Positions 1 through 64,000 of a stretch of 64,000 nt of DNA are shown here, one piece after another. This DNA comes from Cymbomonas tetramitiformis (Eukaryota > Chlorophyta > Pyramimonadophyceae > Pyramimonadales > Pyramimonadaceae): contig LGRX02024823.1 of the NCBI GenBank assembly GCA_001247695.2, forward strand, positions 1 through 64,000. Reading direction: 5' to 3'. The position numbers were made by a program, and so were the translations under genes. How positions within the stretch are numbered: the first letter of the stretch is position 1; each line of letters opens with the position of its first letter. The notes below the pieces were generated by a model. That model was not told the DNA's origin and did no database searches. It was given only the letters and a program-made list of their open reading frames with translations.

Positions 1-480
1 CACGGTAAATGGATGGCGGCCACGCAAGCGAGTGTGCATTGACACGGTAAATGGATGGCGGCCAGGAGCACATTGTAACTTTGATTTGCAGCCAGCTGCA
101 TGTGGAGGGTTTTATCGGCGCGGTGCTTCGACGTTGGCTTCATGTGGGGAGCGCACTGGCAGGGAGAGTTGGTGGTCGGTGCATTTGGAAAGCGCCCTGG
201 GAGGGAGACTTTGGCCGGCGTATATGGGGTGCGCATTGGTATGGTATTTGGGTGGCAGCGGCTCGTGGAGGGCACATCGGCACCATGATTTGACGCCGGC
301 TGCAGATTTCCGGGCGCACTGGCATGGTATTGTGTCGGCGGCTGCATGTGGAAGGGGGGGATATTGGCACGTTGACGCGCCGGTAGGTTGACGGTGGCTG
401 CGTGCGAGGAGCGCATGGGGAGAAGTATGGCGCCGGCTGCATGGCGCGTGGGCTGTACACCTTTCAGTTGATGTGGCGGT
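1..480 (+). repeat. Degenerate tandem repeats in an upstream intron
   Basis: The first 480 bases contain diverged copies of a unit built on GGAGCGCACTGGCAKGG and GGCTGCATGTGGAGGG, spaced about 50-90 bases apart. No exon with good borders was found before 497. This is probably intron sequence of the host gene with an old minisatellite. Confidence 0.4.
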
Positions 481-496
481 GCCGCTTGCTGTGCAG

Positions 497-3400
497 GTCG
501 TTTTCAAGGTGGAAGAGCAGCAACTCCGAGGAGGAATCGGAGTGGTGGGATGCAGAGGAAGGCGCTGAGGTGAGCCCCCCCTGCGATGCCATCCCGAGTG
601 CTTCACACATGCTGCAGGATGTGTGGACCTGCTTTCAGTGCAGCCATCAGGAAGGCTACAGCATAGCCCTGAGGATGCACCTGTAGCTGTGGAGTGTTCC
701 TGCGCTATGCTGCATGTGACGCCTGCGAGAGGATGCAGGAGGAGATAGACGCGGAGATGACCATGGCGGAGCTGGTGCCGAGCCTGGTGGAGTGGCTGAT
801 GGAGATCCGGGAGAGAGTTGAGCGCCATCCCTCCAAGGAAGAGGTGGTGAGTGCCACACCACTCGGGGAGAGACGCAATCTTCGGCGTGCGCCCGCTGCA
901 ACCGCTGCGCAGCACTCCCTCTCATGCTCCAGCAGAGGCATCCGCCATGGTCTCTGCGCCCACGTCAGCAGCCCCCCAATGCAGCGGAGGGTGGCGGCTC
1001 CCTCGGGAACAGCTGCATTCTCTCATCTCCACATGTGCAAGCGGATTCCAGGGTTTCTCAGGTGCCCTCTGCCTTCGACTTACATTCCACAAGTGCCTAG
1101 CATTTGGGCCGGCCGCCTACACGGCATGCACCGAAGAATAATGCAGGGGCCTCGTTGCCTCTGTGTACGCTTCACTTCCCTGCCCCTCGCTGGGGCAAAT
1201 TTGATGACGGGCGTGGATGTGCTTGGCTTCACAGACGGAGGGCATCGTCAAGACCTGGAAGCAGGAGCTGGCCAAGCTGCTCAGCAGAGGAGACGGCGCG
1301 GGTGCGGGGCTTGTCACGTGGCATGGCCTAAAGGGCCTTCAAGCTTTGAGTGCATACGGCGCCTAGGGACGTTCGAACACGTGCCGGCGTGGAGCTGCTG
1401 GAGCATCATCCCGCTGCAGTGCGCAGGGCCGCGCCACACCGAGGCCACCACGGCATCGGCGTTGGCGCGAGAGCGCAGCCGTGCATCCTCAGCTGCGCGC
1501 CACACCGAGGCGCGGCCCGCCTGGACTGAGTGTGGCTGAGCCGTGGGGTGGGGTTGCCAGATAAAGACGTTGAGAGAAGCGTGGACAACTGCTGGAACTT
1601 GGTGACCACACCCAAGGAAAACATCATGTTGCAGGAAAGCATCAGCGAGGCTCTGGGACCGGATGCTGGGGTGCCTGCTGAGGCCAATGTGCGCCCCAAG
1701 CATGTGTCTCCCCTCCACTGCACTCTGCAACTGTACCTGCCTATACCACATGTTAAAGGCACCCGGGGGGGAGCAGGCAGCGCTCCCATACACATGTCCT
1801 GTCCGCACACCTGGCCACTTTCCACTCTCCGGGCTCCACTCATTTTCGAGGGGGTGTTGTGTGCCCAGCAGTTGGGGGCATTTGTGCCCAGCAGTTTGGT
1901 GGCAGCTGGCGGGCAGTTAGGGCCGGGGGACCGTGTCTGCAGAGAAGTGATCAGGCATGATGCAGGGCGCGTGTGTGATTTGCGGGCTGACAGGAAATGT
2001 GTAGCCTGCTGCGGCGCGCGAGGGCAGCCCTGCCGCTTCCCGAAGACGAGCTCGTCAACCTGATACGCATCTGGAGTGCTGACGCCACACCAACCACCAG
2101 CCATCTGATCTCGGATTGGGTCTCCACGACTCGGATGGCCCAGTTGCCCGATCGTACGGCCCAAAAGGTTCTAAGCTTGTCTAGCAACGGCGAGGACCTG
2201 GAGGTAACGCCTTCTCCCCACTGGCCACTTGCTTTCCACAGTCAGTGGCCTGCAGACTGCATCATCCACGCCCCCCTCCACGCCTCCCTCCCCCGATGCG
2301 AGATGACCGGAGGGGCACCTCTGCCTGGGGACTCCTGCGCCAACCCCTGTTGCGACCACTGCGAAGCCATGGCTTGCACCGAGACACCCGCGCCGATCCG
2401 GCAGCCGGAGAACCCTGTCGCAGTACTCCTCGCGCTGCCCTCCAGCTACTGAAATGACCGGGCATCGATTGCTGGCAGCTCTCCGAGGAGCTTCAGAAGA
2501 CCAATGGCTTGTCGCCTCCGAACCACGGTGTGCTCGAATGGCTGTTCGAGAAGGGCGGGAGTCATGAATTTCCTCTAGGCGTCACCAATCAAAGGTGCGC
2601 GACTAGCCGCCGTTCTCTGTGTGGCATCGTCGGCCCCCCACCCTACCTGCTGAGCCCTCTCCAGATGTACACACATTCCGCCCTCCACGCCTGCCCCATG
2701 CACCATCCGCACACCGCTCTCCCAATGCCCCTGGAACCCGCCCACCGCAGCTGGTAATGTGAAATGCGGGATCACGTACTAACCGCTTAGGGTGGGGCTG
2801 AGCACAGCAAGTCGGCAGAGACCCTACTCCACATCACAGAGCAGGTACAAGAAATGTTGGAAGCTGCTGACCTCATCACCCGGGTGCGCACGCACATGCC
2901 ATCATCCCGCGCCCGGCCTTCCTGCAGCAAGCCCCTGAAGATCCGGAGGCAGCCGGAAGCCCTGCAACCCTGCAATCTGACAATCTGCTTGTCAATACAC
3001 GAGGTGGACTCTCGGTGACCTCTTGATAACGTGTGCTGGATGCTTGCGAACCTGTCAAAGGTTCTTACCAATCTGTAATGATTTCCGGATGACGTGCGAT
3101 TCTTTCTCGGTGACATGGTGATCATGCAGCGGGTGGCTGATGATGGCTGATGAAGTGGTGAGCACATCGCTGGATGAGGGGAGGAGATGTTGTTGCAGCA
3201 CGAGAAACTGAAGATCCAGCTGGAACGGTGCATCACCTCCCCTCCAGGGGAGGCAACACTGTCGAGGTGACTCCCACACAGCTGGTGTCCGCTGCCACCG
3301 TCTTGCCTGGTCCCGCAATGGTACATGTTACTGGTCTAAGCTGTGCTGGCACCATCTGTGCGCGAGACTCATCTAACGCAGCGCGGTGGGAGGGCGGTGA

Positions 3401-6400
3401 TTGCAGCTTGGTGGACCACCTCGAACGGCTTTATACACTCCACGAGGTAGGCTGATGTCTTGGCACTAGCAGTCCACGAATGCCGGTGTGCTGCCCATGG
3501 TGCACGGGCCTTGTGCGAGCTGGGTGCTCACCACCCGTTGGGCGCGCAACTCGCAGCAGGCAGATACATGGACGGGACAGGGATGTGGGAGGGAGACCCC
3601 TTCCTGCAGTTTCCTCCTTTTGATGGATTCCGCCTCTGGCCATGAGATGGGTGTGATGCGGGGGCTGCGGGCGACTGGGGGGCTCAGATCCAAGTGATGC
3701 GCAAGTCGAGAACTATCAAAGACCTGCGAGATGAGCTGGAAAGAACGCAGAAAGCTGAACAGAAGAATAAGGAATCTGATATGCTGAAGCATCATCCCGA
3801 TCAAAATTATTTGATGACGGTGCGGCTGCCTCGTCCTTGCATCACTTGCCGTGCCCGCTGGCGGCCCGCTCTTCTGCATTGACACTGGCAGTCACTGCTC
3901 ACCGGAAGGAGGCCGTGCGGAGAGCCGCGCCCCTCTCCTGCACCATTGACGCAGGCCGCAGTCTTGACCTGAAGGCCTCACAGCAAGGAGATCGGCAACC
4001 ACATGCATCTTACTTGGCGCCGCACGTTGCTGCAGGGCGCCACTGGCCTGGAGATGAACGCCGTGCAGCAGTGCTGGAACTTTTCGAACTTCTCGAGGAA
4101 CCTTTCCTCGAAAATAACGGAACTCAAAGGCAACATTGTGGTGCTCCCCCGCCTCCGGCAAGCCCGCCTCGCATTATGGTGCTCCCCCGCCTCCGGCAAG
4201 GGGCCCCGCATCGCATTGGCTCCAAAGCGCAAACTCCCGGCTGAATGCAGACAGCGGTGGATCAAGGGCACGCAAGCGCTGTGACAAAGCTCGGTGCAGT
4301 GGCGATGTCAGCACATGCCGCCGCCTCCTCCATCAATCTGAAAAGTTCTGCTCTTCCGCATGCTCAGTCTGTGGCATGCCCCATGTCCCTGAGCATCCTG
4401 CCGCCCTTCTCTCCCCCGCTCGTGCCGCCGGGCTGAGCAGGATGAGGAAAAATGGCGGGTGCCTTATAAGGATCTGACCGGCCATTTCCAGAACATGATC
4501 TCTGTGTTCAGAGGTGAGTGCGCCATTCGTTTCCCCACTATTCTGTGGTCCTGATGTTTCTCCATGGAAGAGTGTGGGGAGGGGACGGGGAGGGGGCTGC
4601 CTCGGTCCTCTCAACCCACTGCTGCCTGGAATGTGCATTTTCCCCTGTGGTGCCGCGGGAACCAGGCAGACGCACTCGAGGAGCCGCGTGGCGCAACTGA
4701 GGGGCGCTGCGTGTGACAGAGGCCACCCGCGACGAGGAGCTCTCCTCGGAGGCGCGCGGCCACATCCTGGTCCACTTGAAGAAGATGTGCAACTTGTACG
4801 CGGCGCGGCCCTCCGCATCCAGCGCGGGCCAATCCAGGTCGAGCGTGCACGGCGGCGCAGCACCGAGGGACCTGCCTGTGCTGAGGAAAGCGCAGGACGA
4901 GTTCAAGTATCGCACCGACAAGATGTCCAACAGGTGAGTCGCGCACCTAGGCGCAGCTAGGACCCTTCGATCGGAAGCACTGGATGACTCCTGGGCGCCT
5001 AGCTTGGCGGGAGAGGACATGGGATCCCTGATGACGTCATAGGGCGCTGCATGACCACATCGGAGAGACATAGCAATTCCCTGCTTGGGGAGTGTTTGTC
5101 GATAATGTTGGTAGGTGTAGCGCAAAGGGCTCTCGAGGAGTTTCCCGTTGAGCATGCCGATATTTGACACCTTGCTGGGTGCGTGGCCGGGCACAGTGAC
5201 AGCTGGGAAGACAGCGGGGAGGAGGAAGAGCACGTGATCGGGCGCTGGGTGCCGTACTTCAACGAGAACTGGACTGGCACCAGCTCGGTGTTCCACCTGG
5301 AGGCCACGGAGGAGATCCGCCAGTGTGACAGGGTGAGGAGCTCAGCCACGTGCCTCACTCGCTTGGAGCTTTGCCTCCTTGCCGCCGCCCCGTCCGCCGC
5401 CATGCAGTGCTCACCATGCGCTCACCGTGCCCCAATGGCGGTCCGGTCTGACTTCCACTCCACCAGCACGTTTCTCTAATGGAGGGGAAATGCTCCTCAG
5501 AACAGCGCTATTTGCAGAGTATGCACGGGCCCACGCGGAGGCCAGCATCAGCGCGCCTGGAAATGCATGGACGGGCCCGTGGGTAGGCCAGCGTCGGCGC
5601 ATCTGGAAAAGCAAATCCATCAACTCCTGCACATGAATCAGAGCAGCACGTGCTCGGCTTCACACCGTGCACCCTTCCATACGTTGCATGGCTGATTGAC
5701 GGGGAGGGGACCTGGGGGGGTGGCGGCCGGGTGTGCGCGCTGCAGGTGATCCTTCAGGCCAAGCACAGACAGGTGCGGAGGGGCCTCCTGCATATGGCGC
5801 GCTCGCAGGGCTCCGCGTTGACGGCTGTGCCCAGCGGCGTCTCACACAGGGAATGCCGCGGCGCGTCCCAGATGGGATCGCAGATAATGTTAGGCGGACG
5901 CCATGTTCATATGGCGTCAGCAGGGGGGGCTGGTGTCAGATCGAGATGTGGGAACGATGCTGGGTCCTCGGGGGTGGCAGGCGCTCCTGGAATGCTGAGA
6001 AGGGGTGAGGTGGGCAGAGGGGGTCCTGAGGGGCGCCGCGTGCCCTGTGACGCTGGAAAAAAAGTGCCAGGCGCGCAGAGGGGTGCTCAAAGGCAGTGGG
6101 CCTGGGCCGGGGGACGGGGGTTGGACACAGGAGCGATGCCGTGAGAGTCTGTGCAGCTATCGCGGTAAGCTGCACGAGCACGCCTACGTGGACTTCACTG
6201 AGCCCTTGGAGAAGCGCCTTGCCACCGCCCTCTGCCACTCCCTGCAGGTCCGCGCTCCCTTGCCCCCAGCCACCTCTCCTCGCATGTGAGACCTCCCGTG
6301 CATACCCCCATCCCCCCTCTCCCCAGAGATGCAGCCAGTGTTGAACCGGCAACCACCGGTGCGGCACGCGCGCCAGGTAGCTCACGCAGCACCAAGGGCA

Positions 6401-7777
6401 CATCAAGACTTCGCCTGGCCCGAGTTTGACAAAGACCGCTGTTTTTTGTCGGGTGACTTCCCCTGGTCCTGCCGTTATAGGGATTGCAGTCAACAATGAC
6501 GTGGCATCAACCCTGTCATCAAATCAACATTATGCTGCTCCCTCCTGACGCAACCCAACAGCCCAGGAGTGCAAGGCAGGACGCTGGAGGGGGGGTGGGG
6601 TGAGGGTGATGTTCGGTGGGACGTGGGCGAACAGACAAAGGCGCGGGACCAGGCAGTGAACCTAGCGGAGAGCAAGATGCAGGAGCTGTTCGAAATGGAA
6701 AAACAAGAACAGCAGGTACGCATAGCCCCGTTGCCACATGCGCCGGCTTCTCACTCCATGTGCGGCTGTTCAGCCCCCACCGCAAATGGACCACCTAGCT
6801 GCTGTCCATGCCGGCGCTGATCCAGCTCAGAGCCTGGTGATAGCTTTGCGGCACTCGTGGGCAAGTGCCGGCTGCCTGGCCGCGCGCTCGCATGCTGGCT
6901 GCCACGTGTCACACCCTGACACTGCCCCTGGGGAGAGCCCCGTGTGATGCCAGGAGAAGAAGCAGGCGGGCGAGCGGAGGAGCCGGTGAGTCGGCACGCG
7001 GCCTGCCCACAACCTGGGCTCCTTCCGGGCGGCCCAGCTCGCAAGCGCCCTGGGCTCTGAAGTGCGGGCACTGGCCCTGAAGTACCCTCGGAGCACCCAG
7101 CGCCCCGAGCCGTGATCTGTGGAGGGCTCTGCACACGGGCCATCCCCGAGATGCTTTGCCATTCTGAAGAAGAAAGGCTGCTCCATCTTTTCCCCACGTA
7201 ACAGTGAGAGATTCGGGGGCCCAATCGATACGGAGAACCGATGAGACCCACATGTGGTGGCGTGTGTCCCTCCTCTCCACCTTTTCCCCCACGTAACAGT
7301 GTGCAGGACGTGCGACTCTGGACAAAAGATCAGGGGTGTAAGGGGCTCATGCGTGTTTTGCAGGAAGAAGGAGAAGAAGAAGGAGAAGAAGAAGGAGAAA
7401 GCGAGCCCTGTGGAGGAGGACGTGAGCGCGGACCCATCTCCCTCTGGCAGCCCCGTCAAAACACACGAGGTCGGACCCGAATCCGGCACGGATGCGCGCT
7501 GTGGCAGTGGTTTCTCTGGGGATGCTGTGCGATCTTCGGAGTGACCGCGGCGCCGGCTTGTCGCACATGGTGCACTGCATCTCTCTGCTGCTCGCACCCA
7601 TTTCTAGGTGAGCTGGCGCCATGAGATGAAGGCGTGGTCTGTGGACACTCCCACAAGGATAGATCCCAGCTGAAGCAGTGTATTCAGGGGGTTGGTGGGT
7701 TCGGGGTGCCACAGGCCGACCCTGCCGGTGACTCTGGAAGTGACTCCGGAGACCCCAAGGGCACCGCCACGGAGCAG
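497..7777 (+). CDS. Host gene, exon cluster 1: middle part of a UCH-related (DUF629-type) protein
   Basis: Exons inferred by hand from AG/GT borders and phase: 497-569, 739-846, 1235-1301, 1561-1670, 1994-2203, 2479-2594, 2808-2883, 3199-3266, 3407-3446, 3688-3819, about 3988-4140, 4441-4513, 4720-4933, 5197-5332, 6131-6247, 6635-6715, 6954-6985, 7364-7469 and 7715-7777. Phases agree at every junction listed except across 5,332-6,131, where one or two microexons are probably missed. The peptides are charged and coiled-coil-like: an acidic EEESEWWDAEE exon, a VLEWLFEKGG exon and a KKEKKKEKKKEK tract. These resemble, from memory, the segment between DUF629 and the UCH domain of the plant At3g47890/At3g47910 family. 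The N-terminal TPR/DUF627 part would lie left of the window. No promoter or start codon is seen here. The gene assignment is firm because of cluster 4; single exon borders are less sure. Confidence 0.7.
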
Positions 7778-7963
7778 GTGCTGCCGCTCGCCTGACGTTT
7801 ATGAGCGCCTTGCATACGCGTGTGACACTACCCCGCCCTGCGAGCTGCACAGAAAACATTGAACCTGCAGGAACACAGCGAATACCTCATCTGCGAACGG
7901 GCACGGCTTTCGGCATTGCCACTATCGCCACTTCCACGCTTTCATGGGACCCCGCGCAGCTGG

Positions 7964-8407
7964 TGTTGGAATTCTATACAGGGTAGTTTGCAAAAGCGAG
8001 CGTAAACTTTCATTCACAAAAGATAAACCAGTTCGCAGCTTGAAACGCCACGAACATTAGCGCCCAATCATTACTGATTGGGCAGTCTAAGTGAAAGTTC
8101 ACTAATTAGAGTCTGACGTGTCACTGTCGAGTTCATAATGACTGCAGTGACACGCCTACGATGGGCCGATGAACTCTCCGGCCCACTATCAGAAGATGGG
8201 GGCGAGCTATTACACACTGTGTGTTGCCGATGGTCATCATATGATCCAACGGCCACGATTAGTTCAGCAGATCTACAGATCTAGATCTAAGGGTTTCATA
8301 GGGTTTCTTTAGGGTTTCTTCAGGGTTTGAGCATCCTGACTACTGTACAAGGCCTAGACAGTCATGCTTTACACCAAACTGATCAGCAGGCACTGCAGAT
8401 TCCAATA
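7964..8407 (-). repeat. copia-1 3' LTR (intact)
   Basis: 444 bases from TGTTGGAAT to ATTCCAATA, matching 15,689-16,023 plus 21,304-21,417. It contains four AGGGTTT-type motifs near 8,290-8,330 and a partly palindromic AGATCTACAGATCTAGATCT stretch. The inner border is preceded on the minus strand by a short AAGGGG polypurine tract. Confidence 0.95.
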
Positions 8408-8600
8408 CCCCTTCTAAAGGGTGACTGTCTAGCTAATGCCAGTTCTCGGGAATGGTGCCCCTTCAGTCTGCCACACCAGTCTTAGGGATGGTGCCCCTCC
8501 AGCTCCAGTGATACGGGGATGGTGCCCCTCCAGCTCCAGTGATATGGGGATGGTGCCCCATCAGCTCCAGTGGTATGGGGATGGTGCCCCTTCAGTCCTC
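8408..8600 (-). repeat. About 30-bp tandem repeats between RNase H stop and 3' LTR of copia-1
   Basis: Five imperfect units containing GGGATGGTGCCCC followed by TYCAGYYCCAGTG occur between about 8,448 and 8,600. They lie in the 3' untranslated region of the element next to the polypurine tract. Confidence 0.85.
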
Positions 8601-11600
8601 ATTGATCATCACGAGGCAGATTCATGACACCTAGACGTTCTCTATGTACTCGAAAGATGGGGAGTGCCAGTGGTTTGGTCATGATGTCAGAGGTGTTGTC
8701 ATCTGTTCCAGTGTACAGCGCCTCTGTCTCCTTGGCCTTAATCAGCTCCCGAATGTACATATTTCTGACCTCAATGTGCTTCGACCGGGAGTTGTTCACA
8801 TAGTCAGTGGCAAGATGGATAGCTCCTTGGTTGTCGCAGTACATGGGTACTGGTCTGCATATATCCACCAATGAGTCCAGCACGTTGAGAACATACTTCA
8901 CTTCCCGAGCCCCCTCTGACATGGCAATAATCTCGGCTTCTGTGGTAGAGAGTGAGACGCACTTCTGAATTATGGATGAGAAGAATACTAGACTTCCACA
9001 GAGAAAGACAGCGATGCCAGACGTGCTTCTTCTGGTCATCTTGCATCCAGCATAGTCAGCATCAGTATATATAGATAGTGGCAATGTTCTGCTTGGTCCA
9101 GTACCATCATGCCCCCCTGGCACTGATGCAGTGCGCAATACCAGTTCATAGTTGATGGTGCCCTTCAGGTACCTGACGACCTGCTTCAGTGCCACAAAGT
9201 GGTCCGGGCCATATGTAGCACAGAACTTTGACAATACTGATACTGCCGCCATAATGTCAGGTCGACTGCAGCGAGCCACCCACTGCAGCTGCCCCAGAAG
9301 AGCTCGATAGGGCAAGGACCCTTTGCCGTCAGCAGGAGTCAGCGCAGTGCCAGGTGACATCGGCAAGCTCGCTGGTTTGGCTTCATCCAGGCCATAAGTG
9401 CTGATCATCTGAGAGATGTAGCCAGACTGAGATAAGTATGCTATGTCACTGCCCCAGCGCACCCTGATACCCATGACCAAGTCCAGCACCCCAAGATCTT
9501 TACACGCATACTGTGAGTGGAAAGCTGTCACAAAGGTGTCGTACCAAGACTTGTCATTGGTGGCCACTAGGTTATCATCTACGTAGGCCAGAATGATAAC
9601 CTTTAGAGCGGCGTCCCGGATGGAGTACAGACATGGCTCCACGTCGCTCCTCTTCATCCTGGAGTCATAGCCCATGATGAAGGCATCGGAGGTGTCAAAC
9701 CACTCTCTACCAGCCTGCTTCAGTCCATATACTGCCTTGAGCAGTTTGGCACATCTGTGCCCCCCATAGACTAGTCCTCGGGGAAGGCGAACATACAGAT
9801 CCTCTTCAAGCACCGAGTTCAGGAATGCAGTGTCCACATCCATGTGGTAAGCCACCAGACCAAGGTTCAGGGCCAGGGTAATAACAATCCTGACCGATGA
9901 CAGCTGTGTGCACGGTGCAAAAGTGTCATAATAGTCCACTCCATACTCCTGCTTGTTACCCCGCACACATATCCGGCTCTTCCTTTTCAGGAGTTGCCTG
10001 TGCTTGTCCAGCTTCACCTTGAGGACGAGGGACATGTCCAGCAGCTTCACACCAGCAGGCACATCCTCCTCGTCCATCATGAGCAAAGCCCTCTTGATCT
10101 GCACCAGTGCCTCTAGCTCATCCTGGATGGAGTTGAGCCATTCAGCACAGTCAGGTGAAGTCAGGACTTGAGAGTGACTCTTCGGCTCGGTGACTCCCTC
10201 TGGCAGCAGGGAGCTTTGCACAGTGGGTGTCACGTCAGCCTTAACACCCAGGCATGTGTGTGCAGGTGGAAATTGCACGTTCCCAGCAGGCAGGTCCATG
10301 ACGGTGAAGTTGGTGAGGAGGACCACACAGTAGGGTTGAGCATGTGGTGCAATAGCGCGTCCACAAACCATGGCCTCCTCAGAGTCCCCCTTTCCAGTGA
10401 TAGCACGTACCTCAGTGAACAGTGGATAGTGGGCATTGATATGCCCATATGTAGGGCAATCCCTCAGTAGTGACAGGCGCTCACTTCCTGGCTCGAGATA
10501 CGAGCTCAAGCTCACCCAGCTCACGTAATCAGAGGTCTCCACCTTCACAACAGCCACCACCTCATCACTATCTTCAGGTAAGTACACACCTTGCTCCAGC
10601 ACAGCAATTTCCAATAGTGTAGGTGGTGGATCTCTGTAGGGCGCATCCAGAGTGGTGGTCATGAAGTTGGTCTTGAGAGGAGTCACTGCAGACGGATCCC
10701 ATGTGGTCACCACTTTGCCCAGCTTGTCCAACCTCTCAGAGAAAGTGACCATGCCAGAGTTGACCACCTTACCAGACTCAGGATCATACAGGAGGTAGGC
10801 GAACGAAACCTCAGAGTGCCCCACATACCTGAGCTCACGTGCTCGGTTACTGAGTTTATGCTCACGAACCGTGGGGTCAATGAAAGGGTATGCCATACAC
10901 CCAAACACCCACAGCTGTGACAAGTCCGCGTGCTTCTGCTGGATGAGGTAGTAAGCTGAAGTCCAGCCAAGGGACTTTCTGAACACACGGTTGAGGATGT
11001 GCACAGCATGTCGGGTGGCCAAGGGCCACATCTCCACACCAAAGCCAGAAGTCAGTAAGAGAGCTCTGGCCATAGCTTGTATATCTCGGTGTGACCTCTC
11101 CACCCTGGCCTGGTTCTCGTGCAAGTACGGGGAACCATGCCGCTGCTCAATACCATGTTGCTCGCAAAATGTAGCAGTCTGCCCAACAATCATGGTACTA
11201 TCGCCATCAGTGTGAAGTACCATGTGGTAGTCACTGGACAGGCCCATGGTGCTCCTCAGGCGCCTCACCTCCTCCAGGTATAGCTTGAAGGCCTTGAGGT
11301 AGTCTGAATTGAGCTTGAGAAAGAAGATGCAAATCCAGGTTGTAGAGTCATCAACAAATAATGCGAACCACCTGTACCCCCCAGCGCTGATCCTGAATGG
11401 TCCACATGTATCCGACCATACAAGATTTCCCAGCTCTGCAGATAGTACCCTGCCTGTAGGCCTCGTCGATGGTATGATGGCCTTGGTCAGCCTGCAGGCT
11501 ATGCACCGCTCGGGGCAGTGTTGTACAGGGCTGCAAGAGTATTGAGCTTCAGTGATGCCCATGGGGACGTGCTGGGCGAACATGTGATCCACTGACTTGT

Positions 11601-11745
11601 CACCCACGTGTCCAAGTCTCACATGCTGCAGCATCTTCATGTCAAGCTGCTCCTCCGTGTGCGAGTCCTTGAACAACACCACCACTGGCCACTTGGTGTC
11701 CTCGATCCATACCCGATCTTCTCCACAAGGCTCCAGGTTGGCCAC
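8599..11745 (-). CDS. copia-1 integrase, reverse transcriptase and RNase H
   Basis: An open frame of 1,048 codons (it opens at GTG; the true frame continues upstream). Domains in order: the HHCC zinc region with HVRLGH and CIAC (about residues 40-85), integrase core with WSDTCGPF, LHTDGDS and the downstream Glu of LHENQARVE, then RT with FLNS, KAVYGLKQA and the catalytic ILAYVDDN, then RNase H with YTDADYAG, STTEAEI, YCDNQGAI and KHIEVR. This is the normal copia order. The frame is continuous upstream with the methyltransferase-like region except for one TGA at about 11,835. Confidence 0.93.
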   Translation of the reverse strand: MANLEPCGEDRVWIEDTKWPVVVLFKDSHTEEQLDMKMLQHVRLGHVGDKSVDHMFAQHVPMGITEAQYSCSPVQHCPERCIACRLTKAIIPSTRPTGRVLSAELGNLVWSDTCGPFRISAGGYRWFALFVDDSTTWICIFFLKLNSDYLKAFKLYLEEVRRLRSTMGLSSDYHMVLHTDGDSTMIVGQTATFCEQHGIEQRHGSPYLHENQARVERSHRDIQAMARALLLTSGFGVEMWPLATRHAVHILNRVFRKSLGWTSAYYLIQQKHADLSQLWVFGCMAYPFIDPTVREHKLSNRARELRYVGHSEVSFAYLLYDPESGKVVNSGMVTFSERLDKLGKVVTTWDPSAVTPLKTNFMTTTLDAPYRDPPPTLLEIAVLEQGVYLPEDSDEVVAVVKVETSDYVSWVSLSSYLEPGSERLSLLRDCPTYGHINAHYPLFTEVRAITGKGDSEEAMVCGRAIAPHAQPYCVVLLTNFTVMDLPAGNVQFPPAHTCLGVKADVTPTVQSSLLPEGVTEPKSHSQVLTSPDCAEWLNSIQDELEALVQIKRALLMMDEEDVPAGVKLLDMSLVLKVKLDKHRQLLKRKSRICVRGNKQEYGVDYYDTFAPCTQLSSVRIVITLALNLGLVAYHMDVDTAFLNSVLEEDLYVRLPRGLVYGGHRCAKLLKAVYGLKQAGREWFDTSDAFIMGYDSRMKRSDVEPCLYSIRDAALKVIILAYVDDNLVATNDKSWYDTFVTAFHSQYACKDLGVLDLVMGIRVRWGSDIAYLSQSGYISQMISTYGLDEAKPASLPMSPGTALTPADGKGSLPYRALLGQLQWVARCSRPDIMAAVSVLSKFCATYGPDHFVALKQVVRYLKGTINYELVLRTASVPGGHDGTGPSRTLPLSIYTDADYAGCKMTRRSTSGIAVFLCGSLVFFSSIIQKCVSLSTTEAEIIAMSEGAREVKYVLNVLDSLVDICRPVPMYCDNQGAIHLATDYVNNSRSKHIEVRNMYIRELIKAKETEALYTGTDDNTSDIMTKPLALPIFRVHRERLGVMNLPRDDQ

Positions 11746-11829
11746 GTTGTAGCATGATGCCTTCGGTGCAGAGAAGATCTTAGCACCAGCCGGGTGCTCA
11801 TGAATAATATTGAAGCGAGAGGTCAGGCT

Positions 11830-12351
11830 TCACCAACTCGCTGTGACCCATTTAGGCAATATGAACATAAATTTGGTGTTGGGAGGATCTCTGTCAAAGT
11901 CGGCCAGGGCCTTCTGAAGACACTTCAGAATGATGTCATGGTCGAAGGGCGGGTTCCCATAGCAATGCCTGCCAGCCCAATCATTGACAAAACATGTGTC
12001 AGCTAGGGTGCAATAATCATCCAGGATATGGTTGTCATCGGAGGAAAATAGCTCCAGGAGGAAAGGACCATGAGTGGTGAAGTGAGGCTTGGTGTCCTGA
12101 AACTTCCAGTCAAAATGGTCTCGTCGATCATCAGTATGCTTGGCAGCACAGGCTAGATGGGTGTCCAAAGTCTCATAGGTATCCTCATGCATAATATACT
12201 GGTTGCCTGGCAAAGGAAAACACGGCCCCCCCTTTGGACACAGCTCTGGCCCCAAAGTCCACAAGGAAACCCGCATCCTCGAGCACCACCACCGACAAGA
12301 GGTTGAAGGGTTGTCCAGGTATGCAGTGTGTACCAAGAAGCTGTAGCTCAA
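11830..12351 (-). CDS. copia-1 methyltransferase-like domain between protease and integrase
   Basis: The frame encodes GPFLLELFSSDDN, then an Asp/Trp-rich stretch, then YGNPPFDHD and NTKFMFILP. This pattern (GPF..D, then NPPF, then a hydrophobic strand ending in P) is also found in copia-2, the gypsy element and both DIRS elements here. It resembles the DPPY-type motif of phage Dam-like adenine methyltransferases. It is joined to protease by a frameshift at a C7 run (about 12,226-12,232) and is in frame with integrase apart from one TGA. The fold call is an inference; the shared motif is directly visible. Catalysis is untested. Confidence 0.6.
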   Translation of the reverse strand: MSYSFLVHTAYLDNPSTSCRWWCSRMRVSLWTLGPELCPKGGPCFPLPGNQYIMHEDTYETLDTHLACAAKHTDDRRDHFDWKFQDTKPHFTTHGPFLLELFSSDDNHILDDYCTLADTCFVNDWAGRHCYGNPPFDHDIILKCLQKALADFDRDPPNTKFMFILPKWVTASW

Positions 12352-13141
12352 CCATGCGCCCAGACTTCACATCCCTCTTGGCAAAGGTAACAGAGCCACT
12401 GCCAGAGGAGCACACAGACTGACTCTGCACCACGCTGAAGGTCTCACAGACCTCAGTGTCATAGTCCGCATTGAACACCTGAATAGAGTTGAAAATGTGC
12501 TTGGTGGCACCACTGTCCAGAACAGCACACTTGCCCACAGTAGATCGAGAGCCAACACCGCCAGCACTCGCACCACACGCCATCTGAGCATGGCGACCAT
12601 CAGCAGGGCAGTACATACCACACGCCCAAGCATCAGAGGGCATCTGACCATCCACCTCACACGAGTCAGAGTCCAAGTCCAAGCCTGTGATGAGGTCATC
12701 GAAGTCATCATCACTGTGGTCTTCATAGTAGTCACCAGGGACTAGAGCCACAGAACAGAGGCGGTTCTTGTGAGGCGGACGGAATAGTCCAGAGGCCCAA
12801 TCATCAGAGGGGATACCACCCACTCCTTCATAGGGCTGCCCAAGGTGCATATCCTCTTCCTCGTCAGAGTCAGAGGCACTTTCCAGATCTGGCATAGTAT
12901 CCGAAGCATAACCATCATCAGAGGAGCCATCAGGGGAGGAGCCAGAGTCCCACTCTTCTGCCACAGACCAGTGAGGCGGATGGAATAGTCCAGAGGCCCA
13001 ATCATCAGAGGGGATACCACCCACTCCTTCATAGGGCTGTCCAAGGTGCACATCTTCTTCATCATCAGAGTCAGAGGCACTGTCTAGATCCGGCATAGAG
13101 TCTGAAGCATAACCACCATCAGAGGAATCCAGTGCAGCCAC
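12185..13141 (-). CDS. copia-1 aspartic protease region
   Basis: The catalytic motif reads AVLDSGATKH, as in copia proteases, and GQPFNLLSV follows about 85 residues later. The N-terminal half is acidic and holds two direct protein repeats of about 65 residues, each with GYASDxMPDLxSASDSD and a GGIPSDDWASGL core. A third, out-of-frame trace of the same repeat sits at 13,084-13,190, so the overlap with the upstream gag frame reflects a frameshift inside the repeats. Confidence 0.85.
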   Translation of the reverse strand: MAALDSSDGGYASDSMPDLDSASDSDDEEDVHLGQPYEGVGGIPSDDWASGLFHPPHWSVAEEWDSGSSPDGSSDDGYASDTMPDLESASDSDEEEDMHLGQPYEGVGGIPSDDWASGLFRPPHKNRLCSVALVPGDYYEDHSDDDFDDLITGLDLDSDSCEVDGQMPSDAWACGMYCPADGRHAQMACGASAGGVGSRSTVGKCAVLDSGATKHIFNSIQVFNADYDTEVCETFSVVQSQSVCSSGSGSVTFAKRDVKSGRMVELQLLGTHCIPGQPFNLLSVVVLEDAGFLVDFGARAVSKGGAVFSFARQPVYYA

Positions 13142-14670
13142 AATCGCAGAATCACCTCGGTCTGCAGAGACATCACCATGATCAGAAGAATCCCAGAGTC
13201 ATAGCCACCCTGGTCTGAATGGTCATCACCACAATCAGAGCCAGAATCTGAGTAATCAGGCCAGGCATCAGTCCCCCACCCCCCATCGAGGAAGAGCATG
13301 CCGCCAAAGTCCTCCACAGCTTGTATCAATGCCCTCGTGGCCTCTCCGAGCCCAGATTCCCAGCTTTGCAAATCCACTAGGGAGGTGGGCACCATGACAG
13401 GTTCAAGCTTAAGCAACATGTCCATATGCTCGGTCACCTGCCTGATGACATGGAGCTGGCAGAGAATCTTCTTGACACTGACAGTATGTTCAACACCACG
13501 GGGAAGAGTAGTGCCTCTGTCGAGTATGTGCTGAGCACGGAGATATACCTCCATCGACCCAGCCATCATGACAGTGTGCCAACGCTGCAAACCAGGCTTG
13601 AACCAGAGCTGTCTCGGGGAGATCTGATGAGTGTCACCCAGGTGCTGATCACGTCCACCATCCCACCGGGCTTGAGTCCTCTCCAGGCGAGCCTTGTCGG
13701 GGAAGAAGGCAGTGATGACATCAATGTAGACCCAAGAGTCATATATCGGCACAATGTTAGCACGGTTGTGACGGTTGAGCAAAGAAGCATGCTTGTTGGG
13801 AACATAGCAGTGGGGCTTCTTCTTGGACCGTCGAGGAGAGCGCTGTTCTGAAGATAAGTCCACACGAGGTGCACACACCGTGCCCTCATTGCTCACAGCA
13901 CGCTCACCAGCAGTGCCAGACACAGCGACCTCAGGCTCACACACCTCTGTCAGAACAGAGTAGTAATTGAAGACGGGGAGTACAGAGAACGGAGATTCCA
14001 CGGGCACAGAGCTTCGCCCAAATATCCAGGGCTGGCATGGGGTCGGGCTAGGAGTCAGTGACCCAGAGATGCTAGAATTACCAGTCTCAGTTAGCCCAGA
14101 GTTCAGGTCAGAGTGTTCCCCGTCCGGTAATGAAGATTCCACTGGCACAGAGCTTCGACCACACGCCGATAGCTGGCACGAGGCTGGGCAAGGAGTCAGT
14201 GAGTCAGAGATGTTAGAATTACCAGTCTCAGTCAGCCCAGAGTGGACCTCCTGCGTACCGGCATATATGTCCTCACCAGTCTCGCCCAGACCAGGGTGCA
14301 AGTCAGATGGACTGGCCTCCCGAAGAGCAAACAGAACCTCACCACTCTCCTCCAGGCCAGGATAAAGCTCAGACTGCCCAGCCGCAGCACCAAGATGCTC
14401 ACCAGGCTTCGGTAAGCTACCATGCTTCTCGTAGTCTGCAACTCTCTTAAGAATGGCCGTTTTGGTAGCTGGAGAAGCCTTCTTGAAGAATGCCTCCCGC
14501 TTCTCAACGTTCTTGATGAAACAGTCTTTAGAAGGATGTCCACGCCTGTGACAGACGGGGCAGGGGACCTTGACGGCCAGTCGCTGCCGTTTCAATTCCT
14601 CCTGCTTACGCCTGTCATCAGCAATAGCACCAGCAGTCTCAGATTCAGAATTATCGTCGGTGTGGTTCAC
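13084..14670 (-). CDS. copia-1 gag C-terminal part with CCHC zinc knuckle
   Basis: The knuckle reads CPVCHRRGHPSKDC (C-x2-C-x4-H-x4-C) about 35 residues from the start. Two Ser/Thr-rich repeats follow (LxSGLTETGNSxISxSLTP and CGRSSVPVES-like segments). The frame overlaps the stop of the upstream gag frame (GTGA at 14,667-14,670), so gag is split by a one-base shift, either programmed or mutational. Confidence 0.8.
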   Translation of the reverse strand: MNHTDDNSESETAGAIADDRRKQEELKRQRLAVKVPCPVCHRRGHPSKDCFIKNVEKREAFFKKASPATKTAILKRVADYEKHGSLPKPGEHLGAAAGQSELYPGLEESGEVLFALREASPSDLHPGLGETGEDIYAGTQEVHSGLTETGNSNISDSLTPCPASCQLSACGRSSVPVESSLPDGEHSDLNSGLTETGNSSISGSLTPSPTPCQPWIFGRSSVPVESPFSVLPVFNYYSVLTEVCEPEVAVSGTAGERAVSNEGTVCAPRVDLSSEQRSPRRSKKKPHCYVPNKHASLLNRHNRANIVPIYDSWVYIDVITAFFPDKARLERTQARWDGGRDQHLGDTHQISPRQLWFKPGLQRWHTVMMAGSMEVYLRAQHILDRGTTLPRGVEHTVSVKKILCQLHVIRQVTEHMDMLLKLEPVMVPTSLVDLQSWESGLGEATRALIQAVEDFGGMLFLDGGWGTDAWPDYSDSGSDCGDDHSDQGGYDSGILLIMVMSLQTEVILRLWLHWIPLMVVMLQTLCRI

Positions 14671-15608
14671 TGCGTGGGCAGTGTGCGCGGGGCGAGTATT
14701 GTGTCGTAATGAGATGTTACTTGGTCAGACAGCATGTCCGCAGTAGGGAGGGACTCGACCATGAACTTGGCCTTGAGGAGCATATAGTCGGGGTGCAGTC
14801 GCACAATAGCCATAACAGAGTACATGGTTTCAACCGTCTCCATACAGAGAGATTTGCCAGAAGGCGTAACGCGCGTGTTCATGGAGTACTCGTGTATACG
14901 CCGAAGAGTCTCCTTCGCTTCCAGAAACGTCGAAAGAGGAGGAGCAAGGTTCGAAAGTTGATTAGGCAGTAAAAACAGCTTATCCACCTGGTTAATGAAA
15001 TAGACGACAATAGTGTTGCGTCGTAATTTGGATAGCGCAAGCCAGGCTCCGTGACCGTCAGAGTACGGCTCAAAGCTGCGAACGACAGCGTTCGCAGTGC
15101 CAGTGGTAACGCGACAGAGGAAGTCATAAAATAGCTGATTCGCTTCCTCAAGATAGTACTCTTCCCCCTTCAGCACATGAAGTGGAGTAGATTCTGAAAG
15201 CAATAGCGCCAGAGAAGGGTGACGCAGAGAAGGACGAATTTTCGCAAGCCACTCGTCCCAAATTCCTTCCTGGTCAGAATTCTTGCCAGAGAAGTGCGAG
15301 TCCGCGGAAAGTCCCTTAGTCATATCAGAAAGACTTGGTAAAGGCCGCCGCCCACCAGCGAGCGACGAATTGGAATGCTGGTCCACAGGGACAGCGGGGC
15401 GGTGACCTGTCTGATTAAGGCCGTGGAGCTCGCAGAGTTGAGCACCCATAGTCCTAACCATGTCCGTAAGTGCTGAGATTTGCTCCTGTTGGCTACTCAG
15501 CGCAACAGCATGATCCCGCGAAGTTGGTTCGCCCGGCTTCTCCTCAGACGCTGGTACGCCAAGACCAGGATTAGACGGCGGGGTCACCTGACTTCTGCCT
15601 CTGCCCAT
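14667..15608 (-). CDS. copia-1 gag N-terminal part
   Basis: 313 codons starting ATG at 15,608, about 70 bases inside the primer-binding site. It has a short coiled-coil-like segment (QQEQISALTDMVRTMGAQL) and a helical region typical of UBN2/Retrotran gag (LALSKLRRN, LSTFLEAKETLRRIHEY). It ends TGA overlapping the next frame. Confidence 0.8.
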   Translation of the reverse strand: MGRGRSQVTPPSNPGLGVPASEEKPGEPTSRDHAVALSSQQEQISALTDMVRTMGAQLCELHGLNQTGHRPAVPVDQHSNSSLAGGRRPLPSLSDMTKGLSADSHFSGKNSDQEGIWDEWLAKIRPSLRHPSLALLLSESTPLHVLKGEEYYLEEANQLFYDFLCRVTTGTANAVVRSFEPYSDGHGAWLALSKLRRNTIVVYFINQVDKLFLLPNQLSNLAPPLSTFLEAKETLRRIHEYSMNTRVTPSGKSLCMETVETMYSVMAIVRLHPDYMLLKAKFMVESLPTADMLSDQVTSHYDTILAPRTLPTQ

Positions 15609-15676
15609 AATGAATTTGCGTACGCGCAGCGGAAATTAGCGTGATAAACAAAATAGAACTCACTTACAACGTAAGT

Positions 15677-15688
15677 GGGCCCATAACC
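15677..15688 (-). promoter_or_regulatory. copia-1 primer-binding site, half-tRNA(iMet) type
   Basis: On the minus strand the 5' LTR ends in CCAACA and is followed at once by GGTTATGGGCCC. This is the primer site of Drosophila copia, which pairs with the 5' half of initiator tRNA-Met at the anticodon stem-loop. The same 11 bases sit at the same place in copia-2. Confidence 0.85.
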
Positions 15689-16023
15689 TGTTGGAATTCT
15701 ATACAGGGTAGTTTGCAAAAGCGAGCGTAAACTTTCATTCACAAAAGATAAACCAGTTCGCAGCTTGAAACGCCACGAACATTAGCGCCCAATCATTACT
15801 GATTGGGCAGTCTAAGTGAAAGTTCACTAATTAGAGTCTGACGTGTCACTGTCGAGTTCATAACGACTGCAGTGACCCGCCTACGATGGGCCGATGAACT
15901 CTCCGGCCCACTATCAGAAGATGGGCCGCGAGCTATTACACACTGTGTGTTGCCGATGGTCATCATATGATCCAACGGCCACGATTAGTTCAGCAGATCT
16001 ACAGATCTAGATCTAAGGGTTTC
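15689..16023 (-). repeat. copia-1 5' LTR, proximal part
   Basis: Matches 7,964-8,298 with about four differences. It is cut at GGGTTTC by DIRS-1 and resumes at 21,304. Confidence 0.93.
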
Positions 16024-16454
16024 TCTTTTGCTCGAATCCTCATTTGCCAAAGGCAGGCACTGCAATACATTTCATTAAAATGATTTTGTAAAGTGTTTAA
16101 AATGCATAAAGTGCTTTTTGAATGCTTTCTAAATTCTAGTTTTTGATGAGATGTCCAGACTGTCTGTGCACGTCACCAAAAGGAAAGAGTCCTCTGGGTC
16201 GGGAGCGGTGGGAAGAGCAAAAGGAACAGAGCTGAACAGGCGTGTCGCTTTGTGGCTACTTCTACATCCTGTTTGTGTCACGGAGCTACATGTGTCATTC
16301 GGCTCTACTGCAGCAGGAGTCACGGATTCTGAAAGTCTGAAACCACAAAAATTCTGTTGCACTCCAATTTGAACATTTCTCTTTTGCTCGAATCCTCATT
16401 TGCCATGAAACCAAAGATGAAACTGTGAGGCACACAAAAGAAATCTGATCTCTG

Positions 16455-17815
16455 TCACTGTGACCATGTTAACCAAGCGAAGTAGTAGTCCATGTCTGTG
16501 TCCCTCAGAGCTGTCGGGTCGATGTAGTGCTGCACTGCCGAAGAGAACTGTGACCAGCCTCCAAAGAAGCACACTTTCTCCATTGCAACACCCACAGCTC
16601 GAGCACACGTCGTGGCACCCTTCCGGGTGCTGTGTGCAGAAAAGTGACCTCCTTCCGGAGGTCTGCAGTCCAGCTCGCTGAGAGCCAGACCAATCCAGTC
16701 ATTTGCCACTGAAGCCTTGAAGTTCTTCGGGTCCTCGGGTAGCAGCCAGTAGGCGTCAGGTTGAGTCTTCTCAGAACTGTTCCAAGCCGTGTCACGGTGG
16801 AACTCCTAGTGCTCGATCAGCTCCTTCAACAGAGCCACCCCCTTCCAGGGGATGCACAGGCGTCTCTTCACCAGTTGATGCCGCCGTCCTTTCTCCTTTA
16901 GCAGCACCACTGAGAACTCACTGTCGCCACAATGAACGTGCTGCCGTGACAACGATGTCCCCGTGTCCGGTCTGCCGAAGGTCACGAAGGCAACAACCAC
17001 GTAGGCGAAGGCTCGCAGTAGCCGCAGCTCCTCAGGCGATCTCGGAGTCAAACTCAGCGCTGCTTCGTGCACACGTCATACGTGTGCCGCTGGCAGCCAC
17101 GTCCGCTGGGTCTCGATGTTCTCCTCCTGCACCGTCAGCTCCGCCTGGATGGTCGCCATCCCCTTCACAGCTCGGGTCACAGAACGCCCCTTCGCTGGTC
17201 CAGGAAAACGTAGGTCCTCGTGGTAGTTGTTGATGGCAGACAGGTACGGCTGCAAGGAGGCCGACTTGATGCCCCCGTCCTTCAACAGAGAGGCGATGTA
17301 CAGCAACACCGTCGCCTCCGATGCTGGCAGCCACGGCCGTTGGTGCTGCTCACAAAACAAAATGAAGCGCCGTGCCTTCGGTCCGTAGTTGCTCATCGCC
17401 GTGTCCAGCAGTGCCTTTCTCTGCATCGTCACTGCCAGTTCCGTGAGCCGGGAAGGTCCCAACTCACCCCTCCACCGCTCACAGAGTGAGCGCGTGAGGA
17501 AGTTTTGTACAGCACCACCGCGCTTGTACTCTTCGTAGTGGCCTCCGCTGATCCGCTCGGTGTTCTCGCCGTCCGCGTCCGCTGCCTCGTCCGTGCTGTT
17601 GATGATTTTGAAGTTCTCCTCAGACAAGTCCAGCGTCTCCTCGTCGCCGTCGTCATACAGCACGTGCGCCTTCCCGTCCTCGTCGAACTCCTTCGCCACA
17701 CCCGGGTAGAAGCAGTCATCGTCCTTCCAGAACACCTCGATTTTCGTGCCCACGGTCACCTTGCTCGCTGTCGTACTCGTAGCAGAGCTCCTTCGTACTT
17801 CAGCAGCGTAGTAAC
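16455..17815 (-). pseudogene. DIRS-1 Tudor-like domain plus tyrosine recombinase, interrupted
   Basis: The frame 18,131-17,076 carries a Tudor-like module at 17,604-17,757 (GTKIEVFWKDDDCFYPGV, VLYDDGDEETLDL) and the recombinase N-terminal SAM-like region (LSAINNYHEDLRFPGPAKGR). A stop ends it, and the catalytic half continues in 17,072-16,806 (VAFVTFGRPDTG, LLKEKGRR) and 16,709-16,455 (HFSAHSTRKGA with H-x-x-R, and HYIDP with the nucleophile Tyr). The RT stop TGA is embedded in the first frame as CCCGTGAG. Confidence 0.85.
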
Positions 17816-19882
17816 TCACGGGCGCGCCTCGATGAAGAACATCACAGCGTCCCACTTTGAGGGCCCGAGCAGCTCGGACCCTCCCAGCCTGCTCGGAGTG
17901 AACAAGTCCTTGCGCCGCGGCATGATCACCACCTCGGTGGCCAGGGCCTCCAGCTCCCTGAACCAGGACTGTCCCGGCCAGTACGGAGCCACCACCGTAG
18001 CAGCGGCCCCCTCCTCCCGCAGCTTGTGCGCCACCTCGTCCAGCAGCGCCCACGGGGGGTTCACCCAATTGTTTTCCCCCCGCCAGTCGTACGTCAGAGA
18101 GTCCACACCTTCGCACTTCGGGTCCTTCCACGCAGCGTAGTACCGAGGAAGCTGCGCGGAGATCTCGGAAGCGAACCGGTCGACTGTGTAGGGCCCCACT
18201 GCTTGTTGGCCCACACGAACCAGTCCCGATTCAGCCGCCAGTCGTCCAAATCCTCGCAACGCGAAAGGTTGTCGGCCCACACGTTGGCCTCGCTGCGGAT
18301 GTACCGAGCCTGCAACTCGATGTCGTGCAGATCCAGTAGCAGCCAGAGTCTCCTCATTCTCCTCATCAGGTCCGGGTTTCTGGAGGTGAAGTGCGAAAGC
18401 ATTGCCACCACCGCCTGGTTGTCGCAGTAGAGCCGTACGACCTTGCCCTCCAGCTCCTGCAGGAACGCCTGTACGGTCTTGTACACGGCCTCCAGCTCCA
18501 GGTGTGTGATGTGCCAGTTGCGCATCTCGTCTGGCCAGAAACCTCGCGCGGGGAACTTCAGGTTCAGCACTCCTCCCCAGGCTGTCATCGAAGAGTCCGT
18601 GTGCACCTTCGCTCTCGTCGGGGATCTCCAGATCTTGCGCCCGTTCCACCTGCTCATCACAGGCAGCCTGGACCACCATTCTAAGTCCCCCCGAGCTGCA
18701 CGCGAGATTTTTACCTTTGCTCCCCAGCTGCGTTTCTCTGCCAGCACGAAGTAGAGCTCCCGTAGGTAGAGCCGCGCCGCTGGTACTGCCAAGTACACGG
18801 ATTGGCAGAGTCCCGTGAAGGAAGCCAGTCTCCTGGCAGGAATCCACCTCCGATTTCTCGCTGCGTCGCACAGGATCTCCTTCGCCTTGGTGTGGATCTT
18901 GTGTACCCGTCGTTCTGTTACACGGAATTGTCCCAGCTTCAGGTCCACCTCCAGCCCGAGGTGCTCCACCACCTGTGTAGGCTCCCATTGGCCCTTCTTC
19001 TCGTTCCGCCGTAGGCCAAGTCGATGAAGCACCAGTTGAACTTTTTCTCGACGCAGAAAGCCTTCTCGCTGAGAGTCGACCAGCACCAGAAAATCGTCCA
19101 TGTACGGTAGTACTCGCATTCCGCTGTGACGGTTCGCGTCCCCGCCAGCACCACCGGTCCTGCGACGGACTGACCATCGCTGTCGTACTGCGGAACCGTC
19201 CCGCAGTCCTCCTGATTTCTCTGCGATCTTCCGCTGCCTGTGGAGAACGTAGAGCTTCCACCATCACGCGTACGAACTTGCAGAACACCCTCGGAGCGTC
19301 GCTCCATCCGAACGGCATCGCTGAACATTGAAGCAGGTCCCCTTGCAGGTCGAACTGCATGAATCGTTGAAAGTCCGGGTGGATCCCCAGCGCATGAAAA
19401 CCGTCCTGGAGGTCGAAGCTGAAGCACCAGTCGCCCGGTTTCGCCAGTCTCCTTAGTTTCTTCAGCGTCTCCATCTTCACACGATTTTTCACACACCACT
19501 GGTTCAGCCATCGGAAGTCCACCACCAGTCTCCACTTGTTCGTACCCGGTTTCGGCACTAAAAAAGCGCGAGAAACATGAGATCTTCTCGTCGCTCTCGT
19601 CCAGGCATCGTTCTGTAGCAGCCTCTCCTTCTCCGCGTCCAGCCACACCTGCTGCTGCCGCGTAGCATCCCTCAGTGACACCCCGTGGTCGAACGGAGGC
19701 GGAGGCCCGCGCTTCCACCTCAACTTCACCCCGTGAGTAATCCATTGCATCACCTTGGAACTGGCGCCCGCCGCGCGCCATTCTCCCCTCCGCTGTCTCA
19801 CCTGCTGTTGCACGGTGAGTTTTCCCCGCCCAGCGCCCGGAGAGGGCTGTTGCGCTGGACGGGGTGGCGGCACGCACATCAC
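17816..19882 (-). pseudogene. DIRS-1 RT, RNase H and methyltransferase-like ORF, frameshifted
   Basis: The first frame carries RT blocks (FLVPKPGTNKWRLVVDFRWLN, SFDLQDGFH, MPFGWSDAPRVF). It shifts between about 19,230 and 19,120 into a frame with MRVLPYMDDFLVL (YMDD), the connection region, and RNase H (VHTDSSMTAWGG, LELEAVY, YCDNQAVV, SEANVWADNLSR). It shifts back near 18,200 to TVDRFASE, WVNPPWALLDEV and the stop. DIRS-2 encodes the same protein uninterrupted, so these are two damaging indels. The terminal NPPW domain corresponds to the methyltransferase-like domain reported for DIRS elements. Confidence 0.88.
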
Positions 19883-20880
19883 ACATCGGCCGCGGGCTTT
19901 CCGCCCCGGCCCTTGCCGCCTTTTTCGGTAGGCTTCTTACCGTCCTGCTCCTCGTACTTCTTACGGTCCTTCCAGCGCTGGTCTCGATCCCGTGGATTCA
20001 CCACCCGCGTTTCCGCGTTCGCTGCATTCTTCGCCGTAAGGCTCAGCATCGCCTTGCCGCGGTTCTTGTCGAAGTCGTTCAGCCACTGCTGCAACACCTC
20101 ATCTGCCACCACGCCGTCTGCTGCCTGGTAGACTCTGTCCTCCACGAACTGCAGCTTTGCACGTAGAGCGTCCGATCCTCCCCGCTGTGAAGAACCAGGC
20201 TCCTGCTCCAGCTGCCCGCGCAGTTCCAGCATCGTCCACCTGTTGCACAGTAACGCGTACACGCCGTGCACCGAGTTGGTAACTGTGTGGAAACGTTTCT
20301 GCCACTCGCTGTTCGACAAATCGCAGTCCTCGTTCGCGTCCAACGTCTCGTTGCATTCGTTCACCACGTCGTGCAAATAAGACAGTGCTGGAGCCAGAAC
20401 CAGGCACTCGTACTTCATTGAAGAGTTGGACTTCTTGGAGAGAGCATCGTACGTCTTGCTGCCGTGCAGGTCGTACAACTGCGGCATTCTCGATGTCAGG
20501 GTAGCCGGCCGCGGCGGGAACGGGTTGATTGAGGCTGCTGGCACGTACGCCAGCTTCCTCCTTCTCTCCAGAAGTTGCTCGGCGGTCTTGGCTACGGTGT
20601 CCGGGTCAGAAGTCCCAGGCTTCGCTGTCACCTTCGCCTCCAACTCCACGTTGATCTGTGCTTGTCGTTGAAGCTCGTCACGCAGCAGGCGATGCTCCTC
20701 TGCCTGCTGCCTCTGCATCTCAAGCAGCTCCCCTTGCTGCTTTTGCATGATCAGAATTTGTTGCATCAGCACGTCCTGAGTGGACTGTGCTGCCGGGGAA
20801 GGGGAAGCCTGCCCGATGTCTGGCTTCCCCGGGAGGGGAGGGAAATCCTCTGTAGACTTGCCCTTCGCAGTTCCAGCCAT
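19879..20880 (-). CDS. DIRS-1 gag-like protein
   Basis: 333 codons from ATG at 20,880. A coiled coil (about residues 38-85, MQRQQAEEHRLLRDELQRQ) precedes a conserved block with MPQLYDLHGSKTYDALSKKS, also found in DIRS-2. The C-terminus is Lys/Gly-rich and basic, fit for nucleic-acid binding, with no zinc knuckle. Its TGA overlaps the next ATG as TGATG, which could allow termination-reinitiation. Confidence 0.8.
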   Translation of the reverse strand: MAGTAKGKSTEDFPPLPGKPDIGQASPSPAAQSTQDVLMQQILIMQKQQGELLEMQRQQAEEHRLLRDELQRQAQINVELEAKVTAKPGTSDPDTVAKTAEQLLERRRKLAYVPAASINPFPPRPATLTSRMPQLYDLHGSKTYDALSKKSNSSMKYECLVLAPALSYLHDVVNECNETLDANEDCDLSNSEWQKRFHTVTNSVHGVYALLCNRWTMLELRGQLEQEPGSSQRGGSDALRAKLQFVEDRVYQAADGVVADEVLQQWLNDFDKNRGKAMLSLTAKNAANAETRVVNPRDRDQRWKDRKKYEEQDGKKPTEKGGKGRGGKPAADV

Positions 20881-21303
20881 TCCTCTCCCTCAAAGGAGTA
20901 ACAGTGAAGTCAATCGTACTGCCGTAGCCGATGTGAAGCCGTCGTTTGAAGTCGTAACGCCGTCCCCGCGACTTCGCTGTCAGATCTCCTGTCGTCGTTC
21001 GATCGCCGTCGTACAACCTAGTGGTCTAGTCACTACCTACTCTACTGTTTACAGGTGAAACAGGTGAAGAAATTCTTACAAAATCGGATTTGAAGTGTGC
21101 CTCACAGAGTACCGTAGGTACCCGTGAAGTTCCTGTTTGCAAGAGCAAAAGGAACAGAGCTGAACAGGCGTGTCGCTTCGTGGCTACTTGTACATCCTGT
21201 TTGTGTCACGGAGCTACATGTGTCATTCGGCTCTACTGCAGCAGGAGTCACGGATTCTGAAAGTCTGAAACCACAAAAATTCTGTTGCACTCCAATTTGA
21301 ACA

Positions 21304-21417
21304 TTTCATAGGGTTTCTTTAGGGTTTCTTCAGGGTTTGAGCATCCTGACTACTGTACAAGGCCTAGACAGTCATGCTTTACACCAAACTGATCAGCAGG
21401 CACTGCAGATTCCAATA
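21304..21417 (-). repeat. copia-1 5' LTR, distal part
   Basis: Continues the LTR from TTTCATAGGG to ATTCCAATA and is identical to the end of the left LTR. It is followed by the target duplication GCTGG. Confidence 0.93.
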
Positions 21418-21422
21418 GCTGG

Positions 21423-22150
21423 TGCAGAGCCATCGAACATTGGACGGCGTCATGGCGTGTGCTGGAAAATCGCGGAAGGGGCGCTGCTTGGCAGAGAGGG
21501 ACGCTCTCAGTGCCTGAGTGTGCCACAAGCGGCTCGCCCAGCTCCATGCCGCCAGTTTGGCCAAGCCGTGAATGCGTGAATGGTCGGCGGAGAAATATTA
21601 TGAGGCCGCAGGAAAGTGCAGGATTGGGGAGCAAGGCGGCGTGCGACGCATGGGTATGGAGGCTGGGAGCACCGCAGGAGGCTGCATGCGACGAGCGTAT
21701 CGAAGTAGAAGGCCCGCCGCGGATGTCGAAGTTAGACGGCCTCGTGTCGACGCAGGCGCACCACGAGGCAGAGGCGGCGGAAATCAACAGGAAGATGCCT
21801 CTCGGCCAATTGGAGACTGCCCGGTATGCAGAGCCTCCATCACGGCCAGCTTCACTGCTCACTGTTCAGACGTCAGCACACCATCCCCATGGCCAATCCT
21901 GTGCAAGTGGGTCGCGCAGTGAGCCTGAAGCGTACCCAGCTGCCGGATGGCCGTCGGGCTGCGCACTCCTGCAAGCGCCGGGCTGGAAGATAGACTCGCG
22001 CTGTGGTGGGCGTACAACAGAGCACAGTATCGGAGAGGCGGGATGGGACGGGGTGGGAGTGGTGGCAGGCGGAGTAGTGCAGAGGCTTCGCAGGAGTTCC
22101 ACCACGGCGAGCCGGACGCATCTCCTGGCTGCAACGCTAGCGGGACGCAG
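21423..22150 (+). other. Host intron remnant, no gene seen
   Basis: About 730 bases between the transposon duplication and the next host exon. Open frames run on both strands, but no conserved motif or paired splice sites were found. Confidence 0.5.
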
Positions 22151-25037
22151 CAAGCTCTCCCCATGGAGCCCTTGCTGGAGGCCCCCTCCGGCAAGCCCTT
22201 GCCGCAGGGTCCTTCTGCCGAGCCCTCGGAGCAGCTGGTGGGCCAGGAGCCCGCAGCAGCGCTGGCAGCAGCACCAGCGGACAGCTCCGAGGTGAGCAAG
22301 GTGAGTGAGAGTGGCCCTTCTGCTGGATGAATGAACAAGGTCTGCAGGCGTGTGCTATGCATGGCCGGTTGCGTGACCTGGCGGCGCCTGAAGTGGAGCA
22401 GGTGCTGCGCGCTTTCCTTTGCTTATGCAGCTGGCCGGTGATCTTTAGAAGTCCGCAAGGCCCCCCCGCCCCCTGGCATAACACGGCTCTTCCCCGGGCG
22501 TAGCCTCTCCCTTCCCCTTAGGCGTGACCGCACCGCCCTCTCATTGCGATGGCATGCGTGAGAGGGCATGGCTGCCTCTGCCGTGGCGTATGCATTTTTC
22601 TCTCTCTCTCTTTCCATCTGCTGCATACTCAGCCACTGGATGACGCTATCCCTCTCTCCCATCAGTTGCATTCTCAGCCACTGGATGATTATCTCTCTCT
22701 CGCTCGCTCGCTGTGTTTCTTGCTTTCAGCTGCAATCTCAGCCACTGGATGGTTATCTCTCTCTCCGGCTTCCCCTGGCTGTTCCGGCATCTGCCAGGCG
22801 AAGCGTCCGTGGATGCTGGGCAGTACACATGGGCGAAGATTGAACACATGATAGGCGGAGGGTCATGCGGCTCAGGCCTTGCTGGGAGGGGGAGGGGGGT
22901 GGCGCTCCCAGGAGGGAGCAAAGGCGGAGCCACAGTTCAAGAGCACGCTCCGCTTCAATGCGAAGGGCTTCACGCCTAGCTTCGCGCCCGCCTCCGCACC
23001 CTCGCCTGCACTACCCGGCGCTGCACAGCCAAATCGGCTCGCCGGCGGTGAGGTCGCTGCTCAGAGTGAGCTGTACGCCGCCGCTGCCTCCTGGCAACCA
23101 GCCGGCGGCGGCGCGTCTCTGCTGCCTGCCCAGTGGGAGCAAGGCCGGGAGGCGCAGCCCGGCGAGCACGCTCCGCAGCAAGCCTCCGCGCGGCCCCCGC
23201 AGGAGCACGTCGCGGCGGGCGTGGTGGAGGACATGCTGCAACCGCAGCTGCACCGGGCTGAGGAGATGCTGTGCAGCAACGGCGAGGGCGGTGGCCATGC
23301 TGGAAGCCTGGGTGGCATGCAGGCGCCTCGGCCGAAGGACGCGCAGGGCCGCCGCGAGGATGGCGCAGAGGGCTCAGCGCCACGGGAGGAGTGGGAGTCG
23401 AGGCCGCAGCGCGAGGGCAGGACGTCGCGGGGTGCTCCGCAGGGCCGGGATGGCGGGGCCGGCGGGACACAGCAGTGGCAGCAGCAGCCACCGGAGCGGC
23501 GAACGGGCGCCACGTGGCAGGAGCGCAAGGCGGGACCGAATGAGCGGAACAGCGGCGGAGGTGGCGGATGGCAGCAGCAACAGCAGCCGCAGCCGCAGCA
23601 GCAGCTTCGCCGAGAGGGCGCATACCAGGGACGGAAGGACCGGCAGTACGACAATCCACACGGGCGAAAAGAGTGGAGCTCGGAGCATCGTGACACGGGG
23701 CATCCTGAGGGAGGGCCGCGGCATGGGGCGGCGCGCAAGGAAAGCTCCGAGGCGCAGCCCCAGCCGTTCCAGCAGGTGCAGAGCGAGGGGGCGGCGGGCC
23801 AGCAGCGGCAACGGCGCGGTGAGAAGGGGCAGAGGCAGCACGGGGAGAGATTCGAGGAGCGGGTCGGCGGGGCGGCGGGGCAGCCGGGCGCCGCAGATGG
23901 CCGTGGCGGTAGCGAGCGGAGGGAGCGGGGTATGGAGAAAGGCAGCCGGGCTGTGACAGAGGGAGCTGTGCAGGAGGCCGGTGCAGGCCACACCGGGGCA
24001 CGCGGGCGAGAGGAGGCGCCAGCCCTGCGACAGGCAGAGGGTGTCGCGGCGGTGCGGGAGGAGGGGCGCGTAGAGGGTCGCGGCGCAAGGCAGCAGAAGG
24101 GCGAGAAGGAGGGCCGGCACAACGGGGGGCAGCAGCCTGGGGTGCGCCGCGCCCCTTCTCCTCTTCCAGCTCTCCCCCGGAGAGCATCCCGTGGTCCGCC
24201 CGCCAGTGGTGTACACTTCGGAGGTTGCAGAGCAAACCCGACGAGTGCATTGGATGATTCAAACGCTGGATGCCATCTCATCCAATGACGCGTATGCTAT
24301 GACATACTGGTTGAAATGCAATGTCCTTCGCGCCGCTCGGGTGTCTTGCTGTGGCTGGTGTGCAGTTTGACCCTTGAAGGTGACTCGTGAGGGGCTTGTC
24401 TTGGGGAGGGAACAGGAGGGGAAAGGCGGCAAGCGCGGAAAGCGTGACAAGTGGGGAAGCGGCAAGGGAGAGGATGCCTCGGAGGAAGGCAGTGGAGGAG
24501 CAGGTGGCAGTCCCTGAGTTCCCCAAACCATCGCATCAGCTGCTCCAGCCGAAAGCCCCTATGTATGAGGGTCTCAGCGCCATCTCCTGAGGGTCTACGC
24601 GTCTCAGCGCGCCTCTCTGTGCCGAGTCTGAGGCTGACGCCGCCTGCACCTCGATGCCACTCCTCGCTCTCTTTGCTCCAGCTGCATTTGAAGTTTCCTC
24701 GACGGCATTCTGCAAGAGCTCTTGTTACAGCTTGACTGAACTGTGCTGTGCTGTGCTGTGCGTTTGTGTCCAGCTGTCCTAATGCGAGCTGCGTGGGTGG
24801 GGGGCGGTGTTCGCGTGGGGTGCCTCAGGTGGGGGCAAAGGGAAGTCTGGCGGAGGCAAGGGCGGCAATGCGGGCAAGGCTGGCCGGGTGCACACGATTC
24901 CGTTCAACACCGGCAATAAGGCACTGGGGTGGGATCGTGGCAGTGGCAAAGGCGGCACTGCTCCAGCGGTAGAACAGGAACCCGTCTTCGCCCAACGACA
25001 AGGGCAGGGTCAGGCCTCAAACTGGGACGAATCCCAG
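22151..25037 (+). CDS. Host gene, exon cluster 2: low-complexity linker with a PAM2-like motif
   Basis: Exons lie between the two big transposon blocks: 22,151-22,291 (47 codons, phase 0), 22,912-24,141 (410 codons, phase 0), probably one near 24,169-24,290, 24,416-24,503, and 24,829-25,037, which ends phase 0. The long exon begins EGAKAEPQFK and contains STLRFNAKGFTPSF, which fits the PAM2 pattern (S-x-L, A, F-x-P) that binds the MLLE domain of poly(A)-binding protein. The rest is Gly/Gln/Arg-rich, including a WQQQQQPQPQQQ run. The candidate exon at 24,169 reads VVYTSEVAEQTRRVHWM, the least repetitive part. How 24,169, 24,416 and 24,829 join has at least two phase-compatible solutions. Assignment to the same gene as clusters 1 and 4 rests on strand, position and phase continuity, and is an inference. 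Confidence 0.55.
22292..22911 (+). other. Host intron with CT-rich near-repeats
   Basis: Three copies of CTCAGCCACTGGATG occur between 22,630 and 22,750 with CTCTCTCTCT tracts between. No coding signal was found. Confidence 0.6.
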
Positions 25038-25567
25038 GTATGTCGGGCTCCTCCCTCAAGAGTGACTGCCCCGCAAGCACTGCCCCTCGATCCAGCCGGG
25101 CTCCTCCCTCAAGAGTGACTGACTGTCCCGATCCAGCCGGGCTCCTCCCTCAAGAGTGACTGCCCCGCAAGCACTGCCCTCGATCCAGCCGGGCTCCTCC
25201 TCAAGAGTGACTGCCCGCAAGCACTGCCCCTCGATCCAGCCGGGCTCCTCCCTCAAGCTGCCGACTGCCCCGCAAAGCACTGTCCCTCGATCCAGCCGGG
25301 CTCCTCCTCAAGAGTGACTGCCCCGCAAGCACTGCCCTCGATCCAGCCGGGCTCCTCCCTCAAGAGTGACTGCCCCGCAAGCACTGCCCCTCGATCCAGC
25401 CGGGCTCCTCCCTCAAGCGCGACTGCCCCGCAAGCACTGTCCCTCGATCCAGCCGGGCTCCTCCCTCAAGAGTGACTGCCCCGCAAGCACTGCCCCTCGA
25501 TCCAGCCGGGCTCCTCCCTCAAGAGTGACTGCCCCGCAAGCACTGCCCCTCGATCCAGCCGGGCTCC
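25038..25567 (+). repeat. About 52-bp minisatellite at the start of host intron 2
   Basis: Roughly ten units made of CTCCTCCCTCAAGAGTGACT, then GCCCCGCAAGCACTG and CCCCTCGATCCAGCCGGG, with small indels. The first unit follows the exon donor GTATGT directly. The array is cut by copia-2 and continues at 44,289 with one more unit, then a related unit type. Confidence 0.92.
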
Positions 25568-25649
25568 TAGGATAATCAACTTCTACTTGGTTTATGTACT
25601 CAAGTATATTATCTAGTAGAATGTGTACGAACTCACACACACACACACA
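25568..25649 (-). repeat. copia-2 3' LTR, outer part
   Basis: TAGGATAATCAACTTCTACT to the (CA)n tract, matching 38,857-38,940. Interrupted by the LINE and resumed at 32,205. Confidence 0.92.
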
Positions 25650-28600
25650 GTGGGCCCTCCCCCCGGGGCCTAACCCTCGCCGGATTGGCGGGGGGACAAA
25701 GAATGGAGGGGGGAGCGTTTGCCGGCTGAGAGGTATGACCCCCCCACACGGCTAGGGTTGCGTGTGGTGTCGGTTGGTAGCGCTCGGGGTTCCCTGCTGA
25801 GGCCTTCGAGTGCAGGGTGTTGGCTGCTGCCTTCGCCGATCGGAGCCTTGGTTGTGTGTTCGCCTTCTTGTGTTGATTGTGTTGGTTGTGTTAGCGGTGG
25901 TGTCGGTTGGGTGTGGTCTGGACCCGGGCCCGTAAGGACGAATCCGCACTTCTGGTGTGGTGGCCGTCGCTTGCCGTTGCTCTCTACGGTCCAGATCCGG
26001 TCTTGGGTTTCACGCACACACGTGTGGTTCGAGTTGTGTACATATTTTGCGCCTGTGCAGGCATGGTTTCATATATTTGTTTGGGGAGCCAACAGCAGAT
26101 GGATTTTGCATCAACAGCAACGGTCGAGGGTACCGGAGACCTTCGGGGCGCGGTTACTTTTGTACAGACAGCCCTCCGCGCGGTTGGCATAGAGCGCCCA
26201 TCCAGGCCAACCCAGCTGACAGTCCAGTATATTGGATACATTTGTATCTGACGGATGCCTCTGCTGGCGTCAGCACCTGCCCGCCCAATCCCCCGGGTGA
26301 GAGGCAGGACTCCTAAGGCCACGGCCGGTTGCGATTCCATGGCGATGAGTTTCCGGGTGCTGTTTTTGGCTCGATTTTGGTTTTGGTTTTTCGGCTTGGT
26401 GGCAGGTGGTGAGCGTCACTGGGCGTAGTGTTCGAATGAATGAATTATGACTATGAGTTCTGATTATGAAGGTAATCGGGCGAATGAGGGGTTTGTTTAT
26501 AGTGTAAATATGGAAGGGGCGGCTGGGCAGGCGGCGGACCTGGCGGTCACGGATAGTGTAAATAATGAAAGGCGTGTTGATGGTGGGAGATCGGCTGAGC
26601 AGAGTGTAGGCCCAGCGATGGCGGCGTTGCCAGTGGGCACCCTGGTGGAGGTGTATTGGCCAGGTGAGCGCAGCTGGTATGGTGGACGGTTAGGGGGGGG
26701 AGCATCTGTGGAAGGGGCGACAGTGATTGAGTACCTTGATGGGAACCCGGAGAGAGAGGAGGTGTTCCTGGAGGACAGGCCGAGAGACCCGGGTGATCAT
26801 GACGGTTTCCTGTCCAGGCGGGGTGGTGGGCGGCGCGTCGGGGTGAAGACGGCTGGTGGCTGGAGCAGGGAGGCGGAGAAGGGCTTGCTTATGGGTTGGC
26901 GGCAGCTGCCTCGGGGGGATGCGGGCGCGGGTGCGGGTGGCGAAACTGAGGGGGTCAGCGGGGAGGACGGGGCCGGAGTGGATGGTCTGGCGGATGGGAT
27001 GGCAGTGAGCAGCGGAGAGGGCGTGGAGGGCCCTCATCTGTCACTTCGATTGGAACTGTCGGGGCGTTCGGCTGGGGTTAGCGTTGATCTTGGGAGTGGT
27101 GCTGTAGCGGTGGGACAGTCGGGTGGTGAGGAGGCCGTGGGGGTGGCGGGTGAGGGTGTCCACGGGGTAAGGTTAGGGACGAGGACGGTGGGGGCAGAGC
27201 GCGGGGCTGATGTGGCGGGTGAGGGAGGGGCTGTGGAGCCACTGAGACCATTGGGGGGTGCCTCGGGAGGGACTAGTGGGTCGGCGCAGCTCGAGGGAAG
27301 TGGCGGGCGGAAGGGGGCAGGACAGCGGGTGGGGAATGTGGTCTGCTCGGTGCCGGGGTGCTCAGTGGGGGCCCTAGGAAGCAGCCGAGCCCTGACGGAG
27401 CATTTTCGGCGGAGCCATCCTGACGCATCGGGGCTTCTGCTGTCTGCGGCGAGGCTCACGCGGTGCCCTGAGCAGAGCTGTGGACATATCCTCTCGGAGA
27501 CTGGATTGCGGCAGCATCAAGGTCGGGGTGGGGGCTGTCTGGCTAGTTATGCTCAGCGTTGTGCGCCGGCTCAGGGGGGAGGCGGCAGTGGGGGCCGGGG
27601 CAATCCACGGGCGGCGGGGCGGGCGCAGGGGCAGCACGGAGGCGAGAGCTTGGTGGGGGACCCGGATGGGCTTGGAGAGGCGGGGTGGACATGGCTGCGA
27701 GGACTGAGTGTCGACGAGTGTGCTGTGAGCGACTTCCCTTCCCTGATGGTGCCGAAGAAGTTGTGGGGACTGTTCACCGAGTGTGTGATGGTCGCGCTTC
27801 GGAGGATGCGGGTGGACACAGAGGACGTCGAGGCCTACAAGCTGTTCTTTTTACTCCCGCGCCTGGTTCTTCAGCCGGTCCAGCAGGGGGTGAAGCAGGG
27901 TGTGGCCCAGGTCATTAAGGAGCGTTGCGCCCGCTTCCTACGCGGCGAGTGGGAGGGGCTGCATGCGGAGGTGCCGGGGGATCGACGAGCTGTGGCCGAG
28001 GCGGATGAGGAACGGGTGCTGCGAGATGCTGTGCGGTTGGTGAAGGCGGGGCAGCTGGGAAAGGCAGCGAAGAGGCTGGAGTTGGCCAAGCTGGCACCAG
28101 CGACGGAGGAGACGTTGCTGAAGCTGGAGCGGTTGCACCCGGCTGGGACAGGCAGGAGGCAAGATGTGGGAGAGGATCGCCGGCGGGAGCTTCGGGGGCA
28201 GGCGCTTGAGCTGGATGAGAAGACGTTCGATGATGTAATGCGTAATCTGCCGCGGGCCTCGGGACCGGGCAGCTCTCAGTGGTGCTGGGAGCATATGTGG
28301 GCGGTCCATGTCTCTGGTGGGCGAGATGCACTGTTGGAGGTGTGCAACCATCTGGCGGCACGTCGGGCCCCGGCGGGGGTTCGGGAGTGGTTGGCAGGCG
28401 CTAGGTTAGTGGCGTTGCTGAAGGACGACCTCGGCGTCAACGTCCGGCCCATTGCGTGTGGCGAAGTTCTCCGGAAGCTAGTGGCGAAGGTCATATGCAG
28501 GCAGCGTGTAAAGGCCCTCAGGGCTCGATTTTGTGGGCGTCGACAGGATGATGACCATGGTGGACTGCGGGCGGCCCAGATTGGGGTTGCAGTGAAGGGA

Positions 28601-31600
28601 GGGGCGGACCTGGGGGTCCGCACTGTTCAGGCGGCCCTGGATCGGCACCCGGAATGGGTCTGTGTTAAGGCAGATGCCAGGAATGCCTTCAATGCGGTGC
28701 ACCGTGAGGCAATGTTTGAGGCTATCGAGCGGGACTTCCCGGAGCTGTGGGCATGGACGGACCTTTGTTATGGGGTGGATGCGAACCTGGGGTTTCGGCT
28801 GGGGGGCGTTGATGGCTCGGTGATGCGATTTGTCAAGTCGAAGGAGGGCACGCAGCAGGGGGACCCCCTGGGGCCACTTTACTTGGCTGCCCCGTTGCAG
28901 GTGGTGCTGGAGCGGGTTCAGGAGGGACACCCTAGCGTGGTCATCTTTGCCTACTTGGATGACGCTTTCTTCCTGGGCCCTCCGGTTGAAGCGGCGCTCG
29001 CGTATGAGACTTATATGGAGGAGGCAGTGGCGATTGGCCTGGATATTCAGCCGGTGAAGTCAGCGGCTTTCTCGCCTGAGGGGGACGCCAGTTGCTTCGA
29101 GGCCGGGATGCCGGGTGCACGGGGGGAGCTGGACTTCATCGATGTCTTGGGGGTGCCGGTGGGGAAGGCAGAGGCGGTCAGTGTGGAGATGTTGAAGAAG
29201 GTGGAGGAGCTATGTGGCATCCTGCCCCTCTTGAACAAGCTTGGGCATGCGCAGGCCCAGGGGCTCCTGCTTCGATTCTGTGCCCACCCGAGGCTGGGGT
29301 TCTGGCTGCGAGGTGTGCCGCCGGAGATGATGCGGGAGGCGGCTGAGGAGCATGACAGGAGGATGCAAGAGGCGTTGCGGGACTTGCTGCCTGGCGGTGG
29401 ATTGGCGTGGCACTCCTGTGAGTTTGCCACCCTCCCGCATGGGATGGGCCTGACTAAGGCGGCGAGGGTGAGCAGTGCGGCCTGGCTTGGCGGGTTTGCG
29501 CAAGTCTGGGAGGATATGCGGGAGCTCTTTCCAACAGTGACGGCGGGGACCGAGGACCTCGGGGCTGAGAGCGACTTGCCGTATGTCAATTCTTTGCAAG
29601 CGGCCATGCAGAAGGTGTCGGAGGCGATGGAGGTGATTGGGGAGGCGAGGGGAGCAAATGAGCATTTGCCACCACAAGTGCCAAAGGCGGACGACGTCAA
29701 GAAGTTGAGTGATTACAGCAGGTCTCAAAAACGTGCCCAACGGGTCTATGCTGCTGTCCTCCACTCTGCGGATTGGCTTTGGCTGGCTGGGCACGTGGGG
29801 GCGTCTCGGCTCCCCTGGCTTTTCTCGGTGACCTTCAACAGTATTGGGCCTGCATTCTTGAGGGGTGTTCCATGCTGCCCAGCCCTGGAGCTCAGTTCGG
29901 CGGAATACCGGGTGGCCCTGCGGCACATTCTTCATGCGGAGCAGCCCCTCCTTGGCCAAGTGGAGGAGTGCCCCGATTGTGGAGGAGAGCGGGATCCCAC
30001 CGGGACACACTTACTGGCATGCCGGGGGGGAGTGGGGGCTGGGGGAGGAAATTGGTACTCTTTCATCCACCACAAACTGCAGAGGGTGCTGTTCGAGGTG
30101 GCCAAGTCTGCCTATCCCTTGGCGTCTGCATTGCACGATGACTTCGCGGGCTACCTGACCTACTCACGGAATCATTGCCCGGATGTGACAGTGTTAGATG
30201 CGGAGGGACCGGGCCAGCATGTGCTGTTTGATGTGGCCACGGCGCGGCCGATGTCAGACGCGCACCTGGGAGCGGCCATGATGGCCCCCGGGGCGGCGGC
30301 GAAGAAGGTAGAGGAGAGCAAGGTGGCGACGTACGGGGATGTCCGCCCACATCACTTCATCCCCTTTGGGGTGGAGGTGTACGGTGGGCTGGGGCCTGCG
30401 GCGTATGGATTCCTTCGGAAGACGCAGCGGCGCTTCAGGGAGCGGCGGTACATGGAGGCGAACGCGGAAGGGGGAGAGCAGGTGGATGGCAATGGGGACG
30501 AGGACGAGGACGAGGACGAGGAAGCGGCACGTGGCGGGGCGGTGGGCTGGAAGGAGAAGTGGGTCCGGCTGCTTTCTTTCGCGCTTGCACGGGGGGTTGC
30601 AGGGCTGATCATCAGGCGGGCTGTAGGGCGATGTCCGGCCGGAAGTGGGTGGCGTTGGGCTGGCGGAGGGCGTGTGGGAGGAGGCATGGGCCCGGACCTG
30701 GATCGGGGGGAGGCGGACCGGCGGGAAGGGGCGGAGAGGTTGGCACTGATGGACAGAGCGTGGGAGGACGCGTTCGAGGAGACAGACTATGCCACGCAGG
30801 ATGGGTCTGGCGGTGGGATGCAGGAATCTGAGGGAACGCAGCGTGAGCGGTCTGGGCAGGCTCCCGGTGAGGCAGGCGAGGCAGGCGCGATGGCATCGAG
30901 GCTGTTGGAGAGCATGGAGGACGTGCGGCGAGAGGTGGAGCATCTGGGCACTGTGGAGGGTCAAGGAGGGGGCACCGCCGAGGCGCGATCTGGAGGGGCA
31001 CGGGCAGGCATAGGCGGGCTCAGCCAGGCGGCGTCAAGTGTCGAGGATATCTTGAATGAATGGGATGACCTTTTGTCGCCGGGCCCGGGGAGTGGGGTCT
31101 GGACTCAGGAGCAGAGTGGGGCCTCGCCGGAGCAAGCAATGGCCTTGGCTGAGGGAGGGGTGGCCACCTTGATGGGGGCGAGCAGGCGGGTGGCCGGCCT
31201 TCTTGGGGGGGTTGATGGCATGGGGGGAACTGATGAGGATGACGGGGGAGATGTGGGGAGGTCCGCGGGTGGAGATGACACACGCCGGGCCCCTCAGAGC
31301 CCGGGGGCCCATCCTGGCAGCGATGACCACTTACAACAGGTTGCACGGCAGCATACGGCATCTCATCAGCTTCCGTGCCCATCGGGCGAGGTTGCTGGCC
31401 GTGCCGGAACTAACAGTGAGCAGCTGTCGGGAAGGCGACGACCGGGTGGTGAACTATCGGCCACCGGGAGGGCTTGGGACACACAGGCAACTGTGGGGAT
31501 GGGACCCCAAGTAGGAACAGTGCGGCGTGACAGTTACAGCGCAAGTGTGGAGCGCATTGCTCAAGTTCGCGGCCACCTCGCAAGGCAATCAGCGCAAGGG

Positions 31601-32204
31601 CTCCAGTCACGGGGAGTTGGTGCGGGGGGTAGAGGGCTACAGGCGCAAGTCGGTGGCGGATGCGCAAGTTTGGATGAGGGCAGCCCAGTTTATCATTCTC
31701 AGCCCCTTGGGACAGTGCTTGGGCATTCTGGCCGTGGCGTGGGTGGGCAAGCTCTCTTGAGACCAGGCTGTAGGCGGCAGCGGGGTGATGTGGGGTGTGG
31801 GCTTGGTGGTGGAGGGGTGGCTCGATTGGCGGGGGTGAGCCGGCTCCAGAGACACAGCAGCAGTGCGCCGGCAGGACAGCCGCAGAGGGGCTCAGGTGGC
31901 CCAGTGAGGCTCAGGGAGCAGAGGGGTGGTCTTGCGCGTGGGCTTGGTGGTGGAGATATGGCTCGCGCAGATCGGGGGCAGGGATGGACCGGCTTCAGAC
32001 ACAAGGCGGCAGTGCGCTGGTGGTGCAGATGCAGAGGGGCTTGGGTGGCTCAGCGAGGCTTAGGGGGTCCCATTCTTCACTAGTGAGCTCCGGAGAATCC
32101 GGATGAGTGTCCCGAAGCGTGTGCTGAATCCTTTGATCCCCGGCGAGGGTACATAGTGAAGTCTCCTGTGGCTACGGGGTGCCAAAGGATTCGCAAGGAT
32201 AAGC
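25650..32204 (+). mobile_element. Full-length LINE with restriction-like endonuclease, inserted in a (CA)n tract
   Basis: About 6.55 kb, sense to the host gene. It lies inside the CA repeat of the copia-2 LTR, with (CA)n on both sides. A roughly 0.8 kb 5' region precedes one long ORF, and the 3' end reads AAGGATAAGC without poly(A). Three other copies of the same 3' end in this window also stop at CACAC. Two diverged tandem units of about 125 bases lie near the 3' end (31,798 and 31,939). Confidence 0.9.
26447..32083 (+). CDS. LINE ORF: Tudor-like, zinc fingers, reverse transcriptase, restriction-like endonuclease
   Basis: 1,878 codons, uninterrupted. Residues about 62-112 form a Tudor-like module (LVEVYWPGERSWYGG and VIEYLDGNPEREEVFLED). 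Residues about 298-365 hold C2H2-like fingers (VCSVPGC, TEHFRRSH). RT begins near 600, with KADARNAFNAV, TQQGDPLGPL and catalytic IFAYLDDAFF near residue 836. A CCHC-type site (CPDCGG, GTHLLAC, near 1174) and a PD-(D/E)xK-like signature (HCPDVTVLD, LFDVATARP, near 1243-1265) indicate a restriction-like endonuclease, as in R2/NeSL/Utopia-type LINEs. The RT has the RPIACGEVLRKLVAK block that I associate with Utopia-like elements. The last 600 residues are low-complexity and partly encoded by 3' repeats. Confidence 0.85.
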   Translation: MTMSSDYEGNRANEGFVYSVNMEGAAGQAADLAVTDSVNNERRVDGGRSAEQSVGPAMAALPVGTLVEVYWPGERSWYGGRLGGGASVEGATVIEYLDGNPEREEVFLEDRPRDPGDHDGFLSRRGGGRRVGVKTAGGWSREAEKGLLMGWRQLPRGDAGAGAGGETEGVSGEDGAGVDGLADGMAVSSGEGVEGPHLSLRLELSGRSAGVSVDLGSGAVAVGQSGGEEAVGVAGEGVHGVRLGTRTVGAERGADVAGEGGAVEPLRPLGGASGGTSGSAQLEGSGGRKGAGQRVGNVVCSVPGCSVGALGSSRALTEHFRRSHPDASGLLLSAARLTRCPEQSCGHILSETGLRQHQGRGGGCLASYAQRCAPAQGGGGSGGRGNPRAAGRAQGQHGGESLVGDPDGLGEAGWTWLRGLSVDECAVSDFPSLMVPKKLWGLFTECVMVALRRMRVDTEDVEAYKLFFLLPRLVLQPVQQGVKQGVAQVIKERCARFLRGEWEGLHAEVPGDRRAVAEADEERVLRDAVRLVKAGQLGKAAKRLELAKLAPATEETLLKLERLHPAGTGRRQDVGEDRRRELRGQALELDEKTFDDVMRNLPRASGPGSSQWCWEHMWAVHVSGGRDALLEVCNHLAARRAPAGVREWLAGARLVALLKDDLGVNVRPIACGEVLRKLVAKVICRQRVKALRARFCGRRQDDDHGGLRAAQIGVAVKGGADLGVRTVQAALDRHPEWVCVKADARNAFNAVHREAMFEAIERDFPELWAWTDLCYGVDANLGFRLGGVDGSVMRFVKSKEGTQQGDPLGPLYLAAPLQVVLERVQEGHPSVVIFAYLDDAFFLGPPVEAALAYETYMEEAVAIGLDIQPVKSAAFSPEGDASCFEAGMPGARGELDFIDVLGVPVGKAEAVSVEMLKKVEELCGILPLLNKLGHAQAQGLLLRFCAHPRLGFWLRGVPPEMMREAAEEHDRRMQEALRDLLPGGGLAWHSCEFATLPHGMGLTKAARVSSAAWLGGFAQVWEDMRELFPTVTAGTEDLGAESDLPYVNSLQAAMQKVSEAMEVIGEARGANEHLPPQVPKADDVKKLSDYSRSQKRAQRVYAAVLHSADWLWLAGHVGASRLPWLFSVTFNSIGPAFLRGVPCCPALELSSAEYRVALRHILHAEQPLLGQVEECPDCGGERDPTGTHLLACRGGVGAGGGNWYSFIHHKLQRVLFEVAKSAYPLASALHDDFAGYLTYSRNHCPDVTVLDAEGPGQHVLFDVATARPMSDAHLGAAMMAPGAAAKKVEESKVATYGDVRPHHFIPFGVEVYGGLGPAAYGFLRKTQRRFRERRYMEANAEGGEQVDGNGDEDEDEDEEAARGGAVGWKEKWVRLLSFALARGVAGLIIRRAVGRCPAGSGWRWAGGGRVGGGMGPDLDRGEADRREGAERLALMDRAWEDAFEETDYATQDGSGGGMQESEGTQRERSGQAPGEAGEAGAMASRLLESMEDVRREVEHLGTVEGQGGGTAEARSGGARAGIGGLSQAASSVEDILNEWDDLLSPGPGSGVWTQEQSGASPEQAMALAEGGVATLMGASRRVAGLLGGVDGMGGTDEDDGGDVGRSAGGDDTRRAPQSPGAHPGSDDHLQQVARQHTASHQLPCPSGEVAGRAGTNSEQLSGRRRPGGELSATGRAWDTQATVGMGPQVGTVRRDSYSASVERIAQVRGHLARQSAQGLQSRGVGAGGRGLQAQVGGGCASLDEGSPVYHSQPLGTVLGHSGRGVGGQALLRPGCRRQRGDVGCGLGGGGVARLAGVSRLQRHSSSAPAGQPQRGSGGPVRLREQRGGLARGLGGGDMARADRGQGWTGFRHKAAVRWWCRCRGAWVAQRGLGGPILH

Positions 32205-32555
32205 ATACACACACACACACACAGTTGAATCATATTAAATCTGAATGAAGTGTTTTGAGTTACAGACAGTGCTTTTATCACTCAGTTGTGTTCCCGCCCT
32301 CAGCTTACTGTTACTCAGTCATAGCTACTTCTACTCGCACTAGTACTCTTGTGTTCTGTAACCAGATACTGTATACATCTTGAATTGATCTGATGACTCT
32401 GCTGCAGTCTGCTTGTCATCATTGCTCTGTCTACATATACACACAGTACTATACTCTGACAGTATAGTCATACTGTCATACTGTCATCATTTGTCATAAT
32501 TTGTCATTTTGAGCCAACAGTGTTTAACACTGCATGAGAGTCTACTGTTTTCCTA
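32205..32555 (-). repeat. copia-2 3' LTR, inner part
   Basis: Starts in the (CA)n tract and runs to TTTTCCTA, matching 38,925-39,174 joined to 44,200-44,288. On the minus strand the adjoining AAGGAGGAG is the likely polypurine tract. Confidence 0.9.
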
Positions 32556-34437
32556 CTCCTCCTTACTCATGCTCTTCGAAAATATTGCAATACCACAGCA
32601 CTGAGTATCTGAAAACGTTCCAAAGCCAGACTTTTGGTAAAGAAGTCTGCCAAATTCTCCTGCGTGGGCACTTTTGCAAATGACAATTCTGCCCAGCTCT
32701 GCCAACTTTGCCACATATCGATTCCTCACTGCCACATGACGTTTCGCTGCATTGTTCAAAACATTCTCTGCCTGTGCCACTGAGGCATGATTGTCCCCAT
32801 GAATTGTAACAGGCTGCTTGACAGGTGAAAACTCAGTTAGTAGATTGACAACATACTCAACGTCTCGTGCACATTCTGACAACGCCATCACTTCTGCCTC
32901 TGCTGTGCTGACTGCAACTGTCTTCTGCAATTTCGACAAATACATGACAGTGCTTCCATTCAGTCGCACCAGTGAACCTGTAACAGAGCGTCTGGTCACT
33001 TTGTCTGCTGCATGGTCTGCGTGAACCTGTAACAGAGCGTCTGGTCACTTTGTCTGCTGCATGGTCTGCGTCTGTATAAGCTGTCACTATCAACTCTGCA
33101 GTCAGTGACGCTGGCGAACTGCACTGCATAGTCAAACAAGCATGAAGAGTTCCCTTCAAATATCTCAGCACACGCTTCAAATGCTGCCAATGCTCCTGCC
33201 CGTAGCAGTGAGAGAACCTGGCCAGATAACAGACCGCTGTTAGAATATCAGGCCGTGAGCAACGTGCCAGCCACATCAGTTCCATTACCAGATTCACATA
33301 GGGAAGCTTCTCCAACTTCTCCTCCGAGTCCACAGGCATCAAAGACAGTCTGGGCTCCATAGGTGTCATACAGGGATTACAGTCCTGCATTGCATACCTC
33401 TCCAGCATGCGCTGAATAAGCCCAACCTGACTGATTCCACATTCTCTGACCAGGCCATAGTCACTGAAAGTCATACTCATACCCAGCAACTCCACCAACG
33501 GTCCTTTGTCCTTACTAGGCCATTTCTCACTGAATACTTTGAAGAATTCCACCTTCCACTCCACCGATGAAGTGAACACAGTGTAGTCGTCCACGTGCAC
33601 ATACACAAACACCACCAGAGTACCAGGCTGCCAGATGTAAAACAGACACGGGTCAATGTTAGACACCCGGATTCTGTGGTCATAAGCCAGCAAAAACTCC
33701 TTGCTCGTCTTGTACCAGATGCGCGGTGCCTGCTTCAACCCGTACACACTCTTCTGCAGAATTCCATACAGTACACCCCGTAATGTCCGTGCATTAGGCC
33801 AGCTGACATACATTGGAGTGTCCACGGCCAGCTCTCCGTTCAGAAAGCACGTGATGACGTCCAAAGAAAAGGCCGCCAGTCCCAACACCAAACTGAGCTG
33901 AATAAGAATTCTCAAAATTGACAGCTGAGTACACGGTGCATACACGTCCTCATAGTGCACCCCGTGCTGCTGACCATTACCGCATACCACCCACCTGGTC
34001 TGCCTCTCGGTCAGCACCCCTGCAGAGTCCAACTTCGCCTTGTACACAGCCACCATGCGCATAACCTTCTCACCAGCAGGTACCGTCTCCACCGGCAAGA
34101 TTGCCTGCTTCACGTCAATGAGAGCGCACTCCTCCCTGTGGTCCGACTCCTGCCACTGCACTGAGTCAGGTCCATTCACCAACTGAACCCATCCTTTCGG
34201 CTCCGTCACTCCAACAGGCAACCCCGTCAGTTTCTCCTCCTGAGCCGCCAGAGCAACATGACGGGTCTCAAACCTCACGCGAGCCTCACCCACATCAATC
34301 GCCGAGCCACTCACTCCAGCATGACGCTCCAATATCACCTGGTACGGCAACACATGGTCCTCCCGTGCCGTAGCACACACCACTGCTGCCTCCCATTCAC
34401 CACCTCCTGCCTGCTGCAATTTCACCTCCTCAAACAA
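32553..34437 (-). pseudogene. copia-2 reverse transcriptase and RNase H, frameshifted
   Basis: The frame 34,437-32,857 carries RT blocks (VDVITCFLNGELA-like region, KSVYGLKQAPRIW and the catalytic VYVHVDDYTVF, with His before VDD) and the start of RNase H (VTAYTDADHAADK). A 49-base tandem duplication (32,972-33,020 and 33,021-33,069) shifts the frame. RNase H continues in 32,999-32,553 (STAEAEVMALSE, HGDNHASV, KRHVAVRNRY). The duplication is the only obvious lesion in this part. Confidence 0.88.
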
Positions 34438-34644
34438 AGGATAAAATCAATTCACTGTCAGTTGCTCGCAATACTCAAACAGCAACGCAAGATGCTCCAC
34501 CCGTGCTTCCAGAAACACACTCACCGGTGTCCAACACGATCCTGCACCAGCATTGTTCAGCTTCACTACACCAGTGAACTCATCACCCTTCAGTTCCACG
34601 TGGGCACGCAGATCCAGTATAACTGTCGCTGCTCCCACGAAGGC

Positions 34645-35796
34645 TCAAACGAACTTTCCATCCAGAGACTCGCAGTCATATAACGACTTCAAAGGTGTCA
34701 GCATAGAGGGATCCCAAGACATCACCAGCTGTCCATACTTATCGACGCGCTCGTCGAACCGCACCATACCACTTTTGACCACCTTCTCCTTGTCCTGGCT
34801 GTAAAGCAGATAAGCCGTTGATCGCTCTTCGTGTCCCACGTAGATCAAAGGAGTAGCTCGATCCGCCAGTTTCGAACGCAGGCTCGCGTCGATGAAAGCA
34901 TAAGCTCGACACCCAAACACTCGCAGCACAGACAGATCGTACTTCTGGTTCAGCATCTGCAAACTAGACTGCATGCCCAGCCGAGCCTTGCATAGTCGAT
35001 TGATCAGAAACACAGCGTGCCTCATGGCCAAAGGCCACATAGTCGCAGGCAAACCAGCAGTCGCCAGCATAGCCCTCGCCTTCGTCTGCAGCAACTTGTT
35101 CATGGTCTCCGCCCTGGCATTGCTCTCGTGCAAGTACGGTGACGTCGTCCTCTGCACGATAGCATTTTCCTCACAGTACTTCTTAGTCTTCCCAGACACG
35201 ATGGTCGAGTCATTGTCAGAGTGCAATACCAGCACGTCCAGATCGTACACCACCTGTTCAACACGAGTCTCCTCCTCGAGAAACACTCGCCCAGTTGCCC
35301 TCACCATCTGCCGATAGTCGTCCAGAGCGTCCACGTACTCCAGCTTCTGTTTCCAGACATAGAAGTGACACACGTCAGAATAGTCGTCCACGTGAATAGT
35401 GTACCCACGATAACCTTTGGTAGACGTCACGAACGGTCCACCATGATTAGTGAACGTCAACTGCCCCATTTTGACTGATACCAGCCTCTTCTCCACCACC
35501 TTCCGTACAGACTTCGGGACCCTTCCCCTATCTGTCGTCTGCGATGGCCTCTTCGGTGCCGCCACCTGGCACGCCATACAATTCACAGAACAGCTCAGTA
35601 CACTGCTGTTCCTCAACTCCTCAGAGTTCACACCAAGTTCCACCCCTTGAAGGTCCATGACTTCAATATACTTGTCACACAGTATGACCCAGCCTGATGT
35701 GAGCGATGACCTTCGCGTCCACTCTCGGCACCACAAACTGATCCAGATACAGCAAAACAACAGGCCACGGAGTCCCCTGGATGAATACACGACCAC
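34645..35796 (-). CDS. copia-2 integrase core
   Basis: 383 codons, with CMAC of the zinc domain, a first-Asp region that reads FTNHGGPF rather than the usual SDxxGPF, second Asp in LHSDNDSTIV, and Glu in LHESNARAETMNK about 35 residues later. Downstream are LPATMWPLAMRHAVFLIN and VFGCRAYAFID, typical of copia. Loss of the first Asp suggests an inactive integrase. The HHCC His pair (HIRLGH) is just upstream in another frame at about 35,690. Confidence 0.85.
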   Translation of the reverse strand: MVVYSSRGLRGLLFCCIWISLWCREWTRRSSLTSGWVILCDKYIEVMDLQGVELGVNSEELRNSSVLSCSVNCMACQVAAPKRPSQTTDRGRVPKSVRKVVEKRLVSVKMGQLTFTNHGGPFVTSTKGYRGYTIHVDDYSDVCHFYVWKQKLEYVDALDDYRQMVRATGRVFLEEETRVEQVVYDLDVLVLHSDNDSTIVSGKTKKYCEENAIVQRTTSPYLHESNARAETMNKLLQTKARAMLATAGLPATMWPLAMRHAVFLINRLCKARLGMQSSLQMLNQKYDLSVLRVFGCRAYAFIDASLRSKLADRATPLIYVGHEERSTAYLLYSQDKEKVVKSGMVRFDERVDKYGQLVMSWDPSMLTPLKSLYDCESLDGKFV

Positions 35797-35869
35797 GCTC
35801 CGACTCCGCCAGCTCGGACACGTTGTAGCATTGGTCTGTTCTCGCAGAAAATATCACACGGCCCTTCGA

Positions 35870-36181
35870 CTACACGTGCAGCTCCTCAAACTTCGTAGTC
35901 AACCTCCACCACGTAGCATTCGGCTTGTAAGGCACCACCAGCATAAACTTCGTGTTCACGGGGTCCTTAGGAAAGTCCATGAGTATCTTCGTCAGCAGTT
36001 TCTCAATGAAAATATCGTCGTACGGTGGATTACCCCAGAAGCTCCGTCCCGTCAGACAATGAAGAAACACCGAGTTCACCATAGAATAGAACTCGCTCAC
36101 TTGACGATTGTGCTTGTCAGCACACATATCCAGATGAAAGGGCCCCTTCTTTTTGTTCCACTTCTGGAACTCGGTGAACTT
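35870..36181 (-). CDS. copia-2 methyltransferase-like domain, bounded by two in-frame TAG codons
   Basis: In the same frame as the protease, after a TAG at 36,182-36,184, the sequence reads KKKGPFHLDMCADKHN, then FWGNPPYDDIFIEK and NTKFMLVVP, then a second TAG at 35,870-35,872. The next residues (VIFSARTDQCYNV) match the region upstream of integrase in copia-1. GPF..D.CAD..N and NPPY match the methyltransferase-like domains of the other elements. Confidence 0.6.
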   Translation of the reverse strand, partial: KFTEFQKWNKKKGPFHLDMCADKHNRQVSEFYSMVNSVFLHCLTGRSFWGNPPYDDIFIEKLLTKILMDFPKDPVNTKFMLVVPYKPNATWWRLTTKFEELHV

Positions 36182-37837
36182 CTAATTGCACTTGTCCCTC
36201 ACCGGACAGTTCTTCTTGTCGCACTCCACGCCCGGCAGCGCTGTCTCCACGAAGACCTCAGGTAAAACATAAACGTTCCCCTTTTTGTGCACGTCGTACT
36301 CACGTAAGTTCTCCTTGTCCTTCAGTACACGGTCCCCGAACTGAGCATACAAGCCGAACTTGTCCTCCAGACTCACGGCGGACACCAGGTTAAAAGGCGA
36401 CTCAGGCACGTACTGCGCCTCCACCTTCAGCACGTCAGCCTTGTGCGTCACACGATTCCACAAGGTAATAATTCCTCGGCCTCCTCCGCGAGACGTCGTC
36501 ACCTCCCCAGCCATGACTTTGAACGACACAGCTTCTGACGCATTCACCTGAGCGCCCTCAAACATAGACAAGTCATTAAAAATAGACTTCGTCGCCATGC
36601 TGTCAAAGTAAAGTTCTCTGTCCGAGTCCCCCACAGTCGCTGCACACAGGTCTCCTCCTGGAGCCTGTAAAGAGTACTCCTCCTGCACTCGTGCGTCGTC
36701 CTCCTCGTCTCGATTGAACACACCGTACACCCAGGCGTCCTCCAACACCTCACCTGTGTATATCACCTTCTGGTCTGCCAATGTAGAAACTACTGGACAG
36801 GCTACAGGAACTTCCTCATGATTCTCCAAGCTCCACAGCTCCTCCGCAGATACCTCTGTACGGCGCTGCCTCACTGAACTCGATGAAGTCGCCTCCGCCA
36901 CCGTTGCTGCTGCTGCTTCAGGTATCTTCTTCGCCGCGATTTTCTTGAGTCTCCGCGCATAATTTTCACGCACCGCTTTCTCCTTAGCAGGATTAAGCTT
37001 GATGAACTCCTCCATACCCGCCGGGTTCACTATCAAGCACTTCTCAGCAGAATGAACACCAGAGCACGTAGGACATATCAGTTTCTTGCCGTCATTAAAC
37101 TTCTTCTCCTCGCTCTGCCTTCTTCTGTCCGCAACCAGAGCTCTCGCCACAGCAACAGTCTCCTCGTCCACAGTAGCCCCCACTATACCCGATGAAGGAA
37201 CCAGAGATTGCTGCACCACGTTCACAAAAAAATACTCAGCCCTCTGCACAAGCATATCAAAGGAAGGACGTCGTTCCTTGCTGATATCCGCAACAACCTG
37301 CAAATACTCCACAGGCATAGCAGCAACAGCCATTGCAGTCACCAGCACCTCCACAGTTGTAGGATCAAGCCTCGCACCCCCGTAGTTGGCCACAGAACTC
37401 ATTACGTCACCAAAATAACCCAACTGCTTCACCGGGTCCTCATTCACGTTCACAGTCAGCTTGCACAGCTTCTTCATTATTGAGCCCGCGAGTTGTCCAA
37501 ACAACTGCGGCTCCACTCTGCACTTCAGTTTCCTGAAAGCCTTCAAACCGTCATTGCCACACCGTCGTACGACGTCAAAGGCGTCCCCGGCTGTTATTTG
37601 CTTCAGAATTGCTGACAAAATTTTACTGGCCACACTAGCAGAACCAGGCACAGTAATGAAGCTGGCGCCGTGATCAAAGAACTCGTCGTTTTCCGCGTCG
37701 TTATCTCCCTCCTCTGCCCGTGATGAAGGCTTATCTCCTGCCCGTGATGAAGGCTTTTCCTCTGCAGTCGATTTACTATACCCTCCCGATTTAGGTGTGA
37801 ACAAGTTCAGTCCTCTGATATCTGCAATATCTGACAC
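36182..37837 (-). CDS. copia-2 gag C-terminal part, zinc knuckle and protease
   Basis: 551 codons. The gag part ends with a CCHC knuckle, CPTCSGVHSAEKC (C-x2-C-x3-H-x4-C). The protease site reads YFDSMATKS where copia usually has DSGA, followed by ESPFNLVSAVSLED. The frame starts inside a duplicated segment (MSDIADIRGLNLF), so its N-terminus is not the real gag start; that is at 38,809. Confidence 0.8.
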   Translation of the reverse strand: MSDIADIRGLNLFTPKSGGYSKSTAEEKPSSRAGDKPSSRAEEGDNDAENDEFFDHGASFITVPGSASVASKILSAILKQITAGDAFDVVRRCGNDGLKAFRKLKCRVEPQLFGQLAGSIMKKLCKLTVNVNEDPVKQLGYFGDVMSSVANYGGARLDPTTVEVLVTAMAVAAMPVEYLQVVADISKERRPSFDMLVQRAEYFFVNVVQQSLVPSSGIVGATVDEETVAVARALVADRRRQSEEKKFNDGKKLICPTCSGVHSAEKCLIVNPAGMEEFIKLNPAKEKAVRENYARRLKKIAAKKIPEAAAATVAEATSSSSVRQRRTEVSAEELWSLENHEEVPVACPVVSTLADQKVIYTGEVLEDAWVYGVFNRDEEDDARVQEEYSLQAPGGDLCAATVGDSDRELYFDSMATKSIFNDLSMFEGAQVNASEAVSFKVMAGEVTTSRGGGRGIITLWNRVTHKADVLKVEAQYVPESPFNLVSAVSLEDKFGLYAQFGDRVLKDKENLREYDVHKKGNVYVLPEVFVETALPGVECDKKNCPVRDKCN

Positions 37838-38455
37838 TCCGCCACCGTTGCTGCTGCTGCTTCAGGTATCTTCTTCGCCGCGATTTTGTTGAGTCTCCGC
37901 GCATAATTTTCACGCACCGCTTTCTCCTTAGCAGGATTAAGCTTGATGAACTCCTCCATACCACAGCACCTCCACAGTTGTAGGATCAAGCCTCGCACCC
38001 CCGTAGTTGGCCACAGAACTCATTACGTCACCAAAATAACCCAACTGCTTCACCGGGTCCTCATTCACGTTCACAGTCAGCTTGCACAGCTTCTTCATTA
38101 TTGAGCCCGCGAGTTGTCCAAACAACTGCGGCTCCACTCTGCACTTCAGTTTCCTGAAAGCCTTCAAACCGTCATTGCCACACCGTCGTACGACGTCAAA
38201 GGCGTCCCCGGCTGTTATTTGCTTCAGAATTGCTGACAAAATTTTACTGGCCACACTAGCAGAACCAGGCACAGTAATGAAGCTGGCGCCGTGATCAAAG
38301 AACTCGTCGTTTTCCGCGTCGTTATCTCCCTCCTCTGCCCGTGATGAAGGCTTATCTCCTGCCCGTGATGAAGGCTTTTCCTCTGCAGTCGATTTACTAT
38401 ATCCTCCCGATTTAGGTGTGAACAAGTTCAGTCCTCTGATATCTGCAATATCTGA
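37838..38455 (-). repeat. Internal gag duplication with a deletion in copia-2
   Basis: This stretch repeats 36,893-37,835 but lacks about 330 bases corresponding to 37,016-37,344. The left edge repeats CCACCGTTGCTGCTGC and the right part repeats CTCCACAGTTGTAGGATC onward, nearly identical. It breaks the gag frame. Confidence 0.85.
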
Positions 38456-38809
38456 CACTTGATAGTCGCACACCAGTTCAAGCAGCTCAGGGTAAAACGA
38501 GACTGCGGACTCGAACTGTGTCTTAAATTGAACCCAGGATTCATACTGATTCCTCACTGTTCCCGTGTACTTCGTTGTACCTAATAACTTCACTACACAC
38601 TGAACTGTCTTCTGTGCGTTGGCAGGGCTCATTACACCCGACTCAGCTTCTTCATGATCTGTCGATTTCACAGGCTCTTTCTTCTCAGCACTCAACACCT
38701 TAATTGTCTCTGCCATAGATTTCATAAAAGCAGCCTGTTGCTCAACCAAGTCCTGAAGCTGAGACTCCCGTGTAGGATACTTCCGTTCTGACACCCCCGC
38801 GTCAGCCAT
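37937..38809 (-). pseudogene. copia-2 gag N-terminal part, truncated by the duplication
   Basis: Begins ATG at 38,809 with a short coiled coil (LQDLVEQQAAFMKSMAETIK) and runs 290 codons through the gag helical domain (QKTVQCVVKLLG, MKKLCKLTVN) to a false stop created at the duplication junction. Confidence 0.82.
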
Positions 38810-38845
38810 GACGACTGTAACCTACACTACCTCAGATCCATATAA

Positions 38846-38856
38846 GGCCCATAACC
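38846..38856 (-). promoter_or_regulatory. copia-2 primer-binding site, half-tRNA(iMet) type
   Basis: GGTTATGGGCC on the minus strand directly after the LTR end ATTATCCTA, identical to the copia-1 site. Confidence 0.82.
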
Positions 38857-39174
38857 TAGGATAATCAGCTTCTACTTAGTTCATATACTCAGGTATATTA
38901 TCTAGTAGAATGTGTACGAACTCACACACACACACAGTTGAATCATATTAAATCTGAATGAAGTGTTTTGAGTTACGGACAGTGCTTTTATCACTCAGTT
39001 GTGTTCCCGCCCTCAGCTTACTGTTACTCAGTCATAGCTACTTCTACTCCTACTTGTACTCTTGTGTACTGTAACCAGATACTGTATACATCTTGAATTG
39101 ATCTGCTGACTCTGCTGCAGTCTGCTTGTCATCATTGCTCTGTCTACATATACACACAGTACTATACTCTGACA
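38857..39174 (-). repeat. copia-2 5' LTR, inner part
   Basis: TAGGATAATCAGCTTCTACT to CTCTGACA, matching the left LTR. It is cut by DIRS-2 and continues at 44,199-44,288. Confidence 0.92.
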
Positions 39175-39598
39175 TTTCTTTTGCTCTTCACATCTCATTG
39201 CCAACAGGCACACTGCATAGCATTTCATTAAAAATAGTTTTCTTCTTACATGCTTTTAAGTGTGTGAGAGAAAATCTCTTTTTGGAATGTCTTCTCTAGG
39301 CTGATTCACAGCTTCACATGCTTTTTAGGCTGATGCACAGCTTCTGAGGCAAAATGTTTAGAGTCTTCTGGGTTGGGTGGGTAGGGAAGGCAAAAGAACA
39401 GAGCTGCGGATTCCCACGGGCGGAACTCCTAAATACTTTTGGTAATGTACTGTTTGGAGTGCAAGCCCTCAGATGATTGATCTAACGGCTCAGGAAACAC
39501 TGATCGATCTTCCGGCACAGAAACCTCTAAAATTCCGCAGGCTCCAATTTAACCATTTCTTTTGCTCTTCACATCTCATTGCCATGTAACAGAGATCA

Positions 39599-40948
39599 TT
39601 AGGCACACTGCTCTGTGCCAGGCTGCCGCTGCTGCTGCTGCCGCCATCGGAGTGGAGAACAGAAGTACCTCTCCATGTGCTCGTCGGGAACAGCTGCCGG
39701 GTCAATGTAGGAGTGGATGGCAGAGGACAGCTGAGACCAGCCGCCCAGGAAGCAGCACATCTCAAGCGCCGCGCCCACAGCCCTGGCACAGGTACAAGCC
39801 CCCTTGCGGGTGCTGTGGCCAGAGAAGTGTCCCCCTTCCGGAGGGACACACCCCAGCTTCCCCAATGCCAACTGCACCCAGCCATTAGCTTGCGCCGACT
39901 GGAGCTTCCCTTGCTCCCACGGCGGCCTCCAGTAGCTGCCCTGCACCTCTGAGCCCGTCACCGGGCGCTGCCCCCAACAGGCATCCCGCACCTGCTGCCA
40001 GCGCTGCAGGAGCCGCACAAGCCCCGCCACCCCCGCTGCAGGGATGGTGAGCCTCCTCCTGAGGCGCACGTGCCCCCTGCCTTTCTCCTTGTGGAGAACC
40101 ACGGAGATGTCATCACCTGTGATGCTGATGTGCTCCCTGCGCATGGAGACGCCCGTCTCCGGCCGGCCGAAGGTGACGAAGGCAAACACCACGTAGGTGC
40201 ACGCCCTGAGCAGCTCCGTAGCTGCCCGGCCCACCGGCTCCAGCCCCAGCCCGTGCTCATGCACCGCCGAGACATGCCTGGCAGGCAGCCAGGTCCGCAC
40301 CGTCTGCTCCTCACCCGCGGCTTCAGCCGCCTGCACCTGGAGGCGGGACATGCCCTTCACTGCTCTGGAGATCGCCCGGCCCTTGGCAGGCCCGGGGAAC
40401 CCCATGTCCTCGTGGTAGTTGTTGATGGCGGACAGGTAGGGCTGCATGTTGGACGCCTGCACCGTGCCCTTGTCCAGCATGTGAGCAATGTACAGCCTCA
40501 CCGTGGCCCCCGTTGCCGGAAGCCACTGCCTGCTCTCCGCCTCACAGAACGCCATGAAGGCCCGAGCCTTCGGCCGGTAGTTGCCCACCGTCTTGTCGCC
40601 CAATGCTGCCCCCTGCATCTGCACTGCCAGCTCAGTGAGGGAGCTGTCCCCCAGCTCCCCTCTCCAGCGCTCCTGAAGCGCCGCATCCCAGCCAGCCACC
40701 TCCTGCACCGCTGCCGGGAGCACCTCATACCTCTCCTTGCTCATGTCCAGGTCCTCCTTGTCACCATCCTCGTAGGCAATGTGGGTTAGGCCGTCCGACC
40801 CCGTGTCACCCACGGTGCCGGTGTACCAGGCATCATCCTGGGGCCAATACACCCTCACCTTGAGGCCTCTCGCCAGCCCCGCCTGCGGAGCCCGCTCGGC
40901 CGCCCGCCTCCCCTCCTGCAGGTAATGGCTCACCGGGAGGCGGAGATG
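39599..40948 (-). CDS. DIRS-2 Tudor-like domain plus tyrosine recombinase
   Basis: The functional part starts at the RT stop (about 40,930). It carries a Tudor-like module at 40,722-40,876 (LKVRVYWPQDDAWYTGTV, IAYEDGDKEDLDM) and a tyrosine recombinase: SAM-like domain with LSAINNYHEDMGFPGPAKGR, the catalytic Arg region VTFGRPETGV, LHKEKGRGH, H-x-x-R in GHSTRKGA and the Tyr in HSYIDP. The frame stays open upstream to 42,733 across the RT ORF, giving 1,044 codons, but that part has no domain similarity. Expression probably needs a frameshift or reinitiation at the RT stop. Confidence 0.9.
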   Translation of the reverse strand, partial: HLRLPVSHYLQEGRRAAERAPQAGLARGLKVRVYWPQDDAWYTGTVGDTGSDGLTHIAYEDGDKEDLDMSKERYEVLPAAVQEVAGWDAALQERWRGELGDSSLTELAVQMQGAALGDKTVGNYRPKARAFMAFCEAESRQWLPATGATVRLYIAHMLDKGTVQASNMQPYLSAINNYHEDMGFPGPAKGRAISRAVKGMSRLQVQAAEAAGEEQTVRTWLPARHVSAVHEHGLGLEPVGRAATELLRACTYVVFAFVTFGRPETGVSMRREHISITGDDISVVLHKEKGRGHVRLRRRLTIPAAGVAGLVRLLQRWQQVRDACWGQRPVTGSEVQGSYWRPPWEQGKLQSAQANGWVQLALGKLGCVPPEGGHFSGHSTRKGACTCARAVGAALEMCCFLGGWSQLSSAIHSYIDPAAVPDEHMERYFCSPLRWRQQQQRQPGTEQCA

Positions 40949-42989
40949 CGGAACATGATGCCGTCCCAGCTTGAGGCCCCGAGCAGCTCGGACCCTCCCA
41001 GCCGGCTGGGAGTAAAGAGGTCCCTGCCCCGGGGCAAGATTACCACCTCGTCGGCCATGGCCTCCAGCTGCTGGAACCACATCTGCCCCGGCCAGTAGGG
41101 CGCCACCACCGTGGCGGCGCACCTCTCCTCCCGCAGCTTGTGCGCCACCTCGTCGAGGAGGGACCACGGGGGGTTGACCCAATTGACCTCTCCTAGCCAG
41201 GAAAAGGCCAAAGAGTCCACGCCCTCGCACCCCGGGTCGTGCCACTGTGCGTAGTAGCGCGGCAGCTGGGCGGAGAGCTCCGAGGCGAAGCGGTCCACGG
41301 TGTGCTGGTGCCATTCCCGCTCCGCCCACTGAAACCACCTGCGGTTCAGCCGCCAGTCGTCCAGGTCCCGGTCCCGAGACAAGCGGTCGGCCCACTCGTT
41401 TGCCTCGCTTCTGATGTACCTCGCCTGGAGCTCGATGTCGTTTAAGTCCAGCAGGATCCACAGGCGCCGCATCCGCCGCATCAGCTCCGGGTTGCGCGAC
41501 GTGAAGTGCGAGAGCATGGCCACCACCGCCTGGTTGTCGCAGTAGAGGCGCACCACCTTGCCGGTGAGCTCTCTCAGGAAGGATTGCACCGTTTTGTACA
41601 CGGCCTCCAGCTCCAGGTGCGTGATGTGTAGATGCCGTAGCTCGTCGGACCAGAATCCTCTTGCCGCGTGCTTGAGGTTCAGCACCCCGCCCCATGCGAA
41701 CAGAGACGCGTCGGTGTGCACTTTCGCTCTCGTGGGGCTGCGCCAGATCTTGCGACCGTTCCACCGGCTCTGAGCCGGCAGCCTGAGCCACCACTCGATG
41801 TCGCTCCACGCCTGCCGTGTGAGCTTCACCTTCGCGCCCCATCCCCGCCTCGTGGAGAGCACGAAGTGGAGCTCCCTGAGATACAATCTCGCCGGAGGGA
41901 CTGCCAGATACACAGACTGGCAGAGCCCCGTGAACGCTGCCAGCTTCCGAGCTGGGAGCCACCTCCGCTGTCGCGACGCCTCGCTGAGAAGCGCCTTGGA
42001 CTGCAGGTGAATCTTCTGCAGCCTCGCCGGTGTCACGCGGAACTGTCCCGCCTTGAGGTCCACCTCGAGCCCGAGGTGCTCCACCAGCTGCGTCGGCTCC
42101 CATTGCCCCTTCTTCTCGTTGCGCGACAATCCGAGTCTCACCAAGACCCGAGATGTCAACTCGCGCGCCCTGAGCGCCTCGATCCTGCTGCTTAGCAGCA
42201 GCAGGAAGTCGTCCATGTAAGGGAGCACCCGCGCCCCCTGCTGATGCTCCTCGCGGCCGCATCCTCCAGCTAATCTGCGAACTGCCCAACGTCGTCGCAC
42301 CTTGCTTCCGCTTTGCAGCTTCCGCACTTCCCGCCGATCCTCCGCGGATCTCGGAGATCGCAGGCACTCCACGAGCACCTTCATGACCTTGACGAAGATA
42401 CGTGGCGAGTCGTTCCAGCCGAAGGGAAGGGCGCCGCACTGAAATAATTCCCCCCGCACGTCGAACTGCATGTACTCCTGGAAGGCAGGGTCGATCCCCA
42501 CGACGTGGTAACCGTCCTGGAGGTCGAAGCTGATGCACCAGTCGTTCGGCTTGGCGAGCCGTCGCAGCTTCTTCAACGTCTCCATCTTGCAGCGGGACTC
42601 GACGCAATGCGAGTTCAACCAGCGGAAGTCCATCACTAGACGCCACTTGTTCGTCCCCGGCTTCGGCACCAGGAACACTCGGGATACATGTCGTCGCCTC
42701 CTCGCTCGTACCCATGCGCCCGTCTTGAGACACCGCTCAGTCTCTGCGGCCATCCACTCCAGCTGCGGAGGGGTGGCATCGCCCAACGACACTCCGTGAT
42801 CGAAAGGCAAAGGTGCCTTGTCGACCCAGCGCATCCTTGCTCCTTTGCTGATCCACTGCATGACCTCGGAATTCGCGCCAGCTGCGCGCCATGCCCCCCT
42901 TCTGCTCCGCACCCTTTCCTGCAGGGTGGGCTCTTTCCGTTGGACGCCCCGAGGGGCGGAAGGCGTCCAACCTTTCCGTGATCGGAAAG
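40930..42989 (-). CDS. DIRS-2 reverse transcriptase, RNase H and methyltransferase-like protein
   Basis: Open from the gag stop region; the usual frame begins near 42,912. RT motifs: FLVPKPGTNKWRLVMDFRWL, SFDLQDGYH, LPFGWNDSPR and catalytic LPYMDDFLLL. RNase H: VHTDASLFAWGG, LELEAVYKT, YCDNQAVV, SEANEWADRLSR. The C-terminal part has TVDRFASELSAQLPRYYA, WVNPPWSLLDEVAHK and ATVVAPYWPGQ, the DIRS methyltransferase-like domain with an NPPW motif, and ends TGA right after it. This copy is intact and shows what the damaged DIRS-1 protein looked like. Confidence 0.92.
42939..42989 (-). promoter_or_regulatory. Two hairpins at the gag/RT junction of DIRS-2
   Basis: Perfect inverted repeats: GTTGGACGCC (42,939-42,948) with GGCGTCCAAC (42,962-42,971), and CTTTCCG (42,972-42,978) with CGGAAAG (42,983-42,989) around a 4-base loop. 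The second touches the gag stop codon. They could stimulate frameshifting or reinitiation; the function is an inference. Confidence 0.6.
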
Positions 42990-43910
42990 TTAGGTCTGGG
43001 CTTGGGCGCCTCGCCCAAGCCCTGACCCTTTACCTCCCTTGCCGCTGCCGCGGCCACCTTCACCTTTTCCAGCGCCACCGCCCGCTGCGCCTTTGCCTTT
43101 GCCTCCTTGACGGTCACGAAAAGTCGAAACTTTGGCGCTGGCCTTGGTGTGCGTGTTCATCACGGCCTTCGCCTTCGTGGTGTCGAACTCCTTCAACCAC
43201 TTCGTGAGCACTGAGTCGCTCACCAGCCCGTCGCTGCCTGCGTACACCTTCTCCTCGATGAAAGCCAACTTCGCCCGCAACGCCTCAGCTCCGCCGTGCG
43301 ATGTTGCGTCAGACTCCATGCTCGCTCTGAGCTGCAACATGGTGTAGCGATTGTTCAGGAGCGAAAAAACGCCCTTAAAGGTGTTGTGCGCTGCGAAAAC
43401 ACGCTCACTCAATTCCTCCACCGTTGGGGGATCTTTTTCATCTTGACACCAGTCCAAGGTCACCTCGGAAAACGCAATCGCATCGTGCATGTACGAAAGC
43501 GCAGGGGCAAGCACCAACTGCTCGTAACGCATGGACGAGTTGGTGCGTTTGGAGAGGGCGTCGTAGGTCTTGTCGTTGTACAGGTCATACATCTGCGGCA
43601 CATCAGTCTCCAGTGTCGCAGGTCTCGCAGGGAACGGATTCCCTTCAACGTGTGGGACATACGGGAGTTTTTTCAATGCCTCCAACTCCGCGTCTCCGCT
43701 CTGAGCGGAACCACCAGCCTGCGAAACGGCTTTCGCTGCCGCCTCCTCCGCGACTTCAACTCTCGCTGCGAGAGTCTCCATCTGCTTCATCATGAGCTTC
43801 ATCATTGCGCCCTGTTGCTCCAACAGGACTTCCATCCCGGACTTCGCCGCCGGTTGTTCAGCCGCGCCAGAATTGTTCTCCGACGCGCTTTGCTCACCAT
43901 CTTGACTCAT
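42990..43910 (-). CDS. DIRS-2 gag-like protein
   Basis: 306 codons from ATG at 43,910, with a coiled coil (AMMKLMMKQMETLAARVEVA) and the conserved block MYDLYNDKTYDALSKRTN shared with DIRS-1. The tail is Gly/Lys-rich and basic. It ends TAA at 42,990-42,992, next to two hairpins. Confidence 0.82.
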   Translation of the reverse strand: MSQDGEQSASENNSGAAEQPAAKSGMEVLLEQQGAMMKLMMKQMETLAARVEVAEEAAAKAVSQAGGSAQSGDAELEALKKLPYVPHVEGNPFPARPATLETDVPQMYDLYNDKTYDALSKRTNSSMRYEQLVLAPALSYMHDAIAFSEVTLDWCQDEKDPPTVEELSERVFAAHNTFKGVFSLLNNRYTMLQLRASMESDATSHGGAEALRAKLAFIEEKVYAGSDGLVSDSVLTKWLKEFDTTKAKAVMNTHTKASAKVSTFRDRQGGKGKGAAGGGAGKGEGGRGSGKGGKGSGLGRGAQAQT

Positions 43911-44198
43911 TGTCGTAAGTCGTCAAGGGTTTAGACTTCCACAGTAACGTTAAAATGTGGGGTAAAAATCTGCAGTGTGCCGCACTAAGAATTTCTCCGC
44001 GAGGAAAATTTCTTGTGAAGTTCTTTTGCGAAGGCAAAAGAACAGAGCTGCGGATTCCCACGGGCGGAACTCCTAAATACTGTTGGTAATGTACTGTTTG
44101 GAGTGCAAGCCCTCAGATGATTGATCTAACGGCTCAGGAAACACTGCTTGATCTACCGGCACAGAAACCTCTAAAATTCCGCAGGCTCCAATTTAACC

Positions 44199-44288
44199 AG
44201 TCATACTGTCATACTGTCATCATTTGTTATAATTTGTCATTTTGAGCCAACAGTGTTTAACACTGCATTAGAGTCTACTGTTTTCCTA
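44199..44288 (-). repeat. copia-2 5' LTR, outer part
   Basis: AGTCATACTGTCATACTGTC to TTTTCCTA, matching 32,466-32,555. The target duplication GCTCC follows. Confidence 0.92.
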
Positions 44289-44772
44289 GCTCCTCCCTCA
44301 AAAATGACTGCCCCGCAAGCACTGCCCCTCGATCCAGCCGGACTGCCTCCTCGGCCACTGATAGCGCCTACCTGCAACTGCCCCTCGATCCAGCCGGGCT
44401 GCCTCCTCGGCCACTGATAGCGCCTACCTGCAACTGCCCCTCGATCCAGCCGGGCTGCCTCCTCGGCCACTGATAGCGCCTACCTGCAACTGCTCCCTCG
44501 ATCCAGCCGGGCTGCCTCCTCGGCCACTGATAGCGCCTACCTGCAACTGCCCTCGATCCAGCCGGGCTGCCTCCTCGGCCACTGATAGCGCCTACCTGCA
44601 ACTGCCCTCGATCCAGCCGGGCTGCCTCCTCGCCACTGATAGCTTACCTGCAACTGCCCTCGATCCAGCCGGGCTGCCTCCTCGGCCACTGATAGCGCCT
44701 ACCTGCAACTGCCCCTCGATCCAGCCGGGCTGCCTCCTCGGCCACTGATAGCGCCTACCTGCAACTGCCCCT
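44289..44772 (+). repeat. Second-type minisatellite flanking copia-2
   Basis: After one unit of the left-hand type, about eight units of about 57 bases follow: GCTGCCTCCTCGGCCACTGA, TAGCGCCTACCTGCAACTG and CCCTCGATCCAGCCGG. They share the TCGATCCAGCCGG core with the array at 25,038. Confidence 0.92.
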
Positions 44773-45206
44773 GCAAGGTGCCCCAGGACGGCCCGGGGCG
44801 GTGCACAGCACCCTTGCAACAACGCTTTGGGCTGCCCCCCAAACCACACGCGCACAGCGCACAACGAGGCATGGTGGTGGTGGCAGCATTTACACCTCTG
44901 GAGAATGCACCGCTGGATCGCAAATCAGACTGACCGCTCGATTCCATCAGCCGCATACCAAGCTTCGGTGAGCCGAGGGATGCGCAGCAGAGCTCGGGCC
45001 CTGTGCCCTGTGGCCGACCTGTTTGTTGGCGCCTGGTGCTGCCGAGGGGGGGGCGGGTGCTGCTGCCGCTGCTACAGGGCTCCTTCAGCATGATCTCTGA
45101 GGAGATGGAAGGGTGAGGGGGTCGGTGCTCCACAGGGAGCGCGCGCTGGAGTGCTCGGGGGGATGCGAGAGCCCTAGACCCACATGAATATGGAGGGGGC
45201 GAACAG

Positions 45207-45668
45207 GAGGTTATGCCCACACACGAGGGGACGCCGCACGGGGAGCCGCAGATGGGGGGGATGCCCGCCCACATGCCCCTCCACCCGCAAGTAGGGGTGG
45301 TGGGGGATTTCCGGGGGAGCGTCGAGGAGATGGGCAATGCGCAGGCGCCACAGTTGGTGGCTGTGCCGCCGGTGCCGGACGGCCGGATGCAAGGCATGTT
45401 GCCACCTGGCATGGCCTGGTACGGGGCGCAGATGCAGCACTCCGCCCTCCCAGGGGTGATGCAGGGCTACATGGCCCCCCCTTCGCACATGCAGCCGCAT
45501 CCAGGCCACCCCCAGTTCGAGGGGCAGATGGTGAATGGCGGCAGAGAGGCCGGCGCGGATGCGGCACACCTTGCAGTTCCCCCGGGAGTGGCCGGAGCAG
45601 GCGGGCACGAGGCAATCGGGGCGGGCGCCCCACGCGCACACATCATGCAGCAGCAGCAGCAACAACAA

Positions 45669-45702
<34 letters not shown>

Positions 45703-47986
45703 TGGCTCACCACATGTACATGCAACAGCAAATGCATTCCCATCCCGGCATGGCCGCACACCACCCGCAGATGGTGTCGTACATGCCCCCTACCCAAGGC
45801 GTGATGCCTGGGCCGCCTCCGCCCCCCCATGCCCCCCACCAAATACCCATGCCGATGAGCTCAGAGGTGGAGCCGTGCGCAGTGACGGTGCAGTACCAAA
45901 TGCAAATGCGCCAAATGCAGATGCCCCACGTGCACCTCGCTGGAAACCCTCCTCCGCTCGATGATCCAACGGTGCGCGTCCCTTCTCTCCTGCCTTCTCC
46001 CTACCGCCTCCACCTCACAGAGTTGCATAGGCAGAGAGAATCGACGAGGTGGCCAATGAGGCTACCACAGGCTCTCAGACCCGAACTCGTGAACCGGATT
46101 GCACCCAATCCAATGCGCAGGCCAGACGGCGCTCCGCCACGGGCTAGGCAAACTGCTGGCCAGGCGCGTTGTTGAGGCCGAGTCTGCATTGAGTGTTTGC
46201 CCGGCTGTTCCTGTTCCGCCCGAGGCGCTGCCTTCAGAGCAAGCATGCGGCCCGTTAGCCGCCTCTGCCCCGCCCCTTTGCGTGTGGCTGACACTCTCGG
46301 AGGGAGCGTCGGTGCGGGCACAGGGTGTGAGGATGCAGGGCGCTGCACATGGCGCCCAGAACGTGCAGGTGGTCGTACCGATGATGCCCGGCGTCGCCCG
46401 TCACATGCAGGCACCGCAGCCGCAGCAGCCCCAAGCAGCCTACAGCGCGGGCACGTGGGACGCGGCAGGCCTTGGAGTGTTGCACCATCAGCAGCAGCAG
46501 CCGCTGCCACATGGGGAGAGGCCGCAGTGGGAGGTGGGTCCGCCAGGGGCAGCCAATGGGGGCACAGGAGAAGTCCCACCAGAGTACAGCATGCCGGGCG
46601 GCAGTGGGGAAGAGATGGGGCGCAGCAGATGGGGGTCCCAGATACAGCAGCATCACCCTCAGGCATCGGAGATGCCCCATGGCGGCCGCATCATCCCGCA
46701 GCAGGGCGCGGCCCTGCAGCAAGGGGGCTCGCCGCTGGCGGGATCCCCCATCGGAAGCTCCCCACTTCTCGGGACGTCCCCGCGGCACCGGATGCTCGGG
46801 ACACCCCCCGGCATGCCGGCAACAAGCGCGGAGAATGCCGGCGTGTTATCACTGCTGACGGGTGAGGAGCAGGGCGGAGCCAACGAGGCAGTGCCACCCG
46901 CCACCGAGCGGCAGCCCTCCGAGGATGACCTCGGTGTGGGACCGGCCTTTATTGCAGAGAGGTGGCAGCCCGTCGCCGAGCCGGGGGCCTGCGCGCTGCA
47001 GTCCACCAAGGAAGAGGTGCCTCTCTGCCATCCGCCTCCCCCGCTTATGTTTTTGGAGTGAGTAAGCTTCTCGCCCTCGTCCCCTCACCTGCGGCAGGGG
47101 AAAGGTCAGCTGCTCGGGGCCTGGCTGATGCTCTCACAGACCTCCTGTGACATTCACAGGCTGTAGAAGGCGGCTCTGGTATCACGGGCAAGGGTTGATA
47201 GGTGGAGAGCAGGGCAAGAGAAAAGGGGCAGGGGTACAGCGATAGGGGCAGGGGTAAAGCAGAATCCGCGTGACTGTTACACTGACACCTCCGAGTTGCC
47301 CCTCACCGTGTCTACCACTCCCCCCCTCCCCAACACACATCAACACACAGTGCTTGCTCTAGTTTGGGATGCTCTATGTTTGGTATGACATCTGTCTCCA
47401 AAGGAGGTCCAAACCCATTATCGCACACAATCCTTTGATCCCCGGTGAAAGCACACAGTGCAGCCGGTCCTTTGTGGTTATGTAATGCCAAAGGAGTCGG
47501 TCCAAGGATAAGCCACACACAGTCGGGAGATAGCAGCTTGGGGGGTGCCATAGGTGGACTGGGTTCAGATGCACAGCATCAGTGCGCAGCCAGCGCTGTC
47601 GTAGAGGCACTCAGGTGGCCCAGTGAGGCTTAAGGGGTGCGTTTCTCAGCTAGTGAGCTCTGGAAAATCCGGATGAGTGAGTGTCCCGAAGTGTGTGCTA
47701 AATGCTTTGATTCCCGGTGTGGGAACATATCTTCCGAGCCGGTCTTCCGATGCTATGTGGTGCCAAAGAAAGTGGTCCAAGGATAAGCCACGCACAAGCA
47801 CACACTGGCATAAGCCCATATGCGCACTCCCTGACGGCTCCTGCACTGATTCAGGGAGACCAAGAGATGGAGCGGACGAACTTGATCGATATGCTTCTAC
47901 CCCAGGAGACCAACCCTGCTCTGAGCACCTCGGGCTCACACTTGACCGTTGTGGAGGCCGGTCCTTCTGCTGCTACTCCTACCGAG
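45207..47986 (+). CDS. Host gene, exon cluster 3: Met/His/Pro/Gln-rich linker with polyGln
   Basis: Three exons are supported: 45,207-45,971 (255 codons), about 46,324-47,016 (231 codons) and 47,855-47,986 (44 codons). All begin and end in phase 0, matching the exon before the second transposon block and the UCH exon after. Composition is extreme: repeated MPxH, HMQPHPGHPQ-like stretches, a run of 18 Gln at about 45,647-45,700, and poly-Pro. The last exon (ERTNLIDMLLPQETNPAL) leads directly into the UCH domain. No globular domain is visible; this looks like a disordered linker, perhaps of a condensate or RNA-granule protein. The intron 47,017-47,854 holds two LINE 3' ends. Confidence 0.55.
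45647..45702 (+). repeat. CAG/CAA trinucleotide run coding polyGln
   Basis: A mixed CAG/CAA run encodes 18 consecutive Gln inside the Met/His/Pro-rich linker exon. CAA interruptions sit in the 5' half and a purer CAG run in the 3' half. Confidence 0.9.
47362..47513 (+). mobile_element. LINE 3'-end copy a
   Basis: From GTTTGGGATGCTC to CCAAGGATAAGC, followed by CACACACAG. The 159 bases 47,362-47,520 are identical to 54,180-54,338. The 3' part (CTTTGATCCCCGG, then GCCAAAGGA, then AAGGATAAGC) matches the end of the full LINE. It lies in a host intron. Confidence 0.82.
47522..47788 (+). mobile_element. LINE 3'-end copy b
   Basis: Matches 31,960-32,204 loosely, sharing GGTGGCCCAGTGAGGCTTA, AATCCGGATGAGTG, TGTCCCGAAG and CAAGGATAAGC. 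It begins right after the CACACACAG of copy a and ends at CACGCACAAGCACACAC. Confidence 0.82.
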
Positions 47987-48329
47987 GTGGGCGCGTCTTC
48001 CCCTCCTCTCCCTTGCCCACCACCGCAAGCTCCCCGCAAACCTGCCGCCGCCTTCCGGTGCCCCCTCACCCTCTCTGTCCTCATCCCATGCTCTTCTCTT
48101 CTTGCATGTTCTCTCTGTCAAGTTCGGTGCAGTCTGTCAGGTTGGACCTTACCCTCCCCCTCCTACTCCATAATTATCCGATGTCTCTGTCCAAGTCACC
48201 CACCCCCTCGAAGCGCTTCCCTCCATCTGCGCTTCCCGCACTGCACGCCCTCCCTGCCATCTCGAGGCCGCCGCCCAAGGAGCGTATGCCCGGGGGCTGA
48301 GGAGAGGGAGCGCGGGCGCGGAGCAGCAG

Positions 48330-51300
48330 GAGGTGCTAGGGCGTGGGCTCGTGAACGAGACGGGGGAGAACAACTGCTTCCTCAATGTGATCATCCAGTC
48401 CTTGTGGCACCTGCCCACCTTCCGCAGCACGCTGCTCCTGGAGCCTGAGCCCCGCGCCTGGGAGCCGGCCCCTCCCAAGGAGGACGTCGAGATGCTGCAG
48501 GCCTTGCGCCGAGTCTTCGCGGCTCTCTCGGAGCAGCAGTCCACGGCACGCGCCCCTCCCCGTGCCTTCTTCTTGGCGCCTAGCTCGCGACAGCCCCATC
48601 GAGCCCTGCCCCCTGACCCTCAATGCTTGCTCGCTCAGGAGTCGCCGCGGTCATTCCGATGAGCAGTGGCCTCCCCGAGGTAGTACTTGGAGCGGCCATC
48701 TCCACTCCACCGTGTTGTACCGCCGCCCCTCCCGTGTGGCAGATCCCATTCTGGAGCCCGCGCCCACCCCATCACCTGCGCTGTATGCGCGCTGTATGCG
48801 CGCTGTATGCGCGCCCTATGCGCCCTCTCTCTCCCGGCAGGCTCTCGGCGGTGTGCTCTGCGTAGTGCACGTGTGGGCCGGCACTGCAGGCGGAGGCAGA
48901 GCAGAACGCCACAGAGTGCTGAGCATGCGCAGTATGCGCCCCGGCAGCTGCGCGTGGAGGCTGACCTCGGCCGACTGCCATGACGCGCTTCATAGTGTGA
49001 CACGCGCTGTGGCGTGGCGGGGGCAGATTGCGCCTCGGGAGCTGCGCGCAGCGCTACGCCTGAGTGTCGGCGCGGAGTGGTTTGACCTTGAGCAGAAGCA
49101 CGACGCTATGGAGGTAGAGGCCGCCCCTAGCGCCAGCCCACCCCACCCCTTTCCTGTGCGCCCATTACCACCCTCAGATGCCGATTGCTGTTGGGAGAGG
49201 AACTCGAAGGCCCAGGTAGATGTCTCCCTGCTGGGCCGTGTCCATGCTGACGTGGATTGCCACGTGACAGAGCGGCCGGAAGAATCCGCCGTGACATCAC
49301 CTCGGTGCGGGGGTGTGCAGGTCCTTGATCTCATCTTCGCGGCGCTGCATCGTGCGCTCGGGGGCGGAGGTGAGTCCACCCACTCTCAGGCCGAGTCGGC
49401 ACGTCTCTGTGTAGACTCTAGGATGCGGCTTCGGCAGGGGTGGCCATGCCTGGCACAAGCGTGCTGTGCACACGCGCTGGTTGAGTTCTGGGGTTCATCA
49501 GAATCGATCCCGAGGAGAGAGGGGGTTGCAACCTTAGGGGGGTGGCATGGCAACGGCGGAATCATTCGCAGGCCAGGGCCGCATCGTGGGTAGTCTCTTT
49601 AGCTGGTTGCAAGCTTGCATAGGAAATGGGTCCGGTATGGTGAGGGGGGAGGGGGGAGGGGCCTGGCAGAGAAAGTGGAGAGCTGGGTGCAGCGCATGAT
49701 GGGGCTGTCAATTCGCGAGCGCATGGTGTGCGGGCAGTGCGGCCACGCCTCCAAGCAGTCCAAGTACTACAACTTCTTCCACCTGGTGCGCTCTCGAGGG
49801 CGCCCGGCTCTGGGCCCCCTGCTCTATAGTCATGCGCCTTTTACTGCGGAGAGGGTTGCGGCATGCGGCGCCGGTGAGCACGCACCCGGCACGTGGCACC
49901 CGACACGTGGCGCATGTTGGGCAGCGGAAGGCACCGTGCGAATGCCGGTCCAGGTGAAGTAGACCGCCAGAAGGGACCGAAGAGGGGAATGATATGGGGA
50001 GTTTGTGGACAGGTGTCATCCACGCGCCTGCGAGAGACCCCACTTAATGGGCGCGAGGTGGGTCCTGGCTTTCCCCCAGATCCACCCATTCATTGCAGAC
50101 TGTGCTGGCATGGGTCTGCAGCGCAAGCGCCTCCTTCTTGCCAGCGGCACTGTGATGCGTGCGCCGCGCTGCACCTCCACCATCCACCGCCACCGCGCCG
50201 CGCTGCACCTCCACCTCCACCATGCCTTTTCCCAGTGGGGTCTCTGGCCTGCAACCCCTGATTGCGCCTTAGCATTGGAGGCTCAGTCGCCGTGCTCCCA
50301 TCTATCCTGCTTCCTGCAGGGGCTGGCGGAACGGCTGCGCACCCTCGCCGAGGAGGACGAGCGTTCTTGTGACCGGGACGCAGGAGGCTGCGGGGTGACT
50401 CCCCTGGTCTTTCACTTGCCCCACCTTGCGCTGACCTCCAGAAGCTGACTTTGGCTGCCATTGGGTGGGAAGCCAGTTCTCAACCACAGCTGGGCCCAGC
50501 AATTGGAGGGAGATGTTGCCCGCTGCCAGGAAGATATTACTCCACGTGATGTCCAACTAAAACCTGCTAGATGCTAAATCGCATCCCGCATCACCAAATC
50601 TCATCCCGCATATCACCAAATCGCATCCTGCATATCACCAAATCTCATCCTACACGTCACCAAATCGCATCCCGCATGTCCCCAAATCTCATCCCGCATG
50701 CCACCAAATGTCATCTCGCATGTCATCAAATCTCCTCTCGCATGTCATCAAATCAAATCGAGCATGTCATCAAATCAAATCGAAAGCATGTCATCAAATC
50801 TCATCTCGCATGTCATCAAATCTCATCTCGCATGTCATCAAATCTCATCTCGCATAAGCCATCAAATTCCCTCTCGCATGTCATCAAACGTATCCCGCAT
50901 GTCATCAAATCTCATCTCGCATGTCATCAAATCAAATCGAGCATGTCATCAAATCTCATCTCGCATGTCATCAAATCTCATCTCGCATGTCATCAAATCT
51001 CATCTCGCATGTCATCAAATCTCATCTCGCATGTCATCAAATCTCATCTTGCATGTCATCAAATCTCATCCCGCATGCCACCAATCCTGAATTTGTAGAA
51101 TGCTTAAGTGCTGAAGTACAACAGCAGTTGCAAAATGGTCGCCAGGTTCAGCAGGCAATCGCCGTTGAGCCCAACACAGGAATACCTTTTGCACAAATCA
51201 GCCCTGTGACAAAAGCCGGTTCGGGAGGAGTGGGGCGCAAACGGGCGGGGGCAGGCAATGAACGGCATGCAGCACTGGCTGCACAACCTTCCGGTGGCAT

Positions 51301-52110
51301 TCGCCCTGGCCATTGTCTGGGACACGGCGCAGGCTTCCTCCCAGGAGATAGCATCCACCATGAGTGGGCTGTCCACTGAGCTGAAGCTCTCTGCCATCTA
51401 TCACACCGAGACGTGCACTGGCACAGTGCACCACCTCCGCTGCATGGTGGCGTGCCTGCCGCTCCCATCCCACCACCTATGTCAATCACTTGAGTCGATA
51501 AGTGCCCTCTCAGCTCGAAGTAGCCCAATGCCACATGCTGTGCGACAGAACCACAATCCTGTCATTCGCCAGGAGCGTCAGAATGTGTGGGGCACCTGAA
51601 TGCGTGCTCACAAAAATTATATGCTGCATTCGTCATGAGGGGCCTTATGGCACATTTGGCATAATGGCACAGCCGCGGGCTTTGATGTGATGGCACAGCT
51701 GTCCCCCTTACGGTTCCCCTCACAGCAATAGTTGCACAAGCAGAAACCAGGCAGCGTCAAGTTATGGCAGGGTATTGCACACAACTGTTTTTTAGGGAAA
51801 TCATTGATCAAAGGGCAATGTCACAATATTTTGGCAGCATGTCACAATATTTTGGCAGCATGTCAAAATAGTGAGTGGCAATGCGGGCAACAATGTGCAG
51901 GTTTGTTACTATGGGCAGCACTATCTTGCCTTCGTGAATGTCGAGAGCGACCACTCAGTTGGCGGCACATCCCTCGGCCGCTGGCACTTGTTTGATGATT
52001 CCACAGTGAAAGTTGTAGGCGACTGGAATGACGTGATGCAGCAATGTCGGAAGGGGCGATATCAACCCTCGGTGCTGTTTTATCATCAAGAAGCTGCCGG
52101 GCAGCACTAA
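48330..52110 (+). CDS. Host gene, exon cluster 4: UCH (ubiquitin-specific protease-like) domain and stop codon
   Basis: Exons: 48,330 to about 48,540, 49,027-49,113, 49,321-49,369, 49,670-49,785, 50,013-50,057, 50,320-50,394, 51,255-51,446 and 51,901-52,110 (TAA). The Cys box reads NETGENNCFLNVIIQSLW and keeps Cys and Asn. A CGQCGH zinc-type pair follows, then AGGCG, and the His/Asp boxes read CYYGQHYLAF and WHLFDDSTVKVV. These order and spacing features match, from memory, the plant UCH-related proteins (At3g47890/At3g47910). That family is often called inactive, but the Cys, His and Asp positions are present here. Phases fit at each listed junction except after the first exon, where a small exon or a non-canonical donor is missing. 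The likely role is ubiquitin recognition or removal; substrate unknown. Confidence 0.85.
50571..51090 (+). repeat. 22-bp minisatellite in a UCH-domain intron
   Basis: About 20 head-to-tail copies of a 22-base unit, CATGTCATCAAATCTCATCT plus CG, with point variants toward the left end. It lies in the intron between the exons ending at 50,394 and starting at 51,255. The unit length is not a multiple of three, so all forward frames stay open by chance. Confidence 0.9.
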
Positions 52111-54179
52111 GACTTTTCCCCCAACGGAGCCGGACATGCACAGTGATCATGTGCAGAAACAAAGTAGAAATTTAGATTGAGGAAAGCTTTTCCCCTGGCG
52201 GCTGCGACTCGCCCTTAAGAGAGGCTGGACCACTGAGTTGATGAGATAGGTGTACGAATTGGAACCATGGGGCATGCATTAGGAGAGCCCCGGACCATTC
52301 ATTGCTAACGTAAACAACTATGCTGTTATATTATTTTAATAAATCCAGCCAGTTGAACTGATGATTCTGGAACGGTTCCACAAGTGGATGCTCGAAAATG
52401 TGTGCGACAATTTTGCGTGATGAGGTGTGTACAAATGGCACGTGTAGCCTATGCCGCACCATGGCATTGGTGTGTGTTAAAGAGACATTATCTACCTCCA
52501 TTGCGCAATAAAGTCGGATGCTTAGTTAAGCAGTTTAGGGACATGGGTGACCGGAGAAAAAGTACGGTAGGACGTGTGATGGACTGACTATACAGGAACT
52601 CTCATATCGCAAGAGTGGAAGCAGTCGTCTTGTATGGGTGCCCGCTCGCTTTTAGGAGACAGCGCTGGTTCCGGTTTTAAGCCAGTTTTCTTGAAATACT
52701 GATTTCTCCGCCGCCCGAGCAGGTTGATCGTAGCCAATAGAAATTAGTTGCGGTACGTTTATTTGCAGTTTTGATAAGACTCGAGAAGCTGTGTCCGATA
52801 AACGAAATGAAATATTATTTCATCAATTCCTTTTAAATATATCGGCTGTGGAATACGTTTGCATTTGGGGGAGGTTGGAGGAGGAGTCTTTTAAACGTGC
52901 GATCTCTTACATCTGAGCGGAGACCCGTAGCTAGATATAGCAAACATTCGACATATCGATAGTTGTAGATATCGTTTTTGTGCAAAGGTATCGGTTTGTT
53001 ATTGAATTGCATACGACGGTCTGCATCGCACCGTATATCGAAATATGTATATAACGTATCGCTATAATGTGTAAGCAGACCATTAATGCACGTATCGAGA
53101 CGTCGATGGCGCTGTAGTTCCATTAGAGTGTACCGTATTTACATATCGATTCTATATATATTTAATTAATTGGGTCGCTGATAAGAAACAACGAACAATT
53201 AATTGGTCGGTTGGCTCTTGTCTTGCAACAATAAAAACAACAATAAACAATATGAAAAACAAACAAAATATTTATCAGTTCGGCCGCCATCAGAAATGCG
53301 ACCATGCTAAAAAATGCCTAAGTTATTCGAATCAAGTTTAACCCCAAACAACAAAGAACACAGATCAGCAAACCAAGAATACATAAATCCGCCCGCCGCG
53401 CCGCCACCGCCGCCACTACCAAGTGACCCCAACCTCTCGCGCCTCATATACTTTGAGGACAATGTTAAATGGACAGTATGCTGGGTCTGCCACCCTGACC
53501 GAATCAGGGTGTCGCCTACTATATGGATCCGACACTCTGACCGAATCTGAGTGTCACCTCATCCTATAATAGGCTGTGTGATAGTCACCCGTAGTCACCC
53601 GAGAACCGCGCTTAAACGCAAGCCAATATAACGGGCAAGTTAGCTACCGCTTATTCATTTACAGTAACACCTTCTAATAGTACTAGACGGATCGATCTCA
53701 AAAAGAGATCTCCACCAGGCCATCTGACCGTAGGATCATGTGCGCGACAGTGCTTCGCTTTTTGCATCCCAACATGCCATGCGATGACGCGTGGGTGGCG
53801 TCGCGGTAAATGTACGCGACTGCAGTGGCACTGTCATCGTTAGCGTCTGGCGATCGTGAGATCGGAAGTTCGTCCGTGTCGCCCGTTGGGATTCGCGCTT
53901 TGCTGCTGCTGATGATGATGATGATTAAGTGAGTAAGTAAGTAATTTGGTCCGGTTCCAAATCAAATTTCAAGCCTGCGGCGCTACCCTAGCTGCTGCCA
54001 CACCAATGAGTGAAATACATGTTTCGCGAGGTATTTCACGTGAAATTCGATTACCTTACTTACTCTCTCTCCATCATGATTCTCGAGAGCCCCGTTGAAT
54101 TTGCGAGGAATTCACGTGAAATACATCTCCCACGCGAATTCAACGGAGATCCCTTTATATAAGAACCTACTATAATTTG
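52111..54179. other. Intergenic region, largely AT-rich
   Basis: It follows the host stop codon. AATAAA near 52,338 could be a poly(A) signal. From about 52,690 to 53,400 the sequence is much more AT-rich than its surroundings, with many TATCGATA-like steps. A 96-codon minus frame at 52,833-53,123 has no recognisable motif. Near 54,090-54,150 an inverted repeat pairs CGTTGAATT with AATTCAACG. No confident gene. Confidence 0.5.
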
Positions 54180-54331
54180 GTTTGGGATGCTCTATGTTTG
54201 GTATGACATCTGTCTCCAAAGGAGGTCCAAACCCATTATCGCACACAATCCTTTGATCCCCGGTGAAAGCACACAGTGCAGCCGGTCCTTTGTGGTTATG
54301 TAATGCCAAAGGAGTCGGTCCAAGGATAAGC
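54180..54331 (+). mobile_element. LINE 3'-end copy c
   Basis: Identical to copy a with the same 5' break point, again followed by CACACAC. It lies beyond the host gene in what may be the gypsy LTR. Confidence 0.82.
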
Positions 54332-54338
54332 CACACAC

Positions 54339-54611
54339 TGAACAAGGCTACAATTCAAGCAATTGCAATATCTTTATGGCAGGAAAGATTGACCAGTAAA
54401 TTAACAGGTTGAGCAACAGCTCCTCCAAATAGTTACTTCAAGTTAGAACAGCCTCCAAATGGGCAATATTCAAGTCTTATACTTTCAAGGCGCGCAGTTC
54501 ATATTCTCTAATCGATCTGTCCCATGTCGGCTGGCATATCATCATCTGCCACCTATACAAATCCTAATCAGAGAATCTGCATTTGGACAATCCTAATCAA
54601 GACAGTTGATT
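54339..54611 (-). other. Possible right part of the gypsy 3' LTR and polypurine region
   Basis: On the minus strand, TAGGTGGCAGA followed by TGATGATATGCC (LTR start at about 54,544) looks like a polypurine tract and LTR start of a chromovirus. A TATATAAAGGG box lies at about 54,150. The 5' LTR is outside the window, so the border cannot be confirmed. Confidence 0.3.
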
Positions 54612-55661
54612 TCATTGTCCCTTGCTGATCTTTGCTTTCTTCCTACGAGGAGCCACGTCAAGCCCTTCTTCTTCATCACTGTCACTTCTTATGGAATACT
54701 TCAATTGAGTTATATACTCATGTGTCCAACATCTCGGATATTTCCTAGGTTGCCTCTTCGTCTCTTCAGACACCCCAGCCTTATTCTCACCCATTGAAGT
54801 CAATCCAGTATCTGACCCATAAGGTTTCTTCGGTGGTGCATGAACAGTCTCCACCACAGAGGCTGGGGCATCCTCAGATATGGCCTCAGACTTCTGCTCG
54901 GTAATAGGCTGATCATCGGGCTGAACAGGTGAGGTCGGGGAGGTGCCCTTTGGTACCCAGTGAAGTTCACCCTTCTCATCCATGATCAATTGCAGTCCCA
55001 GTCTCTTCAACCTTCGAGCTTCAGCTTGTTCTTCAGCATCGTCAGCTACCAAGTCATCGAACTCGCTGACGTCATCCTCGGTGTCATCATATTCAGGCGA
55101 AGTTGGCTCCCATTTCGGACTGGCAGTGTCCATGTCATATATGACACCCGCGTCATCTTTGTCATCCGAATCTGGTAGCTTCTCCTTACTGTTAGTGACA
55201 CCTGCGTCATCATTGTCATCAGAATCTGGTAACTTCTCCTTACTCCAGGACACAGCGCCTGTACCCGAATCTTCACTGTTCGTAGACGCTGAGTGTGTAG
55301 GCTTACGCCCCTTGTAGGGAATTCCATGATATTCGTCATCGTCAATCACAATCGTCGGATTCCAGTACGCGATCCCAACGCGGCTGATCGGTAATGAGAA
55401 TGGCGCTACCGGCGCCTTCAACTGAGTGGCGTCTTCTAGAAACCAGCCGCCGCCCCTATTACGCTCCCAGCGGCGTAGCGCACCAGAAGGGTGTACGATA
55501 ATATGCTGCCAGCTATAATCAAGTCCAGGCTTTCGCTCCCCATAGTACGAAGTCAATGGCTCGGGAGTCCCCTTCCGAGCCCATTGCCATCTCACTGCCC
55601 CAGTATGCATAAATACAATATGCCAATCGAATGGCTTGGCCGGGCTATTGTTCCCTGGCAC
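54612..55661 (-). CDS. Gypsy ORF3, acidic accessory protein of unknown function
   Basis: 349 codons from ATG at 55,661, overlapping the end of pol by about 70 bases. The N-terminus has two related motifs, WHIVFMHTGAVRWQW and WQHIIVHPSGALRRW. The middle is acidic and has a 16-19-residue tandem repeat (KEKLPDSDDNDDAGV). The C-terminus has a basic RRKKAKISKGQ, a likely nuclear signal. There is no signal peptide or membrane segment, so it is not an obvious envelope. I do not recognise the family. Confidence 0.7.
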   Translation of the reverse strand: MPGNNSPAKPFDWHIVFMHTGAVRWQWARKGTPEPLTSYYGERKPGLDYSWQHIIVHPSGALRRWERNRGGGWFLEDATQLKAPVAPFSLPISRVGIAYWNPTIVIDDDEYHGIPYKGRKPTHSASTNSEDSGTGAVSWSKEKLPDSDDNDDAGVTNSKEKLPDSDDKDDAGVIYDMDTASPKWEPTSPEYDDTEDDVSEFDDLVADDAEEQAEARRLKRLGLQLIMDEKGELHWVPKGTSPTSPVQPDDQPITEQKSEAISEDAPASVVETVHAPPKKPYGSDTGLTSMGENKAGVSEETKRQPRKYPRCWTHEYITQLKYSIRSDSDEEEGLDVAPRRKKAKISKGQ

Positions 55662-57601
55662 AACTCCTCCCCTCTTAGCTTGTTAGTACAAAGAGATGAT
55701 AACTCAGAGTCATTTGTACAGCAGCTAAGATCCAGACACAGATCAGCCATGCGTATGGATGCGTGATATGCTTTTCTGATCGAACAGGTGCTCGAAGAGT
55801 TGACGAAGCAATCCAGCGGGCAGAGGGTATACAGCAGTGGAAACTCCGCTCCTTGTTGCCCTGGATGAGGTCCCAGTTGAGCAGTTTCCGGATGTGATCC
55901 CAGAGTCTGTTGGTGAAGACAAGGAGTATCCATCGTGCAGTACCGTAGATCCACTGGAGGAGGCGACTGCGTCCAGATGCAAGTAGGCTTGCGATAGCCA
56001 GTGCCATACATACAGTAAGAGCAATACAACGGGGTAGGTAACCGGCGAACTACGGGTCGAAATCGCAGCGCAAAGGGAAACCTGCCCATCGGATTTTCCA
56101 TAAACCAATGCTGGGGTTTGAGAAAGTCAAAAATTTGGAGCGTTCGGCGTACACAAGCATCAGCCTGTCGCAGTTGTCGCACCCCAGTGGTCTTAGCCTG
56201 ACTGTATTCGGTACACGGTGGACTAGCCCAGATGACGTCAAAGTAACCAGGTGCGTAACGCTTGAAGTCCCAGTCCTGAACCTTCTCAGCGTAGGTAGGT
56301 TGCCAGCGAGGATCATGATCGACGGTGACCACAGTGCTCTTCGGATAACATGACATGAAACTTCTCTCCACACTTCCTGTACCACTGAAAAGGACTAGTA
56401 GTCGCAACTCGCGTGTCGAGACCCCAGAGCCCAGAAGAGCTAGATGCGTCACAAAGGCGTCAGCGGAGCGACAGTATTGTTCCCAAGGTAGGCAGTTGTC
56501 CAGAGAAGTGAGTTTTCCTTCATCAGAGGTGTCCAGGAAAGTTAAAGCTCCGACGCGTTCCCGCCTTTGCTTCCGCTGCATTCTGACCTCCTGTAAGGCT
56601 TTTTCCCGGGCTTGTCCTTCTCGTGATAGTCTCAGTTGTTCGAACTCCGTGAGCTGTTCGAGTTCACCCCCGTAGTTCAACGACTCACGGGTCTTCCAGG
56701 AGTCATGAGCATTAGAGTACCCAGTCCAGCGAACCAGAAATTCTTCTACTTCCTTGCCTCCTTTCATAGGTTTCACTCTTCGAGGCAGAATCTTAGACAC
56801 ATGGGTCTGGGATTGTCCATCCACGAGAACCTTGGCAGGAGTAGGTATTTGTCGACGCAGCGCAAAGGCTTCATCCGCGGTGCGGTATTCCTTGAGGCGA
56901 TGCTGCGCAAAAACATCGTGGATACGCCATTTAGGGGGGAACTTGAGCCGGTAAGCCACCGGAGCACCTCTGTCAATTTCGGGTAGCTCTCGCTGCTGGT
57001 CACTGAAGAACCTCTCGGTGATGGGTAAGGGCCCGTGCCAGCGAGGTCCCAGCTTCCTGAAGGATTCGCGGTTCATGATATTTTCCGTGAGATGCTTGGC
57101 ATCTACCCAGACCAAGTCTCCCAACTGGAAGGATTTGGCGGTGTGACGCTGGTCAAACTGATGTCGCTGGCGTTGCTGTGCCAGTTCTAGCTTAGTGCGG
57201 GCGTCCTCTAGTTGAGCCGCGAATTTACTAGCCATCTCGTGTGCCGTACCTTCTCCACCCTTACGCTTGGAGTGTTGTCCAGCAGCCGCTTGCAGGAACA
57301 AGTCCAGTTGCGCCATAGGCGAGTGCCCCAAGACCAACTCAAACGGGGTAAAGCCGGTTACATCGCTCCGCGTATCGTTTATGGCGAACTCTACGTTGGC
57401 ACACCACAAATCCCAGTCCTCTGGATTGCTGCCTACGAAGGACCTTAGCATGTCTTCTACCACGCGGTTGGTATGTTCGGCTTGTCCGTCCGAACGAGGG
57501 TTGTAAGGCGTGGTGGAGGCCACTTTAGTTCCCATAAGTCTCATCAATTCCTTCCACATAGCATCCTGAAAACGAGGGTCGCGGTCAGAGACAATCTTCA
57601 T
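55592..57601 (-). CDS. Gypsy integrase C-terminal half, chromodomain and C5-methyltransferase-like domain
   Basis: 669 codons. The integrase core continues with SDRDPRF (second Asp) and SDGQAEHTNRVVEDML (Glu). A GPFPI-like module (GPLPITERFF) and RIHDVFAQHRLK follow. The chromodomain (about 56,640-56,810) reads VSKILPRR and EEFLVRWTGYSNAHDSW. Next, from 56,402 to about 55,960, come LLVLFSGTGSVERSF (motif I), VVTVDHD, FDVIWASPPCTEYSQAKTTG (motif IV with the PPC nucleophile Cys), HWFMENPMG (motif VI ENP) and YGTGYRKPTCIWT (motif VIII-like). These are C5-cytosine methyltransferase signatures. The tail to 55,592 has no clear domain. Confidence 0.85.
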   Translation of the reverse strand: MKIVSDRDPRFQDAMWKELMRLMGTKVASTTPYNPRSDGQAEHTNRVVEDMLRSFVGSNPEDWDLWCANVEFAINDTRSDVTGFTPFELVLGHSPMAQLDLFLQAAAGQHSKRKGGEGTAHEMASKFAAQLEDARTKLELAQQRQRHQFDQRHTAKSFQLGDLVWVDAKHLTENIMNRESFRKLGPRWHGPLPITERFFSDQQRELPEIDRGAPVAYRLKFPPKWRIHDVFAQHRLKEYRTADEAFALRRQIPTPAKVLVDGQSQTHVSKILPRRVKPMKGGKEVEEFLVRWTGYSNAHDSWKTRESLNYGGELEQLTEFEQLRLSREGQAREKALQEVRMQRKQRRERVGALTFLDTSDEGKLTSLDNCLPWEQYCRSADAFVTHLALLGSGVSTRELRLLVLFSGTGSVERSFMSCYPKSTVVTVDHDPRWQPTYAEKVQDWDFKRYAPGYFDVIWASPPCTEYSQAKTTGVRQLRQADACVRRTLQIFDFLKPQHWFMENPMGRFPFALRFRPVVRRLPTPLYCSYCMYGTGYRKPTCIWTQSPPPVDLRYCTMDTPCLHQQTLGSHPETAQLGPHPGQQGAEFPLLYTLCPLDCFVNSSSTCSIRKAYHASIRMADLCLDLSCCTNDSELSSLCTNKLRGEELCQGTIARPSHSIGILYLCILGQ

Positions 57602-58325
57602 AGGGGTGCCATGTAGTTTCCAGAACGATGTGGTCGAAGTAGATTCGAGCGATAACCTCAGAGGAGCTGTCCTGGAAGTTCAACGGGATGATGTGAACCA
57701 TTTTGCTGAGCTTACATGTGAAAGTAGCAAAGGCATCGTGATTCCGCGCCGTGACTGGCAGTCCAGTAACAAAGTCCACACTGACCACTTGCCATAGTCG
57801 CGTAGGAATAGTGTGTGGGTTCAGCAATCCATCCGGGTAGGAATTTCTCGGTCGCACCGCTTGACAGATAGTGCAAGATGAAACCCAGCGTCCCCCATCT
57901 TCTGCTGCCCCTTTCCACCAGAAGCGTCGCAGTACTCGTTCCAGAGTTTTGTCCCTGCCCGCGTGTCCAGCTGAAACAGATGCATGCGCCTCTTGCAGTA
58001 CTACCTCACGGAGGGGTGAATCTTCTCCCAGTACCAACTGATAGCGCCCAGCGCTCACCCTCCACAACACATCTCCCACTACGCAGAAGTCACGAGTGCG
58101 TTGATGCGGAGCTTCTTGGATTTCCTTCCTTAAAGTCTGGAGGGGACCAGGTCGCCCATATTCCGCTTGCAGCGCTTTGAGGAACTGGCCTCCTGATATC
58201 TGCTGATGCAGGTCTCGAACGCTGGCCGCTTCTCCAGTACGCACGATAGGAGGGGGGAACTCGTTTTCCTTTCCCGCTTGACACGCTGTCGAGCTGGAGG
58301 GGCGTACACCACTAGCAGGGGCCAA
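57585..58325 (-). pseudogene. Gypsy integrase N-terminal half, in a shifted frame
   Basis: Contains the HHCC zinc domain (EAHASVSAGHAGRDKT, CTICQ) and the first catalytic Asp in VVSVDFVTGLPV. It is joined to the upstream pol frame by a shift near 58,200-58,230 and to the downstream frame by a one-base shift near 57,610, where LHGTPMKIVSDRDP would be continuous. Confidence 0.88.
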
Positions 58326-61300
58326 GGCAGATCCAGAAGGGCTCCATCCGGGGCGGCGAACATCTGCACAGGTTCTCCTTGAGCGTCATGGGTAGGAATA
58401 ATGTACTCCACTCTCATTCCCTCAGATCTGAACAACTGCCGCCACTGTGGCATGCGAGACTGAAAGTCAGGAAGGACAAAGAGAGCTGAAGTATTCTCAG
58501 GGTCCAGACGCCATTCTTCCACATATTTCCTCGGTACGGCCTCGATGGTCAAATGGTTGGAGGAGAAGGGAGGATTGCACCAGACGTTCAACCCTCGCCA
58601 GTTTTCCTTCAAGCAGTCCGTCCAGTAGCGGTTGACCTGACGATTCTTTCCTCCCAAGTCGCAACAGGCGTCCACCTCGAAGGGTCCATATTCTTGACTC
58701 AAGAAGTCGAACATGTCCGCCCGGAACTTCCAGTCCTGTCGATCGCTGGGCTCCAGGAGTCTGGTTGAAGCCTCGCTGCACTTCGGCGTTGCTGAGAAAT
58801 CAACAGGGGTCTTCCTGGGAGAAGGGGGTGAGGATGCTGTCAGTTTGCCAGAGCGCGTCTGAACTGCCAGGGTGGCTTTCTCGTACCCAGTTTCGGCCAG
58901 CTGCAGGGTATGTAAGGCGTCCATCCAGAGTTGAGAGGAGTCCATCCAGGTGAGAGTCCCACTGTACGCGAGGACTGGTTCAGGCTCTTTGGTCTTGGCG
59001 CTGTTGGACTTGCGCTCCTTCAACTTGTTGGGATCTACCACTCCCAGGGGGGCGCGTCCTTGGCGGGACTCTTTACCAGCTGCAGGTCGAAACTTGCTGG
59101 CAGTGTCTGCGGCCGAGGGAGGTCGCTGCGGTTTCCCAGTAACCGGATGCACAAAGCCAGCTTCTACCAGTCCTTCTCTCGCGGAAATTTCCTTGTAGTC
59201 GGGTCGCCTGGACAGAGCGTCTGGAACCCAGAGTAGCGCCCCAGGGATGTATTCCATCTCGGGTACCCCTACCTCCACTAGATCCATGTACCATCGGGCT
59301 TGGCGTCGGCTGAGAGGTTGTCCAGGTGCCATTAACCAGACTAGGGGCTTATGGTCACCCTGCAATTGGAACTCGGTCCAGATGAGGTAGTGTCGCCAAG
59401 TTTGCGTAATGCAGTGATGGAGAGCGCAGAGTTCTCTTTCGCCGGCATGGTAGTTCTGCTCGGCTCCATTAAACTGTCTGCTCTCAAAGGCGATAGGTTG
59501 CAATCCATTTCCTACGTCTTGCATCAGTACTCCCCCTAGTGCCACTCCACTGGCGTCAGTTTGTACCACGAAAGGATGCCGTCCTTCGGCCGCCGCTTTC
59601 ATGTCGGGTAGCGCCAGAGTGGGGGAAGAACATAGCGCCTTCTTAATCTCCTCGAAGGCCCAACGCTGCATGGGTCCCCATAGCCAAGCGACATCCCCTT
59701 TGGTGAGCTGAGTCAAGGGTTGTGCTACTTCAGAGAAGCCCAACATGTACCGCCGGTAGTACCCAGCCAACCCCAAAAATTGGCGCACATGCGTGGCGTT
59801 TTCCAGAGCGGGCCAGTCCCTGATGGCGGCCAGCTTGTCATGTTGAGGTTGACTTCCTTCCCGTGAGATCACGTGCCCCAGAAAGCGTATCTGGGTCTGC
59901 AATAGTTGACACTTAGACTCTTTGAGGTAGATACCCTGGTTCTCACAGACTTCGAGAAATTGCTGGAGATGGGAAAGATGCTCCTCCAAGGTGTTGCTGA
60001 AGAGGATACAATCGTCCAGGAATATTCTTACAAAAGGAAGATGTCCCAGAGCGCGCTGCATGCGTCTCTGATAGCAGGAAGGATTGTTGGTCAACCCCAT
60101 GGGCATCACCAACCACTCATACGAGCCATAGGGAGAAGTGAACGCCGTCTTTTCCACATCCTCAGACGCCATAGCCATCTGCCAGAATCCATCGAGCGCA
60201 TCGAAGGAGGAGAAGTACTTGGCCCCATGCATGGAGTCGAACAACTGCTGAATGTCGGGAAGTGGATATTTGTCCTTGACGGTCAGGCTGTTGATGGCTC
60301 GGAAGTCGCAGACAATTCTGAGTACTTCAGGTTTCCCAGGCTTGGGAACCATCAGCACTGGTGCAGCGAACGGACTTGAGGAAGGTCTGATGTAGCCTTT
60401 GCTCAGGAGTTCATCCAGGCGTTCTCGCAATTGAGTCAGCTCCACCATGGACATCTTGTAGGGCCTCTTAGCGGGCGCGATGCCATTCCATCCCTCTTGC
60501 AGTCTCACGTGGGCCACTTCATCTTTTCGGAGGGCGTCAAAGTTGGGCAGCGCTTCGCGAATTACTCGAGGTGAAAAGGACTCGATCAGCTTCTGAAACT
60601 TCTTTCTCCACTCGGGGGAGATTGAAGGGTCCTCAAAATTCTCGCTGGTGGCCACCGCTGATAACATCGAAGTCCCTACCAGAGGTGTCGCATAGGCCAC
60701 TAAGATGTCGTGGGGTGTCGCGGCACTGTCCATTCCCGCATATCTGCGCCGATAGGCTTTGATCTCCTTGGTCGCTTCAGCCGCTGATAGCATTACCATC
60801 GGTTCCAGAGCCATCGCGGTTCTCTCGCCTTTGCGTGTAGAGCTACGCCCTGGCGAACATCCCCGTATCCGCACGGATTTGCCATGCTGGCGAAACTTGA
60901 CTGATCCCCACCCATCAAAGTCCAGCGTGACCGGCGAGAGGTGTCTCAACCACCTTCCTCCGAGTACAATGTCCACCTTGATGCGCAAAGGAAGTACTCG
61001 CATCTTGATGACCTCGGAGTAAGTCCCCTCGGAAGTCTCGGCGGTCAGCTTGCCGTAAGCGACTTGCGCAGAGGTCTGCACTGACCCATCCGCGAGGGTA
61101 ACGGTCAGCGGCATCCCATTAGCGCGAACTGTGAGGTTCAATCTCTTGACGCACTCACTGGAGATGAATTCATCCGAGGCACCCGAATCCACCAGCACGC
61201 GCACTCGCTGTCCCTTCAGCAAAGCCCAGAACACCAATAGCAGCGTTCCCTCTTTGTCCCGAATCGCAGTCAGCTGACTGTCCTGGTTCCACATTACTTG

Positions 61301-63442
61301 ACCATCGCGTCGCAGATGTGCACAGATGGCTGCTCGCACTGGGTGATGCAAAGGTACGCGCTGCTTAGACCGGATGGGTCTTGTGCGCGGTGGTGCAGGC
61401 TGCGAACGAGGATCCGGACCAAAGTACCATCCACCTTCCAGGTCGCGATCTGCTTGTAGCTGCCGCTCCTTAGCGCGTCGCTCTTGTCCCTGAGCGCGTC
61501 GTCTGGCGCGGCTCTGCGTGCGACTTTCCAGAGGGTAAGAGCGAAGAGGTTGGATGGACATCTTCTCCTCTTCTTCCTCCCCAGCGCTGTCTTCTGGTTC
61601 GGACTTTTGAGTGAACGAGGGGGGTTCTTCTTCCCGCGGTGCCGCCTGGGCGTTGGTGACGTTCGCTGGTGCTGCCACTGCTTCATTACCTTCCAGGATC
61701 GGCCGCAGACGATGGCGTTGCTGTTTCTGAATGGTCAGTAGCAGTTCCAGGTGGGTTTCCTCCTGGATGGTTTTCAGGGGAGTCGGCTCCACTCCTTCTG
61801 TCGTTGTCAGCACACTTGGATTGTTCTCCGATCTGGCGGCGGCCAGCTGTCGCTCCATCAACTGCTGCGTGAAGTTGAGCGACCGCTGGGAGTCCTCGAG
61901 GTCAGAAATGTCCCCAGAAGTTGCGGGCTGAGAACTGGATGGAGATAAGGTCAAATCCAGAGTTGTCGCGGGATTCGCATCTGATGGTTCCGCTGAGTCC
62001 GGGGAGAGTGAATCACCACTTGCTGTTGAGGGTAGAGCCAGGTGAGCAGCCTCCTCCGCCGCTTCCCTTTCTCGCTGGTTCCATTGGTGCACCCTGTATA
62101 GACTGCACCATGCGTCTGGAATTCCTACATCTCCACCAGAACCTGGGATAGTACCGCACTCGGTCTCCAGAGATAGCTGAACTGCTCCTTCGGTTATCGT
62201 TAGGTCAGGGGTGACCTTCCCATGCCATCTGTACCAGCGGCGGCGATATCTGCGCCACCCTTCTGGTACCCATGCATTTCTCCATTTCTCATTCTCCTTT
62301 ACCAGCGCTGCCGCGGCCATGTACTCCGGGTGCGTCATCTCTCTCCAAGCACGCGTGCGATCCGCCAGTGACTCTGCTCGAAGTCCTGGTGGTTCATCTC
62401 CCAGCCTCGTAACCTCTGCCTCATGCTGCAGTCGGTCTCGTACCGTCTTCGGAGTTCTGCTGCGAGGTTTTCCAGTGCGCTTGCGTGCTGCACTCGTAGT
62501 GCTCTCTGCGCTTAAGGACGCCCTCTCTGCCAAGGCTGGACACGCTGCTGGTCGAGACGTCGAAGGAAACACCTCAGGTCGAAGTTTAAAAGGTGGGGGT
62601 TCTGAAGCTGGGCCAGTTTTTGAAGTTCCACCCCCTTCCTCCCCACTGTCGTCCAGAGGGTGTGAAACCGCGGGTAGCGTTACATCCTGAATCCGCTGCC
62701 TCAAGGCTCGCATACGCTCCACCGGAGCTTTTCTCGGTACCCGCGGTCGAGGAGTGTTCCGCCAGGGGGTGTTGAGTGGGTTGAAGGTCCACTGGGTCTC
62801 CTCTCCCTCATCCTCATCCAGTGCTGCCAGTACTGATGCCTCAGGGTTAGGGTTAGGGTTAGGGTTAGGGTTAGGGTTAGGGTTAGGGTCTGTGGGGTCA
62901 ACGCGGGGCGTTTCGCCACGCTCGCGTTGTGGAGCCCGACGGCGATCACCAGTTCCAAGGGCGCGATCTACACTGAACATAACGGGAGGCTTGGAGCGCT
63001 CAGGCGACGAAGTGGGTGACCTTCGTGGCGACCGCTGATGGCGCCGGGACACCAAGTGATGTTCTCGCCGGCCCTGCTCAGTGGAAAGGTTTGCTGTGTA
63101 AACAGCGGTACTGGTCAACGAGGGTTCATCCCGTAGGGTTCTGGTTCTGTCGAGATAGCGTTGTCGCCTCTGATCGGCAGACCAGGTGAATCCGTACCCT
63201 CGAGCGGCCAGAGGGTTGGGGGGTGGCGGAGGCTCTTTCTGGATATTCCCCCGGTTGTGGGCGAAGGCTGTACTCCTTGCCCAGGGGCGGTTACCCATAC
63301 CGCCCTGTCGCCGGCGTCCCGCCGGCAGGAAGACACTCAGTCCTCCTCTTCCGCAGATTGCTGACCCGAGGAGGACGCTGCGGCCGATTCCTCGTTCTGA
63401 AAATACTCCAGCGCTTCCGCTTCCTCTTCCAAATCCTCCCAT
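58130..63442 (-). CDS. Gypsy polyprotein: disordered linker, protease, RT, RNase H, methyltransferase-like domain
   Basis: 1,770 codons. The first 700 or so residues are charged and disordered and include an (Asn-Pro)n tract. Protease: VLVDSGASDEFISS near residue 745. RT: YPLPDIQQLFD, FSSFDALDGFWQM, and catalytic VRIFLDDCILF (FLDD). RNase H: VVQTDASGVALGG, ERELCALHH, QGDHKPLVWL, PDALSRRPD. At 58,390-58,740 a methyltransferase-like domain reads YGPFEVDACCDLGGKNRQV, VWCNPPFSSNH and SALFVLPDF. The frame stops soon after it at 58,130; integrase lies in another frame. Confidence 0.92.
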   Translation of the reverse strand: MGGFGRGSGSAGVFSERGIGRSVLLGSAICGRGGLSVFLPAGRRRQGGMGNRPWARSTAFAHNRGNIQKEPPPPPNPLAARGYGFTWSADQRRQRYLDRTRTLRDEPSLTSTAVYTANLSTEQGRREHHLVSRRHQRSPRRSPTSSPERSKPPVMFSVDRALGTGDRRRAPQRERGETPRVDPTDPNPNPNPNPNPNPNPEASVLAALDEDEGEETQWTFNPLNTPWRNTPRPRVPRKAPVERMRALRQRIQDVTLPAVSHPLDDSGEEGGGTSKTGPASEPPPFKLRPEVFPSTSRPAACPALAERASLSAESTTSAARKRTGKPRSRTPKTVRDRLQHEAEVTRLGDEPPGLRAESLADRTRAWREMTHPEYMAAAALVKENEKWRNAWVPEGWRRYRRRWYRWHGKVTPDLTITEGAVQLSLETECGTIPGSGGDVGIPDAWCSLYRVHQWNQREREAAEEAAHLALPSTASGDSLSPDSAEPSDANPATTLDLTLSPSSSQPATSGDISDLEDSQRSLNFTQQLMERQLAAARSENNPSVLTTTEGVEPTPLKTIQEETHLELLLTIQKQQRHRLRPILEGNEAVAAPANVTNAQAAPREEEPPSFTQKSEPEDSAGEEEEEKMSIQPLRSYPLESRTQSRARRRAQGQERRAKERQLQADRDLEGGWYFGPDPRSQPAPPRTRPIRSKQRVPLHHPVRAAICAHLRRDGQVMWNQDSQLTAIRDKEGTLLLVFWALLKGQRVRVLVDSGASDEFISSECVKRLNLTVRANGMPLTVTLADGSVQTSAQVAYGKLTAETSEGTYSEVIKMRVLPLRIKVDIVLGGRWLRHLSPVTLDFDGWGSVKFRQHGKSVRIRGCSPGRSSTRKGERTAMALEPMVMLSAAEATKEIKAYRRRYAGMDSAATPHDILVAYATPLVGTSMLSAVATSENFEDPSISPEWRKKFQKLIESFSPRVIREALPNFDALRKDEVAHVRLQEGWNGIAPAKRPYKMSMVELTQLRERLDELLSKGYIRPSSSPFAAPVLMVPKPGKPEVLRIVCDFRAINSLTVKDKYPLPDIQQLFDSMHGAKYFSSFDALDGFWQMAMASEDVEKTAFTSPYGSYEWLVMPMGLTNNPSCYQRRMQRALGHLPFVRIFLDDCILFSNTLEEHLSHLQQFLEVCENQGIYLKESKCQLLQTQIRFLGHVISREGSQPQHDKLAAIRDWPALENATHVRQFLGLAGYYRRYMLGFSEVAQPLTQLTKGDVAWLWGPMQRWAFEEIKKALCSSPTLALPDMKAAAEGRHPFVVQTDASGVALGGVLMQDVGNGLQPIAFESRQFNGAEQNYHAGERELCALHHCITQTWRHYLIWTEFQLQGDHKPLVWLMAPGQPLSRRQARWYMDLVEVGVPEMEYIPGALLWVPDALSRRPDYKEISAREGLVEAGFVHPVTGKPQRPPSAADTASKFRPAAGKESRQGRAPLGVVDPNKLKERKSNSAKTKEPEPVLAYSGTLTWMDSSQLWMDALHTLQLAETGYEKATLAVQTRSGKLTASSPPSPRKTPVDFSATPKCSEASTRLLEPSDRQDWKFRADMFDFLSQEYGPFEVDACCDLGGKNRQVNRYWTDCLKENWRGLNVWCNPPFSSNHLTIEAVPRKYVEEWRLDPENTSALFVLPDFQSRMPQWRQLFRSEGMRVEYIIPTHDAQGEPVQMFAAPDGALLDLPWPLLVVYAPPARQRVKRERKTSSPLLSCVLEKRPAFETCISRYQEASSSKRCKRNMGDLVPSRL
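62843..62889 (+). repeat. (TTAGGG)n tract inside gypsy pol
   Basis: Nearly eight perfect TTAGGG units. On the coding (minus) strand they read CCCTAA and encode alternating Asn and Pro. The tract is in frame and does not break the ORF. Confidence 0.95.
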
Positions 63443-63999
63443 TCTGTCTCCAGCGCTGCGATATGAGATTCATTTGCAGCGCGGCGGCGTGCCAAACGAG
63501 CTGGGGCGTCAGCAATCCAGGCTCGTTTTTTGGCCTCGTCGGGGCAGTTAGCCCATAAATGGGAGTCAGAGTTGCAGACGTAGCAGCGGCGTGGCGGCCT
63601 GGTCAATCCCGCCGGGCTGGGCGGCACGGCATGCTGCACCCTGAGGTCGGCGGGGTCGAGGTCAGTAGTGTCTTCCTCCCCAGCGTCCTGCACGGCGTTA
63701 AGTCTGGAGGACGAGCGACCATTCCTCCAGGCAGGACTTCGGTTCGCAGGTGCTGAGACGGGAGAGGTTCGTGCTGCGGTCAGAGCTTCACTGCGCTCCA
63801 ATTTGGTGGCCACAGTGATGATATGCTGCAGCGCGGTGGATCCGGGATGATTGCTTTCCCAATCGGCTGGACTTTGCAGATCCAACCGATCCTCAATAAG
63901 GCGATCCATGACAGCTTGCTTCAGTCGCAGTCCAGACCAGAACTGATATAATAGCTGCTGTTGGCTGATGGCGTGGCTGTTGGGCATGGCGTCTGCCAA
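63337..63999 (-). CDS. Gypsy gag, C-terminal part (runs off the window)
   Basis: 220 codons, open to the right edge, so the start is missing. It has a gag-type helical segment (QQLLYQFWSGLRLKQAV), a CCHC knuckle CYVCNSDSHLWANC (C-x2-C-x4-H-x4-C) and an acidic tail (EDLEEEAEALEYFQ). It overlaps the start of the pol frame by about 105 bases. Confidence 0.85.
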   Translation of the reverse strand: MADAMPNSHAISQQQLLYQFWSGLRLKQAVMDRLIEDRLDLQSPADWESNHPGSTALQHIITVATKLERSEALTAARTSPVSAPANRSPAWRNGRSSSRLNAVQDAGEEDTTDLDPADLRVQHAVPPSPAGLTRPPRRCYVCNSDSHLWANCPDEAKKRAWIADAPARLARRRAANESHIAALETEWEDLEEEAEALEYFQNEESAAASSSGQQSAEEED

Positions 64000-64000
64000 T

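Follow-up and report, generated by a model that had tools for sequence, protein, structure and literature searches.

Introduction

Several retrotransposons that carry a methyltransferase have been described. Passages of PMC3266345 and PMC5890265 place a Dam-like domain after RNase H in the pol of DIRS elements, in agreement with the original prediction on this DNA, which had treated the domain as established for that order. Cytosine methylases of Gypsy, DIRS and LINE elements are also already published: in passages of PMC5890265, SymbioLINE-Dnmt, SymbioDIRS-Dnmt3 and KnitGypsy-Dnmt3 are retrotransposons encoding a cytosine DNA methyltransferase (DNMT) that is fixed in pol or in a neighbouring frame, as in the elements described here, and Ka/Ks of the Gypsy case, KnitGypsy-Dnmt3, lies below 0.2. 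The DIRS and Gypsy DNMTs in those passages are of Dnmt3 type, whereas the enzymes described below are an adenine-type Dam and a short phage-type C5 methylase, both found in one gypsy polyprotein. The ParB-methyltransferase accessory proteins of algal DNA transposons, as presented in parts of PMC12477816, likewise bring an N6-adenine/N4-cytosine methyltransferase into a transposon, with self-marking as the proposed role, but they belong to DNA transposons and are encoded by a separate gene with a ParB domain. Phage Dam proteins (PF05869, PHROG 111; e.g., those of Gordonia, Geobacillus and Acinetobacter phages) are homologous to the domains studied here and have the NPP(F/Y/W) motif in common with them, but they are products of free-standing genes, whereas the retroelement domains belong to polyproteins and lie across a 100/99 branch of our tree.

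Our literature search recognised no report of Dam in Copia or Gypsy elements; a probably relevant review of eukaryotic adenine methylation, by Iyer and colleagues, which reportedly discusses such enzymes in mobile elements, lay outside its scope. One sentence of PMC6338049 can be read as placing both DAM and DCM in 'Ty3/Gypsy and DIRS clades'; according to the sentence preceding it, DAM belongs to DIRS and DCM to both clades. The passages found of PMC12695648 contain nothing on transposon-borne Dam.

Five elements with a methyltransferase domain

The window, a stretch of 64,000 nucleotides of Cymbomonas tetramitiformis contig LGRX02024823.1, holds two DIRS, two copia and one gypsy element, and the methyltransferase domains of all five are on its minus strand (Table 1).

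Table 1. Features of the five retroelements, in window positions
Feature	Position	Strand	Remark
Copia A LTR	7964..8297		~335 bp, 98.8% identity with partner
Copia A reverse transcriptase RVT_2	9355..10065	-	profile match
Copia A integrase core PF00665	11125..11415	-	below own cut-off; downstream of methyltransferase
Copia A PF05869 methyltransferase	11650..12189	-	Pfam match; GPFLLEL ... NPPF ... WPVVVLF
Copia A protease-region domain PF22936 (Pol_BBD)	12266..12523	-	upstream of methyltransferase, other frame of damaged copy
Copia A other LTR	15689..16023		LTR pair
DIRS-1 methyltransferase	17819..18256	-	end of pol frame; no own Pfam match; VDRFASE ... NPPW
DIRS-1 reverse transcriptase	19244..19558	-	profile match
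Copia B LTR	32207..32461		255 bp, 97.3% identity with partner
Copia B reverse transcriptase RVT_2	33355..34086	-	profile match
Copia B integrase core	35134..35394	-	below own cut-off; downstream of methyltransferase
Copia B PF05869 methyltransferase	35723..36208	-	Pfam match; GPFHLDM ... NPPY ... WPVVLLY
Copia B other LTR	38920..39174		LTR pair
DIRS-2 methyltransferase	40933..41373	-	end of open 699-aa pol frame; VDRFASE ... NPPW
DIRS-2 RNase H	41467..41724	-	Pfam match
DIRS-2 reverse transcriptase	42064..42669	-	Pfam match
Gypsy second methyltransferase, short C5 (cytosine) type	55955..56449	-	profile match; FSGTGSVE ... SPPCTEYS ... ENP
Gypsy chromodomain	56669..56803	-	profile match
Gypsy integrase zinc-binding domain	57846..58019	-	downstream of methyltransferase
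Gypsy PF05869 methyltransferase	58283..58747	-	Pfam match; GPFEVDACCD ... NPPF ... WPLLVVY
Gypsy RNase H	59276..59578	-	upstream of methyltransferase
Gypsy reverse transcriptase RVT_1	59867..60349	-	profile match
Gypsy aspartic protease	60944..61219	-	profile match

DIRS-2 has the order of reverse transcriptase (RT), RNase H and methyltransferase that is typical of DIRS pol and is an ordinary case of the published arrangement, as far as the cited passages describe it. DIRS-1, whose methyltransferase domain is 66% identical to that of DIRS-2, is probably another, with no RNase H called. For the tyrosine recombinase, the DIRS-1 frame gave a weak Phage_int_SAM_1 match (E 0.013) and the DIRS-2 frame no Pfam match.

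The copia elements are assigned to Ty1/copia by their LTRs and by an integrase upstream of RVT_2; the match to the integrase core does not reach its cut-off, and the adjoining SH3_retrovirus match exceeds its own. The methyltransferase domain contains one in-frame TGA (11830-11832) in copia A and two stop codons in copia B, where stops are also present ahead of the domain. Further frame breaks were seen in the window elements beyond these stops.

Protease, RT, RNase H and then integrase follow one another in the gypsy element as in Ty3/gypsy. Comparison of 53.9-55.2 kb with 63-64 kb gave no repeat that would form an LTR pair, and the element may extend beyond the window end. Its second methyltransferase domain had been missed in the original prediction. 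This C5-type domain scored 22.6 bits against PF00145 (cut-off 22), in a match spanning profile positions 4-110 of 324, and four relatives scored 16.4-18.5 bits, below that cut-off; PHROG 757 gave 58.5 bits for the window copy and 64.2 bits for a relative, spanning positions 13-170 of 247. In a PDB sequence search the best matches of the C5 domain were DNMT2-type enzymes (E 0.0097 and 0.014). Both the Dam and the C5 domain are present in 20 of 27 gypsy relatives, and among these 20 the SPPCT motif is retained in 17 and ENP in 16.

The place of the Dam domain had been predicted to differ among the elements. By Pfam order this stands for gypsy and DIRS-2, where the domain follows RNase H, and for copia A, where it lies between protease and integrase; in copia B the domain is followed by integrase and RT while Pfam called no protease (a DSMATKSIF stretch was seen by eye), and in DIRS-1 the missing call is that of RNase H. 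The difference from the known DIRS domain is that Dam is here found also in Ty1/copia, in the protease-integrase interval, and in Ty3/gypsy, in the RNase H-integrase interval.

Homology to phage Dam methyltransferases

One domain family, the phage-type Dam adenine-N6 methyltransferase PF05869, is common to all five elements, as had been proposed, and profile comparison places this beyond chance. Against the PF05869 gathering score of 28.1 bits, copia A scored 32.4, copia B 39.8 and gypsy 36.6 bits; DIRS-2 remained below it both as whole pol (25.0 bits) and as a cut piece (16.2 bits), and DIRS-1 gave no match, either with the pol frame at E 0.001 or with a 107-aa fragment in which the domain is cut off. 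Profile comparison by hhalign, a check named in the original prediction, joined the copia, gypsy, DIRS and phage sets with probabilities of 75-99% (E 2e-5 to 9e-18), against 0.1-0.7% in 12 controls that used sets of C5 methylases, RNase H and integrases. The homology to phage Dam spans ~93-115 profile columns, including the NPP(F/Y/W) motif.

We rejected the bare [ND]PP[WFY] motif as evidence. It occurs five times in the six frames of the window, each time inside one of the five domains, but 40 first-order Markov sequences contained it 2.6 times on average (range 0-7), and because the window count is not clearly above this expectation the short motif alone proves nothing. Single-sequence tblastn to phages gave weaker matches than the profiles did, with best E values of 2e-4 (gypsy), 8e-3 (DIRS-2) and 0.1 (copia B); the link to phages is firm only through profiles. 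Pattern searches of viral contigs with copia, gypsy and DIRS queries, and of prokaryotic contigs with the gypsy alignment, used short patterns from the query set that distant relatives may escape, and confirmed no relative.

Origin of the domains

Exchange among elements now sharing one genome had been suggested, and the tree lends this no support: the copia rows form one group (100/99) and the gypsy rows another (56/89, weak), each with its metagenome relatives included, which gives no hint of recent swapping. The tree took in 8 of the 36 copia and 13 of the 27 gypsy proteins found, together with 11 of 12 fetched phage records (L008 was left out), which are the best matches of the queries used; long branches lead to both DIRS copies of the window, to copia B, to P0071 and to some phages.

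DIRS, copia and gypsy elements may each have captured Dam separately, from phages or other sources, or one pool of retroelements may have handed it from order to order. Separate capture is a possibility to which we give somewhat less than an even chance. It is consistent with the different position of the domain in copia and gypsy, with DIRS and phages falling on one side of a 93/81 branch, and with AU tests, in which neither the joining of copia to phages (p 0.364) nor that of gypsy to phages (p 0.193) was rejected. Against it, a 100/99 branch of the best tree parts 35 retroelement rows from the 11 phage rows; by eye, most retroelement rows begin with DW(K/R) while 7 of the 11 phage rows have W.T, and VDACCD and CNPP(F/Y) are mostly common to gypsy and DIRS-like rows. 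Nor did the AU tests reject trees that join copia to gypsy (p 0.461) or to DIRS-like rows (p 0.175), or DIRS to DIRS-like rows (p 0.194); they reject neither a shared pool nor separate captures, and repeated capture is therefore possible.

Proposed function and its alternatives

Because three kinds of element have the same methyl-writing domain as bacterial viruses, they may mark their own DNA or RNA. We lean toward the reading that a phage-type Dam adenine-N6 domain, fixed in the pol of DIRS, Ty1/copia and Ty3/gypsy elements, methylates adenines of the element's own cDNA. Most likely, the enzyme would enter the particle or integration complex as part of the polyprotein, along with reverse transcriptase, RNase H and integrase, and there it would methylate adenines of the freshly made cDNA; the new copy would then bear 6mA and be treated as permitted or active chromatin. 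The sequences show homology, placement, a predicted fold, retention of the motif, low dN/dS, many copies and the gypsy domain pair; catalytic activity, adenine in cDNA as the substrate, the timing and the benefit are inferred.

Fold models of one copia domain and the gypsy domain, a check named in the original prediction, have a predicted SAM-methyltransferase fold. The nearest solved fold to both models is PCIF1/CAPAM, a cap-specific adenosine methyltransferase, followed by RNA methyltransferases, among them KsgA, Erm and METTL5. These predicted likenesses are what one would expect if the enzyme instead modified the element's own transcript, at cap-adjacent or internal adenosines, as an aid to translation, to packaging or to the evasion of RNA sensing, and did not mark DNA; PF12237 (PCIF1_WW) does match copia A weakly (E 0.0051, 16.9 bits), and RNA methylation is raised for LINE-encoded DNMTs in passages of PMC5890265. 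The substrate cannot be read from a fold match, however, and the relatives by sequence profile are phage proteins, most of which carry the annotation of DNA methyltransferase, PF05869 itself being named for DNA. The gypsy lineage, moreover, couples its Dam domain with a phage-type domain like C5 DNA methylases, and we regard action on RNA as unlikely. Membership of the PCIF1/CAPAM family by sequence was rejected, the copia A score falling below the cut-off of 31.1 bits; no PF12237 match at E 1 came from copia B, either DIRS piece or P0001, and in a PDB sequence search neither the gypsy domain nor the 20-row domain alignment had a credible match.

A non-catalytic role, in which activity was lost or never needed and the domain is a nucleic-acid-binding or structural part of pol, would accord with its shortness and with passages of PMC3266345 that term the function of the DIRS methyltransferase unknown. 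We consider this quite improbable, as the catalytic motif [DN]PP[YFW] is retained by 35 of the 36 copia proteins, by 25 of the 27 gypsy proteins and by all five window domains, and the invariant columns of the 20-row alignment are N, P, P and one glycine. Selection points the same way: the median dN/dS of the domain is ~0.07, in the range seen for the pol domains beside it (pairs with dS 0.05-1.5), in loci that were chosen by methyltransferase score and are thus subject to selection bias, for which flanking domains of the same loci are a partial control. With dS of 0.05-2, the median was 0.073 for copia (412 of 528 pairs) and 0.071 for gypsy (26 of 210 pairs, L022 dropped). The window copia A copy, which was not picked by score, gave a median dS of 0.46 and dN of 0.049 against the others.

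Returning to methylation of the element's own cDNA, the gypsy lineage, with its added C5-cytosine-type methyltransferase behind the chromodomain, could write two marks. That it writes both 6mA and C5-methylcytosine on its own cDNA, where copia and DIRS elements of this genome use the adenine enzyme alone, and that the elements in this way set their own chromatin state at insertion, is a tentative and rather doubtful extension. Dam in copia and gypsy and the adenine/cytosine pair in one gypsy polyprotein would mean that retrotransposons of unrelated integration types adopted the same phage-type tool.

At least 150 gypsy copies are near-identical and open, and the loci in this one alga possibly number thousands. 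Candidate counts were rejected as copy numbers, RVT_2 having given 2783 first-look candidates, fewer than the 7405 from the copia methyltransferase query. With so many copies, transposon-encoded methylation could be a main source of the alga's 6mA and of part of its 5mC, which would bear on the dispute over how eukaryotes came by 6mA. The best-scored copies in the Cymbomonas genome are mostly open and retain NPP(F/Y/W).

Results

Two copia-type LTR elements, two DIRS elements and most of one gypsy element lie on the minus strand of the window, and all five carry a phage-type Dam adenine-N6 methyltransferase domain (PF05869; hereafter MT). Pfam scored it above the 28.1-bit cut-off in copia A (32.4 bits), copia B (39.8 bits) and the gypsy element (36.6 bits); DIRS-2 reached 25.0 bits, below the cut-off, and DIRS-1, which had no Pfam match for the MT, shares 66% identity with DIRS-2. 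Phage searches with single MT sequences gave weak matches. Profile-profile comparisons linked the phage set to the copia (E 1.2e-11), gypsy (E 8.8e-18) and DIRS (E 1.1e-11) sets, copia to gypsy (E 2.2e-12), and DIRS to both copia (E 4.2e-6; reverse 2.4e-5) and gypsy (E 1.6e-5; reverse 7e-6), compared with probabilities of 0.1–0.7% in 12 control comparisons using C5-methylase, RNase H and integrase sets. The original observation that one domain recurs in these elements is borne out, and the MT is real in all five. The short MT motif alone was uninformative as evidence (5 occurrences in the window versus 2.6 expected).

The domain had also been noted to follow RNase H in DIRS and gypsy and to sit between protease and integrase in copia. 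This placement was found in the gypsy element (between RNase H and integrase), DIRS-2 (at the pol end, after RNase H) and copia A (protease region ahead of it, integrase behind it); in copia B it lies upstream of integrase as expected, but Pfam called no protease there.

The MT is no quirk of a single copy. With the copia MT as query, 36 proteins were recovered (30 from Cymbomonas, five from EukProt and one from an ENA contig), and gypsy pol recovered 27 (16 from Cymbomonas, 10 from ENA/JGI contigs and one NCBI record). The best protein matches came from Cymbomonas tetramitiformis, with two proteins 99% identical over the gypsy MT, which makes a prasinophyte green alga the likely host. Precomputed Pfam annotation placed PF05869 in 30 of 36 copia and 24 of 27 gypsy proteins; for the remainder, the MT assignment comes from phmmer searches in which the window domains served as queries. 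The order protease-MT-integrase was seen in 29 of 29 copia proteins in which all three domains were found (36 in total), and 24 of 24 gypsy proteins (27 in total) showed RNase H-MT-integrase. NPP(F/Y/W) is retained in 35 of 36 copia and 25 of 27 gypsy proteins; copia P0045 begins past the motif, gypsy P0063 has SPPH, and gypsy P0069 lacks the stretch.

A loose first look at the 852-Mb genome assembly that includes the window gave overlapping, unscored candidate sets of 7257 (PF05869), 7405 (copia MT), 8650 (gypsy MT) and 4033 (DIRS MT), which we rejected as copy numbers because RVT_2 gives 2783. Among the best 150 candidates of each set, which were scored, matches free of internal stop codons (read from the tables by eye) numbered 150 of 150 for PF05869, 150 of 150 for gypsy (98–100% identical), 147 of 150 for DIRS (99–100%) and 135 of 150 for copia (89–100%); open frames extended to 2577 aa with the gypsy query and to 2358 aa with the copia query.

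Median pairwise dN/dS of the copia MT was 0.075 (30 genome copies, 384 pairs), as against 0.128 for integrase (26 copies, 290 pairs) and 0.317 for the protease region (29 copies, 217 pairs) of the same loci. The gypsy MT gave a median of 0.071 (21 copies, 27 pairs), the integrase zinc-binding domain 0.043 (16 copies, 61 pairs) and the integrase core 0.189 (15 copies, 75 pairs). Because loci were picked by methyltransferase score, the MT's own ratio is biased low, and the fair statement is that its constraint falls within the range of other pol domains. Copia A of the window, which was not picked by score, differed from other copies by a median dN of 0.049 and dS of 0.46.

The gypsy element carries a second, short C5-type methyltransferase domain (see table) with the motifs FSGTGSVE, SPPCTEYS and ENP. 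PF00145 scored 22.6 bits in the window copy (cut-off 22) and 16.4–18.5 bits, below the cut-off, in the four relatives run through Pfam; PHROG 757 ("DNA methyltransferase") scored 58.5 bits in the window copy and 64.2 bits in one relative, and tblastn detected the domain in 18 records of phages and archaeal viruses, at best with 34.8% identity and E 7e-17. The Dam and C5 domains occur together in 20 of the 27 gypsy proteins (relatives within P0047–P0071), whereas four of 27 have an integrase core without the C5 domain. The pair looks old, since the distant relatives P0070 and P0071 (methyltransferase identities 41% and 35%) both have the two domains by phmmer; a Pfam match to the Dam domain was obtained for P0071 and not for P0070. 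In the genome, PF00145 gave 6837 first-look candidates and 124 matches above the cut-off; most of the lower-scoring ones among these span only about positions 57–126, like the short C5 domain. As a separate observation, P0071 has a PHD finger (residues 1269–1313) between the Dam domain and integrase, and P0072 has a Cys/His stretch resembling it by eye.

Among the 30 top-scoring loci for PF05869, eight (L013–L018, L022 and L026) had no gypsy domains within about 1.5 kb. Once the stretch was widened at two of these loci (L073 and L075), and also at a further one (L074), frames were seen that end in or hold an MT; RVT_1 matches were below the cut-off in L073 and above it in L074. All three reverse transcriptases matched window DIRS better than either copia or gypsy, at E 2e-13 for L074 (gypsy 0.096), 7e-6 for L075 and 4e-4 for L073. 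A match to a recombinase in L073 is weak. All three look like DIRS-like elements, which is only a hint, because L076, a second gypsy family carrying the MT, likewise matches the DIRS query (E 9e-8). Their methyltransferases are closer to the gypsy MT than to those of DIRS-1 and DIRS-2, with VDACCD and CNPPF in most.

Discussion

In a tree of 46 MT domains, the 35 from retroelements split from the 11 from phages (support 100/99), with copia (100/99), gypsy (56/89) and DIRS-like (42/40) groups. AU tests rejected none of the alternatives tried, copia with phages included. The safe reading is that the MT entered each order before its present families split and was then inherited within the order; it may have passed from one order to another or come into each separately. 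Exchange among elements sharing this genome had been proposed, and recent exchange is unsupported, with MT rows grouping by order.

The MT is located in pol and constrained like pol, from which we infer that it may act within the replication complex, on newly made cDNA, as has been argued for DIRS-borne cytosine methylases (PMC5890265). The gypsy polyprotein would gain targeting and a second mark from its chromodomain and C5 domain. Homology, predicted fold, motif, placement, constraint and co-occurrence are shown, whereas activity, target base, substrate, timing and benefit are proposed. The PCIF1-like predicted fold suggests the main rival, that the MT may methylate the element's own RNA.

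Earlier publications describe Dam domains in DIRS elements, as well as cytosine DNMTs encoded by elements of the LINE, DIRS and Gypsy types (PMC3266345, PMC6338049 and PMC5890265). Self-marking has been suggested for algal DNA transposons that carry a ParB-methyltransferase (PMC12477816). Dam in copia or gypsy and the adenine-cytosine pair did not appear in those parts of the literature that our searches returned, one sentence of PMC6338049 being ambiguous.

Other features of the window

The remaining observations are collected with the C5 domain below. The 114 bp shared by copia A and DIRS-1 perhaps reflect nested insertions, and the stretch with 159-bp terminal repeats, which has no frames above 400 aa, is perhaps a non-autonomous LTR element.

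Coordinates of the gypsy C5 domain and of minor features of the window
Feature	Position	Strand	Description
Gypsy short C5-type methyltransferase domain	55955-56449	-	C-terminus of polyprotein, past chromodomain
Identical 114 bp, first copy	8294-8407		just inside copia A LTR
Identical 114 bp, second copy	21304-21417		at DIRS-1 edge
DIRS-1 frame overlapping pol end	17076-18230	-	Tudor-like stretch that scores weakly, below the cut-offs, with several Tudor models of Pfam
Direct duplication	36893-38263		5' region of copia B, 300 bp being 100% and 126 bp 99% identical
Stretch with terminal repeats	47362-54338		bears identical 159-bp terminal repeats
22-bp tandem arrays	50525-51150		within the preceding stretch
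Pro-Asn repeats in gypsy frame	about 62.8-62.9 kb		run as encoded by CCCTAA-like telomeric repeat
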